Shown here: piece after piece, positions 1-64,000 of the stretch
Numbering within the stretch: the first letter of the stretch is position 1
Layout of the letters: each line of letters starts with the position of its first letter
Source of the DNA: Cytophagales bacterium
GTDB taxonomy: Bacteria > Bacteroidota > Bacteroidia > Cytophagales > Cyclobacteriaceae
NCBI GenBank assembly: GCA_020403045.1
Contig: JADBYK010000021.1
Location: 1 to 64,000, forward strand
Direction of reading: 5' to 3'
DNA length: 64,000 nt
The notes under the pieces: model-generated
Told to the model about the DNA's origin: nothing
Seen by the model: only the letters and a program-made list of their open reading frames with translations
Database searches by the model: none
Program-made: the position numbers and the translations under genes

Positions 1-9
1 ACGCTTTCG

Positions 10-139
10 GTCAGAGTCAGACATTTATCGTCTGACCTGACAATGAAAATCACCAACTTGGTTTTCTTACTTGGGGCTAAATCGTTGATTTTCATTCGTC
101 AATTATGCAATGCTGACAGTACCGTCAGCATTGCATAAT
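10..139. repeat. Three consecutive inverted repeats
   Basis: Three hairpin-forming inverted repeats follow one another. Arms 10-22 and 30-41 are near-perfect around a 7-nt loop. Arms 42-52 and 86-96 match over 11 bp. Arms 102-117 and 124-139 match over 16 bp around a 6-nt loop, making a 38-bp near-palindrome. No gene is visible here. The block could be a transcript end, a recombination site or a REP-like element; the sequence does not decide between these. Confidence 0.75.
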
Positions 140-408
140 CCGGGTTAAAAATACCCAATTTGTGTCGTTATTTTCATACAACCTTAAGTTAGCCGCAACG
201 TCCGAAACGGCACTCTGCGGAAAACAAAAGAATCATTCCTTCTTTCATCGGAACAAAATTAACGAAAGCACCGGTTATCCGAGTTCATCTCGTTTATTGG
301 TGAGCCACAGTGCTATAACTTGCCCACAACATCAACAAAAGCAGAGGCGAGAAGATTAAACCATTACACCTGAGCACAGTCCAAGCAAATATTTACAAAT
401 TTAATTTT
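140..408. other. Non-coding gap, no gene seen
   Basis: The only open frame (162-359) has no family resemblance and a composition like random translation, so I do not call it. I found no clear promoter. The stretch leads directly into the lipoprotein gene that starts at 409. Confidence 0.5.
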
Positions 409-1248
409 ATGAGAGTATTGTTGTTATTGTCATTATTTTTTTTGTCGTGTAACAGGGACAACACGACAGAACAGCCAGCTCCTGTAGCTTATAGGATAAC
501 AAAGTCGGTTAGTTATAACAATATTAATGTTGATGTTGTAATTGACAAACCGGCATTTAATGAAGTAGATGTATTGATTACTTATCATGGCACTGTGCAA
601 AGTGATAGTGATATATTACCTGCTGCTGAAAACGCACTTAATCAATTTAAAAATGTTTTGAGCCGGCAAGATATGATGATTGTTAGTGTAGCACATCCAC
701 AACTTACTATTCTTTTTGGCGACAATATCAACCAGGCAGAAGCTGCTTTGTTATGGATAAAGCATAAAGCAAACCAAGAATTAGGAATTACAGTTAAAAA
801 AATATTTTTAGCGGGTCATTCACAAGGTGGCTATTTAGTTACTCGACTTAATACAATGCATCAAACTAACGGTGTAATTGCAAATGCGCCAGGACCTTTG
901 AATTTAGTTTTTAGATGTCAATTAGAAGAAGATGGGCAAACTCCTGCAAGTTATGTTTGTCGTAATTTAAAGAATGTATATGGGACTACATCTGCAAATT
1001 CTAATGCATATTACCAAAGATCATTATTGAACTTTACAAATGGCTATAAATCGGATATACTATTTGTGCAAGGATTAAAGGATATGGCAATTCAAATTTA
1101 TTCTTGGCCAACATTTAAGCAAGATGTATTAAATTGCTCAAATTGTTTGAATCGTCAATTTGTTGAAATACCTGAAGCTGGGCATGGAGCCCTTTTTGAA
1201 AGCCAAACAGCAAAAACTGAATTCAATAACTTCATAAAAAGCAGATGA
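409..1248 (+). CDS. Lipoprotein alpha/beta hydrolase
   Basis: This is a predicted exported lipoprotein of the alpha/beta-hydrolase fold, 279 aa. The leader is a short hydrophobic stretch ending in the lipobox FFLSC, so Cys14 is the likely lipidation site. The nucleophile elbow GHSQGG puts Ser138 as catalytic. Asp225 (GLKDMAI) and His259 (EAGHGA) are in plausible positions to complete the triad. An esterase or peptidase acting at the cell surface is the likely role; the substrate is unknown. By eye the gene is richer in A+T than the conserved genes further right. It has no operon partner and is bracketed by repeat material, which would fit horizontal acquisition, but this is inference. Confidence 0.75.
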   Translation: MRVLLLLSLFFLSCNRDNTTEQPAPVAYRITKSVSYNNINVDVVIDKPAFNEVDVLITYHGTVQSDSDILPAAENALNQFKNVLSRQDMMIVSVAHPQLTILFGDNINQAEAALLWIKHKANQELGITVKKIFLAGHSQGGYLVTRLNTMHQTNGVIANAPGPLNLVFRCQLEEDGQTPASYVCRNLKNVYGTTSANSNAYYQRSLLNFTNGYKSDILFVQGLKDMAIQIYSWPTFKQDVLNCSNCLNRQFVEIPEAGHGALFESQTAKTEFNNFIKSR

Positions 1249-1277
1249 TGGGCGATAATAAAAAACCTACTGTCCGA

Positions 1278-1331
1278 CCTTGTTGGCGTTGCGTGTAGCA
1301 AAGCGCGCGGTGCCACCAATCTTCACAATGA
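1278..1331. repeat. Degenerate relative of the 274-bp repeat's left end
   Basis: The stretch TTGTTGGCGTTGCG followed by GGTGCCACCAAT resembles the left hairpin of the repeats at 5761 and 6821 (TTGTTGGTGTTGCG ... GGTGCACCAACAA) in order and spacing. The remainder of the 274-bp unit is absent. It is probably an old or solo copy of that hairpin. Confidence 0.45.
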
Positions 1332-1347
1332 ACGAGAAAACAATATC

Positions 1348-1659
1348 TTAGGTCAACGGCCTTCGTAAAACAAATCCTATTGCCAAGGCCGAGCCCAAAG
1401 TCAATAACGTAAACGCTTTTTCTAGTAGTGTTTTCGCAAAGAGGTTGCCGACAGTATTTAGAGCAAACACCACAACAAAAACCCAAAGTATGACGTGGAT
1501 CACTTTAACAGGGAATTTATACGTAACAAAATTCCCCTTCATTGATAGTATCGAAATCAAAAAAAGATTGATGGCGATGGAAGTTGTTTCGAATACATAC
1601 ATCTCTTGGTCGTTTTGAAGGCGTCCACCCCAGGTGATGTCGTAGGGAATAATCTTCAA
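1348..1659 (-). CDS. Small multi-pass membrane protein, 5' end unresolved
   Basis: I do not recognise the family. The 103 aa counted from the TTG at 1659 contain about three hydrophobic segments. The same frame stays open for 37 more codons upstream, to the stop codon at 1771-1773, and those codons encode protein-like sequence: PLSEIIPDTKKLIKTLIVV followed by more of a hydrophobic helix. No ATG, GTG or TTG occurs in that extension. Either the true start has been lost by mutation or frameshift, or a rare start codon is used. The coding end is sound; the start is not. Confidence 0.45.
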   Translation of the reverse strand: MKIIPYDITWGGRLQNDQEMYVFETTSIAINLFLISILSMKGNFVTYKFPVKVIHVILWVFVVVFALNTVGNLFAKTLLEKAFTLLTLGSALAIGFVLRRPLT

Positions 1660-1871
1660 GAGGATGCAGCTATGGAAGACAGTAATGATCGAATAGACTA
1701 CAATCAGTGTCTTTATCAGCTTTTTTGTGTCTGGAATTATTTCGGAAAGAGGTTTCCCAAAACTACCGATTTAAGATCAACTTTGTTTTGCTAACACAAA
1801 TGATGCTATTTTTCTTGTTGTAGGTCGTGGCATGTAGAGATATGGGCACAATCCTATGTATCTTTCCTCCC

Positions 1872-2192
1872 ATGAATTCAGCTCGACAACACGCACCCAC
1901 GAATCCTCTGGAAGTAGACCTTAGCGAACAAGATGTATTGCACACGATTGAGTTGGACCCGCAGCAACTGTTGCAATTTGAAAAACTGACGAATCAACAA
2001 CTCAACGATTTTAGATTTCTGCTTCCTTTTGGAGAGTACATGTTTGAGTTGCCCGATACGAATTTTATTAAACAAGTTATAAAAGACAACGCACTGAGAA
2101 TTGAGTATTATGACCCTTTCGAAGATATCATTGTCATTCGCAGTGGAGTAGGGGACACCAATAGCACGAAGTTGATTGAAGTAGATCCGTAG
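1872..2192 (+). CDS. Hypothetical protein
   Basis: This is an acidic soluble protein of 106 aa if it starts at the ATG at 1872; a GTG at 1827 and an ATG at 1842 are alternatives. I recognise no domain. The residues from about LEVDLSEQDV to the C-terminus look like real protein, rich in Asp, Glu, Leu and Phe, with no signal peptide or membrane segment. It runs divergently from the membrane-protein gene to its left. It may be a genuine small gene or the tail of a decayed one. Confidence 0.35.
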   Translation: MNSARQHAPTNPLEVDLSEQDVLHTIELDPQQLLQFEKLTNQQLNDFRFLLPFGEYMFELPDTNFIKQVIKDNALRIEYYDPFEDIIVIRSGVGDTNSTKLIEVDP

Positions 2193-2273
2193 CTGCTCCT
2201 AACTTTGTCAGCCGGAGTTTTGGTTTGGTCAGTTTTCCAGAACCTCAAACTGACAATGAGTTTCAGTCGAAGG

Positions 2274-3650
2274 CTATTTATACACTGCCACTTTCTTGAA
2301 ATTGAGTAAATAAGGATTGTAGTAGGCAGGCATATTACTAAGTGGTAATACTTCCGGTTTTATATTTATCCCGATTTGATTGATCATGAAATCGCGTCTT
2401 TTTTCAATACGTGCCCAGGAAGCCGGGTAGCGGTGTGCCCAATTGCTACGCAGCTGTTTATCTGCCAGCACAATACCATCTTCCATATTACAACAAACAG
2501 TTTGCCCTTTGCTCACGGGAATAATGTCCATCTGTAGAGCCATTCCAGAAAATAATTTGATGGATGAACCTTTGTAGAAGGGTGAGTTCACCCATTCATC
2601 TAAATGTAACGTATGCCCCGTGTTCACCGCAAAGTCAAATACCAACCTATTCCTGGCTGCGTCAACGGCTTCAGTGATTTCACCGGCCGATACACCAATA
2701 CCAACAAGCTCATACCACGTAACTACTGTTTTAAAATAACCCATCCAAAATTCCTCGTAGTAGGCAGCAACTTCAACGTTCAGTTGATCCGCATGTTCTG
2801 CCACCATTCCGGCACGAGCCGTTAGGGCTCCCCATATTCCAAGGGCGGAAGTGAAGGGATCTTTGAGTTGAACTCTGTTGGCAGAAGGACTGCTCAGCCC
2901 CATCGATGCTTTTTTTCCACTGGACACCATGGGGTGGCAAGAATAGGGAAGCCCATCGCTCACAAAGTTTTTCGCTAACTCATATTCTCTAATGCCCGGC
3001 TCCAGTTGCAGTAGTAGATTTTTTAAACTTTCAGAAGTACGCGTGCTGGCCCACTCAAAGCGAACGAGTTGCTCAAGTGAATTGTGATGACGTAGTCCTT
3101 TTTCTACATCCATAAAAATTGCGGAGGCGTTAATCACTAACTCATTGTTCCCGGCTAATTGCCGTAGTAGATCTGCTAAGTAAGATGGTATTTCAAGGTA
3201 GAGTTTGTTGTCTGGTTGATATTTGTAATAGCTACAACCAACTTTTGAACCAGCCTGAATGCCAAATTCATGTAAGATCGTTTCCAGAGATCTTGACTTG
3301 CTTCGGTCTTGTCCCATTAAACTAAATTCTTGAAACAACTCGTACTCCATCGGGACCGGGCAAATGCCGGTATAACCCATACACTCATTGCCCAATAGCA
3401 TTTTGCGTTTTCCGTTCTTATCGAGCAACAACAATGCTTCTTCAAATCGCGGATCAAGATTGGTGAGGTAGGTTAGGTTAGCCGTATGTTCACGATCGGC
3501 AAACACCAACAAGAAATCAAGTTGGTGCGCTTTCATTTGAAAAAGCGTATTGGCTATCCGGGTTTCGAATTCACTTGCGGGTATTTCAATGATCTCTTCG
3601 CATTGCCCGAACTGGGGTAAGTTAATTTCTTGTAGTTGAATCTGTCTCAT
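2274..3650 (-). CDS. M24-fold (creatinase / Xaa-Pro peptidase-like) protein lacking metal ligands
   Basis: This 458-aa cytoplasmic protein has the two-domain layout of creatinase/prolidase enzymes: an N-terminal domain to about residue 180, then a pita-bread domain. The conserved His region (NTGHTLHLDEW) and the late Glu region (NMEDGIVLAD) can be seen. Where M24 peptidases carry two metal-binding Asp, this protein reads TSALGIWGALTARAG, and the next Glu position is Asp (QMDIIP). A normal dinuclear metal site therefore looks impossible. It may be a metal-independent hydrolase like creatinase, or a non-enzymatic homologue. The intact paralogue at 34838-36181 provides the contrast. Confidence 0.75.
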   Translation of the reverse strand: MRQIQLQEINLPQFGQCEEIIEIPASEFETRIANTLFQMKAHQLDFLLVFADREHTANLTYLTNLDPRFEEALLLLDKNGKRKMLLGNECMGYTGICPVPMEYELFQEFSLMGQDRSKSRSLETILHEFGIQAGSKVGCSYYKYQPDNKLYLEIPSYLADLLRQLAGNNELVINASAIFMDVEKGLRHHNSLEQLVRFEWASTRTSESLKNLLLQLEPGIREYELAKNFVSDGLPYSCHPMVSSGKKASMGLSSPSANRVQLKDPFTSALGIWGALTARAGMVAEHADQLNVEVAAYYEEFWMGYFKTVVTWYELVGIGVSAGEITEAVDAARNRLVFDFAVNTGHTLHLDEWVNSPFYKGSSIKLFSGMALQMDIIPVSKGQTVCCNMEDGIVLADKQLRSNWAHRYPASWARIEKRRDFMINQIGINIKPEVLPLSNMPAYYNPYLLNFKKVAVYK

Positions 3651-3756
3651 GCTTTGTTATCCGTGGGGTTAAAGTTAATTTTAAATCCAAGTCTTTTCAA
3701 TTCAGCAAGATGGAGGGATTAATTTAAAGTATATTTATTATTCGAAACAAAAAGAC

Positions 3757-4599
3757 ATGAAACTATTTCGATTTGGTGAGTTGGGCAAAGAGAAACCCGG
3801 AGTATTGATTTCCGGAAAAAAGTACGATGCCTCCGCTTTTGGCGAAGACTATGGTGAAACCTTTTTCGAAACGGACGGTCTGGCAAGACTACAAACTTGG
3901 CTTGACGAGAACAAAGCTGTTCTTCCAATGGTATCTGAAAGTGTGCGTATGGGATCATGCTGTCAGCGACCTTCCAAGATTATTTGCGTGGGACTTAATT
4001 ATACCAAGCACGCCTTTGAATCAAAAATGCCTCTGCCGCCTGAGCCTATTATTTTTTTCAAGTCAACATCCGCACTAACCGGCCCTAACGATGGCTTGAT
4101 CATACCGAGAAATAGTAAGAAGACTGACTATGAAATCGAGTTGGCCGTTGTGGTTGGTAGGAAAGCCTCATATGTAGAGGAAAAGAATTCGATGGATTAT
4201 GTTGCGGGCTTTTGCTTGCATAATGATTATAGTGAACGGGCGTTTCAGCTGGAGCGCAACGGCCAATGGACGAAAGGCAAAGGCTGCGATTCATTTGCAC
4301 CCATGGGGCCGTACTTAGTTACGAAAGACGAGATCAAAGACTTTAACAACTTGAAAATGTGGCTCAAAGTAAATGGCGAGCTGCGGCAAGACAACAATAC
4401 CGATGACATGATTTTTGAGGTGCCTTTTTTGATTAGCTACATCAGCCAGTTTATGACCTTGTTACCGGGCGATGTGATTTCGACAGGCACCCCCTCTGGA
4501 GTAGGCCACGGATTTCATCCTCCTGTTTATCTAAAAGCAGGAGATGTGATTGAATTGGGCATTGAAGAGTTGGGAGAGCAGCGGCAGGTGGCAAAGTAG
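3757..4599 (+). CDS. Fumarylacetoacetate hydrolase family protein
   Basis: A 280-aa enzyme of the FAH superfamily, which hydrolyses or hydrates carbon-carbon bonds in 2-keto or diketo acids using a divalent metal. Visible hallmarks are ICVGLNYTKHA, the acidic metal-binding stretch DYEIELAVVVG, NDYSERAFQ, KGCDSFAPMGP and the C-terminal STGTPSGVG. A short divergent N-terminal domain of about 70 residues precedes the core, as in many bacterial members. The substrate could be a sugar-derived diketo acid or an aromatic breakdown product; the neighbours do not say. It is followed 48 bp later by the desaturase-like gene. Confidence 0.88.
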   Translation: MKLFRFGELGKEKPGVLISGKKYDASAFGEDYGETFFETDGLARLQTWLDENKAVLPMVSESVRMGSCCQRPSKIICVGLNYTKHAFESKMPLPPEPIIFFKSTSALTGPNDGLIIPRNSKKTDYEIELAVVVGRKASYVEEKNSMDYVAGFCLHNDYSERAFQLERNGQWTKGKGCDSFAPMGPYLVTKDEIKDFNNLKMWLKVNGELRQDNNTDDMIFEVPFLISYISQFMTLLPGDVISTGTPSGVGHGFHPPVYLKAGDVIELGIEELGEQRQVAK

Positions 4600-4647
4600 T
4601 GCGACATAAAAGGTCGTTTCTTTTTTATAAATTTTCATCTTTGTTGA

Positions 4648-5535
4648 ATGGAGAAATATTGGTCAGTAATTTCAAACGCTTATTCAGGGTATTGGAATTA
4701 TTTTGTCCAGGAAGTTTTACATCCAAGCTGGCACAACTACTTCTATTGGTTAGTTGGAGCATCCGTGATTATCTACGTTCTCGAGCTACTATTTCCATGG
4801 CGCAAAAATCAACCCGCCATTCGTGAACATTTTTGGTTAGATATCTTTTACCTCTTTTGGAATTACTTTTTGTTTTCGATGATTGCATACAATGCCTTGT
4901 CGATGGTGGGGGTTCAACTCTTTAATGACTTTCTTGCGCTATTTGGCATCACCAATATAGTCGCCATACAAGTGGGTGCGTTACCCGGCTGGCTACAACT
5001 CCTGTTGATTTTTGTGCTACGCGATTTTATGCAGTGGAGCATTCATCGCATGTATCATCATGTGAATTGGATGTGGGAGTTTCATAAAGTTCACCACAGC
5101 ACCGAGCAGATGGGCTTTGCTGCCTTGCTGCGCTATCATTGGATGGAAAATGTTTTGTATCGCTCATTAGAATACATTCCATTGGCCATGATTGGTTTTG
5201 GTATCACAGATTTTTTCATTGTGCATATTTTCACGTTGGTTACTGGGCAATTAGGGCACGCTAACTTGAAAATCAATCTGGGGCCGTTCAAGTATTTACT
5301 CAATGGTCCGCAGATGCATTTGTGGCACCACGCCAAAGAAATGCCGGCAACTCATCCCAATGGATTTAACTATGGAATAACACTGAGTATTTGGGACTTT
5401 ATTTTTAAAACCAACTACTGGCCCAATGACGATGAAAATCTACCGGTAGGCCTTCCTGCTAATGAGCATTTTCCAACCGATTTTTTCGGGCAGATGGCGA
5501 GACCCTTTCAGCGCATTTTTTTGAAATGGAAATAA
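4648..5535 (+). CDS. Sterol desaturase / fatty acid hydroxylase family membrane protein
   Basis: This 295-aa integral membrane protein has the di-iron histidine clusters of the fatty acid hydroxylase superfamily: HRMYH (from His133), HKVHH (from His146) and HLWHH (from His224). About four hydrophobic segments precede or separate the clusters. Relatives hydroxylate or desaturate sterols, carotenoids or lipid acyl chains, and some cleave ether lipids. The substrate is not deducible here. The sequence CATCTTTG about 10 bp before the ATG resembles a Bacteroidota -7 element, so the leader may be very short. Confidence 0.85.
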   Translation: MEKYWSVISNAYSGYWNYFVQEVLHPSWHNYFYWLVGASVIIYVLELLFPWRKNQPAIREHFWLDIFYLFWNYFLFSMIAYNALSMVGVQLFNDFLALFGITNIVAIQVGALPGWLQLLLIFVLRDFMQWSIHRMYHHVNWMWEFHKVHHSTEQMGFAALLRYHWMENVLYRSLEYIPLAMIGFGITDFFIVHIFTLVTGQLGHANLKINLGPFKYLLNGPQMHLWHHAKEMPATHPNGFNYGITLSIWDFIFKTNYWPNDDENLPVGLPANEHFPTDFFGQMARPFQRIFLKWK

Positions 5536-5574
5536 GATACGTTTTTGTTAATTTTAGATTATAAAACAATTACT

Positions 5575-5757
5575 ATGGCTGCGACAAAAAAATTGGTAAA
5601 GAGCGAAAGAAAAATTTTTGGTGTGTGTAGTGGGTTAGCCAACTACTTTGATACCGATCCTACGATTGTGAGGATACTTTTTGTGGCTGCTTTTTTTGGT
5701 TTTGGAATGGGACTACTTGCCTACGTTGTAATGGCATTGATTATGCCGGAGAAGTAG
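5575..5757 (+). CDS. PspC domain protein
   Basis: A 60-aa protein consisting of one PspC domain: a basic N-terminus (KKLVKSERKIFGVCSGLANYF), the conserved DTDPTIVRI segment and one long hydrophobic helix. PspC proteins are membrane-bound and linked to envelope stress. The ATG at 5575 fits the domain boundary; a TTG at 5545 would add ten unlikely residues. The gene ends 3 bp before the first 274-bp repeat. Confidence 0.88.
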   Translation: MAATKKLVKSERKIFGVCSGLANYFDTDPTIVRILFVAAFFGFGMGLLAYVVMALIMPEK

Positions 5758-5760
5758 CTT

Positions 5761-6034
5761 CGCCTTTGTTGGTGTTGCGCGTGAGAAAGAGGGATGGTGC
5801 ACCAACAAACAAGATGAAACAGTATAACAGATGAACAAATTGAATGGACAAAAGCTTAACATATTCGAAAGAGCATCGTTCGCAGCGGAGTCTCCTGCCT
5901 CGGGGACTCCGCGTATAATGAACCCGCAAAAATAGATAGCTAACGGAATAGTTGAAGGCGAAGGAATGTATAGGTGAAGGAATAGTAATGTCGGAAAAGC
6001 GCGGAGTCCCGAGGCGGAGACTCCGCTAGGAAAA
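5761..6034. repeat. 274-bp repeat, copy A
   Basis: The copy at 6821-7093 is identical apart from about four changes (one missing base near the left hairpin, two substitutions near AAAGCTTAAC, one near the right arm). The unit starts with a hairpin (TTGTTGGTG ... CACCAACAA). It then carries two long complementary GC-rich arms, 5884-5913 and 6000-6027, and each arm can also fold on itself through GGAGTC/GACTCC. No transposase or long ORF lies inside. This is a REP/MITE-like structure. Confidence 0.9.
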
Positions 6035-6036
6035 GT

Positions 6037-6789
6037 TTGAATAGCACAACTGTGCAAGCAATAAAAAAGAAGAAGCGTCCCACGCTGTTCCTTTTGCTAA
6101 CACGTCTTGGGTTTAGTTTTGGCACACAACTTCTTCCGTATACAGTTAGTAACTCTGATCTTTCGTTAAGTTACTTATCTGGATCGAATTCTTTGAATTT
6201 TGATAGAGAACTGAATGGCACAGGATTTCCCTTTTTGCTTGCAACGGAACTCTCGATTAAACTAAATAGACGCTGGCAGATTTTCTATGGATCTTCCGCG
6301 GATTTGACAAACAACTATGAGTTTTCATCAGTTCAAATAGGTACTCGTTATTCTCTGCTTTTAAATAAAAAAGGACGACCAACTTTGATGAGGCCGTCAT
6401 TGGCATACGGAATCCAGCAATTTGGCTGGAGTTTCCCTACATTCACTAATACAGAAGGGATTCTATTTGCTAACAAGATGATCAACACGAAGGAGTTGAG
6501 TTTTCATGTGGGCGAGAGAGTTTCTTTTATAAGGCCTTCCATTTCAATCGACAAAAAAATAGGCGGGCTTAGGTGGCTATACCTAAATGCAGGTTACTTC
6601 ATTAGTCTAGAACGACAGAATCGAATTATTTTGAAAGATGAATCCGGTTTTATATTTTCTAGAGGCGAACAATCCCGTTCTTTGGATGGCAGTGGTGCCT
6701 TGGTAATGAGCAATGGCCAGCCATTATCAACAGACTCTGGTTGGTTTAACCAACTTTATCTCGAGATGGGCATAAGGTGGTCTTTCTAG
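6037..6789 (+). pseudogene. Truncated outer-membrane beta-barrel-like gene
   Basis: This 250-aa frame begins directly at the edge of repeat copy A with only a TTG available. It has no signal peptide, although the rest looks like an outer-membrane protein: alternating polar/aromatic strands (for example RRWQIFYGSSADLTNNYEF) and a C-terminal aromatic ending MGIRWSF. The family is not recognised. I read it as the 3' part of an exported barrel gene whose 5' end was replaced or displaced by the repeat. The two repeat copies bracket it like a composite unit. An intact homologue elsewhere would confirm the truncation. Confidence 0.5.
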
Positions 6790-6820
6790 CAGTATTTTTC
6801 GTTTGATCAGGTCCTTATTT

Positions 6821-7093
6821 CGCCTTTGTTGGTGTTGCGCGTGAGAAAGAGGGATGGTGACCAACAAACAAGATGAAACAGTATAACAGATGAACAAATT
6901 GAATGGACAAAAGCATTACATATTCGAAAGAGCATCGTTCGCAGCGGAGTCTCCTGCCTCGGGGACTCCGCGTATAATGAACCCGCAAAAATAGATAGCT
7001 AACGGAATAGTTGAAGGCGAAGGAATGTATAGGTGAAGGAATAGTAATGTCGGAAGAGCGCGGAGTCCCGAGGCGGAGACTCCGCTAGGAAAA
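6821..7093. repeat. 274-bp repeat, copy B
   Basis: Same orientation and near-identical to copy A. The left arm is at 6943-6972 and the right arm at 7059-7086. The high identity between copies points to recent duplication or gene conversion. The region from 6790 to 7145 contains nothing else recognisable. Confidence 0.9.
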
Positions 7094-7145
7094 ATGGTGT
7101 TTTTACCCCAATTGGATATTAAATAACTTATAAAGGCCAGTGACT

Positions 7146-7709
7146 ATGACATCAAAGTTATTCCTCTTTCAAATTTGCCTGTTCCTTTCTTGTTCATGCA
7201 TAGCACAGACAAATCAATTGAAATCATGGAGGCATGGACTTGACATGAAGCTTCATGATATACCCAAAGAAGAGTTGATTGAAGAAATGAGATTTGAGCA
7301 TGGAAAAGATGATACCATCAACGTTATCCGGTTTGATCATATTGGTAATGGCATTTATCCGCTTTTGATATCTTCATCTCTTCCCGTGCCGACCGACTCT
7401 CTTGGGTTCCTCGCTTTCAAGCTTCAAAGGGATTCGTTGTATGATTTTCTTGATATGATTGATAATGTAAACCCTAAAGTTTATTCTAGAAAGACTGATG
7501 AAGTTCTGATCAGGGTTACGTACCGATTTGAAGGACGAGTGGCACAATACTACGTTACGAACACTAGGATTACTACTCACTTTTTTAAAATGATCGAGAG
7601 AAAACTAATACCATACAAAGAACCAGGAGCATTGGAAAGGTTTTATTCCTTCGTAGGCAGAACAGGAACTCGAATAAGAGTGCACGGGAAAACGACATGG
7701 AAATACTAG
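7146..7709 (+). CDS. Exported hypothetical protein
   Basis: I do not recognise the family. The ATG at 7146 gives 187 aa with a clean Sec signal peptide (hydrophobic core LFLFQICLFLSCSCIAQ, cleavage likely after AQ). A GTG two codons earlier is less likely. The mature part is soluble, basic toward the C-terminus, and shows a beta-rich pattern without cysteines or repeats. It lies alone between repeat copy B and the hairpin at 7735, so context says nothing about its role. Confidence 0.6.
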   Translation: MTSKLFLFQICLFLSCSCIAQTNQLKSWRHGLDMKLHDIPKEELIEEMRFEHGKDDTINVIRFDHIGNGIYPLLISSSLPVPTDSLGFLAFKLQRDSLYDFLDMIDNVNPKVYSRKTDEVLIRVTYRFEGRVAQYYVTNTRITTHFFKMIERKLIPYKEPGALERFYSFVGRTGTRIRVHGKTTWKY

Positions 7710-7734
7710 GTGCGGTAGTGTTCCCCCCGGGGTT

Positions 7735-7757
7735 ATTGTTGGTCTCCGACCAACAAT
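7735..7757 (+). terminator. Perfect hairpin after the exported-protein gene
   Basis: Arms ATTGTTGGTC and GACCAACAAT form a perfect 10-bp stem with a 3-nt loop, followed by a pyrimidine-rich stretch that is not a clean T-run. It resembles the left hairpin of the 274-bp repeat. It may act as a terminator. Confidence 0.45.
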
Positions 7758-7821
7758 CTCCTTCTCTTTTTCTTGCACAGCTCCTTTTAAAAATCTTTCC
7801 TTTTACTAGGCTCAGTTGTTT

Positions 7822-7965
7822 GTTTACATCCATTGTGGCAGGGATTGAGCGGTCTGTTTGAGCCCGAAGTGGTGGGTGCGCTGGCTGGCGAGTAGCGAAA
7901 GCTCCGCTTTTCGAGAGCCCTCGTATAACGGGGCCCGGTGCTCGGCCTGCCCTTCCGGAGCATGT
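7822..7965 (+). repeat. GC-rich structured intergenic repeat, copy 1
   Basis: It shares ordered blocks with the reverse-oriented element at 26165-26350: GGCAGGGATTGA (7837-7848), GTGCGCTGG (7876-7884), an AGCT-containing block and a terminal CCCGG (around 7934-7938). Spacing between blocks is similar but not equal. There is no ORF. It is probably a dispersed structured element; whether it is transcribed cannot be told. The rest of 7710-8110 shows no gene. Confidence 0.5.
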
Positions 7966-8112
7966 AAGCCCATTTTAACCCCACTTTTCTTCAAAATCAT
8001 AATTGTCTCATAGCTCTAAATGGCAAGCCGGGCAGCCGCCCAAAAACCCGTTTTCAATAAATCTATCTACTGAAAAAGTACTATTCAGTCATTTTTTAAC
8101 AATAAATGTAAA

Positions 8113-8139
8113 AAAGTGGGATAAAGTGGTTGAAAGTGG
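8113..8139 (+). promoter_or_regulatory. MraZ operator: three AAAGTGG boxes at 10-bp spacing
   Basis: AAAGTGG occurs at 8113-8119, 8123-8129 and 8133-8139, exactly 10 bp apart, about 75 bp before mraZ. MraZ proteins are known to bind direct repeats spaced about one helical turn apart upstream of their own gene, and the AAAGTG-N3 form is known from mollicutes. Binding here is inferred from that and from position. Confidence 0.85.
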
Positions 8140-8159
8140 TGGAAAATTACTTACGTTTG
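8130..8159 (+). promoter_or_regulatory. dcw promoter, Bacteroidota type
   Basis: TTG at 8130-8132, a 19-nt spacer and TACGTTTG at 8152-8159 match the Bacteroidota -33/-7 consensus. The -33 element sits between the second and third AAAGTGG boxes, so bound MraZ would block RNA polymerase. The predicted start of transcription is near 8166. Confidence 0.7.
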
Positions 8160-8211
8160 TTTTGGAGAATCACGCTGAAAGGCGTGACAAGCAAGGCAAC
8201 CACTACAGTCT

Positions 8212-8661
8212 ATGACTTTCTTCACTAGCGAATACGAAAGTAAACTTGATGCCAAGGGCAGGCTTGTACTGCCTGCGCGGATCAAAGCCCAGCTACCCGC
8301 CACAGGCGAGGACAGTCAGGAGCTTGTGATCCGCAGAGGCTTTGAGCCATGCTTAATAGTGTATCCGATGGTGGAGTTCAAGAAAGTCTTCTCAAAAATT
8401 TCAGGTCTCAGCGAGTTCAACGAAGAGTACCGCAAACTCCAGCGGAACTTTTTGTCGGGGGTAGTTACAGTAGAGTTAGACGGCAACGGCCGTTTCCTCA
8501 TCCCCAAGAACATGCTCACCTACGCGCAGATTGAAAAGGATGCGATGTTGGTAGGCACAGGAAGCAAAGTTGAGATTTGGAATCCATCAGTCTATGAGAA
8601 GCAATTGATCCAAGACCCAAGTGAGTTGTCGAAGTTGGCAGAAAAGTATTTGAACGAGTAG
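8212..8661 (+). CDS. mraZ: Transcriptional regulator MraZ
   Basis: A 149-aa DNA-binding protein with two SpoVT/AbrB-like halves. The first carries YESKLDAKGRLVLPARIKA (about residues 7-25) and the second VELDGNGRFLIPKNM; both show the family's D-x3-R pattern. MraZ forms a ring and controls its own dcw operon. It is the first gene of the cluster and stands directly downstream of the three-box operator, which supports autoregulation. The start ATG at 8212 fits the family length. A hairpin-array gap of 169 bp separates it from the S23-like gene. Confidence 0.95.
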   Translation: MTFFTSEYESKLDAKGRLVLPARIKAQLPATGEDSQELVIRRGFEPCLIVYPMVEFKKVFSKISGLSEFNEEYRKLQRNFLSGVVTVELDGNGRFLIPKNMLTYAQIEKDAMLVGTGSKVEIWNPSVYEKQLIQDPSELSKLAEKYLNE

Positions 8662-8672
8662 CTGAATCTTTT

Positions 8673-8814
8673 GGCTGCAAGCCGCAGGCCATATGCAACA
8701 CGCTGCTAGTGCAAATTATGTAATGCGAATGAAGCATTAGCTCGTTTATTGAAAACCTGAAAACAAATTATAACCGATTATAGCCTGCGGCATGAAGCAA
8801 GAAGCCTGTGGCCA
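8673..8814. repeat. 7-nt word arrays (family 1), inverted pair 5' of S23-like gene
   Basis: A reverse-orientation array at 8673-8706 (begins GGCTGCAAGCCGCAGG) and a forward array at 8783-8814 (begins GCCTGCGGCATGAAGC) are built from degenerate 7-nt words of the type GCNNSNT. They can pair with each other and, for the first, with the array at 9196-9230 on the far side of the S23-like gene. Confidence 0.7.
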
Positions 8815-8830
8815 CTAAGCGAAGGTAGCA

Positions 8831-9190
8831 ATGAAAGACTTTAAAAAGCTTTTGATTTGGCAATTGGGAATGGAGATAGTTGATAGCGTATATGGTATAG
8901 TGCCAATGCTTCCGCAAGAGGAGAGATACGGATTACGCTCTCAGATTACCCGGAGCGCTGTATCAATACCTAGTAACATTGCCGAAGGGAGTGCAAAGCG
9001 TAGTACTAAGGAGAAATTAAAGTTTGTGGAGATTAGTCTGGGGTCTGCCTTTGAATTGGAGACCCAAATGTTGGCAGTTGGAAGAAGAAAATGGATAGAA
9101 CAAAAATTGATTGATGAGATCATAGATAATGTGAGAAAGGAGCAGAGTATGATTTCAAAGTTCATTGAGAAACTAGAGAGTGAATTGTAA
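8831..9190 (+). CDS. S23-like four-helix bundle protein, copy 1
   Basis: A 119-aa all-helical protein of the family first seen as ORFs inside 23S rRNA intervening sequences (S23/IVP) and related to the Avd-type bundles. Typical features are LLIWQLGMEIVDSVY, YGLRSQITRSAVSIPSNIAEG and a Lys/Glu-rich C-terminal helix. The molecular role is unknown; nucleic-acid binding has been suggested for the family. Its placement between mraZ and rsmH is unusual, since these are normally adjacent. It is flanked on both sides by family-1 repeat arrays, which suggests insertion as a unit. Confidence 0.88.
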   Translation: MKDFKKLLIWQLGMEIVDSVYGIVPMLPQEERYGLRSQITRSAVSIPSNIAEGSAKRSTKEKLKFVEISLGSAFELETQMLAVGRRKWIEQKLIDEIIDNVRKEQSMISKFIEKLESEL

Positions 9191-9195
9191 CAGTC

Positions 9196-9230
9196 GCTGC
9201 CTGCAGCATGTGGCCTGCAGCCTGTGGCAC
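9196..9230. repeat. 7-nt word array (family 1), 3' of S23-like gene
   Basis: A forward array (GCCTGCAGCATG and following), nearly the same as the one at 8783-8814 and complementary to that at 8673-8706. It ends 14 bp before the rsmH start. Confidence 0.7.
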
Positions 9231-9244
9231 AGAAGGAAGAAGTA

Positions 9245-10147
9245 ATGATGTACCACAAACCGGTAATGTTAGCAGAGTGCATTGAAGCTTTGCAAATAAA
9301 GCCAGACGGAACATACGTAGATGTAACTTTTGGTGGAGGTGGGCACAGTTTAAAGATTCTCGAGCAGTTGACAGAAGGCAGGTTGATTGCTTTTGATCAG
9401 GATGAAGATGCCAAGAGGCAGGCGGATAATATTCAGAGTCGTTCTTTTACATTTTGTCAGGCGAACTTCAGATACATGAAGCAGTATTTGAAGTTGAATG
9501 GAATAACCAAGGTCAATGGTATTCTTGCCGATTTAGGAATTTCATCGCACCAGATTGATTCGGCCGCGCGGGGTTTCTCTACCCGATTTGATGGCCCCTT
9601 GGATATGCGGATGGATAAAAAAGGATCGGTGAGTGCCGCTAAAATATTGAATGAGTACTCAGAGGCAGAGTTGCATAAGATGTTGGGCATTTATGGGGAG
9701 GTGAAAAATGCGAAGACCTTGGCAGGTTTAATCGTAAAGCAGAGAGCTATAAAAAAGTTTGATCGCATAAATGATCTGATCGGTTTGCTGAAGACAGTTG
9801 CTCCACGAGGAAAGGAGTTTAAGTATTTCGCCCAGGTGTTTCAGGCGTTGCGCATCGTAGTGAATGAAGAGATGCAGGCACTTGAAGATTTTTTGCACCA
9901 ATGTGGCGAGGTGATGGAAGTAGGAGGAAGGCTGGTGGTGATGAGTTACCACTCGCTTGAAGACAGACTGGTGAAGAACTACATCAATAGTGGCAAAATG
10001 TATGGCGAAGTGGAGAAAGATTTTTACGGAAACAAAGTAAGGCCTTTTGAGGCGATCAATCGAAAACCGATTGAAGCATCCGAAGAAGAAGTAAATGAAA
10101 ATAACAGAGCAAGGAGCGCAAAATTGAGAGTAGCAGAAAGAGTTTGA
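9245..10147 (+). CDS. rsmH: 16S rRNA (cytosine-1402-N4)-methyltransferase RsmH
   Basis: A SAM-dependent methyltransferase, 300 aa from ATG 9245, which methylates C1402 of 16S rRNA. It carries the N-terminal HKPVMLAECIEAL, the SAM-binding DVTFGGGGHS, LADLGISSHQID, and the C-terminal MSYHSLEDRLVKN and RAKLRVAERV-like ending. The GTG at 9224 lies inside the repeat array, so the ATG at 9245 (or 9248) is preferred. This is the second standard dcw gene, displaced from mraZ by the S23-like insert. Confidence 0.95.
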   Translation: MMYHKPVMLAECIEALQIKPDGTYVDVTFGGGGHSLKILEQLTEGRLIAFDQDEDAKRQADNIQSRSFTFCQANFRYMKQYLKLNGITKVNGILADLGISSHQIDSAARGFSTRFDGPLDMRMDKKGSVSAAKILNEYSEAELHKMLGIYGEVKNAKTLAGLIVKQRAIKKFDRINDLIGLLKTVAPRGKEFKYFAQVFQALRIVVNEEMQALEDFLHQCGEVMEVGGRLVVMSYHSLEDRLVKNYINSGKMYGEVEKDFYGNKVRPFEAINRKPIEASEEEVNENNRARSAKLRVAERV

Positions 10148-10156
10148 TTGGATTTT

Positions 10157-10277
10157 GGCTGCAAGCTGCATGCCACAGGCTGCAAGCTGAGTCACCCAAT
10201 TTTAACCCTTAGAAAATTTGTAGGTAGTAAGTTTTAGAGTAGACCTAACAGCTTGAAGCATGTGGCTTGAGGCTTGT
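10157..10277. repeat. 7-nt word arrays (family 1) between rsmH and ftsL
   Basis: A reverse array at 10157-10191 (GGCTGCAAGCTGCATGCC...) faces a forward array at 10249-10277 (CAGCTTGAAGCATGTGGC...) across about 57 nt of A+T-rich sequence. Together they form a long imperfect inverted repeat in the dcw transcript, ending 8 nt before ftsL. Confidence 0.75.
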
Positions 10278-10285
10278 AACAATAT

Positions 10286-10702
10286 ATGGGAGTTATGTCA
10301 GAAAACAAATTCAGAATAGAGCCACCACAAAAAGCAAATGAGCCACGCGTGAAGCCTGCGGTTCGGGCTAGCGGTAATGGCAAAAGTGTTTTTTCGGGGC
10401 TAGAGAAGCGGCTGAAGTTAGAGAGCTATTTTGAAGATGGATTTCCGGTGCAATACCTGCCCAAAATATTGTTTGTCGTGTTGTTGAGTTTGATCTACAT
10501 CAGTAACACGCACTATGCTGAAAAAACGACCCGTCAAATAGATCGCGCCCAAACGGAAGTTCAAGATCTGCGAGCCGATTATACCACGCTCAAATCGGAC
10601 GTCATGTTTGCAAGTAAACAAAGTGAAGTAGCAAGACGAGTGAAGCCATTAGGATTGAAGGAAAGTTTAAACCCACCTTTTAAAATAGTACTGAAAAACT
10701 AA
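10286..10702 (+). CDS. ftsL: FtsL-like cell division protein
   Basis: A 138-aa bitopic membrane protein with a basic cytoplasmic N-terminus, one transmembrane helix (about ILFVVLLSLIYIS) and a periplasmic heptad-type coiled coil (TTRQIDRAQTEVQDLRADY). This is the layout of FtsL, which joins FtsQ and FtsB to hold FtsW-FtsI at the septum. Sequence identity to classical FtsL is low, so the call rests on topology and on its position between rsmH and ftsI. ATG 10295 is an alternative start. Its stop codon overlaps the ftsI start (TAATG). Confidence 0.82.
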   Translation: MGVMSENKFRIEPPQKANEPRVKPAVRASGNGKSVFSGLEKRLKLESYFEDGFPVQYLPKILFVVLLSLIYISNTHYAEKTTRQIDRAQTEVQDLRADYTTLKSDVMFASKQSEVARRVKPLGLKESLNPPFKIVLKN

Positions 10703-12792
10703 TGAACATAAAGCAATCCATATTAGTAAGAGTAAGAGTCGCATTTTTGTGCGTCCTCATTTTTGCTATTTGTGTGGGTGCTAAAATAGGACACATTCAA
10801 ATTGTGGAAGGCGAGAAGTGGGCCAAGATGAGTGAAGAAATCAACTTTGACTATAAAAAGGTAAAGGCCACCCGTGGCAATATTTATTCAGACAATGGAA
10901 GTCTGCTCGCAACTAGTCTTCCTTTCTATAAAGTAGCCATTGATCCTACCCTGGCTAAGGAAGAAATTTTTAGACAAGGGATTGACTCGCTTTCTTGGTT
11001 TTTGTCCAGGTATTACAAAGACCGGTCTGCAAAGGAGTACAAAGAAATGCTGAAGGATGCGCGGGCCACGGGTAAACAATATGTTACCATTAATCGCAAG
11101 CGGATCAATTACCAAACAAAAAAAGAAATGATGAGTTGGCCCATCTTCCGCGATGGCCGCTACAAGGGTGGAGTGATTTTTGAAAAAATGGATGTGCGCT
11201 ATCGGCCCTTCTCGAATTTGAGCCGAAGAACCGTTGGATTTGTAAATGAAGATGGAAAAGGCGCAGGGTTAGAATATAGTTTTGATGAGGCATTGGGTGG
11301 ACAAGACGGGGAGGCCTTGTTTCAAAAAATTGCAGGCGGTACGTGGAAGCCTGTATTTGATGCGAACAACATCAAAGCCATTGATGGCATGGATATTCAA
11401 ACAACCATTGATATCAATCTTCAGGATGTTGCAGAGACTTCACTTCATCGCGCCATGCAGGCACACAATGCAGATGAAGGTACGGTTGTGGTAATGGAAG
11501 TGAAAACGGGACACATCAAGGCTATTTCAAATTTAACGGCCGATGGGCGAGGTGGTTTTCAAGAAGAATTTAATCACGCAGTAGGTGGCTCCATTGAGCC
11601 GGGTTCTACTTTTAAGTTAGTGACGATGATGGCTTTGTTAGAAGAAACGAACATTGAATTAACTGACACGATCAACACGGGTAATGGTGAGTACAAGTTT
11701 TACAACCGGATAGTACGCGACCATGATGAAGGGGGGTACGGAAAAATTACGATTAAGCGCGCGTTTGAACTCTCTTCAAATATTGCCATGGCCAAATTGA
11801 TGGATAAGCATTTTGGCACAAAGCCCTCCAAGTTTTTAGAATATGTCGACAGATTGAAACTATCTACGCCACTTGGATTGCAGATCACCGGAGAGTCGTA
11901 CCCGAAAATCACGCGCCCTAAAGATAAAAACTGGAGCGGCATAACACTTCCCTGGATGGCCTACGGCTATGGGTTTGAAATTTCACCACTGCACACCTTG
12001 ACTTTGTATAATGCAATTGCCAACGATGGCAAAATGATTAAACCTGTTTTTGTCACTTCGGTCAGTGAGGCCGATCGGATCAAACAAGAATACGAAACGG
12101 AAAAGATCGATTCAAAAATATGTTCTTCAAAAACACTGAAGCAATTGCAGCTTCTTTTGGAAGGTGTGGTGGATAATGGCACTGCAAAAAACTTAAAAAA
12201 TAGCTACTATCGCATTGCGGGAAAAACCGGTACTGCTCAAATATTAAAAGACGGCCGATATGAGAAAAGATATGTTACTTCATTTGTTGGTTTCTTTCCT
12301 GCCCATGCGCCAAAATATTCAGCCATCGTATTAGTAAAAAACCCACGTGGCATCTATCAATATGGAAATAGCGTAGCAGGCCCGGTGTTTAAAGACATTG
12401 CAGACAATATTTATTCAAGAGATATTAATCTTCACACGGCCATGGAGAAAGCAAAAATGTCAGAGCCGGGTGTGTTTCCAACTATTCGTGCGGGAAAGCA
12501 AGACGAGTTGACAATGATTGCGAATGAATTGGGTGTTTCTAATCACACAGCCACCGAAGAAGAATGGACCAAGACATCAAAAAACGGAAACGCTATTGTG
12601 TGGAAGAAGAATGCTATTGTTAAAGATCATGTTCCGGATGTTACAGGGATGACATTTAGAGATGCTATTTTCTTGTTAGAGAAAACAGGACTTCGGGTTT
12701 CATACGAAGGAAAAGGCAGGGTGTCTGGTCAGTCTATATCACCGGGAACAAAAATAAGCAGGGGCGCTAGAATTTATCTGAGACTAAGTTAA
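10702..12792 (+). CDS. ftsI: Division-specific transpeptidase FtsI (PBP3/PBP2x-like) with C-terminal PASTA domain
   Basis: A 696-aa class B penicillin-binding protein that crosslinks septal peptidoglycan. It has one N-terminal membrane anchor, a dimerisation domain, then a transpeptidase domain with Ser302-x-x-Lys305 (GSTFK), Ser358-x-Asn360 (SSN) and Lys508-Thr-Gly (AGKTGTAQ). The last 60 or so residues (HVPDVTGMTFRDAIFLLEK) form a PASTA domain, common in Bacteroidota FtsI and absent from the E. coli protein. It is translationally coupled to ftsL and murE by TAATG overlaps. Confidence 0.95.
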   Translation: MNIKQSILVRVRVAFLCVLIFAICVGAKIGHIQIVEGEKWAKMSEEINFDYKKVKATRGNIYSDNGSLLATSLPFYKVAIDPTLAKEEIFRQGIDSLSWFLSRYYKDRSAKEYKEMLKDARATGKQYVTINRKRINYQTKKEMMSWPIFRDGRYKGGVIFEKMDVRYRPFSNLSRRTVGFVNEDGKGAGLEYSFDEALGGQDGEALFQKIAGGTWKPVFDANNIKAIDGMDIQTTIDINLQDVAETSLHRAMQAHNADEGTVVVMEVKTGHIKAISNLTADGRGGFQEEFNHAVGGSIEPGSTFKLVTMMALLEETNIELTDTINTGNGEYKFYNRIVRDHDEGGYGKITIKRAFELSSNIAMAKLMDKHFGTKPSKFLEYVDRLKLSTPLGLQITGESYPKITRPKDKNWSGITLPWMAYGYGFEISPLHTLTLYNAIANDGKMIKPVFVTSVSEADRIKQEYETEKIDSKICSSKTLKQLQLLLEGVVDNGTAKNLKNSYYRIAGKTGTAQILKDGRYEKRYVTSFVGFFPAHAPKYSAIVLVKNPRGIYQYGNSVAGPVFKDIADNIYSRDINLHTAMEKAKMSEPGVFPTIRAGKQDELTMIANELGVSNHTATEEEWTKTSKNGNAIVWKKNAIVKDHVPDVTGMTFRDAIFLLEKTGLRVSYEGKGRVSGQSISPGTKISRGARIYLRLS

Positions 12793-14255
12793 TGGCTATT
12801 CTTAAAGACATATTGTACAAAGTACCGATCACTTCTACTTCAGGTAGCACTGATGTGGATATCAATGCGATCTGTTTTGATTCTAGAAAAGTCAAAGAAG
12901 GTTCGTTATTTATTGCTATCAAGGGCACGCAATCAGATGGGCACGGCTTTATTGACAAGGCAGTTTCATTGGGTGCTGTCGCCATTGTCGTGGAAAAACT
13001 TCCAGAATTAATTTCTGACAAAGCTACCTATGTAGCTGTCAAAGATAGCGCTCAAGCGTTGGGAATTATTGCATCCAATTTTTACGGGAACCCTTCCGGA
13101 AAATTAAAATTAGTAGGAGTGACAGGAACCAATGGGAAGACAACTGTTGCCACGTTGCTTTATAAATTATTTTCCTCTTTAGGATATCGCTGCGGAATGT
13201 TGTCCACAGTTGTGAATAAGATTGTGGACAAAGATTTTGCTTCTACGCATACGACCCCGGACCCCATTCAAATAAACGAGCTTCTGGTAAGTATGCTCGA
13301 AGCGGGCTGTACACATTGTTTTATGGAAGTTAGTTCTCACGCAGTTGCACAGGGTCGCATTGCGGGATTGCATTTTGTAGGCGCACTCTTTACCAACATT
13401 ACACATGATCACCTGGATTATCACCGTACGTTCGAGAGTTATATCCGAGCTAAGAAAGGATTTTTTGATGGTTTGTCATCTGATGCTTTTGCGCTAGTTA
13501 ATATCGATGACAAGCGCGGCATGGTGATGCTTCAAAATACCAAAGCGCAAAAGAAAACTTTTGCGTTGAAGAAAATGGCAGATTACAAAGCCAAAATCAT
13601 TACCAATTCGATTGAAGGACTGGAGTTGGAGATTGGTGAACGCAATGTTTGGTTTAAGTTAATTGGTGACTTTAACGCGTATAATCTTCTTACGGTGTAC
13701 GGTGCTGCGTGCTTGATGGGCGAAGACTCAGATACAATTCTTCTCAAACTTTCCGCATTGACTACCGCTCCCGGAAGATTTGAGTTGGTATTACCGGGTT
13801 CCAAATTCACAGCTATTGTTGACTACGCACATACCCCAGATGCGTTAAAGAATGTGTTGGAGACAATCGAACATTTTAGAACCGGTCAAGAGCAAGTAAT
13901 CGCAGTTGTTGGTTGTGGTGGCGATCGTGACAAAACGAAGAGACCGCTCATGGCTGCGGTGGCATGTAAGTATTCCAATAAAGTAATTTTCACTTCTGAC
14001 AACCCAAGGAGTGAAGATCCACTCGAAATCATTAAGGAGATGCAAACCGGTGTTGGGCCAACCGATGCTAAAAAAACATTGGTGATGGTGGACCGAGAGG
14101 AAGCGATCAAAACCGCTTGCATGTTGGCAAAAGAGAAGGACATTATTATCGTGGCCGGTAAAGGGCATGAAAATTATCAGGAAATAAAAGGGGTCAAGCA
14201 TCCATTTGATGATAAAGAAGTGCTTACAAGGATGTTAAAAATGTTTGCGAATTAA
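12792..14255 (+). CDS. murE: UDP-MurNAc-L-Ala-D-Glu:meso-diaminopimelate ligase MurE
   Basis: A cytoplasmic ATP-dependent ligase, 487 aa, adding the third residue of the stem peptide. The P-loop [21 protein letters not shown], the MEVSSHA motif and ITHDHLDYH are clear. The specificity motif DNPR at residues 403-406 (SDNPRSEDP) marks a meso-diaminopimelate enzyme rather than a lysine one. Both ends overlap neighbours by one base (TAATG), indicating coupled translation. Confidence 0.96.
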
Positions 14256-15478
14256 TGCTGTACTATTTATTTGACTATATCGAAAAAAACTTTGATTTCC
14301 CGGGAGCCGGGTTGTTTCAATACATTTCGTTCCGAGCAGGAATGGCCGCTGTTCTTTCCTTATTAATAACGATCACATTCGGAAAAAAATTGATCAACTT
14401 CTTGCGTAAAAAGCAAGTGGGCGAAGACATTCGTGACTTAGGATTAGAAGGTCAATTGCAGAAAAAGGGCACACCTACAATGGGAGGCATTATTATCATC
14501 GCTGCGATCTTGATTCCAACGTTGCTGATGGCAAAGCTCGACAACGTCTATATCATTTTGTTGGTAGCCACCACCATTTGGCTCGGGCTAATCGGATTCT
14601 TAGATGACTACATAAAAGTATTTAAAAAGAATAAAGAAGGATTGGCCGGTCGATTTAAAATTGTCGGTCAAGTTTCCATTGGCTTGATTGTTGGGCTTAC
14701 ACTCTTTTTCAATGACAATGTCGTTATCCGTGAGAAGTCAACTCCCTCTGTCGCAAGCATCGAAATAGCTGCAATTCCCGCTGATGTAAAATCAGAGTAT
14801 GATGTCAAATCAACAAAAACAACGGTGCCTTTTTTAAAGAACAATGAATTTGACTATAGCAGTTTGATATCCTGGTGGAATGCTGATTACACATGGATCG
14901 TCTATACGCTTTTTGTCATATTTATCATCACGGCAGTTTCAAATGGAGCGAATATTACAGATGGCATTGATGGACTTGCAGCTGGAACTTCTGCGATTAT
15001 CGGACTCACGCTTGCGATATTCGCTTACCTCTCAGGTCGTGTTGACTTTAGTACGTACCTGAATATTATGTACATCCCTAACTTGGGAGAGCTGGTAATT
15101 TTCTGTACTGCTTTTGTGGGTGCGTGCCTTGGCTTTCTATGGTACAACTCTTACCCGGCACAAGTATTCATGGGTGACACCGGAAGTTTATCGATGGGAG
15201 GAATCATTGCGGTTTTAGCTCTAGCTGTAAGAAAGGAATTGATGATCCCGCTTTTATGTGGAATCTTCTTGGTGGAGTTGGTTTCGGTAATGATGCAGGT
15301 GACCTACTTTAAATACACCAAAAAGAAATATGGCGAAGGCAGAAGAATATTACTGATGTCTCCCCTTCACCATCACTACCAGAAAAAGCAAATTCATGAA
15401 TCTAAGATTGTAACGCGATTTTGGATTGTGGGAATACTATTGGCTATTGTTAGTCTGGCAACATTAAAGTTAAGATGA
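14255..15478 (+). CDS. mraY: Phospho-MurNAc-pentapeptide transferase MraY
   Basis: An integral membrane enzyme, 407 aa, that makes lipid I on undecaprenyl phosphate. It shows [19 protein letters not shown], the [12 protein letters not shown] motif, [12 protein letters not shown] and the C-terminal SPLHHHYQ. About ten transmembrane segments are visible. A hydrophilic insertion of roughly 50 residues (around [16 protein letters not shown] to NNEFDYSSL) makes it longer than the E. coli enzyme, as is usual in Bacteroidota. It overlaps murD by four bases (ATGA). Confidence 0.96.
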
Positions 15479-16860
15479 GCAAAAGAGTAGTCATATTAGG
15501 ATCAGGCGAAAGCGGAACAGGCGCAGCTATTTTAGCGAAAGCGAAGGGCTATGAGGTTTTTGTTTCTGATCAGGGAACTATCAAAGATCAATATAAGAAT
15601 GAGTTGACCAAAAGTGGTATTTCATTTGAAGAGGGACAACATACATTGGAAAAAATTACCAACGCATCATTAATAATAAAAAGCCCGGGGATTCCCGATA
15701 AAGCAGAGGTTATTAAAAAGGTGAAAGCTGCAGGGATTGAAATTATTGATGAGATTGAATTTGCATTTCGCTATTTGAAGGGAAAAGTAATTGCTATTAC
15801 TGGCACGAATGGAAAGACTACAACCACCTTATTAACGTATCACCTATTGAAGTCGGCTGGAGTTAACGTTGCGTTGGCAGGTAATGTGGGAGAGAGTCTT
15901 GCTCGGAAAGTAGCAACGGCTCATTATGATTGGTACGTGATTGAGATTAGTAGTTTTCAACTGGACGGAACGAAAACATTTCGACCAGATATTGGAATTC
16001 TCTTGAATATTACCCCTGATCATTTGGATCGCTACGAGTACCAAATGCAGAATTATATCAATTCAAAGTTTCGCTTAGTTCAATCGATGAGCTCTTCTGG
16101 ATCTTTTATTTATTACTCAGACGATGCAGTAATAGAAAAAGAGATGGTAAATAAATCAATTTCACCTGTTAAAGTAAGGGTGTCATTAAAATCAAATCCG
16201 AGTGTACCGGTTTATTTTAATGGAAATGAAATGACATTTTCTTTGAATGGCAAATCTTTCTCATTTACACAGGCACAAACCACGTTGAAGGGGCCGCATA
16301 ATTTGATCAATACGATGTCTGCCGTTTCTGCCGCTGTGTTAGCTGGGATTTCGATAGAGAATATTGGAATGGCTTTAAAGACATTTGTTAATGCGCCACA
16401 TCGACTCGAATCAGTTGCAACGATCAATGGTGTTGAATTTGTGAATGATTCCAAAGCGACCAATGTTGATTCAGTGGTTTATGGTCTAGGAAGTTACAAG
16501 GGTCCTCTCGTTTGGATTGCCGGAGGCATTGACAAGGGAAATGATTACACGTTAATTGAGGATCAGGTAAAAGAAAAAGTGCGTGTGTTGATTTGTTTGG
16601 GTAAGGACAACGAGAAACTAAAAAAGGCTTTTAGTGGCAAAGTGAAAGAAATTTACGAAACGCAAAGCGTAAAGGAATTGGCACAACTAGCACTACGCGT
16701 TTCAGAAAAAGGAGATGTTGTTTTGTTATCACCGGCTTGTGCAAGTTTTGACCTTTTTAAGAATTATGAAGATCGTGGCGCACAATTTAGGAATGCAGTA
16801 CTCGAGTTGAAAAATAGTATTGAAGATAAAAGAAGTCAGAATTTAGAAGTCAGAATATAG
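15475..16860 (+). CDS. murD: UDP-MurNAc-L-alanine:D-glutamate ligase MurD
   Basis: An ATP-dependent ligase, 461 aa, adding D-Glu to UDP-MurNAc-L-Ala. It shows an N-terminal Rossmann start ([14 protein letters not shown]), the P-loop [35 protein letters not shown] and [12 protein letters not shown]. The final ten or so residues ([11 protein letters not shown]) are encoded by a 7-nt-word repeat array, so the natural C-terminus has probably been replaced or extended by repeat growth. One base separates its stop from the next ATG. Confidence 0.95.
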
Positions 16861-17256
16861 AATGGCCAAAAGAGAACCCGCAAAGTCGTTTAGAGATTTG
16901 ATCGTGTGGCAAAAAGCACATCAGCTTGCTCTTGGCGTATATAAAATGACAAAGTCGTTTCCAAAGGAAGAGTTGTATGGTTCAACGTCACAAGTGAAAA
17001 GATCATCAGTGTCTGTGGCAGCAAACATTGCTGAGGGCTTTAAGAAAAAAGGTAAGGCTGATAAACTTAGATTCTTTAACATCGCTCAAGGTTCTTTGTC
17101 TGAAACAGAATACTATCTGATTTTAGCTAACGACTTAGAATATTTTAATACTGACTTATTGATTGAAGACGTGATTGAAGTAGGTAGGCTTTTAGAATCA
17201 TACATGAGTGCGTTTGAAAACTAATTCTAACTTCTGAATTCTGACTTCTAAATTCT
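16831..17256. repeat. Inverted 7-nt word arrays (family 2) enclosing S23-like copy 2
   Basis: The left array at 16831-16862 and the right array at 17225-17256 are inverted relative to each other and contain a perfect 19-bp inverted repeat: AGAATTTAGAAGTCAGAAT at 16838-16856 and its complement at 17238-17256. The enclosed 363 bp are exactly the S23-like gene, with its start and stop sitting at the inner edges. In RNA this would be a stem with the whole ORF as loop. Confidence 0.85.
16862..17224 (+). CDS. S23-like four-helix bundle protein, copy 2
   Basis: A 120-aa member of the same four-helix bundle family as the protein at 8831-9190, clearly diverged from it. Recognisable parts are FRDLIVWQKAHQLALGVYKM, FPKEELYGSTSQVKRSSVSV and AANIAEGFKKKG. 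It lies between murD and ftsW, genes that are usually contiguous. The inverted repeat around it is the layout described for S23 ORFs inside rRNA intervening sequences, here placed in a protein-coding operon. Function unknown. Confidence 0.88.
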   Translation: MAKREPAKSFRDLIVWQKAHQLALGVYKMTKSFPKEELYGSTSQVKRSSVSVAANIAEGFKKKGKADKLRFFNIAQGSLSETEYYLILANDLEYFNTDLLIEDVIEVGRLLESYMSAFEN

Positions 17257-17265
17257 TTTGATAAA

Positions 17266-18453
17266 ATGAAATTAAGTAAAATAAAGGAATGGGCTGATAA
17301 AAACCTGCAAGGCGACAGGGTTATTTGGGCTGTTGTTTTTGCTCTATCGCTTTTTAGCATTTTGGTTGTATACAGTTCTATTGGAACGTTGGCATACAAA
17401 AGAACGGCCAGTACCGAGTCGTATTTACTGAAGCACACTTTCATGGTGTTCTTAGGTTTAGGTGCAATGTGGGTTGCTCATAAAATAGACTATCGCTATT
17501 ATTCTAAAATATCCCGATTGGCGTTGTGGGTAAGTGTTCCCCTATTAATCTATACGTTCACCAATGGAACCACCATCAACGAAGCAGCTAGGTGGATTAC
17601 GTTGCCAATCATTAACACTTCATTTCAGCCATCAGATTTTGCGAGTTTGGCATTGATTATCAACCTCGCCAGTATGCTTTCCAAAAAGCAACAAAACATT
17701 GATGATGTAAAGGAAGCCCTCATCCCAATGCTAATATGGTGTGGCGTGATATGCGGGTTGATTGCTCTCACCAATCTATCGACCGCCATGTTGCTTTTCG
17801 CAACGTGTATGTTAGTAATGTTTATCGGTCGCGTACCGGTAAAGTATTTAGCGATGCTTGTTTTAGTTGGATTGTTGGCGGGGACGGTAGCATTGATGTT
17901 TGGAACACGGAGGGTTACTGCACTCAATCGTATCACGGCATTTGTTAGTGGAGCAGAACTTCCTTTTCAAGCGAAGCACGGACGCATAGCAGTGGCCACG
18001 GGTGGTGTCTTTGGGAAGGGGCCGGGTAATAGTGACCAACGGAATATTTTGCCGCATCCTTATTCTGATTTCGTCTATGCAATTGTGATTGAAGAATATG
18101 GAATGATTGGAGGAGTGATCGTTCTTGCATTGTATTTGGTTTTACTCCATCGAGGAATGAAAGCTGCTTATAATAGTGAGCGTGCGTTCGGAGGCCTGTT
18201 GTCGGCAGGTCTAAGTTTTGATTTGGTCTGTCAGGCTATGGTTAATATGGGAGTAGTAGTTGGGTTGGGCCCGATTACAGGGCAACCACTTCCTTTAATC
18301 AGTATGGGCGGCACCGCTATGGTTTTCACCGGTTTATCTGTTGGAATCATTTTGAGCGTGAGCCGTGGGGAACAAGAAGAAAACTGGGGACAAACCAGTG
18401 CTTCGAAAGAAGTTGTAGGTGAAGACAAAGATTTAGAAGCAAAAGCAGCATAG
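17266..18453 (+). CDS. ftsW: Peptidoglycan glycosyltransferase FtsW
   Basis: A SEDS-family polytopic membrane protein, 395 aa, polymerising glycan strands at the septum together with FtsI. Around ten transmembrane helices are visible, with FQPSDFASLAL, the loop containing GKGPGNSDQRNILPHPYSDF, and the C-terminal GLGPITGQPLPLISMGG. These conserved signatures and the dcw position make FtsW rather than RodA the right call. The C-terminal tail after the last helix is charged and cytoplasmic. Confidence 0.94.
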   Translation: MKLSKIKEWADKNLQGDRVIWAVVFALSLFSILVVYSSIGTLAYKRTASTESYLLKHTFMVFLGLGAMWVAHKIDYRYYSKISRLALWVSVPLLIYTFTNGTTINEAARWITLPIINTSFQPSDFASLALIINLASMLSKKQQNIDDVKEALIPMLIWCGVICGLIALTNLSTAMLLFATCMLVMFIGRVPVKYLAMLVLVGLLAGTVALMFGTRRVTALNRITAFVSGAELPFQAKHGRIAVATGGVFGKGPGNSDQRNILPHPYSDFVYAIVIEEYGMIGGVIVLALYLVLLHRGMKAAYNSERAFGGLLSAGLSFDLVCQAMVNMGVVVGLGPITGQPLPLISMGGTAMVFTGLSVGIILSVSRGEQEENWGQTSASKEVVGEDKDLEAKAA

Positions 18454-18454
18454 T

Positions 18455-18598
18455 AATTTGAAGATGAGACAATTTGAAAATTTGAAAATAGACTCTGTTA
18501 ACTGATTTCTTTAAAAACATATGTTACTAGTAAACCGACTGAAGACAAAACGATTAACCAACTAAATTCTATATTCTAAATTCTGACTTCTAACTTCT
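18455..18598. repeat. Word-repeat arrays between ftsW and murG
   Basis: 18455-18490 is an 8-nt word array (AATTTGAA repeated, interrupted by GATGAGAC). 18561-18598 is a reverse-orientation family-2 array (ACTAAATTCTATATTCTAAA and on). No gene lies between. The murG start codon falls at the end of the second array. Confidence 0.7.
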
Positions 18599-19734
18599 TG
18601 AATTCAAAACAACCATATCGCATCATTATTAGTGGAGGAGGCACAGGAGGACACATCTTTCCTGCGTTGGCTATTGCTAATGAGTTTAAAAGACGATATG
18701 CTGACGCTGAAATTCTCTTTGTGGGTGCCGAAGGAAAAATGGAGATGACCAAAGTGCCAGAAGCTGGATATAAAATAATCGGCTTGTGGATAAGTGGGTT
18801 ACAACGAAAACTAACGATTTCAAACCTTTCGTTTCCATTCAAGTTAATTGCTAGCTATTTGAAAGCCGGAAATATTATAAAAAGTTTTAAGCCGAATGTA
18901 GTGATTGGTACTGGCGGCTACGCGAGCGGCCCTATTATGCTGGCGGCTTCGAAAGCACGAGTAACTTCAGTGATCCAAGAGCAAAACTCTTATGCGGGCT
19001 TAACCAATAAACAATTGGCACACAAAGCAGCTAAGATTTGTGTGGCGTATGAAGGCATGGAGAAATATTTTCCAGCTTCGAAAATAGTATTCACTGGAAA
19101 TCCCGTAAGAAAAGACATTATCGATTTGGATTCAAAACGTGAAAGGGCGTTGAGTCATTTTGCCTTTACTAGCTCCGATCGTACGCTCCTCATTTTAGGT
19201 GGAAGCCTTGGTGCACGAACCATTAATGAAAGTATTTTGGCTGGAATAGACAAATTGATTGATTCTCAGATTCAAGTCATTTGGCAAACTGGCAAACTGT
19301 ATTATGAGGGCATCAAGGCACAAGTCGAAAACAAAGATCTTAGAAGGATTCGCGTAGTTGACTTCCTGAAACAAATGGATTTGGCTTATGCAGCTTCAGA
19401 CGTTGTTATTTCGCGCGCAGGTGCATTAGCGATATCTGAATTGTGTATTGCCAAAAAGCCCTGCCTACTAGTTCCTTCGCCCAATGTTGCGGAAGATCAT
19501 CAGACAAAAAACGCGATGGCGTTGGCTAATGAAGGCGCTGCATTGATGGTAAAAGATTCAGAAGCAAAAGAGTCTCTCGTTAGCGAGGTGTTAAAATTGA
19601 TTTATGATGAACAGTTGAGTGAGAAGCTGAGCGTCAATATTGGCAAGTGGGCAAAGCCACATGCTACTGAAGAGATTGTAAATGAAATTGAAAATCTGAT
19701 TGGAGTTAAGCATGAAGTTAGAGCAATACGATAG
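18598..19734 (+). CDS. murG: UDP-GlcNAc:lipid I N-acetylglucosaminyltransferase MurG
   Basis: A GT28 glycosyltransferase, 378 aa, that converts lipid I to lipid II at the inner face of the membrane. It shows ISGGGTGGHIFPALAIAN, VIGTGGYASGP, IQEQNSYAG, LILGGSLGA and the C-terminal VISRAGALAISEL with PNVAEDHQTKNA. The start must be TTG at 18598, because no ATG precedes the conserved N-terminus. That TTG lies at the very end of a family-2 repeat array, so the repeat has supplied the start region. It overlaps murC. Confidence 0.94.
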   Translation: MNSKQPYRIIISGGGTGGHIFPALAIANEFKRRYADAEILFVGAEGKMEMTKVPEAGYKIIGLWISGLQRKLTISNLSFPFKLIASYLKAGNIIKSFKPNVVIGTGGYASGPIMLAASKARVTSVIQEQNSYAGLTNKQLAHKAAKICVAYEGMEKYFPASKIVFTGNPVRKDIIDLDSKRERALSHFAFTSSDRTLLILGGSLGARTINESILAGIDKLIDSQIQVIWQTGKLYYEGIKAQVENKDLRRIRVVDFLKQMDLAYAASDVVISRAGALAISELCIAKKPCLLVPSPNVAEDHQTKNAMALANEGAALMVKDSEAKESLVSEVLKLIYDEQLSEKLSVNIGKWAKPHATEEIVNEIENLIGVKHEVRAIR

Positions 19735-21097
19735 CGTTTACTTCTTGGGCATAGGGGGCATTGGCATGAGTGCCATTGCTCGTTGGTTCAAGCATAAAGG
19801 CTTGCGAGTGGCTGGCTATGACCGTACACCTACTCCACTTACGCACGAACTATTGGAAGAAGGAATGGAAATTCATTTTGAAGATAAGATTGAATTTATT
19901 CCAGGATATATTAGTAAGGAAAGAACGTTGGTGGTTTTTACACCTGCCATCCCAAAGAACCATGTAGAACATGCTTATTTAAAAGATCTGGGATTCACGA
20001 TTCTAAAACGCTCAGAAGTGTTGGGACTGTTAACGAAGAGCTACAAGACAGTTGCGGTGGCGGGAACGCACGGAAAAACCACTACCTCTTCCTTGATCGC
20101 TCATATTCTAAAATCAGCGGGCGTAAATATGGTTGGATTTCTGGGAGGCATTACCACCAACTACGATTCAAATTTGGTCATGGAGGGCGAAGTCAATGAT
20201 AAGACAATAGTAGTAGTTGAAGCGGATGAATTCGACCGTTCTTTTCTGCGCTTATTTCCAGAGATAGCTGTGGTTACGTCTGCGGATGCCGATCACTTGG
20301 ATATTTACGGAGATCATTCAAGCATGTTAAAATCATTTAGGGATTTCATCAAGCAGATCAACGCAAAAGGAAGTCTGATTATACATGAATCAATCGATTC
20401 ACTCACAGAAGGGATTTCAGTTTCGAAAGAAACATATGGCATGAGCCGGGGACAGTTTTTTGCCGGCAATATTACCCCGACTGGTCGGGGCGGATTTTTT
20501 GAATTTGATCTTCACGGCTTTGGAAAGAAGGTTGAGAAAATTCAGCTCGGTGTCCCTGGTTTTCATAACATGGAAAATGCAATCGCTGCTACGCTCGTTG
20601 CATTAAAATTGGGAATAAGTGAAACACATATTCGCCAAGCGCTTCAGTCTTTTAAAGGTGTGAAGCGGAGATTTGAGTTTGTCATCAAACGCGATGATCT
20701 GGTTTACATTGATGATTATGCACATCACCCAACGGAGATTGAAGCATTTCTTACTTCGCTAAAGTCAATGTACGCAGGAAAAAAATTGACAGTAATTTTT
20801 CAGCCACATCTTTTTACGCGCACACGAGATTTTGCAGAAGGATTTTCAAAGAGTCTGAGTATTGCCGATGAGGTTTTACTGATGGACATCTATCCGGCTC
20901 GCGAGGAACCTATACCGGGCGTCACTTCTGATATGCTGTTCAAAAATATCACCAGCTCGGTGAAGATTCGCTGTAACAAGGGGGATGTGTTACAAAAACT
21001 GGAAGATTTGGAAGTAGAAGTATTAGCAACAGTAGGAGCGGGTGACATCGATACGTTTGTGAAACCGATCAAGGATATGTTGTTGAGACGGAGTTAA
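19712..21097 (+). CDS. murC: UDP-MurNAc:L-alanine ligase MurC
   Basis: An ATP-dependent ligase, 461 aa from ATG 19712, adding the first stem-peptide residue. It carries FLGIGGIGMSAIARW, the P-loop VAGTHGKTTTSSLIA, ADEFDRSFL, SADADHLDIYG, YAHHPTEIEA and FQPHLFTRT. The ATG at 19712 lies inside the 3' end of murG (23-bp overlap in another frame) and gives the expected N-terminus; a TTG at 19700 would add four residues. No ddl follows, as is normal for Bacteroidota dcw clusters. Confidence 0.95.
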   Translation: MKLEQYDSVYFLGIGGIGMSAIARWFKHKGLRVAGYDRTPTPLTHELLEEGMEIHFEDKIEFIPGYISKERTLVVFTPAIPKNHVEHAYLKDLGFTILKRSEVLGLLTKSYKTVAVAGTHGKTTTSSLIAHILKSAGVNMVGFLGGITTNYDSNLVMEGEVNDKTIVVVEADEFDRSFLRLFPEIAVVTSADADHLDIYGDHSSMLKSFRDFIKQINAKGSLIIHESIDSLTEGISVSKETYGMSRGQFFAGNITPTGRGGFFEFDLHGFGKKVEKIQLGVPGFHNMENAIAATLVALKLGISETHIRQALQSFKGVKRRFEFVIKRDDLVYIDDYAHHPTEIEAFLTSLKSMYAGKKLTVIFQPHLFTRTRDFAEGFSKSLSIADEVLLMDIYPAREEPIPGVTSDMLFKNITSSVKIRCNKGDVLQKLEDLEVEVLATVGAGDIDTFVKPIKDMLLRRS

Positions 21098-21100
21098 GGG

Positions 21101-21268
21101 CATCAAGCTACATGCCGCAAGCCACATGCAGCTTGATGTTTAGTAAGGAGTTGAGTATTTGATGAAAAAATTGAATTGTAAATTGTAGTAAAGAGAGACC
21201 GATAAAAACCATAAAAAATAGTAAGTTTTGATAAGCAGCTTGCAGCATGAAGCATGAGGCTTGAAGCC
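21101..21268. repeat. 7-nt word arrays (family 1) between murC and ftsQ
   Basis: A reverse array at 21101-21138, itself hairpin-forming (CATCAAGCT ... AGCTTGATG), and a forward array at 21235-21268 (GCAGCTTGCAGCATGAAGCA...) flank about 96 nt of A+T-rich sequence with no gene. They form an inverted pair. Confidence 0.75.
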
Positions 21269-21290
21269 AAGTAAACACTGTGAAAGAACA

Positions 21291-22052
21291 ATGAAGCCAA
21301 AGTTCACCATACGAAAAGAGATAAAAATTGCACTAGTGCTGCTCGCGCTTTCCTTTTTGATCGCTTTTAGCGAACGAAAACGTGGGGGGTCGGTGTGCAA
21401 AGATATTGTGATTGAATTGGACAACTTGAATGAAAATCATTTTTTAGATGAGGCCGATGTATTGCAACTGGTGGAGGGAAGTGGCGAGCCTATTAAGGGT
21501 GTTGGTATTAGTCGAATTAAACTGAAGGAGATTGAAAAGAAATTGAAATACGATAAGCATATTTTGGACGCTGAGCTTTTTGGTGATCTTAAAGGAAACT
21601 TAATCGTCAATGTTGAATTGAGAAGACCGATTGCTCGCATCGTGCAAAATGATGCGCCTGACGCCTACATAGCAGAAGATGGTGTCGTCATGCCCGTTTC
21701 GGAAAAATATACTTCTCGGGTGGTATTGATAAGTGGAGCTGTTAAACAATTGCTGGAAAGCGAAGACTTAAATAGATCTGAAGAGGGAAAGCAACTTCTT
21801 GAAATGATCGAATATATCAATGAAGACAAATTCTGGAAAGCGCAGGTGGCGCAGTTAGATATTGCAAAGAATGGTAAGATTTCAATTTACCCACAGGTGA
21901 CAGGACAGTTGGTTGAATTCGGAAAGCCGGAGAATATTGAAATGAAATTCAAGAAGCTCATGGTATTCTATAAGGAAATTTTACCCACACGCGGGTGGAC
22001 GAGGTATGAACGTGTGAATTTGGAATATGAGGGGCAAGTGATTGCCGAATGA
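21291..22052 (+). CDS. ftsQ: Cell division protein FtsQ
   Basis: A bitopic protein of 253 aa with a short basic cytoplasmic start, one transmembrane helix (IALVLLALSFLIAFS), then a POTRA-like segment (DADVLQL-type motif, here DEADVLQLVEG, and ELFGDLKGNLIVNVELRRPIARI) and the FtsQ/DivIB beta domain. It scaffolds FtsL and the rest of the divisome. The ATG at 21291 is chosen over the upstream TTG at 21261, which is inside a repeat array. The position between murC and ftsA supports the call. Confidence 0.9.
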   Translation: MKPKFTIRKEIKIALVLLALSFLIAFSERKRGGSVCKDIVIELDNLNENHFLDEADVLQLVEGSGEPIKGVGISRIKLKEIEKKLKYDKHILDAELFGDLKGNLIVNVELRRPIARIVQNDAPDAYIAEDGVVMPVSEKYTSRVVLISGAVKQLLESEDLNRSEEGKQLLEMIEYINEDKFWKAQVAQLDIAKNGKISIYPQVTGQLVEFGKPENIEMKFKKLMVFYKEILPTRGWTRYERVNLEYEGQVIAE

Positions 22053-22055
22053 AAA

Positions 22056-22197
22056 AGAATATAGAAGTCAGAATTTAGAATATAGAATTTGGAATAGATA
22101 ATGAGTAAATATAAAATATTAAAGGCAAGTTACATCGAGTTTGAACTAGTTCTTAAAAGAATGATTCTGACTTCTAACTTCTATATACTAAATTCTT
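22056..22197. repeat. 7-nt word arrays (family 2) between ftsQ and ftsA
   Basis: A forward array at 22056-22098 (AAGAATATAGAAGTCAGAAT...) and a reverse array at 22163-22197 (GATTCTGACTTCTAACTTC...) face each other over about 64 nt. No gene is present. Confidence 0.75.
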
Positions 22198-22215
22198 AAT
22201 TAAATGAAAAAATAA

Positions 22216-22229
22216 ACAACCACTAAACA
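22216..22229 (+). promoter_or_regulatory. Leader motif shared by ftsA and ftsZ
   Basis: ACAACCACTAAACA lies 11 nt before the ftsA ATG and recurs exactly at 23667-23680, 8 nt before the ftsZ ATG. In an A-rich leader without Shine-Dalgarno sequence this could be a translation enhancer or protein-binding site; that is inference. Confidence 0.5.
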
Positions 22230-22240
22230 TACAGAACATC

Positions 22241-23557
22241 ATGGAACACGAAAAAATAGTAGTAGGGCTCGACATCGGTACAACAAAAATTGTTGCGATT
22301 GTAGGTCGCCAGAATGAGTTCGGCAAGCTCGAAGTATTAGGCATGGGCAAAGCTGAGTCAGAAGGCGTAATAAAGGGAATTGTAACCAACATTGATAAAA
22401 CTGTTTTTGCCATTGAGAAGGCTGTTAAAGAAGCCAGCGATATGTCGGGAATAGATATTGGTGTGGTGAACGTAGGCATTGCGGGACAACACATTCGCAG
22501 TTCCATACACCATGGCAGTATCACCCGCAGTTCGAAAGAAGACGAGGTAAGCATCGAAGATGTAAATCGCCTGACAGAAGACATGTATCGAATTGTCATC
22601 CCACCGGGCAGTGAGATCATTCATGTGATGCCACAAGACTATACAGTTGACTATGAAGAGGGCATCAAAGATCCTGTCGGCATGAGTGGGGTAAAGCTAG
22701 AAGCTGACTTCCATATCATCACGGCACAAACCAGTGCGATTAACAATATAAATAAGTGTGTACGCAGAGCTGGCCTTGAAATACAAGATTTGATTTTGGA
22801 GCCATTGGCGTCAAGTATCGCGGTGCTTAGCGAAGACGAAAAGGAAGCAGGCGTTTGTTTGATTGACATTGGTGGAGGCACTACAGACATCGCTATTTTC
22901 CACGATAGTATTATCAGACATACGGCTGTAATTCCTTTTGGAGGAAATATTTTAACCACAGATATTCAGCATGGCCTGATGGTGATGGCAAAGCAAGCAG
23001 AACAGTTGAAGACACGATTTGGCAAGGCGATTGCCGAAGAGGCAAGTCCCAACGAAATCGTTTCTATTCCAGGAATTAGAAACCGTACGGCCAAAGAAAT
23101 TTCGGTAAAGAACCTTTCCAACATCATACAAGCCCGAATGGAAGAGGTGATCGAAATGGCGCATGCAGAAATCATCAGCTCAGGTTACGAGAAGAGATTA
23201 GCTGGCGGTATTGTAATCACAGGTGGCGGTTCACAACTAAATTCGTTAAAGCAGTTGGTAGAGTATATGACAGGCATGGATGCACGCATTGGCTATCCTA
23301 ATGAACATCTTGGCAAAAGTAAACTGGAAATAGTGAAGAGCCCGATGTATGCAACGGCCGTTGGCCTAGTGCTATCTGGATTCCGTTCGTTGGATGAACG
23401 TGAAGAACGGTACAAGGAAGCGAAAGAAAATCAGAACCAAAAGACAGTGAAAGTGAAAAAGGAAAAGCAAAATCCAGCGTCTGATTTCTTTTCGAACATA
23501 CTTAACAAAACGAAAGGATTGTTAATTGATGATCTGAGTGATAAGAATGAATACTAA
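22241..23557 (+). CDS. ftsA: Cell division protein FtsA
   Basis: An actin-like ATPase, 438 aa, that tethers FtsZ to the membrane. Phosphate-binding motifs VVGLDIGTTKIVAIVG and CLIDIGGGTTDIAIF and the adenosine motif GGIVITGGGSQLNSL are present, along with the FtsA-specific 1C domain around IDIGVVNVGIAGQHI. The C-terminus ends in an amphipathic membrane-targeting helix after a charged linker (SDFFSNILNKTKGLLIDDL). The gene is preceded by a repeat-filled gap and a leader motif shared with ftsZ. Confidence 0.95.
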   Translation: MEHEKIVVGLDIGTTKIVAIVGRQNEFGKLEVLGMGKAESEGVIKGIVTNIDKTVFAIEKAVKEASDMSGIDIGVVNVGIAGQHIRSSIHHGSITRSSKEDEVSIEDVNRLTEDMYRIVIPPGSEIIHVMPQDYTVDYEEGIKDPVGMSGVKLEADFHIITAQTSAINNINKCVRRAGLEIQDLILEPLASSIAVLSEDEKEAGVCLIDIGGGTTDIAIFHDSIIRHTAVIPFGGNILTTDIQHGLMVMAKQAEQLKTRFGKAIAEEASPNEIVSIPGIRNRTAKEISVKNLSNIIQARMEEVIEMAHAEIISSGYEKRLAGGIVITGGGSQLNSLKQLVEYMTGMDARIGYPNEHLGKSKLEIVKSPMYATAVGLVLSGFRSLDEREERYKEAKENQNQKTVKVKKEKQNPASDFFSNILNKTKGLLIDDLSDKNEY

Positions 23558-23565
23558 AACTCTGG

Positions 23566-23645
23566 GCTACATGCCGCATGCTTCAAGCCACAAGCTGTTC
23601 GGAACTACCGCGCTGCTTGCAGCATGTGGCCTGCAGCTTGAGGCC
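23566..23645. repeat. 7-nt word arrays (family 1) between ftsA and ftsZ
   Basis: A reverse array at 23566-23597 (GCTACATGCCGCATGCTTCA...) and a forward array at 23612-23645 (CGCTGCTTGCAGCATGTGGC...) are separated by 14 nt and form a compact hairpin. Confidence 0.8.
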
Positions 23646-23688
23646 AATAATAAAAACTAAAAAAATACAACCACTAAACACCATAATC

Positions 23689-25344
23689 ATGTTTGAACCA
23701 GTAACAGGATACAAATTTGATCTCCCCAAACATCACAAGTCAATCATTAAGGTGATTGGTGTGGGTGGCGGAGGTAGCAACGCAGTCAATCATATGTTTC
23801 GACAAGGAATTAAAGATGTCGAATTTGTGGTAGCAAACACCGATTTGCAGGCGCTGAACAGCAGTCCGGTTCCTTATAAACTACAACTCGGAGTAAACCT
23901 AACTGAAGGCCTTGGATGTGGAGCTAACCCAGAGGTAGGGCGCGCAGCTGCCTTGGAAAGCAAAGATCAAATCCGCGAAATGCTGGCAGGAACGAAAATG
24001 GTTTTTGTGACGGCTGGAATGGGTGGTGGCACTGGAACCGGAGCCGCACCTGTCATCGCAAAAATTGCAAAGGACATGGATATCCTGACAGTTGGTATCG
24101 TCACCGTTCCTTTCTCTTTTGAGGGAAAGAAAAAACTAGGCCAGGCGGAGATTGGGATCGAATCGTTCCGCAGCAGCTGCGATACGGTACTTGTTATATT
24201 GAACGACAAGCTTCGCGAGATCTATGGAAATTTGTCCATCGGTCAGGCATTTGGTGAAGCAGACAATGTTCTAACCACAGCTGCAAAAGGGATTGCGGAG
24301 ATAATAACCTTAGCAGGATATGTGAACGTTGACTTTCAAGATGTTCGCACAGTAATGTTGAATGCAGGTGCTGCGGTGATGGGTACAGCTGAGACAAGAG
24401 GCGATACCAGGGCAATTAAAGCGGCACAGCAGGCACTGGCTTCTCCGTTGTTGGATAGCCATGACATCATGGGCTCAAAGAAAATTTTGCTTTCCATTAT
24501 TTCTGGAGAGGAAGCTGAGTTACAGATGGACGAGCTCACAACTATTACAGAATATATTCAACAACAGACTGGTGACGAAGCGGAAGTTATTTTTGGTCAT
24601 GGTGTCGACAGTGCGTTGGGCGATCGAATTCGCGTGACTGTCATTGCTACTGGATTTGATACCGTTCAGAAAACAGTTAAGAAGGAAGATAAAAAAGTGC
24701 ACGATCTGGATAAATCGCAAATTCCTCTATTTGGAGCTGTCGATAATTCCGTCAATCAACGTGGGGCTGACTTGGAACTAAAATTCAAGGATAACACTGG
24801 CACACAAAGCGCGGAAACGATTAGTACACCACCTCCTGCTGAGGTTCCTGTGGAAATTCCAATCGTTCAAAAGCCGTTTGACAGACCTATCCTAAAGACA
24901 GAGGAAAAGGCAGAGAAAGAATTGCCTAAGCAAGAAGAACGAGCTTACACATTCACGTTGTTTGACAAAACTGAAACTACGGACGCGCACCAAGATGACG
25001 AAGGCGAGGAAAGCCTGTTTGCCGATGATGATGAGTTTCAGATTGGAAGAGAGATTTCCGCAGATCAGGTGATCAATGATGATGGCTTGATGGAGGTACG
25101 CAAAACGAGGGCGCGTTTGGAGCAGCAAGCCAAAGAGCGAAGAGAGAAATTGAAATCCAATCGCAAGCAAGAAATGACAAAAGAAGAATTCAATGAAAAG
25201 TGGACGCTACCAGCTTACTTACGCAGAGGTGTGAAGATGGACAATGTGCCGCATTCTTCAGAACAGTTTATTTCACGATACAATTTAAATGATGATAATA
25301 ATTTGTTGGGCAATAATAAGTTTTTGCATGATAATGTGGATTAG
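23689..25344 (+). CDS. ftsZ: Cell division protein FtsZ
   Basis: The tubulin-like GTPase that builds the Z-ring, 551 aa from ATG 23689. GVGGGGSNAVNHM, VANTDLQAL, the signature GMGGGTGTGAAP and FSFEGKKK are clear. The globular core ends around VTVIATGFD and is followed by a long acidic linker (about 170 residues), typical of Bacteroidota. A conserved tail with WTLPAYLRRGVKMDN probably binds FtsA. The 37 codons upstream in frame are repeat array, so the ATG with the shared leader motif is the true start. Confidence 0.97.
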   Translation: MFEPVTGYKFDLPKHHKSIIKVIGVGGGGSNAVNHMFRQGIKDVEFVVANTDLQALNSSPVPYKLQLGVNLTEGLGCGANPEVGRAAALESKDQIREMLAGTKMVFVTAGMGGGTGTGAAPVIAKIAKDMDILTVGIVTVPFSFEGKKKLGQAEIGIESFRSSCDTVLVILNDKLREIYGNLSIGQAFGEADNVLTTAAKGIAEIITLAGYVNVDFQDVRTVMLNAGAAVMGTAETRGDTRAIKAAQQALASPLLDSHDIMGSKKILLSIISGEEAELQMDELTTITEYIQQQTGDEAEVIFGHGVDSALGDRIRVTVIATGFDTVQKTVKKEDKKVHDLDKSQIPLFGAVDNSVNQRGADLELKFKDNTGTQSAETISTPPPAEVPVEIPIVQKPFDRPILKTEEKAEKELPKQEERAYTFTLFDKTETTDAHQDDEGEESLFADDDEFQIGREISADQVINDDGLMEVRKTRARLEQQAKERREKLKSNRKQEMTKEEFNEKWTLPAYLRRGVKMDNVPHSSEQFISRYNLNDDNNLLGNNKFLHDNVD

Positions 25345-25438
25345 AACAGAAGTTAGAATCGAGAAGTCAGAATATAGAATTAGCTATTTTGTAGCGAATA
25401 CTTCTGACTTCTGTATTCTGAATTCTAACTTCTAACTA
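25343..25438. repeat. 7-nt word arrays (family 2) after ftsZ
   Basis: A forward array at 25343-25382 (begins AGAACAGAAGTTAGAATC) abuts the ftsZ stop codon. A reverse array at 25398-25438 follows after 15 nt. They share complementary runs such as AGAAGTTAGAAT and form a hairpin. Confidence 0.75.
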
Positions 25439-25445
25439 AAGGCAT

Positions 25446-25524
25446 GGCATTTCCGGTATGACTGGTTTTACTCCATTCGTAGTGGTTGTTGGTGGTAAAT
25501 ATTTTTTGCCGATACCGGAGTGCC
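25446..25524 (+). other. Long-range hairpin downstream of ftsZ, possible structured RNA
   Basis: GGCATTTCCGGTAT (25446-25459) pairs with ATACCGGAGTGCC (25512-25524) with one bulge, leaving a loop of 52 nt. No ORF is present between ftsZ and the terminator. It may belong to the 3' UTR or be a small RNA. Confidence 0.4.
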
Positions 25525-25598
25525 TTCTTAAGGCCAGACTTTTAGAATAGCTGTTAGTTATTTTTTGCAGCGTTCTGGTCTGTTGATTTTTTAGTATG

Positions 25599-25630
25599 AA
25601 AAGCCCCCCGCCCACTGGCGTGGGGCTTTT
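25599..25630. terminator. Bidirectional intrinsic terminator
   Basis: AAAAGCCCC and GGGGCTTTT form a GC-rich stem preceded by A's and followed by TTTTTT, so it works on both strands. It ends the dcw transcript and the convergent gene at 25657-26064. Confidence 0.9.
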
Positions 25631-25656
25631 TTATTATAGGTAACGACATCTAAACG

Positions 25657-26064
25657 CTATTCTTTTGTTTCCTTTGTCTCAGCCTTCCCGGCATCACGCG
25701 TATTTTTCTGAACGGCAATGGCGGCAAACATGCTCAGGGTAAATGACATTCCATAAAATCCTTTTTCGCTTAACGTTAGCGTGGCATTCCACAAGCCAAT
25801 TACCAACAATAGAATAGAGAGTATGGTTGAAAACCAAGCCAGGCCATAGTAAATAGTTGTGACAGGAATTCCTTCCATTTGGTCGCGCACAACTTTTTGT
25901 AACGATACAGCTGAGAACAATCCATACATTAAAATCGTAAAGTAGTAGCCTTTTTCATTCAGCAACATATCAGCATTCCAGAGGCCGATCAAATAGGCTG
26001 TCATTCCAGCCAAAAGTGCAATCCAGGATGCTGCAATAAATGCATTTGAAGGAGCTTGTGTCAT
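25657..26064 (-). CDS. YiaA/YiaB-type inner membrane protein
   Basis: A 135-aa membrane protein made of two similar halves, each with two helices around the pattern GLWNA ([16 protein letters not shown] and [17 protein letters not shown]). This duplicated YiaAB two-helix domain is the family hallmark. The function is unknown; it is probably envelope-located. It converges on ftsZ with a shared terminator and has no operon partner. Confidence 0.85.
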
Positions 26065-26164
26065 AGTCTAAAATTAAGTTGCGGATTGTCAGGCCATCCA
26101 TTTGCCCCATGTTTTAAGTGTTTTTGGTTTCCACTTTTACTCAATAATACAAAATAATTCTAAT

Positions 26165-26350
26165 GCCTTTTCTGGTTTGAGTTTGGGGCATCCCCCGCGA
26201 AATGCGGAGGCCCGGCTTTATGCTGCAAGCTCCCTCGCCTCGCCAGCGCACATTTACCTCATGCAGTCTCGGGAGGTTTTTCGCTTCAATCCCTGCCTGT
26301 CCGGCAGGCCTTGCTCGCTTACGCCTGCCACACCGCCATTTACAAGAGTT
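26165..26350 (-). repeat. GC-rich structured intergenic repeat, copy 2
   Basis: On the minus strand the order is GGCAGGGATTGA (26286-26297), GTGCGCTGG (26243-26251), an AGCTTGCAGC block and GCCGGG (around 26211-26216). This parallels 7822-7965. A nested inverted repeat (CCTGCC ... GGCAGG) is visible. It fills the gap from 26065 to 26422, which holds no gene. Confidence 0.55.
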
Positions 26351-26422
26351 ATGTGCTCACATTTTCTGCATCCTTTGATAAAATCAATAAAACCGTATCT
26401 TGTGTTTTCAAAAGATAACCAC

Positions 26423-28030
26423 ATGAAAAACAAGAGACTTATTTACTTTACATTTCCTTTGTTATTGATTGCCGGAGGTTATTTTTTAGGCCCGGCACCT
26501 AAAAAGCCAGCGTGGAATTCAACCGTTCCCATAGTACCACAGCAAGCCGCTGAATTAGAGAAATATGTGGCGACTCAGGAAAGCATGCATAAACTAAAGC
26601 CTGATAATGAAGCACGCATTATTTGGGCGGATAGCTCAAAAAGCAAAACGGAATACAGCGTAGTGTACATCCACGGATTTTCAGCAAGTCAAGAAGAGGG
26701 TGATCCAGTGCATCTAAATTTCGCGAAGAAATTCAAGTCTAATCTCTACCTCGCTCGCATGGCTGAACACGGTATTGACACCACTGATCAGTTACTTAAC
26801 TTCTCTGCTGATCGTTGGTGGCAGAGCGCTAAGGAAGCATTGGCTATTGGTAAAGCATTGGGCAACAAGGTGATTTTGATGAGCACCTCAACGGGTGGCA
26901 CCATGAGCTTGATTTTGGCGGCACAATACCCCGATGATGTTTTCGCAATGATTAACATGTCGCCCAATATTGAAGTCAACGATGCAAACGCGTGGCTACT
27001 CAATAACCCATGGGGATTGCAAATTGCGCGCAAAGTGATAGGTGGAAATTTTCTAACTTCTCCGCCAGATTCGCTCAAAGATAGATATTGGAACAACAGT
27101 TATCGTGTGGAAGCCGTTGTGCAATTGCAAGAAATGGTAGAAGATAAAATGAATCCGACCACCTTCGTTAAAGTAAAGTGTCCTTCACTTACAATCTATT
27201 ATTACAAAAATGAAGAAGAACAAGACCCTACGGTGAAAGTGAGTGCCATGATTGAAATGAATAAACACTTGGGTACACCAGATAGTCTTAAGCAGATGGT
27301 CGCCATACCGGAGGCGGGTGGGCATGTTATTGGAAGCTACGTGCGTTCTAAGGACATCTTTTCTGTGGAGCGCGCTGCTGAGAATTTTGCAGTTGGAAAA
27401 TTGGGGATGAAGATTAATTATGGGTTGAGTCCAACAAAACTAGATGCTTACAAAAATAGTTTAAAGGCCAATCCCGATAACGAGCTGATTGACTTAGAGA
27501 AATTCATACCGAATATTATGCTGGATATTCGCTATGCCACTACCAACAATTTTACCAAAGAAAAAATCTACAATTTGCCAAAGGCTTATTCGCGCAAGCC
27601 TGTCTCCATAGCTTTAAAGAAGGCACAAGATGAGTTTAACAAACTGGGCTACGGCATAAAAGTATACGATGGGTATCGACCGTATTCTGCAACTGTGAAA
27701 TTTTATGAAGTGATGAAAGGGGATACGATGTATGTAGCCAGTCCGTACAAAGGGTCGAAGCACAATCGGGGCTGCGCCCTTGACATCACATTAATTGATT
27801 TAAAAACGAAGCAAGAACTAAAAATGCCAACCGAATGGGATACTGCTTCGAAGGAAAGCTGGGCAGACGCACCTGTAAGTGATCCTATCATTGCCAAAAA
27901 CAGAGAGACGCTTATTTCTATCATGGAAAAAAATGGCTTTAAAGTCTACACAGCCGAGTGGTGGCATTTTGATTTTGTGGGATGGCAGAAATATTATGTG
28001 ATGGATATTAATTTTGAGCAGCTTGATTAA
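26423..28030 (+). CDS. Fusion: alpha/beta hydrolase + VanX-type D-Ala-D-Ala dipeptidase
   Basis: A 535-aa envelope protein with an N-terminal hydrophobic anchor (LIYFTFPLLLIAGGYFLG). The first domain (about residues 40-310) is an alpha/beta hydrolase of the serine aminopeptidase type: VVYIHGFSASQEE, the nucleophile MSTSTGGTMSL and a late EAGGHVIGSY His. The second (about 330-535) is an M15D D-alanyl-D-alanine dipeptidase, with zinc motifs SKHNRGCALD and EWWHFDF and the basic VYDGYRPYSATV. VanX/DdpX enzymes cleave D-Ala-D-Ala, so a peptidoglycan salvage or turnover role is likely. The ATG at 26423 is chosen because the upstream frame is repeat sequence. Confidence 0.9.
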   Translation: MKNKRLIYFTFPLLLIAGGYFLGPAPKKPAWNSTVPIVPQQAAELEKYVATQESMHKLKPDNEARIIWADSSKSKTEYSVVYIHGFSASQEEGDPVHLNFAKKFKSNLYLARMAEHGIDTTDQLLNFSADRWWQSAKEALAIGKALGNKVILMSTSTGGTMSLILAAQYPDDVFAMINMSPNIEVNDANAWLLNNPWGLQIARKVIGGNFLTSPPDSLKDRYWNNSYRVEAVVQLQEMVEDKMNPTTFVKVKCPSLTIYYYKNEEEQDPTVKVSAMIEMNKHLGTPDSLKQMVAIPEAGGHVIGSYVRSKDIFSVERAAENFAVGKLGMKINYGLSPTKLDAYKNSLKANPDNELIDLEKFIPNIMLDIRYATTNNFTKEKIYNLPKAYSRKPVSIALKKAQDEFNKLGYGIKVYDGYRPYSATVKFYEVMKGDTMYVASPYKGSKHNRGCALDITLIDLKTKQELKMPTEWDTASKESWADAPVSDPIIAKNRETLISIMEKNGFKVYTAEWWHFDFVGWQKYYVMDINFEQLD

Positions 28031-28113
28031 ACATTAGTGGTGAGACAAGTTATACATACATTGTGTTAATAGTGTTCAGAAATTAGAATCTCCTACTTCT
28101 CGCATAACATCTT

Positions 28114-28446
28114 ATGACCATAGAAGAAGCTCAAACCCAAGTAGATCAATGGATCAAAACCCATGGTGTTCGTTACTTTAGCGAACTTACCAATATGACT
28201 ATTCTCACAGAAGAAGTGGGCGAAGTGGCACGAATCATGGCAAGGAGATATGGTGAGCAATCCGAAAAGGAATCCGACAAAGGCAAGGACCTAGGTGATG
28301 AAATGGCCGATGTTCTTTGGGTGTTGATTTGCTTGGCCAACCAGACGGGCGTTGATTTAACCAAAGCCTTTGAAAAAAATCTAGAGAAAAAGACTATTCG
28401 TGACAGCGACCGCCACCATCAAAACCCGAAGTTATCGAAGTCGTAG
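28114..28446 (+). CDS. MazG-like nucleotide pyrophosphohydrolase
   Basis: A 110-aa single-domain all-alpha NTP pyrophosphatase. The metal-binding signature is present as EEVGEVARIMARRYGE followed by DLGDEMADVLWVLICLAN (E-x3-E ... E-x2-D). Such proteins hydrolyse (d)NTPs to monophosphates, often to clean the pool. Its last 15 bases overlap the 3' end of the convergent comB-like gene. Confidence 0.88.
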   Translation: MTIEEAQTQVDQWIKTHGVRYFSELTNMTILTEEVGEVARIMARRYGEQSEKESDKGKDLGDEMADVLWVLICLANQTGVDLTKAFEKNLEKKTIRDSDRHHQNPKLSKS

Positions 28447-29136
28447 TACTCCATTGATCAGTCTCGGTAGTACAGTATATTGATCCGGAGTAACACAAAA
28501 TTTTAGATCGTCATGTATATTTAGCTTGTTCAAACGTCTCACATGTGAGGAGGCGTTTAAAAAACTCACCATATCGTCTTTTGCAATATTATATAAATGT
28601 TGTGCGGCCAGAGGAGCATCACAATCCGGTCCGAGATAGTCTTTTAATTTGTCAACCAGTGCACCGGCAAAGAGCGTGTCCTCCAGGTTTACTTTGCCTT
28701 TCCAGCCCGCACAAACGACCAAAACGTTGTGTTCATTCAACAACAAATATTTAGCGACAGCATTCAGGTTCAAGAATGAACCAATAATAACATCTTTAGC
28801 GCCTTTCGATTTTTCAATGGCCTGCGTGCCATTGGTAGTGGTGAAGGCAATCTTCAATCCGCGGACTTGTTCGCCCATGTATTCGAAAGGTGAGTTTCCC
28901 TTGTCAAAACCTTCCACTTTTTTTCCATCACGCTCTCCCGAAATTACATAGCCTCTTAGCTTTAAGCTTTGGCACTCTTCCAAATTGGCGATGGGCGTAA
29001 TGCTTTCCACGCCATGAGCAAAAGCAGTCACCATACAGGAAGTTGCTCTCAAAATGTCCACTACGACCACTGTTTTATCTTGCACCGGGTAGAGATGCAT
29101 TAGTTCCGGACTTAGGCAGACATCGATTGTTTTCAT
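28432..29136 (-). CDS. 2-phosphosulfolactate phosphatase family protein (ComB-like)
   Basis: A 234-aa protein from the ATG at 29136 (MKTIDVCLSPEL). It shows the family motifs VVVVDILRATSCMVTAFAHG, GERDGKKVEGFDKGNSP, TTTNGTQAIE and GWKGKVNLEDTLFAGAL. ComB releases sulfolactate during coenzyme M synthesis in archaea; in Bacteroidota the same fold occurs without that pathway, so the natural substrate is unknown. A longer upstream reading of the frame overlaps nothing protein-like and is not used. Confidence 0.85.
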   Translation of the reverse strand: MKTIDVCLSPELMHLYPVQDKTVVVVDILRATSCMVTAFAHGVESITPIANLEECQSLKLRGYVISGERDGKKVEGFDKGNSPFEYMGEQVRGLKIAFTTTNGTQAIEKSKGAKDVIIGSFLNLNAVAKYLLLNEHNVLVVCAGWKGKVNLEDTLFAGALVDKLKDYLGPDCDAPLAAQHLYNIAKDDMVSFLNASSHVRRLNKLNIHDDLKFCVTPDQYTVLPRLINGVLRLR

Positions 29137-29173
29137 GTTGTCGGAACTTTGATTTTTTTGATTTGTGGGATAT

Positions 29174-29569
29174 TCATGATGGCTTGAATTTTTTATTTTG
29201 AAGTCTATGAAATTCAAGTTTGGTATTCCCGAAGTTGATCAATAGCCCTACTTCTAAATTGAAAGCTTCGAGATAATTGATTGCTTGAGCTAAATGAACA
29301 GGTTCTAGTTTTGTCAAAGCCTTAAGCTCTACGCAAATCTTTTCATCAATCAAGAAGTCAACTCTTCTAGTGCCAATGTCTTTATTCTTGTAAAAGATGG
29401 GCATTTCTACTTCGCGACTGAAAAGTATTTTATTTAATTCCATTTCGTAAGAAAGAGCTCTTTGGTAGATCACTTCCTGAAAACCATTCCCAAGGAAATT
29501 ATGCACCTCCATGGCACAGCCAATAATCTTGCCCGTCAATTCGGAGTATAGGTATTCAGGTTTGATCAT
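29174..29569 (-). CDS. GxxExxY protein
   Basis: A 131-aa protein of the GxxExxY family, named for the motif seen here in LGNGFQEVIYQRAL. The later pattern RRVDFLIDEKICVELKAL resembles the PD-(D/E)XK nuclease core (D ... E-x-K). Members are widespread in Bacteroidota, often in several copies; the function is not established. It stands between comB and gcvT on the same strand. Confidence 0.87.
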   Translation of the reverse strand: MIKPEYLYSELTGKIIGCAMEVHNFLGNGFQEVIYQRALSYEMELNKILFSREVEMPIFYKNKDIGTRRVDFLIDEKICVELKALTKLEPVHLAQAINYLEAFNLEVGLLINFGNTKLEFHRLQNKKFKPS

Positions 29570-29600
29570 GTTATATCATGAATATCTATATCATCAAAGT

Positions 29601-30683
29601 TCAGACAAGAGGTGTTTTACTGACGATCGCTTTTAGTGCTTTATTTCTTACGTCAATGAAAATTTCTGTGCCTACCGCAGCATTTGCAGTCGTTACATAA
29701 CCCAAACCAATCCCAATGCCTAGCATAGGTGACTGAGTTCCTGATGTGACTTTTCCGATCACATTGCCAGCTGAATCTTTAATCGGATAGTCATGACGTG
29801 GAATACCCTTATCAATCATCTTGAAGCCCACTAATTTTCGCGAAACACCGATTTCTTTTTGTTTTTGAATATTCGCAGAATTCGTGAATACCTTTGTAAA
29901 CTTGGTAATCCAACCTAGTCCACCTTCCAAGGGGGAAGTGGTGTCATCAATATCATTTCCATAAAGGCAAAAGCCCATTTCCAGGCGTAGCGTATCCCGC
30001 GCTCCAAGGCCAATTGGCTTTATACCTTCGTCCTTACCGGAATCAAAAATTGCCTGCCAAACTTTTTCAGCGTTTTCTTTATTTACATAAACTTCAAAGC
30101 CGCCCGCTCCAGTGTATCCGGTATTGCTTAAAATGACATTGGGTATTCCGGCCAATTCGCCAACGGCAAAATGATAATACTTAATTGCTGAGAGGTCAGT
30201 CGAAGTGAGTCTCTGCAATACTCCCAAAGCCTTAGGCCCCTGAACGGCAAACAAGCAAATGTCATCTGAAATATTTTTCATGTCAGCTCCTTTGCTATTG
30301 AATTTTGAAATCCAGTTCCAGTCTTTTTCTATGTTGGATGCATTGACTACCAGTAAATAGTCATTATCCTTTACCTTATATACAATTAGATCATCCACAA
30401 TGCCGCCCGTTTCATTAGGAAGACATGAGTATTGGGCTTGCCCATCAACTAGTTTACTGGCATCATTGCTTGTTACGCGCTGAATCAAATCCAGTGCATG
30501 GGGCCCCTTAATAGTAAACTCCCCCATATGTGAAACATCAAAAACGCCCACACCATTCCGAACGGTCATGTGCTCTTCGATATCAGAAGAGTACCGGACG
30601 GGCATATTGTATCCGGCAAAGGGTACCATTTTGGCACCTAGCTTTTCGTGTAATGTATTTAGGGGAACAAACTTCATCTCCAT
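29601..30683 (-). CDS. gcvT: Glycine cleavage system aminomethyltransferase GcvT
   Basis: The T-protein of the glycine cleavage system, 360 aa, which transfers the methylene group from lipoyl-H protein to tetrahydrofolate and releases ammonia. It shows [53 protein letters not shown], and [13 protein letters not shown] plus LGWITKFTK near the folate site. The start at 30683 (MEMKFVPL) matches the family length; upstream codons form an unlikely hydrophobic extension. Confidence 0.95.
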
Positions 30684-30792
30684 AGAAAAAACATTTAAAC
30701 TCAAAAGTAAGAACAGTTTGTGATAATAAATCAACTAATTTATAAGTGAATCTCAATTGCAAGAAAGCAATTACAACATTCTGCCAATCATT

Positions 30793-33768
30793 TCATTTGG
30801 CCAACTTCTTTTCGAAGTCGTTGTAAATGTCAAGTGGGAGTAATTTCTTTAGTTTTGCCATCGCCTGTACTGATTCACTTTCAAACCCCAACAACATGGC
30901 CTGCACCGCATATTCTTTCAATAGCTTCACTGAATTGGGTTTTGCCAAAAGCCCATTTACCAGAATGGAGTAAGGCTTTAGCTTGTCGGTGCTATTTTTT
31001 TGAAAAAACCGAGCCGAGGCCAACATTGCTTCTTCGAATTGAAAATTAGCTTTTCCTAGAAACTCGAAGTCGTGCAATGCTTCTTTTATGTTGCCTTCGC
31101 GAGCGGCAATGACTGCACGCCAATAAATTTTTTCATTTCGATAGGCGGGAGGTAACTCAACATTCATCTTATTTTGCAAGTAGCTCCAGTTAGCTGTCTC
31201 CACAGCAAGCATCCTATTAAAAACCATGATTTCGTCTGCGAGATCTTTTTCTATAAACTTAACACCTTTCAACATTGATAGATAACCGATCGCTCTGTTC
31301 GGTTCGTCAAGTGCATACCACCTTTTACTTCTCTCCAGGATAGCTCGGGTTTTCCAAACTACATTTCTGATATTTCCAACCATCTGACCGAACAAAAGCG
31401 AATCAGAAAGGGGTACGTGAACTTTGGAGTATTCATATATGAATTCATCATTTTGCTGCAGCGCTTCGTTATTTTCGGACTCAATGATTTTTCTATAGAG
31501 TATGGATTGATTTCGTCTGGAAGAATCATCGGATGTCACTAAAGAATTCCAAAACGATAACGCCACATCCAAGCTATCAGCTTCTGTCCAAGCTAATGCC
31601 TGCATAAAGTCAGCGCCATCCCTGTTTTTTTCTTCGGCTACTTTGAAATACGATGCTGCGGTAGCTGGATTTTTTTGTTCCAGCAGCCAAATGCCTAGCT
31701 GATAAAAATATTTTCCTTGGTTAGTGAAGTATGCCAATTCGCGAAGGAGTTCAAGTGCTTGAGTGACCATCCCATGTTCGTAGTAGGCATGTGCAGCGGC
31801 CTGAAGTACGTATTCTTTGAAATTGCTGTTTACTGGTTTTCTGGCAATCAGTACAAAATTACGCAGCGCTGCTGTATCTATTTCTTGGAGTTGATTGGTT
31901 AGTTGGTTGCTGATGACAACAGCCATGCGCACATTGAGTATTGTGTCTTTTGGTATCTTTGGATCGATCGGCAAGTTGATATGTTGAAGAGTTGCCAGTG
32001 CGAAGGCGTTGCTCTGCGTGCCCAAATCTTTCGACCCCAAGAGTTTGAGTAACGAATCAGCCGGAAATGATAATCGAAGTTGTGCGCTGCAAGCAAACAA
32101 ATTAGTTTCAGCCGCATCCTTTGTTAATTGACTTTTTCTGGCTCTTTGAAAAAATATCAAAGAAGAATCTAATTGATGTAGTTGATAATAATTCAATGCT
32201 TGTGCATTCAGTAACATCCCACTGGTTGGGAAAACGCGCAATCCGTCCTTCAGAAGCGAAGTCGCTTCCTCGTATTTTCCGTTGGTTTGGTAGGCGTCAC
32301 CGTAATTTAGGTACGCCATTTCCGAAGGAGTGGTCGCAATGATGTTTTGATACTCCTTGAGCGCATCATATGGCTTCAATTGTGCGGAATACAAATTGGC
32401 CAGCGCATAGTGTGCATGATGATTTCGGTTTCGGGTGGTGATCGATTTTTTGTAGTATGCTTCGGCCGTTTGTTGATCCGCCAAAGCAAGATACATGTCT
32501 CCATAGGCATTGTAGTAAGTAGCCTTAGCCCGATCAAAATAGGTTGTGAGGGGATACGAGTAGGAGAGGAAAGCGAACGTTGCTATTAACCCCATCGTAC
32601 GAAAAGTAAAGAAGGGCATCGCAGATGGTTGGTAAAGTATTTTGTGTACAGGTACGTTCGCCAACAGCATAGGGCCGAAGTTGGCGGTTACATAGGCAGT
32701 GAAAATAACACCATAGCCGAGGTGCATGAAAAGAATGATATCATCGAAGCCTTCCATCATGGTGGTACTATGTGTGGCAAAGCAAAAACTGATAGTTGAG
32801 TAGGCGGTAATGAAGAACCCTAAGTAAAGATAGGTGACGATCGGAAAGGAGCTGACAACATCAGCATAAAGTGGCTCTCTTTTTCGCACTCCCCACAAGC
32901 CGATAATGGCGGACAATGTGAGAAGTAGAAAGGAGTCAACGGTGAAAATATTCCAGTGTAAATAATTTTCCCGGATTAAATAGGTAATGATTAAGTTGGC
33001 GAGGTAAATGGCTGTAACAAGGTAGAAGTGTCCAGCTGAGCGGGTTGGTTTTTGTGAATTTGTAACGATGGTGACAAATAGTGCAATCAATTCATGTGCG
33101 ACCATTGCGATGAATACCACACTCATGATAATGCCTGTGGTTAGCCCGTTGACCGCCAAATGAAGAAAAGGGCTAGTAACACGACTTCCAAAATATACTG
33201 CAATCGCTACGATGAGCGTAATTACTGCAAAAGAAAAAAGTCGGAATAGAAATGAAAAATCACTCCTGAATGATTGGAAATAGTAAGCGAGTGCTGAGTA
33301 CAAAATGGTGATAACTATGGTCGGGATTTTATTCGACAGGCCAATTACCAGAAGTGTTTCCCAATGAAAATTGACAATGATCAGGATAAAAAAACCTATT
33401 CCACCCAAAAAAGAATAACGTTTTAGTGTGGTGATGAAGGTCAGAAACAAAAGAACCCCAACGGTTAGGCAGCCCAAAAAAAGATAATAAATCCAAAAAG
33501 CCGGTTGAAGGTCGCTGCCTACATAGGTTTCATACAACAATATATTTTCAATAGGCACCTCGATGGTAGAAAGACCAACACGAAAACTTCGCAGCGCAAC
33601 ATCCATCATTTTCAATTCCTGAAACTGCTCGTATACATATACTAAAGATGGGTTTTGAAAATAGGTGTAACCGAATAAGCTTAGCCCAGCAAAAGCTAAG
33701 CAAGCCAATAGCCAGAAAAGACGTTTCTCACTACTTGTCCAATGCTCCCCAAACCGAATGTTTGACAT
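30793..33768 (-). CDS. Large membrane protein with TPR domain
   Basis: A 991-aa protein with about ten or eleven transmembrane helices in the first 420 residues, then a long soluble part rich in tetratricopeptide-like helices (YYNAYGDMYLALADQQTAEA, HHAHYALANLYSAQLKPYDA, AYLNYGDAYQTNGKYEEATS). I do not recognise the membrane domain as a known enzyme, and no catalytic motif is obvious. It lies 3 bp from gatC on the same strand. It may organise a complex at the membrane; this is inference from architecture only. Confidence 0.8.
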   Translation of the reverse strand: MSNIRFGEHWTSSEKRLFWLLACLAFAGLSLFGYTYFQNPSLVYVYEQFQELKMMDVALRSFRVGLSTIEVPIENILLYETYVGSDLQPAFWIYYLFLGCLTVGVLLFLTFITTLKRYSFLGGIGFFILIIVNFHWETLLVIGLSNKIPTIVITILYSALAYYFQSFRSDFSFLFRLFSFAVITLIVAIAVYFGSRVTSPFLHLAVNGLTTGIIMSVVFIAMVAHELIALFVTIVTNSQKPTRSAGHFYLVTAIYLANLIITYLIRENYLHWNIFTVDSFLLLTLSAIIGLWGVRKREPLYADVVSSFPIVTYLYLGFFITAYSTISFCFATHSTTMMEGFDDIILFMHLGYGVIFTAYVTANFGPMLLANVPVHKILYQPSAMPFFTFRTMGLIATFAFLSYSYPLTTYFDRAKATYYNAYGDMYLALADQQTAEAYYKKSITTRNRNHHAHYALANLYSAQLKPYDALKEYQNIIATTPSEMAYLNYGDAYQTNGKYEEATSLLKDGLRVFPTSGMLLNAQALNYYQLHQLDSSLIFFQRARKSQLTKDAAETNLFACSAQLRLSFPADSLLKLLGSKDLGTQSNAFALATLQHINLPIDPKIPKDTILNVRMAVVISNQLTNQLQEIDTAALRNFVLIARKPVNSNFKEYVLQAAAHAYYEHGMVTQALELLRELAYFTNQGKYFYQLGIWLLEQKNPATAASYFKVAEEKNRDGADFMQALAWTEADSLDVALSFWNSLVTSDDSSRRNQSILYRKIIESENNEALQQNDEFIYEYSKVHVPLSDSLLFGQMVGNIRNVVWKTRAILERSKRWYALDEPNRAIGYLSMLKGVKFIEKDLADEIMVFNRMLAVETANWSYLQNKMNVELPPAYRNEKIYWRAVIAAREGNIKEALHDFEFLGKANFQFEEAMLASARFFQKNSTDKLKPYSILVNGLLAKPNSVKLLKEYAVQAMLLGFESESVQAMAKLKKLLPLDIYNDFEKKLAK

Positions 33769-33771
33769 CTC

Positions 33772-34059
33772 TTATTCCAGAACTTTGGGTACACGAAAAT
33801 AGTCTTTGTCTTTCTTTGGTGCGTTCGATAACACTTCATCGTGCGTTAGGTCGACCTTCGCGACATCTTCACGTATATTATTTATTTCATGGCTCATCGT
33901 GGTGAGTGGTGCTATGCCATCTGTACTGACCTCATTCAACTTCTCCACAAAAGTGAGCATGTTGCTCATGTCGCGAAGCATTTGGTCGGTATCTTCCTCA
34001 TTTATCTCTAACCTTGATAGGTGGGCGATTTTTTGAAGAGTTTCTACGTCCAATTTCAT
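33772..34059 (-). CDS. gatC: Asp-tRNA(Asn)/Glu-tRNA(Gln) amidotransferase subunit C
   Basis: A 95-aa helical subunit that clamps GatA and GatB in the tRNA-dependent amidotransferase. The family pattern is clear: VETLQKIAHLSRLEINEED near the start, FVEKLNEVSTDGIAPLTTM in the middle, and the C-terminal LREDV-like stretch (NIREDVAKVDLTHDEVLSNA) with FRVPKVLE at the end. gatA and gatB are not in the window. Confidence 0.94.
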   Translation of the reverse strand: MKLDVETLQKIAHLSRLEINEEDTDQMLRDMSNMLTFVEKLNEVSTDGIAPLTTMSHEINNIREDVAKVDLTHDEVLSNAPKKDKDYFRVPKVLE

Positions 34060-34067
34060 TGAAGATG

Positions 34068-34790
34068 CTAGCTTTTTGATAGTTCACTTTGAATCACTGA
34101 AAACACTTGGCGTTTTAATAATGAAATACTTTCCAGGGTCATTCCTTTTGTCTCAATCGGTTCATGGAAAACAACTTTGACTTTGCCCGCGTGAAGAATC
34201 ATTTTTTTTTGATCCGGCAAAATTATCCAATTATAAGGGATAGTGACGGGTACAATGGGTATTTGTTTTTCAATGGCGGTGCGGAAGGCTCCGTCTTTGA
34301 ACGGCACCATTTGGGGTGGGTTTTTGGTTACCATCCCACCTTCTGGGTAAATCACAAGGCTTTTTCCCGAATCAATGGCTCTCATGCTAGCCAATATTGT
34401 TTCCGACCGACTGCGCATACTTTTTCGGTCGACCGTGATATGTAGTTTGCGATACATAAACCCAAAAAGAGGAATCTTTTCCATATCATTTTTACCAACA
34501 AAAATAGCGTTGATGGGATTCAGACCCATCGTAGGTATATCAAGGTACGAGAAGTGATTAGGGCAAAAAATATACTGCCGATTACGCTCTAGCTTTCCAC
34601 GTGTTTCAACCCGAAAAGGTAGGAAGCAGAAGATAAACATCAGCCTGGCCCACCAGCGGTTGAGAATACCAACTAGCTCAAACTTTTTTGGAAGAACAAT
34701 TGGAATGAGCAGAAGTGGCAAAAAGAGTATGAACAGGAAAGAAAATACGAAAAAACCGTAAATGGTATGTACTATTCTAATCAGTTTCAT
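34068..34790 (-). CDS. plsC: 1-acyl-sn-glycerol-3-phosphate acyltransferase (PlsC family)
   Basis: A 240-aa membrane-bound acyltransferase making phosphatidic acid from lysophosphatidic acid. It shows the catalytic NHFSYLD (H-x4-D), GKNDMEKIPLFGF, the glycerophosphate-binding VIYPEGGM and IPIVPVTI. The N-terminal hydrophobic stretch (FFVFSFLFILFLPLLLIPIV) anchors it. Other lysophospholipid acyltransferases share these motifs, so exact specificity is uncertain. It is 8 bp from gatC. Confidence 0.9.
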   Translation of the reverse strand: MKLIRIVHTIYGFFVFSFLFILFLPLLLIPIVLPKKFELVGILNRWWARLMFIFCFLPFRVETRGKLERNRQYIFCPNHFSYLDIPTMGLNPINAIFVGKNDMEKIPLFGFMYRKLHITVDRKSMRSRSETILASMRAIDSGKSLVIYPEGGMVTKNPPQMVPFKDGAFRTAIEKQIPIVPVTIPYNWIILPDQKKMILHAGKVKVVFHEPIETKGMTLESISLLKRQVFSVIQSELSKS

Positions 34791-34837
34791 TCGCTGAGTA
34801 ATTCATAAAAGTCGGTTTCGCTTCGTATTTTTTTGTG

Positions 34838-36181
34838 CTAGCGATTGATGGGATCAGGCTTGGGGATTATAATAATATCATTTTGCCTTCCATCAATATA
34901 TCGAAAACCCTTCTCGTCAAAATAGCCATCTTCTTCCAATTGAATGCGTACTTCCTTTTTCCATTCGATCACGTATACAGAGGCATTCAATTCGATGGAG
35001 TAGGCTGTATTAAAGTGCATTGGGTAATCGCCAGTAAAGGGTACGCCACCTTGCATGTCCCACATGCCTATGGTAGTGCCTGCAGCATGACCATGAAAGC
35101 CAATGGGATGCGTATAAATGGAGGGAGTGATTCCCCCGTCAATCGCCTGTTTGCGAGTATCGGCCAGAATTTGATTTCCCGTTTTTCCCTCCTTGAAATT
35201 GCTTGTCAGTATATCTTGAAGTTTATTTCCTCTCTTGAATGCGTTGCGTAAATATTCAGGTACTTCCGTTTCTCCTGGTTTCAGAATGTAAGCATGTTGT
35301 TGGGTATCGGTGTTAAGTCTCAGGTAGGTAATGCCGAAGTCGACATGCAATAGATCTCCCGGGAGAATGACCAAAGGCTGTGGTCGCTTGGCGGTTATGG
35401 TTTCAGGTTCTTGTCGTTGTATGGACACAGATGGTTGGAACCAGGTGTCGAGCTTTAGTCGCTTGATTTCTTCGCGATACCACCAGACCACATCTTCGGT
35501 AGTGGTTATACCCGGTTGAATGACTTTGTCGGAAAACCCTTCCGCGATGATTTCATGAGCGATGCGGCAAATCTGCTGGTAGATAATAATTTCTCTTTCC
35601 GTGCGTGTTTCAAGCCATGCTACACCTAATTTTTCGGCAGACGCAACGTGTGTATACAAGCGCTTGGGTAAAGCGGTCAGAAATTGATCATAGTCGTTCG
35701 CAGTCAACCCATCGGCATGGCCCCAAGAAGGCGCCTTGTTGATACCTATCTTTTTTGGATTTCTTTCTTCTACGATCTTGGCGAGCTGGCCCCATTGGTC
35801 CGGCTGATGATCCGGATCCCAGGCGCGTCTGAACATTTTGCCAACATCGTAGCGAGCCACGGCCAAGTATTCAAGACCCAGATCAGTACCCTTGGCATCT
35901 TTCCCTTTATCATAAATTACCAACATGGTGGTTCTACGAGCCGCAAACCATGTGGCAGGAAGCATGGTTCTAATAATCGGATCTTCATTGTATTCTCTCG
36001 AGATGATCACCCACATGTCAAAGCCCTCTCTTCGCATGATGGTCGGAAGCACCGTGCGCAGGCGGTCTTCTAAAAGCTCGTCAATGATTTTTGCCTGTTC
36101 ACGCTGCGTTAGAATGAGTGGATATTGGGCAAAGGAGCCTGCGAGAATAAAAAGGAAAGCAATGGAAAGAAAATGCTTCAT
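34838..36181 (-). CDS. Exported Xaa-Pro-type M24 metallopeptidase
   Basis: A 447-aa protein with a Sec signal peptide (FLSIAFLFILAGSFAQ), so it is periplasmic. The C-terminal pita-bread domain keeps all five metal ligands: the Asp pair in VDFGITYLRLNTDTQ, the His of HPIGFHGHAAG, and Glu in IELNASV and IQLEEDGYF. It should be an active di-metal exopeptidase for X-Pro or related peptides. It appears to be a single-gene unit on the minus strand. Confidence 0.9.
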   Translation of the reverse strand: MKHFLSIAFLFILAGSFAQYPLILTQREQAKIIDELLEDRLRTVLPTIMRREGFDMWVIISREYNEDPIIRTMLPATWFAARRTTMLVIYDKGKDAKGTDLGLEYLAVARYDVGKMFRRAWDPDHQPDQWGQLAKIVEERNPKKIGINKAPSWGHADGLTANDYDQFLTALPKRLYTHVASAEKLGVAWLETRTEREIIIYQQICRIAHEIIAEGFSDKVIQPGITTTEDVVWWYREEIKRLKLDTWFQPSVSIQRQEPETITAKRPQPLVILPGDLLHVDFGITYLRLNTDTQQHAYILKPGETEVPEYLRNAFKRGNKLQDILTSNFKEGKTGNQILADTRKQAIDGGITPSIYTHPIGFHGHAAGTTIGMWDMQGGVPFTGDYPMHFNTAYSIELNASVYVIEWKKEVRIQLEEDGYFDEKGFRYIDGRQNDIIIIPKPDPINR

Positions 36182-36260
36182 GCTGTTAGCGTTTACAAAT
36201 GATTTTAAATGTACAATTTTAGAACATTTTGGCGTAATGTGGCTTACGGAATTCAGTTAT

Positions 36261-36830
36261 TTATACCGACTGAAGCCTGATCTTAATTTGACAGCGCTGA
36301 TCTTTTAATAGTTCGCGAGCATTGTCTACTTCAATTTTCGATTTGGCATCATCCATTTTCGCCTTCACTGAGTTTTTTATTTCTTTCATTCGCATAGCTT
36401 CTATAAAACGTTTCACATCTTCATCATTTTCTAGAATCAATTCCGGCACTTGTGTGGGTTTGTCATCATCGTTTTTGGCTACCATGGTGAAAAAGGACGA
36501 GTTGGTATGTTTAATGGTTCCGAGTTTTACATTTTGTGCTTCTACCCGAATTCCCACAACCAAAGAAGATTTTCCTACATAGTTCACGGACGCGTGCATC
36601 GATACCAATTCCCCTACCTCTACGGGTTGTAAGAATTCGACTTTGTCAACAGAAACAGTTACGCAATAGGTACCTGCATGTTTGCTGGCAGTGGCGTAGG
36701 CTACTTTGTCCATCATGGAAAGAAGTATGCCTCCATGTATTTTGCCACCAAAATTCGCGTATGCGGGAATCATCAACTCGGTGATGGTGGTTTGGGAGAG
36801 CTTTACGGGTTTGGCTTCGACTTTGATCAT
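36261..36830 (-). CDS. Acyl-CoA thioesterase, hotdog fold
   Basis: A 189-aa cytoplasmic protein of the YciA/BFIT-type acyl-CoA hydrolases. The hotdog motif is IPAYANFGGKIHGGILLSMMDKVAYATASKHA, with VDKVEFLQPVEVGELV following. The last 60 or so residues are a charged helical tail beyond the usual fold. It hydrolyses acyl-CoA to free acid and CoA; chain-length preference cannot be read. It precedes, on the minus strand, no obvious partner. Confidence 0.88.
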   Translation of the reverse strand: MIKVEAKPVKLSQTTITELMIPAYANFGGKIHGGILLSMMDKVAYATASKHAGTYCVTVSVDKVEFLQPVEVGELVSMHASVNYVGKSSLVVGIRVEAQNVKLGTIKHTNSSFFTMVAKNDDDKPTQVPELILENDEDVKRFIEAMRMKEIKNSVKAKMDDAKSKIEVDNARELLKDQRCQIKIRLQSV

Positions 36831-36871
36831 GTTCGATGGCTTTCAGTTTTTCAAAAGATAAGAAAGAAAAA

Positions 36872-38212
36872 CTATTCTTTTAAAGAACCAGCCAGTTTCT
36901 TGAATCGTAAAAACATGGCGGTGGCTGTTAACGTCAAGCCCAACAACAGACCAAGCCAAATTCCGATAGCGCCCCATCCGAAAACAAACGCCAAGCAATA
37001 GCCAAGCGGAAGACCGATGATCCAATACGAAATGAAAATAAGCAGCGATGGAATTTTAACATCTTGTAATCCTCTTAGCGCACCGATACAAACAACTTGC
37101 GCACCATCACTCAATTGAAAAAATCCCGCGATAACCAGTAAAGGACCAGCGATTGCAATAACCTCTGCATCGTGAACATACAATAGTGGTAGAAAATTTC
37201 CCCCCACAATAAAAAAGATCGCCCAAGCCGTCATAATCAATAAAGCAACACCCAGAAGGGAGTACGCGGCTTGCCGAAGATTACCAAAATCTTTCTTGCC
37301 CAGAAAATGGCTGACGCGAATTGTAGCCGCTGCGGCCAAACCGGATGTTGTCATGTAACTAATGGTGGCTAAGTTAATAGCTATTTGATGGGCCGCCAGC
37401 GCTTGCGTTCCTAGCCATCCCATCATCACTAACGAAAAATCAAAAGCCGCCACTTCAAAAATAAATTGCATGCCAGCTGGTATGCCGATATGCAACATTT
37501 TGTTGACTAGCGCTTTTGAATAGTTTCCGATGGAAAATCCATTTCTGAATTTTTTGAAGCGTGGAGCGAGATATACATAGCCCGCAAAAACTACAGCCAT
37601 TAAAATTCTTGAGGTCAATGTGGCATATCCTGCTCCATTTAAACCCAGTGCCGGAAAGCCAGCATGCCCGTAAATCAATAGATAATTTAGTCCGATATTC
37701 ACCACATTTGCGCTGATGACAATGATCATCGCGATACGTGTCAGCGATAAGCCTTCTGTAAATTGGCGAAAAGTCTGAAACACCAAAATGGGAATGAGCG
37801 AGAACGTAATAATGCTTAGATAAGGGATAGAAAGAACAACTACCTCCGGTGGTTGATTGATATGAAACAGCACGTTCATCCCGACAGAAACAATAGCTAC
37901 AAGAATCAAACTATTGCAAATATTGATGAGCAAACCGTGCTTTAGTATGGAAGCGATTTTGGTATCATCTCTTTCTCCGTCTGCCGTTGAAACCAAAGGA
38001 GTGATGGCGTAGGAAACACCGATGCCGAAAAGTAACAGAAAATTGAAAGCCACGTTGGCCAAGCCTGCCCCGGCCAGATTAGCGGCACCCAAATTGCCGA
38101 CCATAATATTGTCTGCAACGCCCATGGTAACGTGCCCCAATTGGCTGAGCATAACCGGGTAGGCGAGATGAAAGCCTTCTTTGGCGTGCGTTTTATAATT
38201 TTTTAATTCCAT
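36872..38212 (-). CDS. MATE family efflux transporter (NorM-like)
   Basis: A 446-aa polytopic protein with about twelve transmembrane helices in two six-helix halves. It starts with the MATE pattern YPVMLSQLGHVTMGVADNIMVGNLG. Each half repeats the family's GxxxA-rich arrangement (for example LGTQALAAHQIAINLATISYM). Such pumps expel cationic drugs or toxins using sodium or proton gradients. The substrate is unknown. Confidence 0.92.
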   Translation of the reverse strand: MELKNYKTHAKEGFHLAYPVMLSQLGHVTMGVADNIMVGNLGAANLAGAGLANVAFNFLLLFGIGVSYAITPLVSTADGERDDTKIASILKHGLLINICNSLILVAIVSVGMNVLFHINQPPEVVVLSIPYLSIITFSLIPILVFQTFRQFTEGLSLTRIAMIIVISANVVNIGLNYLLIYGHAGFPALGLNGAGYATLTSRILMAVVFAGYVYLAPRFKKFRNGFSIGNYSKALVNKMLHIGIPAGMQFIFEVAAFDFSLVMMGWLGTQALAAHQIAINLATISYMTTSGLAAAATIRVSHFLGKKDFGNLRQAAYSLLGVALLIMTAWAIFFIVGGNFLPLLYVHDAEVIAIAGPLLVIAGFFQLSDGAQVVCIGALRGLQDVKIPSLLIFISYWIIGLPLGYCLAFVFGWGAIGIWLGLLLGLTLTATAMFLRFKKLAGSLKE

Positions 38213-38222
38213 TTTGCTTGTA

Positions 38223-38279
38223 GATAGTCGATAGTCTATGATCCATAGTCCATGGATAGTTGACTATGGACTATCGACT
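38223..38279. repeat. 7-nt word hairpin (family 3)
   Basis: Words such as AGTCGAT, AGTCTAT and AGTCCAT repeat every 7 nt on the left. The right arm is complementary: GTCGATAGT and CCATAGTC pair with GACTATGG and ACTATCGAC, with a 6-nt bulge. It fills the gap between the Nudix stop and the MATE start. Confidence 0.8.
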
Positions 38280-38822
38280 TTAGATATTTAATTCTCTGGC
38301 CACTCTCAAAATACCCATCACACTTAAGCTGTCCGTAATTTTGCCATCTAGTACCATTTGTAGTGCTTCTGAAAAAGGCAATTTTCTCACTTTCAAATCT
38401 GCTTCTGTATCTTCAAGTGCCGCCATTCCATAGGTTAACTCTTCTGCAAGAAAAACAAATCCTTCTTCGTCAGAGACTGAATTAGACAAATGGGTTCGCA
38501 CCATTGGTGTCCACTTTTTTGCAGTGATGCCTGTTTCTTCTTTTAGTTCGCGTTGGGCAGATTCCAACGGGTTGGATGCAAGCGACCCACCGCCCTCTGG
38601 TATTTCCCAGCTCCATTCGTTTAGTGGATAACGAAATTGCCCAACCAGCCAGGTGTTCCTTTCCTCATCCAAAGCAACGATGCCGATAGCTTTGTTCTTA
38701 AAATGGACTTTTCCATAAATGCCCTTGCCACCGGCAGGATTTGATACCTGATGTTCTTCAACTTTTATCCAGAGGTTGTCGTAGATGTCTTTGATTGAGA
38801 GGGTCTTCCAAGAGTTTTGCAT
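38280..38822 (-). CDS. Nudix hydrolase, ADP-ribose pyrophosphatase-like
   Basis: A 180-aa Nudix protein resembling ADP-sugar pyrophosphatases, which cleave nucleoside diphosphate sugars. The Nudix box reads GGSLASNPLESAQRELKEET. The catalytic REL-x-EE core is present, but the first Glu of the box is replaced by Ser (ASN where GE would be expected). The preceding RYPLNEWSWEIPEGG is typical of the ADPRase group. Activity is likely but not certain given the substitution. Confidence 0.87.
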   Translation of the reverse strand: MQNSWKTLSIKDIYDNLWIKVEEHQVSNPAGGKGIYGKVHFKNKAIGIVALDEERNTWLVGQFRYPLNEWSWEIPEGGGSLASNPLESAQRELKEETGITAKKWTPMVRTHLSNSVSDEEGFVFLAEELTYGMAALEDTEADLKVRKLPFSEALQMVLDGKITDSLSVMGILRVARELNI

Positions 38823-38837
38823 AAATGTTGGTCAGGC

Positions 38838-38900
38838 GTCAAAAGTTTAAAGTTAAAAAGTTCGAGCTAGAGGCCAACCCATAACTTCGTACTTTTGAGT
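38838..38900. repeat. Short AAAAGTT-type word array before rnhB
   Basis: CAAAAGTTTAAAGTTAAAAA shows a 7-8-nt word pattern, with a weak inverse (ACTTCGTACTTTTGAG) at 38884-38899. The sequence TACTTTTG at 38890-38897 could also be a -7 promoter element, but no -33 TTG is found at the right distance. Confidence 0.4.
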
Positions 38901-38909
38901 TTTAAATTC

Positions 38910-39509
38910 ATGCTCAAATCAAGCTATACCAAGGACAAGATCGAGGCTGGTTGCGATGAAGTGGGCCGTGGCTGTTTGGCAGGACCAGTTGTGGCTGCCG
39001 CTGTTATTCTCCCTAAGAAATATAAACACAAGTTATTGACAGACTCAAAGCAGTTAAAGAAAAAGGACCGAGAGCAATTGCAAGAAGAAATCAAAGGTGC
39101 CGCGTTAGCTTGGGCAGTGGCAGAAGTCAGCCACGAGGAAATAGATGAAATCAACATTTTGAATGCGTCATTCAAGGCGATGCACCTGGCGCTAGATAAA
39201 TTGAAAGAGCAACCCGAGTTTTTATTGATTGACGGCAATCGTTTTAAACCCTATCGAGCGATTGATTATAAATGCATTGTGAAGGGAGACTCAAAGTATT
39301 TATCGATTGCAGCTGCTTCTGTGCTGGCAAAAACTTATCGCGATGATTTGATGGAAAAATTGGCCAACGAGTTCCCGGGTTACGGTTGGGCAACGAATGT
39401 CGGCTATCCAACTCTTGAACACCGCGAAGGGATTAGAACATTAGGCATCACTCCTTATCATCGAAAGTCATTTCAGTTACTTCCTTGGCAATTGGAATTA
39501 TTTGATTAA
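38910..39509 (+). CDS. rnhB: Ribonuclease HII
   Basis: Removes RNA from RNA-DNA hybrids and single ribonucleotides from DNA. The 199-aa protein from ATG 38910 carries the catalytic GCDEVGRGCLAGPVVAAAV (Asp-Glu), the middle Asp in LLIDGNRF, and KGDSKYLSIAAASVLAKTYRD, all diagnostic of RNase HII. A TTG five codons upstream is less likely. The next gene follows after 9 bp. Confidence 0.95.
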   Translation: MLKSSYTKDKIEAGCDEVGRGCLAGPVVAAAVILPKKYKHKLLTDSKQLKKKDREQLQEEIKGAALAWAVAEVSHEEIDEINILNASFKAMHLALDKLKEQPEFLLIDGNRFKPYRAIDYKCIVKGDSKYLSIAAASVLAKTYRDDLMEKLANEFPGYGWATNVGYPTLEHREGIRTLGITPYHRKSFQLLPWQLELFD

Positions 39510-39518
39510 TTTTCTGCA

Positions 39519-40406
39519 ATGAAGTTTGATTTTTTCAAGAAAAAACAAGACATGTTTGACTTTGAAGTCACACGCATTTGTAAAGTGTGCAGCAATACTT
39601 TTCATGGTCGCTATTGCAATGTTTGTGGCGAAAAAGTATCGGAACCCTATGAGCGTTCTTTTCTGAATTTTTTAGATAGTCTTCTGAATGCTTTCACATT
39701 TTTGGATGGAAAGTTCATTAAAAGCCTGACCCTGCTAATTACGCGCCCAGGACAACTTTCTCGAAACATTGCGGATGGTTTACGTGTGCCCTATATGAAG
39801 ATGGTTTCGCTCTTTTTTGTGGCCAACTTTTTTTATTTCCTTTTTCCTGTATTTGATACGTATAATTCCAGCCTCAAAACCCAATTGAATTATTTAGGCC
39901 AACACAGTGTCCGCGCCAAAGAAATTGTCAGTAAACATATAAAAGAGAAGAGTATTACCATCGAAGAATTTCAGCGTTCCTATCACGAAAAGTCAACGAA
40001 CCTCTCTAAGCTTTTGATTGTGTTTTTGGTATTGATGCTTTCTGGAATATTCATGATTGTCAACTACTCACGCACGACTTATTTCTTTGATCATCTACTG
40101 TTCGCCCTAGAAGTGTATAGTTTCCAATTGCTGATTAACCTGGTATTGCTTGCCAATGGATTTTTGTTTTTGATTAAAGGGGCAAATTATTTCGGGTTTG
40201 ATTGGAGGATCATTCTTTCCGACATGGTCTTTTCAGCAATCGCTCAGATAACTATTTGTTATTTCATTTTTCGCGGGCAAATGATCTTTTACCGACAGAA
40301 ATGGTATTGGTCAATTCTTCGTGCTATTATTATTTATTATTTGATTTTTGAAACCGTTTTCGTTTACAGAGCTGGACTTTTTTACGTTACGATGTGGTTC
40401 ATGTAA
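39519..40406 (+). CDS. DUF3667-type membrane protein
   Basis: A 295-aa protein with an N-terminal zinc-ribbon-like segment (CKVCSNTFHGRYCNVCGE, two C-x2-C pairs) followed by a conserved SFLNFLDSLLNAFTFLDGKF and RPGQLSRNIADGLRVPYMKM. About five transmembrane helices follow. This matches the DUF3667 layout common in Bacteroidota. Function unknown. Confidence 0.82.
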   Translation: MKFDFFKKKQDMFDFEVTRICKVCSNTFHGRYCNVCGEKVSEPYERSFLNFLDSLLNAFTFLDGKFIKSLTLLITRPGQLSRNIADGLRVPYMKMVSLFFVANFFYFLFPVFDTYNSSLKTQLNYLGQHSVRAKEIVSKHIKEKSITIEEFQRSYHEKSTNLSKLLIVFLVLMLSGIFMIVNYSRTTYFFDHLLFALEVYSFQLLINLVLLANGFLFLIKGANYFGFDWRIILSDMVFSAIAQITICYFIFRGQMIFYRQKWYWSILRAIIIYYLIFETVFVYRAGLFYVTMWFM

Positions 40407-40425
40407 CAAGTTGTGCATTTCTATC

Positions 40426-41202
40426 ATGTGCCTCATCTTTTTTGCCGTTCAGCAGCATCCCAATTATAATCTGGTAATAGCCGCCAACCGCGATGAATTT
40501 TATAGTCGTAAGACTGCTCCGGCAGCATTTTGGCAAGAGCAGCCGAATATTTTAGGTGGCCGAGATTTGGAAGCAAAAGGTACATGGATGGCGATGACAA
40601 AAACGGGCAGGATTAGTATGGTCACAAACTATCGCGATCCGCACAATATCAACCCTATTGCACCATCCAGAGGGCAACTAGTCAGTGACTATTTGGCGGG
40701 TGAAATGGATCCAAGCTTCTATCTAAAAAAGATTGAGCAAGTGGGAAAAGCGTATAACGGTTTCAATCTCATAGTCGGGAATAGCAGCGATCTTTATTAT
40801 TATTCGAATTACAGCGGGAGCCCGACAAAAATTGAGCAAGGGATCCACGGATTGAGCAATCATTTGCTGGATACGCCTTGGCCCAAAGTGGAGAGAGGCA
40901 AGGAAAAATGGAACGCACTACTGACTCAACCTGTATTAAAGCCGGCCGAACTATTTGATTTTCTATTGGATGAACAACAAGCACCAGATGAACAATTACC
41001 GGAAACGGGAATTGGTTTAGATCGGGAACGGGCGCTTTCGTCCATGTTTATTAAAACTAATGGGTACGGCACCCGTTGTTCAACGGTTATTTTGATCGAT
41101 CATCAAAATAAGGTGGAATTCACAGAGCGAGTGTACAATCTGGCCACCTTTCAGTATGACGATCGGACGTTTAGTTTTGAAATCAGTGGTCGCCAACGGT
41201 AA
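40426..41202 (+). CDS. NRDE (TANGO2-like) family protein
   Basis: A 258-aa member of the NRDE family, named for the motif seen in VIAANRDEFYSRKT near the N-terminus. Other conserved parts are NILGGRDLEAKGTWMA, GRISMVTNYRDP, HGLSNHLLDTPWPKV and RCSTVILID. The Ntn-hydrolase-like start MCLIFFAVQQ places Cys2 at the N-terminus, as in this family. TANGO2 homologues have been linked to heme or lipid handling; the bacterial role is unclear. Confidence 0.9.
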   Translation: MCLIFFAVQQHPNYNLVIAANRDEFYSRKTAPAAFWQEQPNILGGRDLEAKGTWMAMTKTGRISMVTNYRDPHNINPIAPSRGQLVSDYLAGEMDPSFYLKKIEQVGKAYNGFNLIVGNSSDLYYYSNYSGSPTKIEQGIHGLSNHLLDTPWPKVERGKEKWNALLTQPVLKPAELFDFLLDEQQAPDEQLPETGIGLDRERALSSMFIKTNGYGTRCSTVILIDHQNKVEFTERVYNLATFQYDDRTFSFEISGRQR

Positions 41203-41268
41203 CCTTTCCGCCTATCAACCGTCTTAAAACCAGTATTCGGGAAATTAATTGAATTTTTTAGCTCAATT

Positions 41269-41298
41269 TTGCCTTGATTTGAAACCAAAATACGTTTG
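41269..41298 (+). promoter_or_regulatory. Bacteroidota-type promoter
   Basis: TTG at 41269-41271, a 19-nt spacer and TACGTTTG at 41291-41298. This is the same core and spacing as the dcw promoter at 8130-8159. It lies about 50 bp before the ABC ATPase gene. Confidence 0.7.
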
Positions 41299-41350
41299 AT
41301 CAGTTCAATAGAACTTTAAGCTAACCGGTAACATCCAACAGAAGAGACAC

Positions 41351-42076
41351 ATGAGTAAAATTATCGAAACTCGCGAAATATCGAAAGTTTATAAAATGGG
41401 CGACAACATTGTAAACGCCCTTCAGTCGATTTCAATTTCAATAGATAAGGGAGAGTATGTGGCATTTATGGGCCCTTCTGGTTCCGGTAAGTCTACCTTG
41501 ATGAATATTGTCGGTTGCTTGGATTCGCCTACGAGCGGTACGTATAGGCTTAATAGTCAAGAAGTAAGTGAGATGACCGAAAATGAGTTGGCAGCGATTC
41601 GTAACAAGGAAATAGGGTTTGTATTTCAGACATTTAACCTTTTGCCAAGAGCCTCTGCACTTGAAAACGTGGCACTTCCGTTGATTTATGCTGGCTATAG
41701 CAAGGACGAACGCGAAGAAATTGCGATGAGCGCTTTGGAAAGTGTGAATTTGGGAGATCGCTACCACCACAAGCCCAATGAACTTTCGGGTGGTCAGCGT
41801 CAACGAGTCGCAATCGCACGTGCATTAGTCAACAATCCCTCTATCATTCTTGCAGACGAACCCACGGGTAACCTGGATACCAAAACTTCCTATGACATCA
41901 TGAATCTTTTTCAGGATTTGCATGATAAAGGCAATACCATCATCCTCGTTACGCATGAGGATGATATCGCACATTATTCCCATCGTATCATCCGTTTGCG
42001 TGATGGGTTAATCGAGTGGGATCGCAAAAATGAAAAAGTGACGCGAAACCCGGCTTCTGTGGCAGTCGCACACTAA
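41351..42076 (+). CDS. ABC transporter ATP-binding protein (MacB/LolD type)
   Basis: A 241-aa ATPase subunit with Walker [11 protein letters not shown]-loop [17 protein letters not shown], signature LSGGQRQR and Walker [13 protein letters not shown]. These are typical of the MacB/LolD/FtsE group, which serves mechanotransmission-type permeases in lipoprotein release or export. No permease gene adjoins it; the next gene is a cobalamin adenosyltransferase. It must work with a permease encoded elsewhere. Confidence 0.92.
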
Positions 42077-42179
42077 GAATCATCTTTTAGGTTACTCCAA
42101 ATATCCCTTTCCAGAAGTCAGCTTTTTGTTGATTATTCTCATGTTTGATCTTTCGCTTTTAATCTTCGAACTTTGAGAG

Positions 42180-42728
42180 ATGAAGATTTACACCAAGACG
42201 GGCGATGAAGGAACCACTTCATTATTCGGAGGCAAAAGAGTATCCAAAGCAGACTTGCGCATTGATACCTATGGTACTGTTGATGAATTAAACTCTTATA
42301 TCGGCCTTGTTCGTGACCAAGAAGTCAATCAAAAGAGAAAAGAAGTTTTAGTTGAGGTTCAAGATCGTCTCTTCACGATCGGTTCTATTTTGGCAACCGA
42401 GCCGGGTAACAGCAAAGTAAAAATACCTTCATTGCAAGAAGCAGATGTTGTTTTCCTCGAACATGAGATGGACAAGATGGATAGCGAACTTCCGCTAATG
42501 CGGTTTTTTGTTTTGCCTGGTGGGCATCCGTCCGTTTCTTTTGGGCATGTGGCACGCACCGTCTGCCGGAGGGCAGAACGATTAACCATTGCGTTGAATG
42601 CACACGAAGTGGTTGAGCCATTAGTCATCAAATACCTCAATCGACTTTCTGATTACTTGTTTGTGCTTTGCCGCATGATGGCACAAGAACTAAGGGTGGA
42701 AGAAACTCCTTGGAAGCCGAGGCTGTAG
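42180..42728 (+). CDS. Cob(I)yrinic acid a,c-diamide adenosyltransferase, PduO type
   Basis: Transfers adenosyl from ATP to cob(I)alamin, producing adenosylcobalamin. The 182-aa protein has the PduO-type signatures IYTKTGDEGTTSLFGG (ATP binding), DTYGTVDELNSYIG, RTVCRRAERL and YLNRLSDYLFVLCRMMA. The family forms a trimeric five-helix bundle. It stands alone, suggesting salvage of B12 for one or a few AdoCbl enzymes. Confidence 0.94.
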   Translation: MKIYTKTGDEGTTSLFGGKRVSKADLRIDTYGTVDELNSYIGLVRDQEVNQKRKEVLVEVQDRLFTIGSILATEPGNSKVKIPSLQEADVVFLEHEMDKMDSELPLMRFFVLPGGHPSVSFGHVARTVCRRAERLTIALNAHEVVEPLVIKYLNRLSDYLFVLCRMMAQELRVEETPWKPRL

Positions 42729-42767
42729 ACTTCAAATGAATTTCGGAAATTGTTTTAACTTTATATC

Positions 42768-43352
42768 ATGGGTGATTTTCAAACGGTAAAAGCTAATTCT
42801 CCCCGCATGACCGATGCTGAGTTTATCCGCTTTTTTGAGGATAACCCAGACTTGCGCATTGAACGAGACGCCAATAAAGTCATTTACATTATGGCACCTA
42901 ATTTTACCAGAAGTAGCATAATAAATGGCATCATTATCGCGCAGCTTTCAAAATGGAATTTGAAAAATAAGCTAGGTTTTATTACTGATGCAATGGGTAG
43001 TTATTTGTTGCCTGACAATTCATTACGAATGCCAGATGTGGCGTGGATTGCAAAATCATCCTGGAAGAAATTATCGCACGAAGAGCGAAAAAAGTTTGTT
43101 AAGCTAGTTCCTGAGTTTGTTGTAGAGGTGAAATCGTCCAGCGATTCGTTGGTTGAATTACACCAGAAAATGAAAATGTATATTGGCAATGGAGTGAAGT
43201 TAGGTTGGCTAATAGACCCGGTCAGAGAGAAGGCCTGGATTTATCGGGGCAATGGAGAAATAGAGAACGTCACTGGCTTTGATCGATCGCTTTCTGGGGA
43301 AAATGTGTTGAAAGGCTTTACGTTGAAATTGCGTGAACTTCGCATCGATTAG
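42768..43352 (+). CDS. Uma2-type (DUF820) putative endonuclease
   Basis: A 194-aa protein of the Uma2/DUF820 family with a restriction-endonuclease-like core: RMPDVAWIAKSSWKKL (the PDV Asp), PEFVVEVKSSSDSL (E-x-K), and LVELHQKMKMYIGNGVKLGWLIDP. Nuclease activity is inferred from the fold; the target is unknown. Such proteins are abundant in cyanobacteria and patchy in Bacteroidota. It overlaps the next gene by 20 bp. Confidence 0.85.
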   Translation: MGDFQTVKANSPRMTDAEFIRFFEDNPDLRIERDANKVIYIMAPNFTRSSIINGIIIAQLSKWNLKNKLGFITDAMGSYLLPDNSLRMPDVAWIAKSSWKKLSHEERKKFVKLVPEFVVEVKSSSDSLVELHQKMKMYIGNGVKLGWLIDPVREKAWIYRGNGEIENVTGFDRSLSGENVLKGFTLKLRELRID

Positions 43353-43845
43353 ATTATCCCTATTTTTTTTCTTCATCGCTACTTGTGGGTTCTCACAAAA
43401 GCAAATGGTTTTCTTGCAAAAAGGAAATGTTATTGGGCGATTTACCGAGGGCGACTATTTTAAATTTAAGTTAAAAGATCAACGGTTGGTGGAAGGGTAT
43501 ATTACAGAGCTAACCGATTTTACCTTGATCACAGCTGCCCTTGACACAATACCTTTTCAACGGATTGCAAAGTTTTCATTGCAAAAGCAAAAAAATAGAA
43601 GCTTTACCAAAATACTTGGACGAGCTTTGCTCGTTGGCGGAATCGGCTACATTGCCATCGATCAACTTAATATTTTGATTGGTACTAACAAAAGTGGTTT
43701 TGATGAGGCCAATCAGCGAGCTCTCGGTGTGGCGGGGTTAGGAGCCGTTTTAACTTTTATTAAACCGAAGTATAAGAAGGTGGCTCGCGGTGTATCCATT
43801 CGCACCATTAATTACTCATCGCCCTATTATCAATTCAATCGATGA
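43333..43845 (+). CDS. Exported hypothetical protein
   Basis: A 170-aa protein starting at a GTG inside the end of the Uma2 gene. The GTG is supported because it gives a good signal peptide (RLSLFFFFIATCGFSQ, cleavage near SQ) and no ATG is nearby. The mature part has a small beta-rich domain (LQKGNVIGRFTEGDYFKFKL) and a glycine-rich hydrophobic helix (GRALLVGGIGYIAIDQL). No known domain is recognised. Confidence 0.65.
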   Translation: MNFASIRLSLFFFFIATCGFSQKQMVFLQKGNVIGRFTEGDYFKFKLKDQRLVEGYITELTDFTLITAALDTIPFQRIAKFSLQKQKNRSFTKILGRALLVGGIGYIAIDQLNILIGTNKSGFDEANQRALGVAGLGAVLTFIKPKYKKVARGVSIRTINYSSPYYQFNR

Positions 43846-43894
43846 AAGTATATCTCGATTGTTTATTTTTGCTTTTTATTTTAGCACCAACGAG

Positions 43895-44999
43895 ATGACC
43901 GCTGAACAATTAAAGGACCTCAAAGCCCGTGTTGCCGCCCTCAGGCGGTATCTTTGACTACGACCGTAAAATTGTAGAGATACAAGACGAAGAACGTATT
44001 ACTCACCAAGCCGATTTTTGGAATAAGCCCAAAGAGGCGGAAGTAATCCTAAAAAATATCAGATCTAAAAAGATTTGGACAGATGCGTACGCACAGGTCA
44101 ATAAGCTGGTGGAGGATTTGGAAGTATTAAATGAGTTTCACGAAGCAGGAGATGTGAGTGAAGAAGAATTGGATGTTGAGTTTCCCAAGGTAGCCAAAGC
44201 TGTGGAGGAACTGGAATTCAAAAAAATGCTCAGCCAGGAAGAGGATCAGTTGAGTGCGGTGCTAGAGATAAATCCTGGTGCAGGTGGAACGGAAAGCAAT
44301 GATTGGGCAGATATGATCAACCGCATGTACATCATGTGGGGGGAAAAGAATGGATACAAAGTTTCTCAAATTGATTATCAGTCGGGTGAAGTAGCGGGTA
44401 TTAAGTCGGCTACGTTAGAGATTGAAGGCCCCTTTGCTTATGGAAAATTGAAATCGGAAATAGGTGTTCATCGTTTGGTGCGCATTTCTCCATTTGATTC
44501 TAACCAACGGAGACACACATCATTTGCTTCTGTTTTTGTTTATCCCAAAGTAGACGATACCATTCAGATTGAAGTCAACCCGGCCGATATTGAAATACAA
44601 ACATCGCGCTCGGGTGGCGCGGGTGGGCAGAACGTTAACAAAGTAGAAACCAAGGTACAGCTTACTCACAAACCATCAGGAATTGTAATTGTGTGCCAGG
44701 TGGAACGAAGTCAGCACGCCAATCGCGAACGCGCCATGCAAATGTTGAAATCAAAATTGTACCAGCGCGAAATGGAAAAGCGCAACGCAGCACGCGATAA
44801 AGTGGAGGCTGGAAAGATGAAGATTGATTTTGGTTCGCAAATTAGAAACTACGTGCTGCATCCGTATAAATTGGTAAAAGATGCAAGGACAGGCGTGGAG
44901 AGTCACGATGCGCAGGGTGTGCTCGATGGTGACCTCGATGATTTTATTAAAGCATATTTATTAGAAGGCCAGGAGGCGGCAACAAAGAATGAATCCTAA
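43895..44999 (+). CDS. prfB: Peptide chain release factor 2, programmed +1 frameshift
   Basis: RF2 recognises UGA and UAA and releases the finished protein. The first 20 codons run from ATG 43895 to CTT at 43952-43954, then an in-frame TGA; after a +1 slip reading continues at 43956 to the stop at 44999, about 367 aa in all. The tripeptide SPF ([10 protein letters not shown]) and the catalytic GGQ ([16 protein letters not shown]) are present. The frameshift gives autoregulation by RF2 level. The 3' end overlaps the MFS gene by 11 bp. Confidence 0.96.
43943..43957 (+). promoter_or_regulatory. prfB +1 frameshift site
   Basis: AGGCGGTATCTTTGA matches the classical prfB recoding site: a Shine-Dalgarno-like AGGCGG, then TAT CTT and the slow stop TGA followed by C. 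Confidence 0.95.
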
Positions 45000-46164
45000 G
45001 CCAGCTTCACACGCCTACTCATCACAGTTTTGGTTTTTGTGTATCAGTTCTGTGCTGTTTTTTGCCAGCTTTAACATGCTCATTCCGGAATTGCCGGATT
45101 TTCTGAGCAATCTTGGAGGAGCAGACTACAAGGGCTTTATTATTTCTTTATTTACGCTTACCGCGATGTTATCTCGCCCGTTCAGCGGTAAACTAACTGA
45201 TCGATGGGGGAGGAAGCCTGTGATGTTAGTGGGTAGTGTAGTTTGTTTGATCTGTAGTTTTTTATACCCCGTTCTTACCTCTGTTGCGGGATTTCTTTTG
45301 TTACGACTTGTTCATGGTTTTTCAACAGGTTTTTCACCTACAGGAGTTGCCGCCTACATCACTGACACCATTCCATCTAACAAAAGGGGCGAAGCCATGG
45401 GATGGATTGGGACGGCAGGAGCTGTGGGGATGGCAGGTGGCCCGGCCATTGGTGGCGCTGTGGCAAATAATTTTGGTATCTCGGTTATGTTTTATGTGTC
45501 TTCTCTTTTTGCGTTTCTATCAATCGTTATTATGATGCAAGTAAGAGAGACATTGAAAGAAAAAAAGAAAGTGGCATTGGATGTTTTAAAAGTATCCAGA
45601 AAGGATATCTTCGAACCTAGCGTTTTTGCTCCTGCTTTTGTTATGCTCTTGACTGCTTATTCCTATGGAACGGCCTTCACATTACTTCCCGATTTTGGCT
45701 CTGCGATGGGCATCAAGAACAAAGGGCTCCTGTTTACATTTCTAACCGTTTCGAGCTTAGTCATTCGGTTGGTGGCGGGCAAAGCGTCTGATCGGTATGG
45801 GCGCGTGGCAGTGTTGAAATTGTCAATTCCCCTTATGCTAGTCGCGATGCTCACATTTGGATTAGCCAACAATTCAATGCTACTGATCATTGGTGCCATC
45901 TTGTACGGATTAGCGCAGGGGTCTACGTCACCAACACTATTGGCGTGGGCAACCGACTTGTGCGATGAAGAACATAGAGGCCGGGGCATTGCTTCTTTTT
46001 ATATCTTTATGGAAATGGGTATCGGTCTGGGCGCACTTGTTTCATCATTTATTTACGGCAACGATACAAGTCATTTTTTCATCACCTTTAGCGTCTGTGC
46101 TGCTTTGTGTGGTGTAGCCCTCTTATTTTTAGTTATGCGAAAAAAGAGAACGTATGCAAGTTAG
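44989..46164 (+). CDS. MFS transporter
   Basis: A 391-aa major facilitator with about twelve helices. The loop 2-3 motif is [14 protein letters not shown], the repeat in the second half is [14 protein letters not shown], and motif C-like [19 protein letters not shown] marks a drug:H+ antiporter-type exporter. The substrate is unknown. It overlaps prfB and the YhhN gene, so the three are probably cotranscribed. Confidence 0.9.
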
Positions 46165-46837
46165 AAGAGACCTTCCAGTTTTGATCTTTGCCGTTGGCGT
46201 AAGCGCAGAATTGGGGACAGCTATTTTTGATTACCCGGGGCACTCTTTAATTTTCAAGCCACTGATCATGATTGGATTGATGGCCTACTATTACGCGTTG
46301 TCGCCCGCGCGATCGCGTTTGTTTTTGGTTGCTTTATTTTTTTGTTGGTTGGGTGATGTTTTTTTAATCTTTCAATCGACCGATCCACTATTTTTCATTG
46401 GTGGCTTGGCTAGTTTTTTGGCGGGTCACATTGTGTACATCTTTTGTTATCGTCAACTGCAGATAATCACGTCATCAAAAGAGCTCTTAGGCTCGCAAAA
46501 AGTTCGCTTTGCTTTTCCGATTATTCTGGCAGGTACCGGATTGGTTACGATACTTTATCCTTTATTGGGCGAATTGCGGATACCGGTGATGATTTATGCG
46601 TTAGTCATTACCCTAATGGCATTGACAGCTTTATTTCGGTATGGGCGCACCAATTCCAAGAGTTTCTTTTTGATATTTATTGGCGCTGTATTATTTATGG
46701 TTTCTGATTCGCTACTCGCAATTAATAAATTTCATCACGCGTTTTCCGCTGCGGGTGCGCTCGTTATGCTAACGTATAGTGTCGCTCAGTTTCTAATTGT
46801 AGAAGGTGCACTGGCACACGAAAAGAAAGGCGATTAG
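46154..46837 (+). CDS. YhhN/TMEM86 family, lysoplasmalogenase-like
   Basis: A 227-aa membrane protein with about eight helices. The conserved parts LIFKPLIMIGLMAYYYAL, CWLGDVFLIF, LASFLAGHIVYIFCY and GAVLFMVSDSLLAINKF are typical of YhhN. Characterised relatives hydrolyse the vinyl ether bond of lysoplasmalogens; whether plasmalogens occur here is unknown. It overlaps the MFS gene by 11 bp and the convergent mgtC-like gene by 4 bp. Confidence 0.88.
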   Translation: MQVRRDLPVLIFAVGVSAELGTAIFDYPGHSLIFKPLIMIGLMAYYYALSPARSRLFLVALFFCWLGDVFLIFQSTDPLFFIGGLASFLAGHIVYIFCYRQLQIITSSKELLGSQKVRFAFPIILAGTGLVTILYPLLGELRIPVMIYALVITLMALTALFRYGRTNSKSFFLIFIGAVLFMVSDSLLAINKFHHAFSAAGALVMLTYSVAQFLIVEGALAHEKKGD

Positions 46838-47472
46838 TAGTCGTATGATTTTACACGATCATCGTCTTTGAGCCACGTATTGAAATGGTCGAGCTTTTTT
46901 TCTTTTCCAAAGACATCATAGACTAAAACAAATTGAGATACCTCTTTTAAGTCGCGTTTTTTCTTGAAGCCCAAATCTAATTTTTTCAAGTGGTCTTCAA
47001 GATGTTTTTCAAAGTCACCCCTGGGCGCGATGGTTAGTTTATAGCTGCGCGACTGGTGCCAACGTTCAATTACAGTCTGAATTTTTTCTAAAGCAGTCAA
47101 TACGATTAACACAACCACGGAACTTACAACGGCAATAAAGTACTCGCCCGCTCCTACGGCCATCCCGAGCGCTGCTGAAATCCAGATGGTTGTGGCGGTA
47201 GTTATACCAGTAATGGTCATGCCATCTTTAAATATCACACCCGCTCCGAGAAAGCCAACTCCCGTCACGAGTGTGGAGGCGATGCGGTCGGGTGTGTCTC
47301 CCCCGAGTACCATTGAAAGTTCGGTGAAAATAGTAGAGCCCAAACAGATCATGATCATGGTTCGTAGTCCTGCAGCCTTGCTTCTGTATTCCCTTTCTAG
47401 GCCGATGGCTGTTCCAATGCAGAAGGAAAGCAATAGTCGCAAACCCATTTCAACATCTACGTTCATGTCCAT
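46834..47472 (-). CDS. MgtC/SapB family membrane protein
   Basis: A 212-aa protein with an N-terminal MgtC domain of about five helices: SFCIGTAIGLEREYRSKAAG, LRTMIMICLGSTIFT, VTGVGFLGAGVIFKDG and ATTIWISAALGMAVGAG. The C-terminal 70 residues form a soluble ACT-like domain. MgtC proteins are tied to low-magnesium survival and, in some bacteria, control of the ATP synthase. Confidence 0.92.
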   Translation of the reverse strand: MDMNVDVEMGLRLLLSFCIGTAIGLEREYRSKAAGLRTMIMICLGSTIFTELSMVLGGDTPDRIASTLVTGVGFLGAGVIFKDGMTITGITTATTIWISAALGMAVGAGEYFIAVVSSVVVLIVLTALEKIQTVIERWHQSRSYKLTIAPRGDFEKHLEDHLKKLDLGFKKKRDLKEVSQFVLVYDVFGKEKKLDHFNTWLKDDDRVKSYDY

Positions 47473-47513
47473 AATTCTTTTTTATTAGGAAATGTAGTCA
47501 CTAATATCTAAAA

Positions 47514-47541
47514 CAAAAAAGCGGAGGTTCTCACCCCCGCT
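47514..47541 (-). terminator. Intrinsic terminator of the head-GIN gene
   Basis: On the minus strand AGCGGGGG ... CCTCCGCT forms a stem with one mismatch followed by TTTTTTG. It lies just after the head-GIN gene stop and before mgtC. Confidence 0.8.
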
Positions 47542-47568
47542 CACTTTGAAATACATTAGGTATCTATG

Positions 47569-48381
47569 TTACATTTTTCTCACTTTCCCACTTCCAGAAG
47601 AGTTACCCCGCACGTGATTCGGATTTCCCTTGTAGCTGACAGTTCCGCTGCCTGAAATATTGGCGTCCAACTCGCTCTTCACATTGATTTCTACATCGCC
47701 TGATCCGGAGATGCGGATATCACATTTGTCAACTTCAAGATTGGAAGCATATACCTTTCCCGAACCGCTAATGTTTGTTTTTATTTCGTTGGCCGTTCCG
47801 CTGCCTTCAAATTTTCCTGATCCCGAGATGTCAATGTTCGCGCCTTCTTTAATGGTCAATGAAGCAATGACTCTACCTGACCCACTGATATCACTTTCAA
47901 TACTGCGGCAGTTGCCTTTTACATCAATTCTTCCCGAGCCGGATACATCAGCTTCTACCTCTCCGCTGGCGTTGATGTTTGTTTGAAGGGATCCTGATCC
48001 GCTGACATTTAAATCCATTTGATCGGTGTTGATTCGTCCTTCTGTGATCAATTCACCAGAACCTGAAACACTAAGGCCAGTAATATCTTTTACAGTAATG
48101 TACACCATAATACGCTCGGTGTCACGCCAGCCCCAATTCCATTTTTCTTCGTTTCCAATCACCAGCCTATCGCCTTTCACTTCCGTCTCAATTTTAGACA
48201 ATGTGGTTTTATCTCCTTCTATCTCTACTTTTTGCGGGCTTCCCTGACGCACTACCAATTTGCCTGGCACGCGAAATGAGATTTTTGTAAAAGTGCCCAC
48301 ACTGCGAATTTCTTTTGATTGACCAAAAGCAGAGGTGAATCCAACCAGCGCCATTACAAGAAAGGGAATCATTTTTTTCAT
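47569..48381 (-). CDS. Head-GIN domain (DUF2807) exported protein
   Basis: A 270-aa secreted protein with signal peptide (IPFLVMALVGFTSAFGQ). It is composed of a repetitive beta-helix in which SGSG recurs about every 20 residues (LSVSGSGELITEGRINT, LNVSGSGSLQTNINA, ADVSGSGRIDVKGNC and so on, around nine times). The N-terminal GTFTKISFRVPGKLVV is the conserved DUF2807 entry. A role in adhesion or envelope structure is assumed for the family, not proven. Confidence 0.9.
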   Translation of the reverse strand: MKKMIPFLVMALVGFTSAFGQSKEIRSVGTFTKISFRVPGKLVVRQGSPQKVEIEGDKTTLSKIETEVKGDRLVIGNEEKWNWGWRDTERIMVYITVKDITGLSVSGSGELITEGRINTDQMDLNVSGSGSLQTNINASGEVEADVSGSGRIDVKGNCRSIESDISGSGRVIASLTIKEGANIDISGSGKFEGSGTANEIKTNISGSGKVYASNLEVDKCDIRISGSGDVEINVKSELDANISGSGTVSYKGNPNHVRGNSSGSGKVRKM

Positions 48382-48583
48382 ACAATAAGTTGTTAAGATT
48401 TGTTAGTTGCGATGCATAGACAAGCTGAAAGTAGAAAGGGTTGCATCTGCTTGTGATGAATTAGACGAGTTTATTTGCTAATGGGTTGCATCAAATTTCC
48501 TATCTCCATTTTTTTGAGCCTATCCTTACTACCAAAGACTTCTGTTTTTTGCCTATTTTGGGTTTATTTTGAAATAATAGGCT

Positions 48584-49816
48584 TTGACTTCATCACGTAC
48601 CCCCGCCCTTGGATTTATTTTTGTTACGATCTTAATTGATTGCATCGGTTTTGGTGTCATTGTACCAGTTATGCCCGCATTGATTATGGAGTTGGGGCAG
48701 GTGGGGAACAGTGAGGCTTCACGGTTGGGTGGTTATTTGCTTTTTGCGTTTGCAGCGATGCAATTTTTGTGTTCTCCGATTATGGGTGCGCTTAGCGACC
48801 AATACGGAAGGCGCCCGGTGCTGCTTGCCTCACTTTTAGGCTTTGGACTAGATTACATTTTATTGGCATTTGCCCCAACTATTGGCTGGCTTTTTTTAGG
48901 TCGGCTTGTTGCGGGCGGTATGGGCGCAAGTTTCACAACAGCAGGTGCGTATATAGCTGATATTAGTGAACCCGAAAAGAGGGCGCAGAATTTTGGAATG
49001 ATTGGTGCAGCATTTGGGTTAGGTTTCATCATTGGCCCCGCGATCGGTGGGCTTTTGGGTAACTATGGAGCCAGAATTCCATTTTTAGTTGCCGCTGGGC
49101 TTAGTCTCGTCAATTGCCTATACGGTTTTTTTATTCTTCCTGAGTCGTTAAAGACGGAAAATAGAAGAGCGTTTGATTGGAAAAGGGCTAATCCAATTAA
49201 TTCGCTACTCAACTTAAAACGTTACCCATTGATCATCGGACTAGTTGCCTCGCTGGTATTAATTTACATAGCGGCACACGCGGTGCAAAGCAATTGGTCG
49301 TTTTATACCATTGAGAAATTTAAATGGAGCCCTGCCATGATCGGTTGGTCATTGACGGCTGTAGGCGTTTTGATTTCGGCTGTGCAGGGTGGATTGATTC
49401 GCGTTGTCATTCCAAAGTGGGGGCAAAAAAGATCGCTTTATATCGGATTAGGCTTGTATGTAATTGGCTTCGTTTTGTTCAGTTTTGCTACTGCCGGTTG
49501 GATGATGTTTGTGTTTCTGATTCCGTACTGTCTGGGAGGAATTGCCGGACCCGCACTTCAGGGAATTATATCTACTCAAGTACCAGCCAATGAGCAGGGA
49601 GAGTTGCAAGGCGCATTAACGGGATTAATGAGTGCCACTTCTATTGCAGGTCCATTGTTAATGACGCAGTTGTTCAGTTATTTCACCTCACCGAGTTCGC
49701 CAATATATTTTCCGGGAGCGCCCATGCTCATGGGGGCGTTTCTAACATTTCTGAGTTTGCTGTTGGCGATGCGTGCGCTACAGCATTTTTCGCACCCAGG
49801 TTCGCAAAAGGCCTAG
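48584..49816 (+). CDS. MFS transporter, TetA-like
   Basis: A 410-aa twelve-helix exporter of the DHA1 group close to tetracycline-type pumps. It has [16 protein letters not shown] in helix 1, the loop motif [35 protein letters not shown] and motif [19 protein letters not shown]. The start must be TTG at 48584, since no ATG precedes helix 1. Resistance to a drug is possible, but most chromosomal members have unknown substrates. Confidence 0.9.
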
Positions 49817-49868
49817 GCAGCAAGGCGTTCAGTTTTTTCTGGAAGGTGACAAAAGTCATTTTCTAAAA

Positions 49869-49880
49869 TGATCACAATCA
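49869..49880 (+). promoter_or_regulatory. Crp/Fnr box 1 (usp-ccoI-ccoS-crp)
   Basis: TGAT-CACA-ATCA fits TGAT-N4-ATCA. Its centre is 29.5 bp before TATTTTTG (49904-49911), a TAnnTTTG -7 element, placing the box at about -43 as for class II activation. The usp ATG is 54 bp downstream of the box. Confidence 0.65.
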
Positions 49881-49934
49881 ATTGGAACATCGCCACATTC
49901 TGTTATTTTTGGTTCAACTAAAAAATCAACCTTT

Positions 49935-50771
49935 ATGAAAAAGATATTAGTTCCATGTGATTTTTCTGATCCGGCTGTACAAGCTTTCAAGTTGGCTGTG
50001 GAAATAGGTCGGCAAAGCAAGGGGGAGGTGTTTTTACTCAACGTAGTGGAAGTGCCTGTGATGCACGAAACGGTTATCATGCCCACACTCTATTTCGAGC
50101 AGTCATTTATGAACGAGACAAAAGCAGCAGCCGAAAAGAAGTTTGCAAAGATGGTTGAAAAATGGGCAGAGGACGGCCCACCTGTTTCTTTCATTGTCGA
50201 ATTCGGTGCAACCTCTCCCACCATTAAACAGTTCATCGCTGATAAGAAAATTGATCTGGTAGTAATGGGCACTCATGGTGCTTCGGGCGCAAAAGAGTTT
50301 TTGATTGGATCGAATACTGAGAAAATTGTTCGGGGATCCACCGTGCCGGTGTTGGCTATAAAAAAGGCTGTAAAAATGACGAGCATAAAAGACATCGTGT
50401 TTGCTAATGATTTAGATCTGGAGGCTGAGGAGCTAACACTAAAAGTCAAGCAATTACAGAATTTCTTCAATGCGAAATTGCATGTGTTGTATGTAAACAC
50501 CCCCGGTTCTTTTAAGAGAGATTCTGTTACCAATAAGGCACTCAAGGATTTTGCAAAACGATTCATGTTAAAAGATTACACGCTGAATGTGTTCAATGAT
50601 TTGGATCAGGAAAGTGGTGTTAGAAATTTTGTGCAAAGTATAGGTGCCGACATGGTGGCGATGGCAACGCATGGCAGAAAAGGACTCAATCATTTTCTAT
50701 CCGGAAGTATTGCCGAGGATGTGGTCAACCATTTGGAGTGCCCCATCTGGACTTATCAGGCAAAGGATTGA
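49935..50771 (+). CDS. Universal stress protein, tandem UspA domains
   Basis: A 278-aa cytoplasmic protein of two Usp domains. The first has the ATP-binding motif G-x2-G-x9-GS (GTHGASGAKEFLIGS). The second has ATHGRKGLNHFLSGS, where the first Gly is Ala. It begins the block before ccoI, 37 bp away, and stands behind a Crp/Fnr box, so it is probably induced at low oxygen, as many tandem Usps are. Confidence 0.92.
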   Translation: MKKILVPCDFSDPAVQAFKLAVEIGRQSKGEVFLLNVVEVPVMHETVIMPTLYFEQSFMNETKAAAEKKFAKMVEKWAEDGPPVSFIVEFGATSPTIKQFIADKKIDLVVMGTHGASGAKEFLIGSNTEKIVRGSTVPVLAIKKAVKMTSIKDIVFANDLDLEAEELTLKVKQLQNFFNAKLHVLYVNTPGSFKRDSVTNKALKDFAKRFMLKDYTLNVFNDLDQESGVRNFVQSIGADMVAMATHGRKGLNHFLSGSIAEDVVNHLECPIWTYQAKD

Positions 50772-50808
50772 TGAGCAAAAAAAACAATTTCAGTAAGCAC
50801 GGGATCAA

Positions 50809-53187
50809 ATGGTAGAGACAGAAGTAGCCTGTTTTCATTGTGGACAAGAATGTGGATCGGATCTAGTAATAACCGATGAAAAACGGTTTTGCTGTCAGGG
50901 CTGCAAAATGGTGTATGAGATATTGAATGAGAATAATCTCTGTGAGTATTATTCCTATACAAACGCACCGGGCGTTTCCCAGCGCTTTGTGGCAGACGAG
51001 GCATATGCCTTCTTAGACGAGGCCACCATTCGGAAAAAATTGCTGTCGTTTGATTCAGATTCTTACAGTACGGTTCAATTTTTTGTGCCGGCAATCCATT
51101 GTATTTCATGTATCTGGCTATTGGAAAATCTTCAACGATTGAATATCGGTGTTTTGAAATCAGAAGTAAACTTTAGTCGGAAGCAAGTAACCATTAGCTA
51201 TAATCCCGCGTTGCTTTCGCTTTCAAAAGTAGCAGCACTGTTGGCATCGTTGGGGTATGCGCCTACTATTCGGCTGGAAACGCAAGATAAGGCAGCTACC
51301 GACCAATCATTGGTGCTCAAGTTGGCCATTGCCGGATTTTGTTTTGGAAATATCATGTTGCTCAGTTTCCCTGAGTATCTTGGACTGGATGGCTCCGATC
51401 CCGTACTAAAAGCATTATTTTCTTTTTTGAATTTTGCACTGGCAATACCAGCAGTTATTTATAGTGGGCAAGATTATTTCAGAAATGCCTGGAAGAGTTT
51501 TCAGCAAAGGCAAATCAACATTGATGTGCCTATAGCCGTTGGTTTGGCAGCTTTATTTTTGCGTAGCAGTTATGATATCTTTTCGAACACAGGTCCGGGT
51601 TACCTTGATTCACTATCCGGGCTAGTTTTCTTTTTATTGATAGGCCGTTGGTTTCAAAGCAAAACCTACGAAAGCCTTGCCTTTGATCGAGACTACAAAT
51701 CTTACTTTCCACTAGCTATCCAGAAATGGACGGGCTCGGATTGGGCACCCGTGATCGTATACGAATTACAACCAAGTGATCGCATTCGCGTTCGTCATCA
51801 GGAAATTATTCCTGCAGACAGCCGGTTGTTGAATGGTGAGACATTTGTCGATTATAGTTTCGTCACGGGCGAATCGAAACCTGTCAAGGTGGCCAAGGGT
51901 GACCTGGTGTATGCGGGCGGGCGGTTGTTGGGTCAACCTGTTGAATTAGTGGTAGAAAAGAAAACCTCACAAAGCCACCTTACCAGTTTGTGGAACAACG
52001 AGATCTTTCAGAAGGCTGAAGAAAGCGGTTACAAAAAGATAATTGACCGGGCCGCGCGTTCATTCACGTGGGCGGTGATGGCATTGGCAGTTGTGACGGC
52101 CTTGTACTGGTATTTTTTTAATCCTGCTCAAATGTGGCTGGTGATTACTTCGGTATTGATGGTGGCCTGTCCATGCGCCTTGGCCTTGGCTGCTCCATTT
52201 ACCTACGGCAATATGCTACGGGTTTTTGGGAAGCATGGTTTTTACCTTAAGAATGCAGACGTCATTGAACGACTGGCCCAAGTTGATGCTGTCGTGTTTG
52301 ACAAAACGGGTACGATTACACATGGTGCATCACATGTAAAGTTTGTGGGGGTGTTGGAAGAAGATGAATTGGTTTGGGTAAAACAGTTGACGTCTTCATC
52401 GTCTCATCCCCTTAGCAAATTAATTTCGCAATCTATTCGAAGTCATTCGACTTATCCAGAAAGTGATTTTTATGAGTTGACAGGCAAAGGTGTTGGCGGC
52501 AACGTGAATGGGCATCGTTTAAAGATTGGCTCATCTTCTTTTGTAGGTCTGACTGACGAAAAAACCACTACCTCAACACGTGTTTTTGTTTCAGTGGATC
52601 AGGAAGTGCGAGGTTACTTTAATGTAGAAACTTCCATTCGTTCAAATATCAAAGAGTTAGTGGCAGCGTTGGGTCAGAAATGTGTGGCCTTGCTCTCGGG
52701 CGATCAAAAGAGTGAAGAGCAGCGAATGCGCGAAGTTTTCCCGCTGCCCATTGAACTAAGGTTCAATCAGGACCCGCATGATAAGATGAATTACGTATCG
52801 GATTTGCAAAAGCAGGGTAGACGAGTGGTGATGTTAGGCGATGGATTGAATGACTCGGGTGCATTGAAACAAAGTCAGGTAGGTATTGCTGTAACGGACG
52901 ACACCGGTATTTTTACTCCGGCTTGTGACGGTATTTTGCAGGGCAGCCAACTGTCTCATTTTAATTCCTTTTTGAGACTGAGTAAAAGCGCTACACAAAT
53001 TTTAAAGGTCGCTTTTGGAATTTCTTTTTTCTACAACATCATCGCCTTGAGCTTTGCTGTTTCCGGAAATCTATCACCTTTGATTGCAGCTATACTCATG
53101 CCCATTAGCAGCGTGAGTGTCGTTGGTTTTAGCACGTTGGTAGTTAATTTGGCATCACGTGGATTGAATCGCTTAAAAGATCAATAA
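50809..53187 (+). CDS. ccoI: Copper-exporting P-type ATPase CcoI (FixI)
   Basis: Supplies copper for assembly of cbb3-type cytochrome oxidase. The 792-aa protein has an N-terminal cysteine domain (CFHCGQEC, CCQGCKMVY), a heavy-metal-associated domain (AIHCISCIW), eight or so helices with the CPC metal site (VACPCALALA), TGES, the phosphorylation site DKTGTIT, SHPLSK and GDGLNDSGALK. The adjoining ccoS confirms the CcoI assignment over a general copper exporter. ccoN/O/P genes are not in this window. Confidence 0.94.
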   Translation: MVETEVACFHCGQECGSDLVITDEKRFCCQGCKMVYEILNENNLCEYYSYTNAPGVSQRFVADEAYAFLDEATIRKKLLSFDSDSYSTVQFFVPAIHCISCIWLLENLQRLNIGVLKSEVNFSRKQVTISYNPALLSLSKVAALLASLGYAPTIRLETQDKAATDQSLVLKLAIAGFCFGNIMLLSFPEYLGLDGSDPVLKALFSFLNFALAIPAVIYSGQDYFRNAWKSFQQRQINIDVPIAVGLAALFLRSSYDIFSNTGPGYLDSLSGLVFFLLIGRWFQSKTYESLAFDRDYKSYFPLAIQKWTGSDWAPVIVYELQPSDRIRVRHQEIIPADSRLLNGETFVDYSFVTGESKPVKVAKGDLVYAGGRLLGQPVELVVEKKTSQSHLTSLWNNEIFQKAEESGYKKIIDRAARSFTWAVMALAVVTALYWYFFNPAQMWLVITSVLMVACPCALALAAPFTYGNMLRVFGKHGFYLKNADVIERLAQVDAVVFDKTGTITHGASHVKFVGVLEEDELVWVKQLTSSSSHPLSKLISQSIRSHSTYPESDFYELTGKGVGGNVNGHRLKIGSSSFVGLTDEKTTTSTRVFVSVDQEVRGYFNVETSIRSNIKELVAALGQKCVALLSGDQKSEEQRMREVFPLPIELRFNQDPHDKMNYVSDLQKQGRRVVMLGDGLNDSGALKQSQVGIAVTDDTGIFTPACDGILQGSQLSHFNSFLRLSKSATQILKVAFGISFFYNIIALSFAVSGNLSPLIAAILMPISSVSVVGFSTLVVNLASRGLNRLKDQ

Positions 53188-53363
53188 TGGAAATCATTAT
53201 ATTATTAATTGCTATTTCTTTGACTATTGCAGTCTTCTTTTTGGGTGCTTTTATCTGGAATATGAAAAGCGGGCAGTATGACGATACGTATGGACCGTCA
53301 GTGAGGATGTTGTTTGAGGATAAGAAAAAGGACTCTTCCAAAGACGGTGTATCCTTAAAATGA
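53187..53363 (+). CDS. ccoS: cbb3-type cytochrome oxidase assembly protein CcoS
   Basis: A 58-aa protein starting at ATG 53187, overlapping the ccoI stop (TAATG), and ending in TGA at 53361-53363. One N-terminal helix (IIILLIAISLTIAVFFLGAF) is followed by the family-typical IWNMKSGQYDDTYGPSVRML and a charged tail. CcoS is needed for cofactor loading of cbb3 oxidase. It is four bases overlapped (ATGA) by the regulator gene. Confidence 0.93.
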   Translation: MEIIILLIAISLTIAVFFLGAFIWNMKSGQYDDTYGPSVRMLFEDKKKDSSKDGVSLK

Positions 53364-53950
53364 TACCGGAGATAATCTTGAGACAATATGAGGCTTTTCG
53401 AATTTCCTTTCGAAAAGATGAGATGATATTTTTGGAAGGGGAGCAGGCGCTTCATTACTTTCAATTGGAGACAGGGGCCGTAAAAATGATTACCCGAAGT
53501 GATGAGGGTCAGGAATTTATCCAAGGTATTTCCTATAGTGGGGAAAGTTTTGGTGAGCCCCCACTGCTGTGTAATTTTCCGTATCCCAGCACTGCCTACG
53601 CAATGGTGGATACGACTATTTGGAAACTCAGAAAAGAGAAGTTCTTTGATTTAATCAAAGATCACTTTGAAATCCATTTAAAGCTCGATCAAGTTTTGTG
53701 CGAACGCTTGCGGTACAAAAGTAAAATTCTCACATCCATTGCTTTTGACGACCCTGAAAACAGAGTTTGGTGGTTAATCAACTATTTGAAAAATAAATCA
53801 GGGCACCAAAATGGAAAATTTGTTGTGCCGCTTACCCGGCAACAAATAGCGGATATGGTTGGCATGAGGGTGGAGACTGTTATTCGCACTGTGAGGAAGT
53901 TAGAAGAAAACGCAAAAGTGAGGCTCGTCAATCATAAGATTTTGGTTTGA
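53360..53950 (+). CDS. Crp/Fnr family transcriptional regulator
   Basis: A 196-aa activator with an N-terminal cyclic-nucleotide-type sensor barrel (FLEGEQALHYFQLETGAVKM, GISYSGESFGEPPLL) and a C-terminal winged helix (LTRQQIADMVGMRVETVIRT). There is no N-terminal cysteine cluster, so it is not a classical iron-sulfur FNR; heme, redox or NO sensing as in DNR-type proteins is possible. Translationally coupled to ccoS, it lies between two TGAT-N4-ATCA boxes that it may bind, including its own operon's. Confidence 0.92.
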   Translation: MIPEIILRQYEAFRISFRKDEMIFLEGEQALHYFQLETGAVKMITRSDEGQEFIQGISYSGESFGEPPLLCNFPYPSTAYAMVDTTIWKLRKEKFFDLIKDHFEIHLKLDQVLCERLRYKSKILTSIAFDDPENRVWWLINYLKNKSGHQNGKFVVPLTRQQIADMVGMRVETVIRTVRKLEENAKVRLVNHKILV

Positions 53951-53993
53951 GTAAATAAATAACTTGAGCTATTGAATAAAGACATACGTTCTG

Positions 53994-54009
53994 TATGATC
54001 TGGATCATA
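53994..54009 (+). promoter_or_regulatory. Crp/Fnr box 2 (cytochrome c-nosZ)
   Basis: TATGATCTGGATCATA is a near-perfect palindrome containing TGAT-CTGG-ATCA. Its centre is 29.5 bp before TACCTTCG (54031-54038), a -7-like element with one mismatch. The cytochrome c gene starts at 54059. Confidence 0.7.
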
Positions 54010-54058
54010 AGACCTGCATTTCAAGGCAGGTACCTTCGAGCATATAATCACAAAAACT

Positions 54059-54529
54059 ATGAAACCATATTTGACGGGAATAGTGTGTTTGACACTTTTA
54101 GCATCATGCGCTCCCGATAAACCAAAAAACATCGAAGAATTTCCTGATCAATCGACTAAATCTGCAGTCGAAGATGTTATCAGTGACCCAACCAAGGGGC
54201 TGGGAGCAATTAAGACAGTGACGCTTAAAACTCCTCTTGAACTTGATCGTGTAAGTAGAGGGTTAGCCATTTATGATATGAAGTGTTCAGCTTGTCATAA
54301 ACTGACCGCCCAGCGTGTGGTAGGCCCAGGCTGGAAAGATATTACCAAACGCAGGCAGCCCGAGTGGGTAATGAATATGATCACCAACATAGATATGATG
54401 TTGGAGAAGGATCCGGAGGCTCAAAAACTCTTGGAACTCTGCTTAATGCGCATGCCTAACCAAAACATGTCAATTGGTGATGCGCGCGATGTGCTGGAGT
54501 TCATGCGACAAAATGATGGGGAAAAATAG
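54059..54529 (+). CDS. Cytochrome c lipoprotein
   Basis: A 156-aa monoheme cytochrome c anchored as a lipoprotein (LTLLASC, Cys17). The heme motif is CSACH, and the distal Met is probably in RMPNQNMS. The start of a nos cluster is a common place in clade II organisms for a small cytochrome that passes electrons to NosZ. It is the first gene after box 2, 27 bp from nosZ. Confidence 0.92.
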   Translation: MKPYLTGIVCLTLLASCAPDKPKNIEEFPDQSTKSAVEDVISDPTKGLGAIKTVTLKTPLELDRVSRGLAIYDMKCSACHKLTAQRVVGPGWKDITKRRQPEWVMNMITNIDMMLEKDPEAQKLLELCLMRMPNQNMSIGDARDVLEFMRQNDGEK

Positions 54530-54556
54530 TTGACCAAATCTTAACCTAAATAAATA

Positions 54557-56536
54557 ATGAAAACAATAAAGAAGTCGGTTGTTCTGCTACTCGGTGTAGC
54601 GTCAGCCTTTATGTTTTATAGTTGTAAGCCGAAAGGGCCTCAGTCTGCGATCGTTGGCGATGCGGCATCGAAAGTCTATGTGGCTCCCGGGAAATACGAT
54701 GAGTTTTATAACATCGTGTCAGGTGGTTTCAACGGTCAGATGTCAGTGTATGGAATTCCGTCTGGGAGATTATTTAAAATTCTTCCTGTTTTTTCTGTTT
54801 TCCCTGAGAGCGGTTATGGATATAGCGAAGAGACAAAGCCGATGCTAAATACATCGCATGGATTTGTGCCATGGGATGATCTCCACCATATTGCACTCTC
54901 AGTTACCAAAGGTGAACACGATGGTCGCTGGGCATTTGGCAATGCAAATAATACTCCTCGCGTTGCTCGTATTAACTTGAAAACATTCAAGACAGAAGAG
55001 ATTCTGGAGTTACCCAATAGTGGGGGCAATCACTCATCGCCTTTTATCACAGAAAATAGCGAGTATATTGTTGCTGGCACACGTTTCAGTGTTCCGGTTG
55101 GTGACAAACGCGATGTGCCTATCAGCACGTACAAAGAGAATTTCAAGGGAACGATCAGCTTCATCAAGATTGATCCCATTACAGGTCGGATGAATATTGG
55201 CTTTCAATTGAAAACTCCGGGTGTGAATTTTGACTTGTCACGCGCAGGTAAAGGCCCTTCTCATGGTTGGTTCTTTTTCTCGTGCTATAATACGGAGCAA
55301 GCGTATACATTGTTGGAGGTAAATGCCACACAAAAAGACAAGGACTTTATCATGGCTGTAAATTGGAAGAAAGCAGAGGAATACATCGCGCAAGGAAAAG
55401 GTGAGAAAGTAAAGGCAAAGTATGCGCACAATCTTTTAGATGAAGGCACACATATGGCTACTTCTGAAATGATGACCGAAGTACTGCAACTTGATCCAAC
55501 GATCTTAAAAGACATTATCTATTTTATCCCTTGCCCCAAATCTCCCCATGGTTGCGATACTGATCCAACAGGCGAATATATTGTCGCTTCCGGAAAATTG
55601 GCGGCTATCATTCCTGTATTCTCGTTCACAAAAATTCAAGCTGCCATTGCTGCGAAAGATTTCGAAGGCGAGTTTGCGGGCATTCCTGTTATCAAATACG
55701 AATCAGCTTTACATGGTGAAGTTAAAAAACCGGGCCTTGGCCCATTGCATACCGAGTTTGATGAGAAAGGTAATGCTTACACTTCTTTCTTTGTTTCGTC
55801 AGAGATTGTTAAGTGGAATGTAAAATCTCTTGAAGTATTGGATCGAGTTCCTACCTACTACTCAATCGGTCACTTATGCGTTCCAGGTGGGCCAACCAGT
55901 AAACCACATGGAAAATATGTAATTGCCTACAACAAAATTACCAAAGATCGCTATTTGCCTACTGGCCCAGAGTTAACACAGTCCGCTCAATTATATGATA
56001 TCTCTGGAGATAAGATGCAGTTGCTACTTGACTTCCCAACCACTGGCGAGCCGCATTATGCCGAAGCAATTCCTGCCAGTTTGATTGCTCCTAACTCAAC
56101 TAAAATATTTAAGATTGAAGAGAATAATCACCCCTATGTGGCCAAAGGTGAGAAAGAGGCTAAAGTAGTTCGTAAAGGGAATGAAGTGCATGTATATATG
56201 ACGGCTATTCGTTCTCATTTAGTGCCAGATAATATTGAGGGTATCAAGATGGGTGATGTAGTGTATTTCCATGTTACCAACTTGGAACAAGACTGGGATG
56301 TACCGCACGGCTTTGCCATAAAAGGTGCAGCAAATGCAGAGATACTCATCATGCCAGGCGAAACGCAGACATTGAAATGGACACCCGATGAGGTCGGTGT
56401 GGTACCTTTTTATTGTACTGATTTTTGTTCAGCACTGCACCAAGAGATGCAAGGATATGCTCGCGTATCGCCCGCAGGCAGTAATGTGCCACTCAAATTC
56501 TCTACCGGTGTAGTGGAGGAGACCAGCTCAAAGTAA
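54557..56536 (+). CDS. nosZ: Nitrous oxide reductase NosZ, clade II (Sec-type)
   Basis: Reduces N2O to N2 in the periplasm using the copper centres CuA and CuZ. The 659-aa protein has a Sec/lipoprotein leader (VVLLLGVASAFMFYSC) and no twin-arginine motif, which marks clade II. His residues for CuZ are seen in WDDLHHIAL, GNHSS, KGPSHGW, CPKSPHGCD and LGPLHTEFD. The CuA site is His584, Cys620, Cys624, His628 and Met631 (CTDFCSALHQEM). A GC-rich terminator follows, so downstream nos genes may have a separate promoter. Confidence 0.97.
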   Translation: MKTIKKSVVLLLGVASAFMFYSCKPKGPQSAIVGDAASKVYVAPGKYDEFYNIVSGGFNGQMSVYGIPSGRLFKILPVFSVFPESGYGYSEETKPMLNTSHGFVPWDDLHHIALSVTKGEHDGRWAFGNANNTPRVARINLKTFKTEEILELPNSGGNHSSPFITENSEYIVAGTRFSVPVGDKRDVPISTYKENFKGTISFIKIDPITGRMNIGFQLKTPGVNFDLSRAGKGPSHGWFFFSCYNTEQAYTLLEVNATQKDKDFIMAVNWKKAEEYIAQGKGEKVKAKYAHNLLDEGTHMATSEMMTEVLQLDPTILKDIIYFIPCPKSPHGCDTDPTGEYIVASGKLAAIIPVFSFTKIQAAIAAKDFEGEFAGIPVIKYESALHGEVKKPGLGPLHTEFDEKGNAYTSFFVSSEIVKWNVKSLEVLDRVPTYYSIGHLCVPGGPTSKPHGKYVIAYNKITKDRYLPTGPELTQSAQLYDISGDKMQLLLDFPTTGEPHYAEAIPASLIAPNSTKIFKIEENNHPYVAKGEKEAKVVRKGNEVHVYMTAIRSHLVPDNIEGIKMGDVVYFHVTNLEQDWDVPHGFAIKGAANAEILIMPGETQTLKWTPDEVGVVPFYCTDFCSALHQEMQGYARVSPAGSNVPLKFSTGVVEETSSK

Positions 56537-56607
56537 GTAAGTTTCCCTGCCTGCCGCCTGCCTTCCGGGTAGGTTGGGTAGGCAGGATAGTTTACAGGTT
56601 TGAGTAA

Positions 56608-56635
56608 GGGCGCCTCGGCTTTGGGGCGCCTTTTT
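56608..56635 (+). terminator. Terminator after nosZ
   Basis: GGCGCC ... GGCGCC stem followed by TTTTT. A further inverted repeat (CCTGCC ... GGCAGG) at about 56544-56586 precedes it. It would let nosZ be expressed above the accessory genes. Confidence 0.8.
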
Positions 56636-56728
56636 ACAAGGTACTACGAGGCGAAAATGGTAACAATCATTCACGATCGTGTTCAATAGTTAATCTTTTA
56701 GAATGGGCGTAGTAGTAGCAAACCAAAA

Positions 56729-57304
56729 ATGAAATCTTTAAAACCTATTACACGAATTGCAGTCGGTCTTTCAGCCCTTGCACTCGTCTCGGCTTATTTT
56801 GTTCCGCTGTGGCAAATTATCATGTGGGCACCTCAATACCCAGAAGGACTCGAGATGAAAATCTGGATCAACACACTTAGTGGGGATGTAAGAACCATTA
56901 GTGCATTGAATCATTACATCGGGATGAAAACCATTGAGGTAAGCATGTTCCCTGAATTTAGTTACATGATTTACTTGGTTGGAGCAATAATTGGGATAGG
57001 TTTATTGGCAGCCATCATCAATAAGCGATTTATGTTGCTTTCTTACTTTGCAACTATTTTACTCGCTGGCGTTGGAGCGCTCATCGATTTCTACTTATGG
57101 GGTTACGACTATGGGCATAACCTAAACCCGGAGGCACCCATTAAAATAGAAGGGATGTCGTACCAACCACCCTTGATTGGCACAAAAGTATTGTTAAACT
57201 TCACCGCCTTCTCTGGGCCCGATATTGGTGGTTGGATTTTTATTGGAGTGGGTGTGTTGCTGGGAGGATTGGTATTTTATGAATGGAGAAAAAGCAATAA
57301 TTAG
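56729..57304 (+). CDS. Nos-cluster membrane protein
   Basis: A 191-aa polytopic protein with about four helices (IAVGLSALALVSAYFVPLW, FSYMIYLVGAIIGIGLLAA, LLSYFATILLAGVGALIDF and a C-terminal one). A hydrophilic periplasmic stretch carries DYGHNLNPEAPIKIEGMS. I recall proteins of this shape beside nosZ in Bacteroidota, but cannot name a biochemical role. It may help copper delivery or electron transfer. It runs into nosL with 1 bp spacing. Confidence 0.75.
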   Translation: MKSLKPITRIAVGLSALALVSAYFVPLWQIIMWAPQYPEGLEMKIWINTLSGDVRTISALNHYIGMKTIEVSMFPEFSYMIYLVGAIIGIGLLAAIINKRFMLLSYFATILLAGVGALIDFYLWGYDYGHNLNPEAPIKIEGMSYQPPLIGTKVLLNFTAFSGPDIGGWIFIGVGVLLGGLVFYEWRKSNN

Positions 57305-57305
57305 T

Positions 57306-57749
57306 ATGAAGATATTGATTTCAATCTTTAGCGCATCTCTATTGATTTTATCTACTAGCTCTTGTTCAACAGACCCAGAACCATTGGTCTATGGCATCGA
57401 TCTATGTAACTTTTGCAAAATGACTTTGATGGACAAGAAGTTTGGTGCAGAGCTAGTCACCAAAAAGGGAAAGGTGTACAAATTCGATGATATGAATTGT
57501 TTCCTGAACTTCTATAACTCAGGATTTGAAAATACCGCAGATTACCAACACAAACTTGTGGTAGACTTCGCGAGCGAAGGAAAACTCATTGATGCCACTC
57601 ACGCGTTTTACATCAAGTCATCGGCCATCAGAAGCCCGATGGACGGGCAAGTGGCGGCATTTGAAGTAAAGACAAACTCAGATAAATATAAAAAAGAGTG
57701 GAAAGGGATTTATTTGGCTTGGGGTGAAGTAATAACACAATACAAATGA
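57306..57749 (+). CDS. nosL: Copper-binding lipoprotein NosL
   Basis: A 147-aa outer lipoprotein (LILSTSSC) that binds Cu(I) and supplies it to NosZ. The conserved DLCNFCKMTLMDKKFGAEL contains the metal-binding Cys-x2-Cys with Met, and KFDDMNCFLNF follows. The ATG at 57306 is the natural start; the frame open further upstream overlaps the previous gene. It overlaps nosD by four bases (ATGA). Confidence 0.93.
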   Translation: MKILISIFSASLLILSTSSCSTDPEPLVYGIDLCNFCKMTLMDKKFGAELVTKKGKVYKFDDMNCFLNFYNSGFENTADYQHKLVVDFASEGKLIDATHAFYIKSSAIRSPMDGQVAAFEVKTNSDKYKKEWKGIYLAWGEVITQYK

Positions 57750-58987
57750 TACGTGTAGTAATATTTGTTGCTGTTTTCCTTTTCTCTGTCTGCACGTTTG
57801 CACGCACATGGGTAGTAGCGAAAAACAGTTCAGTCAAGTCGATCAAGTCAGCCATTGAACTTGCTGCAAAGGGAGACACCATCCGTATTATGAAAGGCAT
57901 TTACAAAGAAGGCAACATGGTGATTCAGAAATCAATTGTCATTATTGGAATCGATTACCCGGTTTTAGATGGGGAAAATAAATATGAAATTTTCACGATT
58001 GCCGCCACCGATGTTTCTATTATTGGTTTGCGGATGATCAACACGGGGGTAGGTAGCATCAACGACATTTCTGCGATAAGTGCCATAGAAGCAAAACGAT
58101 TAAGAGTACTTAACAATCAATTCGAGAATACTTTCTTTGGAATTCACTTGGCAAATTGTATCGGCAGTGTGGTTGAAGATAATGTACTCCACTCCAATGC
58201 GGAAGTAGAACACCAAATTGGCAACGGCATCCATGCCTGGAAATGTGATTCGATTACGATTCGAAACAATAAAGTCAGTGGCCACCGTGATGGTATTTAT
58301 TTTGAGTTTGTTACCAACTCATTGGTGGAAAAAAATTTCAGCCATCATAATATGCGCTATGGGCTGCATTTTATGTTCTCGCACAACGATGAATATCGAT
58401 CCAATGTCTTTCAAAATAATGGAGCGGGTGTAGCGGTGATGTATACCAAGAAAGTAAAGATGATCAGCAATCGGTTTGAAGATAACTGGGGTGCGTCTTC
58501 CTATGGCCTTTTGTTGAAGGACATTGGCGATGCCGATATACAGCTCAATCACTTTGCAAAAAATACAGTTGCCGTTTATATGGAGGGTTCGAGCCGCTGT
58601 CATTTTACCCAAAATGTTTTTAGTGGCAATGGTTGGGCCGTAAAGATGCAAGCCAACTGTGATGAAAATGTATATTCAAAAAACAGTTTCTTATCCAATA
58701 CGTTCGATATGGCTACCAATGGATCGTTGGTGTTGAATACAGTAGATGCCAATTACTGGGACAAGTACGAAGGGTATGACTTGGATAAGGACAGAGTAGG
58801 GGATGTTCCCTATCATCCGGTGAGTTTGTATTCGATGGTGGTAGAGAAGATGCCATCAGCTGTTATGTTGTGGAGAAGTTTTTTAGTATACATGCTGGAC
58901 CGAACTGAAAAAGTGTTACCCTCGGCTACACCTGAGAATCTCAAAGATATTCATCCGGCCATGCGTAATTATGATTACAATTTTTGA
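57746..58987 (+). CDS. nosD: Periplasmic copper-assembly protein NosD
   Basis: A 413-aa secreted right-handed beta-helix protein needed to build the CuZ centre. The signal peptide is VVIFVAVFLFSVCTFA. Repeated parallel-helix rungs (LRVLNNQFENTFFGIHLANC, SITIRNNKVSGHRDGIYFEF, NHFAKNTVAVYMEG) fill most of the protein. It ends with DANYWDKYEGYDLDKDRVGDVPYHP, typical of NosD. NosD works with the ABC pair NosF-NosY that follows. Confidence 0.94.
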   Translation: MIRVVIFVAVFLFSVCTFARTWVVAKNSSVKSIKSAIELAAKGDTIRIMKGIYKEGNMVIQKSIVIIGIDYPVLDGENKYEIFTIAATDVSIIGLRMINTGVGSINDISAISAIEAKRLRVLNNQFENTFFGIHLANCIGSVVEDNVLHSNAEVEHQIGNGIHAWKCDSITIRNNKVSGHRDGIYFEFVTNSLVEKNFSHHNMRYGLHFMFSHNDEYRSNVFQNNGAGVAVMYTKKVKMISNRFEDNWGASSYGLLLKDIGDADIQLNHFAKNTVAVYMEGSSRCHFTQNVFSGNGWAVKMQANCDENVYSKNSFLSNTFDMATNGSLVLNTVDANYWDKYEGYDLDKDRVGDVPYHPVSLYSMVVEKMPSAVMLWRSFLVYMLDRTEKVLPSATPENLKDIHPAMRNYDYNF

Positions 58988-59020
58988 AAACAGGGTAACG
59001 AGATGTTAGACGCCTCAACA

Positions 59021-59055
59021 CGATCAACCAACAACTACTAACGAACAACGAACTC
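59021..59055 (+). repeat. 7-nt word array (family 4) before nosF
   Basis: Words of the type CCAACAA, CTACTAA, CGAACAA repeat every 7 nt and end at the nosF start codon. Unlike the dcw arrays there is no inverted partner nearby. Confidence 0.6.
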
Positions 59056-59056
59056 A

Positions 59057-59782
59057 ATGATTATAATTTCTGCTGTCAATAAGCGATTTGGGAAACTGGA
59101 AGTGTTGAAGTCGATCTATGCCGAATTCAATCACGGTAAGTCGTATGCGATGATCGGTCCTAATGGCTCGGGAAAAACGACTTTGATCAAATGCATCTTA
59201 GGAATGGTGCTGCCGGATTCGGGAACAATCAATGTGAATGGAAAATCCATTGCCAACGACTGGAGTTATCGCAATCTAGTTGGGTACATGCCGCAGATCG
59301 GTCGTTATCCGGATCAGATGAAGATTGGTCAAATCTTTGATATGATCCGCGACTTGAGACAGGATCAATCTCATATCGATGAAGATTTGATCAAGGAATT
59401 TAATCTGGATCACATGAGCGATAAGCGCATGCACACCTTATCTGGCGGAACCCGACAGAAGGTTAGTGCGTCACTCGCTTTTTTATTCAATCCCCGTATT
59501 ATGATTCTCGATGAGCCGACAGCCGGCCTTGATCCGATTGCAGTAGAGATTCTCAAAGAAAAAATTATAGCCGAGAAAAACAAGGATCGTACCTTTTTGA
59601 TCACCTCTCACATAATGAGTGATCTCGATGAGTTAACCTCGAATGTAGTTTATCTGGAGGAAGGCAAAATATTATTCAACGACACGATTGATTTGCTCAA
59701 GGAGGAAACAGGTGAAATAAAACTAGGGCGGGCAATTGCCACCATTATGAAACGAAACCTAAAGGAATCAGAAAGAGTATGA
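59057..59782 (+). CDS. nosF: ABC ATPase NosF
   Basis: The ATP-binding subunit of the NosFY transporter, 241 aa. Walker A is GPNGSGKTTL, signature LSGGTRQKVSASLAFL, Walker B IMILDEPTAGLDP. NosFY uses ATP to hand a sulfur species or to reshape NosD for CuZ assembly. It overlaps nosY by four bases, so the two are made together. Confidence 0.94.
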   Translation: MIIISAVNKRFGKLEVLKSIYAEFNHGKSYAMIGPNGSGKTTLIKCILGMVLPDSGTINVNGKSIANDWSYRNLVGYMPQIGRYPDQMKIGQIFDMIRDLRQDQSHIDEDLIKEFNLDHMSDKRMHTLSGGTRQKVSASLAFLFNPRIMILDEPTAGLDPIAVEILKEKIIAEKNKDRTFLITSHIMSDLDELTSNVVYLEEGKILFNDTIDLLKEETGEIKLGRAIATIMKRNLKESERV

Positions 59783-60546
59783 TGAAGATTGCCAAATACG
59801 TGAGCTATGACATTCTGCGGAATCGTTTTATTGCGTTGTACACGCTTTTCTTGCTAATGGTTACCTTCAGCATGTTTAGCCTTGATAGCGACCCCGGAAA
59901 GGCTACTTTGAGCTTGTTGAATATAGTTCTTCTCGTAGTGCCCTTAGTGAGTATTGTTTTCACCACGATCCATTTTTATAATTCGTACGAGTTTATCGAA
60001 TTGCTTCTCGCACAACCGGTCAGTCGCAAAACAATCTACTTTGCAGAGTATTTTTCGATTTCAATAGCCTTGTCAACTGCCTACATCATTGGTGTAGCCA
60101 TACCCATGCTGTTTCTAAATTTTAGCGAAAGTTCTTTGTATCTCATTATGGCGGGGCTGCTATTGACATTTGTCTTTGTGGCTCTTGCTTTTGGGGCTTC
60201 TGTTGCTACTCGTGATAAGGCAAAAGCAATCGGCATTGCGTTACTGTTTTGGTTTTACTTCACTCTTATCTATGATGGTCTGATCTTATATGTGATTTAC
60301 AGCTTTAGTGACTATCCGTTGGATAAAGTAACCTTGGCCTTGGTTTCACTCAATCCGATTGACCTGGCTCGCATTATTATTTTGCTAAAATTGGATTTGT
60401 CAGCACTGATGGGGTACACGGGTGCATTCTATAAGAATTTCTTTGGCAGTAGTTTAGGCGTAATTTATTCCGTTTTGTTTCTGTTCGTTTGGACGCTAGC
60501 CCCTTTGCTGCTGGCCATGAGAAAGTTTGTGAGAAAAGATATTTAA
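59779..60546 (+). CDS. nosY: ABC permease NosY
   Basis: The membrane subunit partnering NosF, 255 aa with six helices. It opens with KYVSYDILRNRFIALYTLF, has the conserved region YEFIELLLAQPVSRKTIYFAEY between the first helices, and SLNPIDLARIIILL later, all NosY-like. The start may be ATG 59779 or 59782. Confidence 0.93.
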   Translation: MMKIAKYVSYDILRNRFIALYTLFLLMVTFSMFSLDSDPGKATLSLLNIVLLVVPLVSIVFTTIHFYNSYEFIELLLAQPVSRKTIYFAEYFSISIALSTAYIIGVAIPMLFLNFSESSLYLIMAGLLLTFVFVALAFGASVATRDKAKAIGIALLFWFYFTLIYDGLILYVIYSFSDYPLDKVTLALVSLNPIDLARIIILLKLDLSALMGYTGAFYKNFFGSSLGVIYSVLFLFVWTLAPLLLAMRKFVRKDI

Positions 60547-60549
60547 GAG

Positions 60550-60573
60550 CATATATGATTAGAATCATATATG
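60550..60573 (+). promoter_or_regulatory. Crp/Fnr box 3 (fasciclin-trHb block)
   Basis: Perfect 10-bp arms CATATATGAT and ATCATATATG around TAGA contain TGAT-N4-ATCA. It is placed 126 bp before the fasciclin start. No good TAnnTTTG element sits at the 29.5-bp position found for boxes 1 and 2 (TATTGCAT at 60593 is the nearest). The hairpin could also end nosY transcription. Confidence 0.65.
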
Positions 60574-60698
60574 AAAAGTTGAAAAAAGGAAATATTGCAT
60601 TGAATACATGGAAAACAGACTGTTGTCATTTCCTATGTGCGTAATCGAAAGCCTCATTTTGCTTAGAACAATACCTGTTAAACTTAAACGATAACAAT

Positions 60699-61265
60699 AT
60701 GAGAACCCATAAAACATTTCTGGCCATTGTGCTTTCTATATCCCTGATAGCTGCTTCTTGTGGCCGAAGCGGAACAACAGAAACTGCTTCTTCTGTGGCG
60801 GAAACTTCTGTAGGTGGAGGCCAATCAGCTGTTCAAGATGACGTATCACAAAAAGATGTTGTGCGTGTAGCAGTGGGATCAGCTGCTCACACCACTTTGG
60901 TAACTGCATTAAAGACTGCCGAGTATGTAGATGTGCTTTCGAATGCAGGGCCGTTTACTGTGTTCGCACCTACCAACGATGCCTTTAATCTATTGCCAGC
61001 CGGAACAGTTGAAGGCTTATTGAAGCCTGAAAGTAAAGATGCGCTCCGGAATATTTTGGAATACCATGTAGCCGTTGGTGTCTATAAACTAGAGAACCTG
61101 AAAGATGGCCAAACCATAAACCAGGTAAATCTTGACAATGTTATCATTGGAGTGAAAGATGGAAAGTATACTGTTAATGGTGCAAATATTGTAGGAACTG
61201 TTCCTGCTTCAAACGGAGTGGTGTATGTAGTGGATGCTGTATTGTTGCCTCCGGCCATAAAATAA
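60699..61265 (+). CDS. Fasciclin-domain lipoprotein
   Basis: A 188-aa lipoprotein (LSISLIAASC) with one FAS1 domain from about residue 55: SAAHTTLVTALKTAEYVDVL, GPFTVFAPTNDAFNLLP, LRNILEYHVAVGVY and the C-terminal NGVVYVVDAVLLPP. FAS1 domains bind proteins, sugars or small ligands, and bacterial ones occur near redox and nos genes. A Thr/Ser/Gly-rich linker separates the domain from the anchor. First gene of a four-gene block ending in a hemoglobin. Confidence 0.92.
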   Translation: MRTHKTFLAIVLSISLIAASCGRSGTTETASSVAETSVGGGQSAVQDDVSQKDVVRVAVGSAAHTTLVTALKTAEYVDVLSNAGPFTVFAPTNDAFNLLPAGTVEGLLKPESKDALRNILEYHVAVGVYKLENLKDGQTINQVNLDNVIIGVKDGKYTVNGANIVGTVPASNGVVYVVDAVLLPPAIK

Positions 61266-61279
61266 ATTCTACCTTATAG

Positions 61280-61714
61280 ATGAAGTGGCTTGTTTTACTG
61301 CATGTATTAGGAGCCACGATTTGGGCTGGCGGTCATTTGATCTTATCGATTGGCTTTTTGCCAAGGGCACTGAAGGAAAGAAAACTGAATATCATTTTAG
61401 ATTTTGAAAAGCAATACGAGCGGGTGGGAATACCCGCTTTGTTGGTTCAAGTGATTACCGGATTTTGGATGGCGACTATCTATGTGCCGATCAGTGATTG
61501 GCTATCGCTTTCGACACCTCATCATGCGTATTTATGGGTGAAGATTGGATTACTGCTGTGCACTATCGGCTTTGCCATCCATGCCCGACTATTTATCATT
61601 CCTCGGCTAACAATTGAAAAACTGCCGTTGCTAGCTTTCCATATCATAGTTGCCACCGTGTTAGCGGTTAGTTTTGTCATCACAGGCTTGAGTTTTAGAT
61701 TCACCTATTTTTAA
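61280..61714 (+). CDS. CopD-like four-helix membrane protein
   Basis: A 144-aa protein with four helices resembling the CopD/DUF2269 group. The first helix is WLVLLHVLGATIWAGGHLIL, with paired His in HVLG and GGHL, and HHAYLWVKIGLLLC opens the third. Conserved His and Trp suggest a heme or copper site in the membrane. It is 14 bp after the fasciclin gene and 4 bp before the cupin gene, so cotranscribed. Confidence 0.75.
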   Translation: MKWLVLLHVLGATIWAGGHLILSIGFLPRALKERKLNIILDFEKQYERVGIPALLVQVITGFWMATIYVPISDWLSLSTPHHAYLWVKIGLLLCTIGFAIHARLFIIPRLTIEKLPLLAFHIIVATVLAVSFVITGLSFRFTYF

Positions 61715-61718
61715 AACC

Positions 61719-62018
61719 ATGAATATTGCCAAAGAGATTACGTTCAGTGGGGAGAAGCCATTCGTTCTGGCCATTCGCAACACAGAAATCGCGAATGTTT
61801 TTGCAGTCGGTTTGATAAAAGATCAAGTGCTGCCAAAACATAAGACACAATTGCCAACCTTGCTGATTGTACTTCGGGGATCCATCTTGTTTCGGATCAA
61901 TTCAGAAGAAATAAAACTATCTGCACTGGATACCTATCAGATACCAATTGATAAAGAGCATGACGTAACGGGAATGGGTGAGGAAAATATTTTCCTAATA
62001 ACAAAAGAAAAAATTTAA
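61719..62018 (+). CDS. Small cupin-like protein
   Basis: A 99-aa beta-barrel protein with the cupin pattern: KDQVLPKHKTQLPTLLIVLR (motif 1, one His), GSILFRINSEE and DTYQIPIDKEHDVTGMG (motif 2, one His). The metal site is reduced compared with full cupins. Its place directly before the truncated hemoglobin suggests a role in NO or oxygen response. The reaction is unknown. Confidence 0.75.
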   Translation: MNIAKEITFSGEKPFVLAIRNTEIANVFAVGLIKDQVLPKHKTQLPTLLIVLRGSILFRINSEEIKLSALDTYQIPIDKEHDVTGMGEENIFLITKEKI

Positions 62019-62026
62019 CGAATTGG

Positions 62027-62386
62027 ATGAAAAAAGATATTGAATCCCGAGCAGATATTGAGTGGCTGGTCAATCAGTTTTACAATAAGGTAAATCGGGA
62101 TACGTTGCTTGCTCCGGTATTTAGCCATGTAGATTGGCCGCATCACCTTCCCATTATGTATAATTTCTGGTCTTCCATACTTTTAGGAGATCAATCGTAT
62201 CAAGGCAATCCATTTCTAAAACACATCCACTTGGTTATTGATTCTTCTCATTTCAATCAATGGTTAGCTTTATTCATAGCTACAGTTGATAAGAATTTTT
62301 CGGGCTATAAGGCCGATGAGGTAAAAAGCCGAGCACAGAGCATTGCTGGAGTTTTTCAGCACAAAATGGGGCTTCTGGCTCCTTAA
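62027..62386 (+). CDS. Group III truncated hemoglobin
   Basis: A 119-aa heme protein of the trHb3 group: IEWLVNQFYNKVNRDTLLAPVF, HVDWPHHLPIMYNFWSSILL, and the proximal His region DSSHFNQWLALF. These are linked to NO or oxygen handling in other bacteria. Being last in a block behind a Crp/Fnr box and next to nos genes, it may protect against NO arising from denitrification. It ends 13 bp before the convergent disrupted gene. Confidence 0.92.
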   Translation: MKKDIESRADIEWLVNQFYNKVNRDTLLAPVFSHVDWPHHLPIMYNFWSSILLGDQSYQGNPFLKHIHLVIDSSHFNQWLALFIATVDKNFSGYKADEVKSRAQSIAGVFQHKMGLLAP

Positions 62387-62398
62387 TTAAATAGGCGG

Positions 62399-62959
62399 TC
62401 AGGATGCTACTTTCTTTTTGAGGATTTTATTTCTTCCAAGAAGGACAAGGCATACCAAGAGAATCGTAAAATTGCTTAGGGTGAGGTAACTCTTTAACAC
62501 AGAAAATACACTGGTAACTTTTGACAGGTCGGCAGAATTGCTTGGGTAGGTAGTTAGCATCGTTACAATTCCAGCATTTTCGCAATAGTCAAAAAGGCCG
62601 GCAAAAAGAGGGATGAGACATAAGTAGAAAAGATTTCCGTTCAACTTGTTTAGTTTGTTCAGTATGTAGGCGAGGAGCAAGCAATAGGATGTGCCGCACA
62701 TAAAAGGATAGATCGCATCCAGTGGCAACTGATTGTAAAGATAGGCGTGCCTACCTTCGGTGCCAAGTGTATTCAAGAGGATATTTACATAATCGGGGGT
62801 GTAACCGGTGGGCATCATATCCAGAATCTTCATTACTCCGGCAAAACTCATTACCGTTGGAATAGTAATGGTAAGCATGATGACCTAGATTAGGTTCGTG
62901 ATGATCAACATCCAGAATATCATATTGCCACTTAGATTTCGTTTGACAAGTTGCCTCAT
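62399..62959 (-). pseudogene. Membrane protein gene interrupted by an in-frame TAG
   Basis: The frame from ATG 62959 encodes a sensible N-terminus (MRQLVKRNLSGN, then IFWMLIITNLI) but meets TAG at codon 25 (62887-62885) within the first membrane helix. It continues in the same frame as VIMLTITIPTVMSFAGVM to the stop at 62399. One base change (TAT or TAC to TAG) explains it. Downstream re-initiation at ATG 62878 would give 159 aa with about four helices. Family not recognised. Confidence 0.7.
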
Positions 62960-63121
62960 ATCGTGAATTTTAGGTAAACCACTAAGATACTTTATCTTTC
63001 TTATTCTTGAACAGTGTGCTTTTTCATCCGGCTTCTTATTTTTTTGGATGTTGAGAGTACAAAAGGTCGCCTTTATTTAACTACTTTTATAATCAACATC
63101 ATGTATCAATTTCTTACTTGT

Positions 63122-63859
63122 ATGAAAAAGCTGCTCTTTGTTTTCTGCCTACTATTTTTTAGCGTAGCCTTTTGTAAAGGCCAATCGGCATCTCCACTTT
63201 ACTCACCTTCAAGTATCACCAATCTCAGATCGTCTTATAGTCTCAACGATAGACTCACTGATTTGAAAGGCGAGCCACTTTTGGCAGGGAACGCTGTGTA
63301 CGAGGATGGGTCTCCATTTTTCATTAATGAATGGGCTGCCGGTGATTTGACGCTGGCAAATCAAAAGAAATATGTTGGTGTTGTTTTGAAATTGAATCTT
63401 CAATCAGATAGGGTTCATTATCAATACCAAGAAACAAAGGCTGAACGGGTGGCAGGGGACGGTATCATTACGGAAGTTGCATTCAAAGACCCTAGCCGGC
63501 TTGATACAGTCAGGTTCCGTTGCCATTTTCCACCTATTGATAAGCATGACCTCAAGACATTTTATCAGGTTTTGGCGGATGGGAAAGTCATCGTGCTCAA
63601 ACAAATTAAAAAGATATTCATTGAAGAAAAGGCGTTTAATTCTGCGACCATTACAAGGAGATTTGATACTCAAAATTCATACTACGTATTTAAGGACGAA
63701 AAAATGGCCCGGTTAAAGAGATCAAAATCGAGTATCCTTGACGTGTTGAGTGATCAAAAGGATTTGGTCGAAAAGTTTATATCCAATAACAAGTTGACCA
63801 TCAAAACCGATGACGATCTAGCAAAGGTATTTACCTATTATAACTCTCTCTTGCCGTAG
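63122..63859 (+). CDS. Exported hypothetical protein
   Basis: A 245-aa secreted protein with signal peptide (LLFVFCLLFFSVAFCKGQ). ATG 63122 is preferred; ATG 63101 would add seven residues. The mature part has a beta-rich first half (LKGEPLLAGNAVYEDGSPFF) and a lysine-rich helical C-terminus (DQKDLVEKFISNNKLTIKTD). I do not recognise a domain. It stands alone. Confidence 0.65.
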   Translation: MKKLLFVFCLLFFSVAFCKGQSASPLYSPSSITNLRSSYSLNDRLTDLKGEPLLAGNAVYEDGSPFFINEWAAGDLTLANQKKYVGVVLKLNLQSDRVHYQYQETKAERVAGDGIITEVAFKDPSRLDTVRFRCHFPPIDKHDLKTFYQVLADGKVIVLKQIKKIFIEEKAFNSATITRRFDTQNSYYVFKDEKMARLKRSKSSILDVLSDQKDLVEKFISNNKLTIKTDDDLAKVFTYYNSLLP

Positions 63860-63891
63860 GCCACCTTTTTCCAGCTTTCTTTTCAGTTACA

Positions 63892-63903
63892 TGATAAATG
63901 TCA
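63892..63903 (+). promoter_or_regulatory. Weak Crp/Fnr-like box near the right edge
   Basis: TGAT-AAAT-GTCA differs from the other boxes at one half-site. No -7 element sits at 29.5 bp. It would serve whatever gene starts beyond 63980. Confidence 0.25.
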
Positions 63904-63981
63904 TGTGACTGGCAAGCACCAATCATGCCCGCCAGATGGGTCGGAGGCTATTTTTATGGCCATAAACAGACCAACCTATCT

Positions 63982-64000
63982 ATGGAATTACAAAAGATTC
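63982..64000 (+). CDS. Possible start of a gene cut by the window edge
   Basis: ATG at 63982 opens a frame reading MELQKI before the sequence ends. Too short to identify. Confidence 0.25.

What the first reader, a model, noticed from the sequence alone, without database searches (positions are those of the whole stretch)
8673..25438. 7-nt-periodic degenerate word arrays fill the gaps of the dcw operon as inverted pairs
Almost every real gap in the cluster carries arrays of degenerate 7-nt words. Family 1 (GCAGCTT, GCAGCAT, GAAGCAT...) lies at 8673, 8783, 9196, 10157, 10249, 21101, 21235, 23566 and 23612. Family 2 (AGAAGTC, AGAATTT, AGAATAT...) lies at 16831, 17225, 18561, 22056, 22163, 25343 and 25398. 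Most gaps hold one array followed by its reverse complement, giving a stem with a spacer, so the orientation pattern is not random. Other word families with the same 7-nt step occur at 38223 and 59021. The families are unrelated in sequence but share period and layout, which suggests a common generating mechanism or a shared RNA function such as operon processing or gap-specific stability. I know of no described element with this definition.
Basis: partly seen in the sequence, partly recalled or inferred. Interest (0 to 1): 0.75.

Follow-up and report, generated by a model that had tools for sequence, protein, structure and literature searches.

The report
Repeat-word-bounded four-helix protein elements
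The odd 7-letter repeat arrays between cell-division genes look like the paired ends of small gene-carrying elements found across bacteria, each with its own repeat word, and this links a long-unexplained class of bacterial 7-letter repeats to a small ring-forming protein previously known from split ribosomal RNA genes.

Summary
The 7-nt arrays are real and non-random, with a lag-7 peak in gaps and none in ORFs. All 10 IVP genes of this genome have a word array upstream and 9 on both sides (eight period 7, one period 8). Of 219 IVP elements from many phyla and one archaeon, 198 have at least one arm of period 7, 8 or 10. Both arms were found in 138, and their periods agree in 134. Arms are inverted, pair as RNA, are G-rich 5' and C-rich 3', and stay paired as orthologs diverge. 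Words track the protein, even between phyla (r 0.30, p 0.001). Both 23S rRNA insertions found have heptad arms. In a cyanobacterium with STRR-like arrays in 81 of 194 gaps, 52 of 127 arrays reuse words beside its own IVP genes. I read the dcw arrays as IVP elements and ORF-less or decayed derivatives: a generalised rRNA intervening sequence. RNA-stem function and word recognition are inferred; the means of movement is unknown. Contrary: two IVP-bearing genomes lack stray period-7 arrays, and four IVP-free genomes have a few.

The parts
8831..9190 (+). IVPa: 119-aa 23S_rRNA_IVP / four helix bundle protein gene between mraZ and rsmH
   Evidence: Pfam PF05635 E 1.6e-30, 105.9 bits (cut-off 33.8); TIGR02436
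8668..8700 (+). Outer 5' arm of the IVPa element, GCAGC/GCAAGCC words (period 7)
   Evidence: score 0.60; inverted to 9194-9230 (20 of 29) and to 8783-8812 (18 of 22)
8783..8812 (-). Additional GCATGAA/GCCTGTG array upstream of the IVPa start codon, same orientation as 9194-9230
   Evidence: sequence; score 0.60
9194..9230 (-). 3' arm of the IVPa element
   Evidence: period-7 score 0.74
10156..10281 (.). ORF-less inverted pair, GCAGC-type words (10156-10190 and 10248-10281), rsmH-ftsL gap
   Evidence: RNA fold z -3.03
16831..16862 (+). 5' arm of the IVPb element (AGAAGTC/AGAATTT, 14-nt alternation); overlaps the murD 3' end
16862..17224 (+). IVPb: 120-aa 23S_rRNA_IVP / four helix bundle protein gene between murD and ftsW
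   Evidence: PF05635 E 4.2e-36; PDB relatives 2gsc and 2rld
17219..17260 (-). 3' arm of the IVPb element, inverted AGAA words; contains the IVPb stop codon
   Evidence: score 0.80; pairs with the 5' arm over 28 bp in the fold (z -2.49)
18453..18492 (+). 8-nt TTTGAAAA array, one half of a composite ftsW-murG gap
   Evidence: period 8, 0.72
18556..18603 (-). AGAATT-word array in the ftsW-murG gap, without a same-word partner
21099..21271 (.). GCAGC-type arrays 21099-21135 and 21232-21271 in the murC-ftsQ gap; the gap is only 5-50 nt in 19 relatives
   Evidence: full-length fold closes by the arms but weakly (z -1.47)
22051..22202 (.). ORF-less inverted pair, AGAAGTC words (22051-22105 and 22163-22202), ftsQ-ftsA gap; shared with G011
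   Evidence: RNA fold z -2.53
23565..23646 (.). ORF-less inverted pair, GCAGC-type words (23565-23598 and 23612-23646), ftsA-ftsZ gap; absent from G011
   Evidence: RNA fold z -2.69
25345..25439 (.). ORF-less inverted pair, AGAAGTC words (25345-25382 and 25397-25439), downstream of ftsZ
   Evidence: RNA fold z -5.11
38212..38289 (.). ORF-less inverted pair, ATAGTCG/ATAGTCC words, resembling those of the IVP gene at G000:C88 (L003; share 0.38 and 0.27)
   Evidence: RNA fold z -5.12
59020..59054 (-). Lone array of ACGAACA words
   Evidence: 0.71; no match to an IVP word set of this genome (best share 0.07)

Best explanation
The arrays are the two arms of a small, horizontally spread genetic element that generalises the 23S rRNA intervening sequence: a G-rich 5' array of about 4-5 degenerate 7-nt (or 8-, 10-nt) words, a gene for a four-helix-bundle protein (IVP, PF05635; a pentameric ring in the solved X. 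campestris relative, per PMC4990558), and a C-rich 3' array that is the reverse complement of the first. SHOWN: association of gene and arms, inversion, shared period, RNA pairing potential, protein-word covariation between loci and between phyla, the same architecture in two 23S rRNA insertions, in-situ decay and presence/absence at orthologous dcw gaps. INFERRED: (1) in the transcript the arms form a stem that isolates the IVP frame in a loop, so insertion between co-transcribed genes, or in an rRNA loop, is tolerated, probably with RNase III trimming as published for rRNA IVS; (2) the protein ring recognises its own word, roughly one word per subunit; (3) ORF-less pairs in dcw are derivatives, some decayed in place and some arriving as units. 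The enzyme that moves the DNA is unknown; only the IVP domain was found in the protein, so host machinery is assumed.
For: Both gene-carrying gaps hit PF05635. All 10 IVP genes of the genome have an upstream word array and 9 have both arms (eight period 7, one period 8). 114 unique IVP ORFs from this genome and relatives: lag-7 matches of 15 or more of 21 in 51 (up) and 48 (down), against about 8% of 626 other ORFs. 219 elements: up arm 171, down arm 165, both 138, either 198; period agrees in 134 of 138; up arm G>C 153 of 171, down arm C>G 140 of 165; in-register matching beats word-order shuffles in 108 of 134. Duplex energy -35.4 kcal/mol for own arms, -13.6 for arms of other elements, -32.7 word-order shuffled. 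Orthologous sites below 70% protein identity: own arms pair better than crossed arms in 48 of 54 pairs. Protein identity correlates with word similarity at different loci (r 0.227, p 0.001) and between phyla (r 0.301, p 0.001, 2105 pairs). IVPs inside LSU rRNA have heptad arms, 2 of 2 found. dcw presence/absence, truncated IVP and ORF-less states at one site. IVP flanked by same-direction genes on both sides in 92 of 104, against 122 of 200 control triplets.
Against: No transposition event, target duplication or recombinase was seen; the closest same-genome pair (L243/L254) lies beside an ISL3 transposase gene that is duplicated with it. IVP presence does not predict stray arrays: G033 (8 IVP) and G034 (7 IVP) have period-7 arrays in 0 of 101 sampled gaps (G033 has 2 of period 8), while four IVP-free genomes have 7 of 162 (1.6 expected). 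21 of 219 elements have neither arm at the threshold. In-register pairing is only modestly better than word-order shuffles in energy (99 of 134), and closely related orthologs (70% identity or more) show no own-arm advantage (7 of 14). 75 of 127 cyanobacterial arrays matched no IVP flank of that genome by my criterion. In the broad set the co-direction is weaker (51 of 74). One window pair folds only weakly (z -1.47). Many elements in the counts are orthologs and not independent.
Confidence: 0.68

Rival explanations
1. Heptad arrays arise by themselves (polymerase slippage, a hypothesis for bacterial heptamers quoted in PMC4692102) and are neutral safe harbours; IVP genes merely land in them.
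For: Array words differ, by eye, at three orthologous gaps of two Sphaerospermopsis genomes whose flanking matches are 87-96% identical; arrays far outnumber IVP genes in that cyanobacterium (81 of 194 sampled gaps; 8 IVP matches in the genome); a few arrays exist in IVP-free genomes (7 of 162).
Against: Slippage does not predict inverted partners, matching periods of the two arms (134 of 138), G-rich 5' and C-rich 3' polarity relative to the gene, or words that follow the protein between phyla.
Confidence: 0.13
2. Chromosomal regulatory elements: the IVP binds its word arrays in operon mRNAs and controls their stability or translation as a host function, rather than being selfish.
For: Stems in intercistronic positions and gene co-direction; published speculation for STRR hairpins on transcript stability or translational coupling (passages of PMC2670836).
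Against: Positions are not conserved: 9 of 20 genomes have an empty murE-mraY gap, and occupants and words vary; IVP genes are sporadic (10 of 190 sampled genomes of an alphaproteobacterial class over the cut-off) and decay in place.
Confidence: 0.12
3. DNA-level terminal repeats of an unrecognised transposon in which arms are bound as DNA and pairing in RNA is incidental.
For: Inverted-terminal-repeat layout, ORF-less MITE-like copies with similar words in the same operon, truncated intermediates.
Against: No target duplication or transposase seen in the window elements; strand polarity and preference for co-directional sites, occurrence in rRNA and co-variation of arms point to RNA.
Confidence: 0.15

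Closest known systems
23S rRNA intervening sequences (IVS) with an S23p/IVP ORF, e.g. in Leptospira and Coxiella (PMC4990558: abstract, outline and Introduction read)
   Same: Same protein family, an ORF between complementary ends that form a stem, replaces or extends a loop of a transcript. Two rRNA-embedded IVPs examined here (L296, L344) have the same kind of heptad arms.
   Different: The window elements lie between protein-coding genes, not in rRNA. The heptad-word nature of the arms and its link to the protein are not mentioned in the parts I read.
Cyanobacterial STRR heptamers and Xanthomonas GGGAATC / Nostoc GGGGA(C/T)T repeats (PMC4692102: passages and Discussion; PMC2670836: passages)
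   Same: Intergenic 7-nt tandem words of unknown function; in Xanthomonas often as convergent pairs (70 in Xcc, 75 in Xac per PMC4692102). Cyanobacterial array words were found flanking IVP genes here.
   Different: Window words are more degenerate and mostly paired; PMC4692102 reports only a few paired repeats in Nostoc. Xanthomonas itself was not testable here.
REP/REPIN-RAYT elements (PMC3116915: search listing only; otherwise recalled)
   Same: A chromosomal gene flanked by inverted short repeats, with many gene-less inverted pairs in intergenic gaps.
   Different: The encoded protein is PF05635, not the recalled Y1 transposase; the repeats are word arrays and not a fixed palindrome.
Avd of diversity-generating retroelements (recalled; PMC10053308 seen in listing only)
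   Same: Related family: bAvd PF22296 24.5 bits (cut-off 40) and NCBIfam Avd 23 bits (cut-off 80) for IVPb.
   Different: Both scores are below the cut-offs.
TRAP ring and its spaced triplet repeats (recalled analogy)
   Same: A protein ring proposed to read one short repeat per subunit.
   Different: Unrelated protein, pentamer not 11-mer; binding not shown here.

Membership tests
23S rRNA IVS element | Encodes an S23p/IVP (PF05635) protein | tested here: met
   for both window genes; the ORF-less pairs lack it
23S rRNA IVS element | Ends complementary, forming a stem around the ORF | tested here: met
   IVPb fold z -2.49 with a 28-bp outer stem; in 131 of 134 elements the own arms pair better than swapped arms
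23S rRNA IVS element | Located within rRNA | tested here: not met
   Window elements lie between protein genes; among related loci L296 and L344 do lie in LSU rRNA
23S rRNA IVS element | Excised from the transcript by RNase III | not testable with these tools
   Reported for rRNA IVS in PMC4990558 (abstract, Introduction)
Cyanobacterial STRR | Tandem 7-bp words in intergenic DNA | tested here: met
   for the window genome, for Sphaerospermopsis; window words are degenerate
Cyanobacterial STRR | Occurs in filamentous cyanobacteria | tested here: inconclusive
IVP-word units occur in both groups
IS element / MITE | Transposase gene between, or terminal repeats matching, an IS | tested here: not met
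   The two ORFs between arms in the window are PF05635; no IS-end comparison was made; the one IS association seen is L243/L254
REPIN/RAYT | Y1 REP-associated transposase (recalled definition) | tested here: not met
   The encoded protein is PF05635
DGR Avd | Score over the Avd family cut-off | tested here: not met
   NF033474 23 bits against 80; PF22296 24.5 against 40
DGR Avd | Neighbouring reverse transcriptase and template/variable repeat | not tested
   No dedicated search was made

The most novel reading that the evidence does not exclude
IVP elements are a distinct, cross-domain class of selfish RNA-centred element whose protein ring and repeat word co-evolve as a lock and key, one word per subunit. 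23S rRNA intervening sequences, cyanobacterial STRRs, the Xanthomonas heptamers and the general excess of 7-nt repeats in bacterial genomes are all their footprints, and words can be swapped wholesale at a standing site.
Probability: 0.4. Interest if true: 0.93.

Novelty: new variant of a known kind. Interest (0 to 1): 0.86.

Why it matters
The heptamer excess in bacteria and the STRRs of cyanobacteria are described as of unknown function (PMC4692102 Discussion, PMC2670836 passages), and S23p as without known function (PMC4990558 Introduction). Tying them together turns both into one testable system: a small ring protein with many natural variants, each with its own candidate recognition word next to its gene. 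It would also explain why intergenic gaps of essential operons such as dcw vary so much between relatives. In my nine searches of the held library no listed title or abstract start made this link, and a term search for S23 found nothing in PMC4692102 and PMC4679880. Most subscription journals and all preprints are outside that library.

Tried and rejected
Chance or composition: rejected by dinucleotide shuffles and by other lags. A dcw-specific signal: rejected because arrays occur at sampled gaps elsewhere in the genome and at IVP genes elsewhere. 'Exactly 7 nt': relaxed, since periods 8 and 10 form matched pairs too. Reading-frame idea (non-multiples of 3 put stops in all frames): arms have three-frame stops more often than shuffles (up arm sense 0.53 against 0.37) but on both strands alike, and a few period-6 and period-9 cases exist, so I did not adopt it. 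Recent self-copying: the best same-genome pair proved to be duplicated with an ISL3 transposase gene. Target duplication at murE-mraY: filled G010 against empty G011 gives no clear duplication (read by eye). IVP presence as predictor of stray arrays: inconsistent. Phage records: no match to IVPb by tblastn.

The 626 control ORFs include neighbours of IVP genes, which inflates that control. Arm detection needs about 3-4 words, so the words-per-arm figure is biased upwards. A first fold of 21098-21246 (z -0.60) had cut off most of the second arm; the full stretch was refolded on checking.
Full report
OBSERVATION. They are not chance: lag 7, with 14 and 21, is in excess in intergenic DNA of the window (z 7.0), of a 299-kb sample of the same genome (z 4.3; lag 6 there is 3.8) and of the dcw regions of 20 same-genus genomes (z 13.1), with no lag-7 excess in ORFs. 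With a four-unit array score of 0.65 or more, 26 of 221 gap regions qualify at period 7 against 1.2 in shuffles; period 8 gives 4 against 1.2, period 5 12 against 8.8, and periods 10, 11 and 13 give 1, 1 and 0.

Two of the gaps contain small genes. 8831-9190 and 16862-17224 encode 23S_rRNA_IVP proteins (PF05635, E 1.6e-30 and 4.2e-36; four helix bundle protein TIGR02436). IVPa sits in GCAGC-type words, IVPb between AGAAGTC-type words in opposite orientations. The genome has ten PF05635 matches over the cut-off. All ten have a word array upstream and nine have one on each side, eight of period 7 and one (L004) of period 8; L001 has an upstream arm only, with no more than a word or two downstream. 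The words differ from gene to gene. At IVPa the inverted partner of the 3' arm is the outer array at 8668; the inner one at 8783 has the same orientation as the 3' arm.

STATISTICS OF THE ASSOCIATION. Of 39 genomes (this one and 38 relatives), 32 have a match over the cut-off. From this genome and fetched loci of relatives I collected 114 unique IVP ORFs. Flank lag-7 identity of at least 15 of 21 occurs in 51 (upstream) and 48 (downstream) of 114, lag 14 in 29 and 40, lag 8 in 7 and 10, other lags in 5 or fewer; the control of about 626 other ORFs gives 8-9% at lag 7. In 70 of 114 both arms score 0.55 or more; similarity is 0.556 inverted, 0.140 direct, 0.151 to other elements' arms; 64 of 70 are more alike inverted than direct, and the own partner ranks first in 33 of 70. 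The two arms have the same period in 134 of 138 (7/7 in 110, 8/8 in 21, 10/10 in 3). The up arm is G-rich over C (153 of 171) and the down arm C-rich (140 of 165). Arms have a median of 4.6-4.7 words. Hosts with at least one arm include Cyanobacteria, Acidobacteriota, Planctomycetota, Chloroflexi, Clostridia, Proteobacteria, a Treponema, a Saccharibacterium and a Methanophagales archaeon.

THE WORD BELONGS TO THE PROTEIN. Between different loci of the genus and order, word similarity rises with IVP identity (cosine about 0.17 below 30% identity, about 0.38 above 50%; Mantel-type r 0.227, p 0.001). The same holds for pairs from different phyla: 72 elements, 2105 pairs, r 0.301, p 0.001; the opposite-strand control is flat except in the top bin. 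The window's IVPb (AGAAGTC/AGAATTT) shares words at cosine 0.74-0.75 with Acidobacteria IVPs only 52-55% identical to it. Between-phylum protein identities of 60% or more (76 pairs), and DNA identity of about 71-77% between phyla over 250-400 nt of the IVP frame, suggest horizontal spread.

RNA PAIRING. The IVPb unit folds with a 28-bp outer stem made by the two arms (z -2.49). ORF-less pairs at 10150, 22055, 23560, 25340 and 38210 fold with z -2.5 to -5.1; the pair at 21096-21274 closes by its arms but weakly (z -1.47, 16 of 200 shuffles as good). Over 134 elements the arms' duplex energy is -35.4 kcal/mol, against -13.6 for swapped arms and -32.7 for word-order-shuffled partners; in-register matching exceeds word-order shuffles in 108 of 134. 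At orthologous sites, own arms pair better than crossed arms in 48 of 54 pairs below 70% protein identity but in only 7 of 14 above it. Arms therefore turn over together. Selection for a stem, and selection of both arms for the same protein, would both give this.

NATURAL HISTORY IN dcw. At murE-mraY, 9 of 20 genomes (this one included) have no insert (4 nt or less), 4 have an IVP element, 1 has an IVP element with an internal deletion, 3 have an ORF-less pair and 3 have 22-42 nt. At murD-ftsW, 6 of 20 readable genomes carry IVPb-type elements, G018 and G003 have solo arrays, and the rest are short. At mraZ-rsmH, G009, G024, G013 and G005 keep only parts of IVPa, read by eye, between similar arms. 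The GCAGC pairs at murC-ftsQ and ftsA-ftsZ were seen only in the window genome; the murC-ftsQ gap is 5-50 nt in 19 relatives, while at ftsA-ftsZ G012 and G003 have longer gaps, G012's with another word. So ORF-less pairs seem to arise both by decay in place and by new arrival.

rRNA AND STRR LINKS. Of 35 distinct loci examined with Rfam, two IVP genes lie inside LSU rRNA: L296 (Azospirillum lipoferum plasmid) and L344 (a genome drawn from the class of a Bosea). L344 has heptad arms on both sides at 0.83. In L296 the downstream arm scores 0.80; its upstream heptads were not caught by the score and were read by eye. Such insertions are the classical intervening sequences, reported to be cut out by RNase III without religation (PMC4990558, abstract and Introduction read). 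In Sphaerospermopsis, period-7 arrays occur in 81 of 194 sampled gaps. Of 127 arrays, 52 share at least 30% exact 7-mers with the flank of one of its own IVP genes, against 2 of 127 shuffled. STRRs are described as mostly 7-bp repeats of unknown function that can form hairpins (PMC2670836, passages read). Xanthomonas GGGAATC heptamers occur as 70 and 75 convergent pairs (PMC4692102, passages and Discussion read), and the solved IVP structure 2gsc is XCC0516, from X. campestris (PMC4990558); I could not read that locus here. Two Sphaerospermopsis genomes carry different words at three orthologous gaps whose flanking matches are 87-96% identical (read by eye; one gap holds masked bases and one about 1 kb of extra sequence), so words can be replaced at a standing site. 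Twelve IVP elements of the genus and order share a flank with the thiolase / acyl-CoA dehydrogenase gap of L001, with several different words.

MECHANISM AND LIMITS. I commit to a generalised intervening-sequence element: arms form an RNA stem that shields the host transcript from the insert, the IVP ring reads its own word, and gene-less derivatives persist and may be mobilised. Co-direction with both neighbours (92 of 104, and 51 of 74 in the broad set, against 122 of 200 and 97 of 204 control triplets) fits insertion in transcribed gaps. Stem formation in vivo, RNase III cutting, word recognition and the mobilising enzyme are all unproven. Contrary facts: no clear target duplication; one apparent duplication goes with an ISL3 transposase gene; G033 and G034 have IVPs but no period-7 arrays in 101 sampled gaps; four IVP-free genomes have them in 7 of 162 gaps; 21 of 219 elements lack detectable arms; 75 of 127 cyanobacterial arrays remain unassigned. 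Counts include orthologs and are not independent.

VERDICT. It is not dcw-specific, and nothing seen makes regulation its main role. It is best filed as a new variant of the rRNA intervening-sequence kind, living between protein genes, with protein-specific word arrays as arms.

Noticed in passing
L001, L045, L046, L048, L049, L050, L052, L058, L065, L110, L111, L121: Twelve IVP elements linked by similar flanking proteins to the thiolase / acyl-CoA dehydrogenase gap of L001 carry several different words: an insertion hot spot or repeated turnover.
   Followed up: partly
window 15475-16860: The murD reading frame ends inside the 5' arm of the IVPb element, so the array seems to have supplied a C-terminal tail and stop codon.
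   Followed up: no
L243 and L254 (Nostoc genome G041): Two copies of an IVP gene plus 3' heptad array are duplicated together with the 3' end of an ISL3-type transposase gene (84% identity over 691 nt).
   Followed up: partly
window 18453-18603: The ftsW-murG gap joins an 8-nt TTTGAAAA array to a 7-nt AGAATT array; the same composite is in G011. It may be the scar of two different elements.
   Followed up: no
L195, L202, L212 versus L199, L200, L213: Gut Bacteroidales IVPs use a similar GAAGTTA/GGAGTTA core at period 10 in some and 8 in others, as if core and spacer evolve separately.
   Followed up: no
L248: A Methanophagales archaeal contig carries an IVP gene with 7-nt arrays on both sides.
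   Followed up: no
G018 contig 36, 116500-123000 (L111): Three IVP genes lie within about 5 kb.
   Followed up: no
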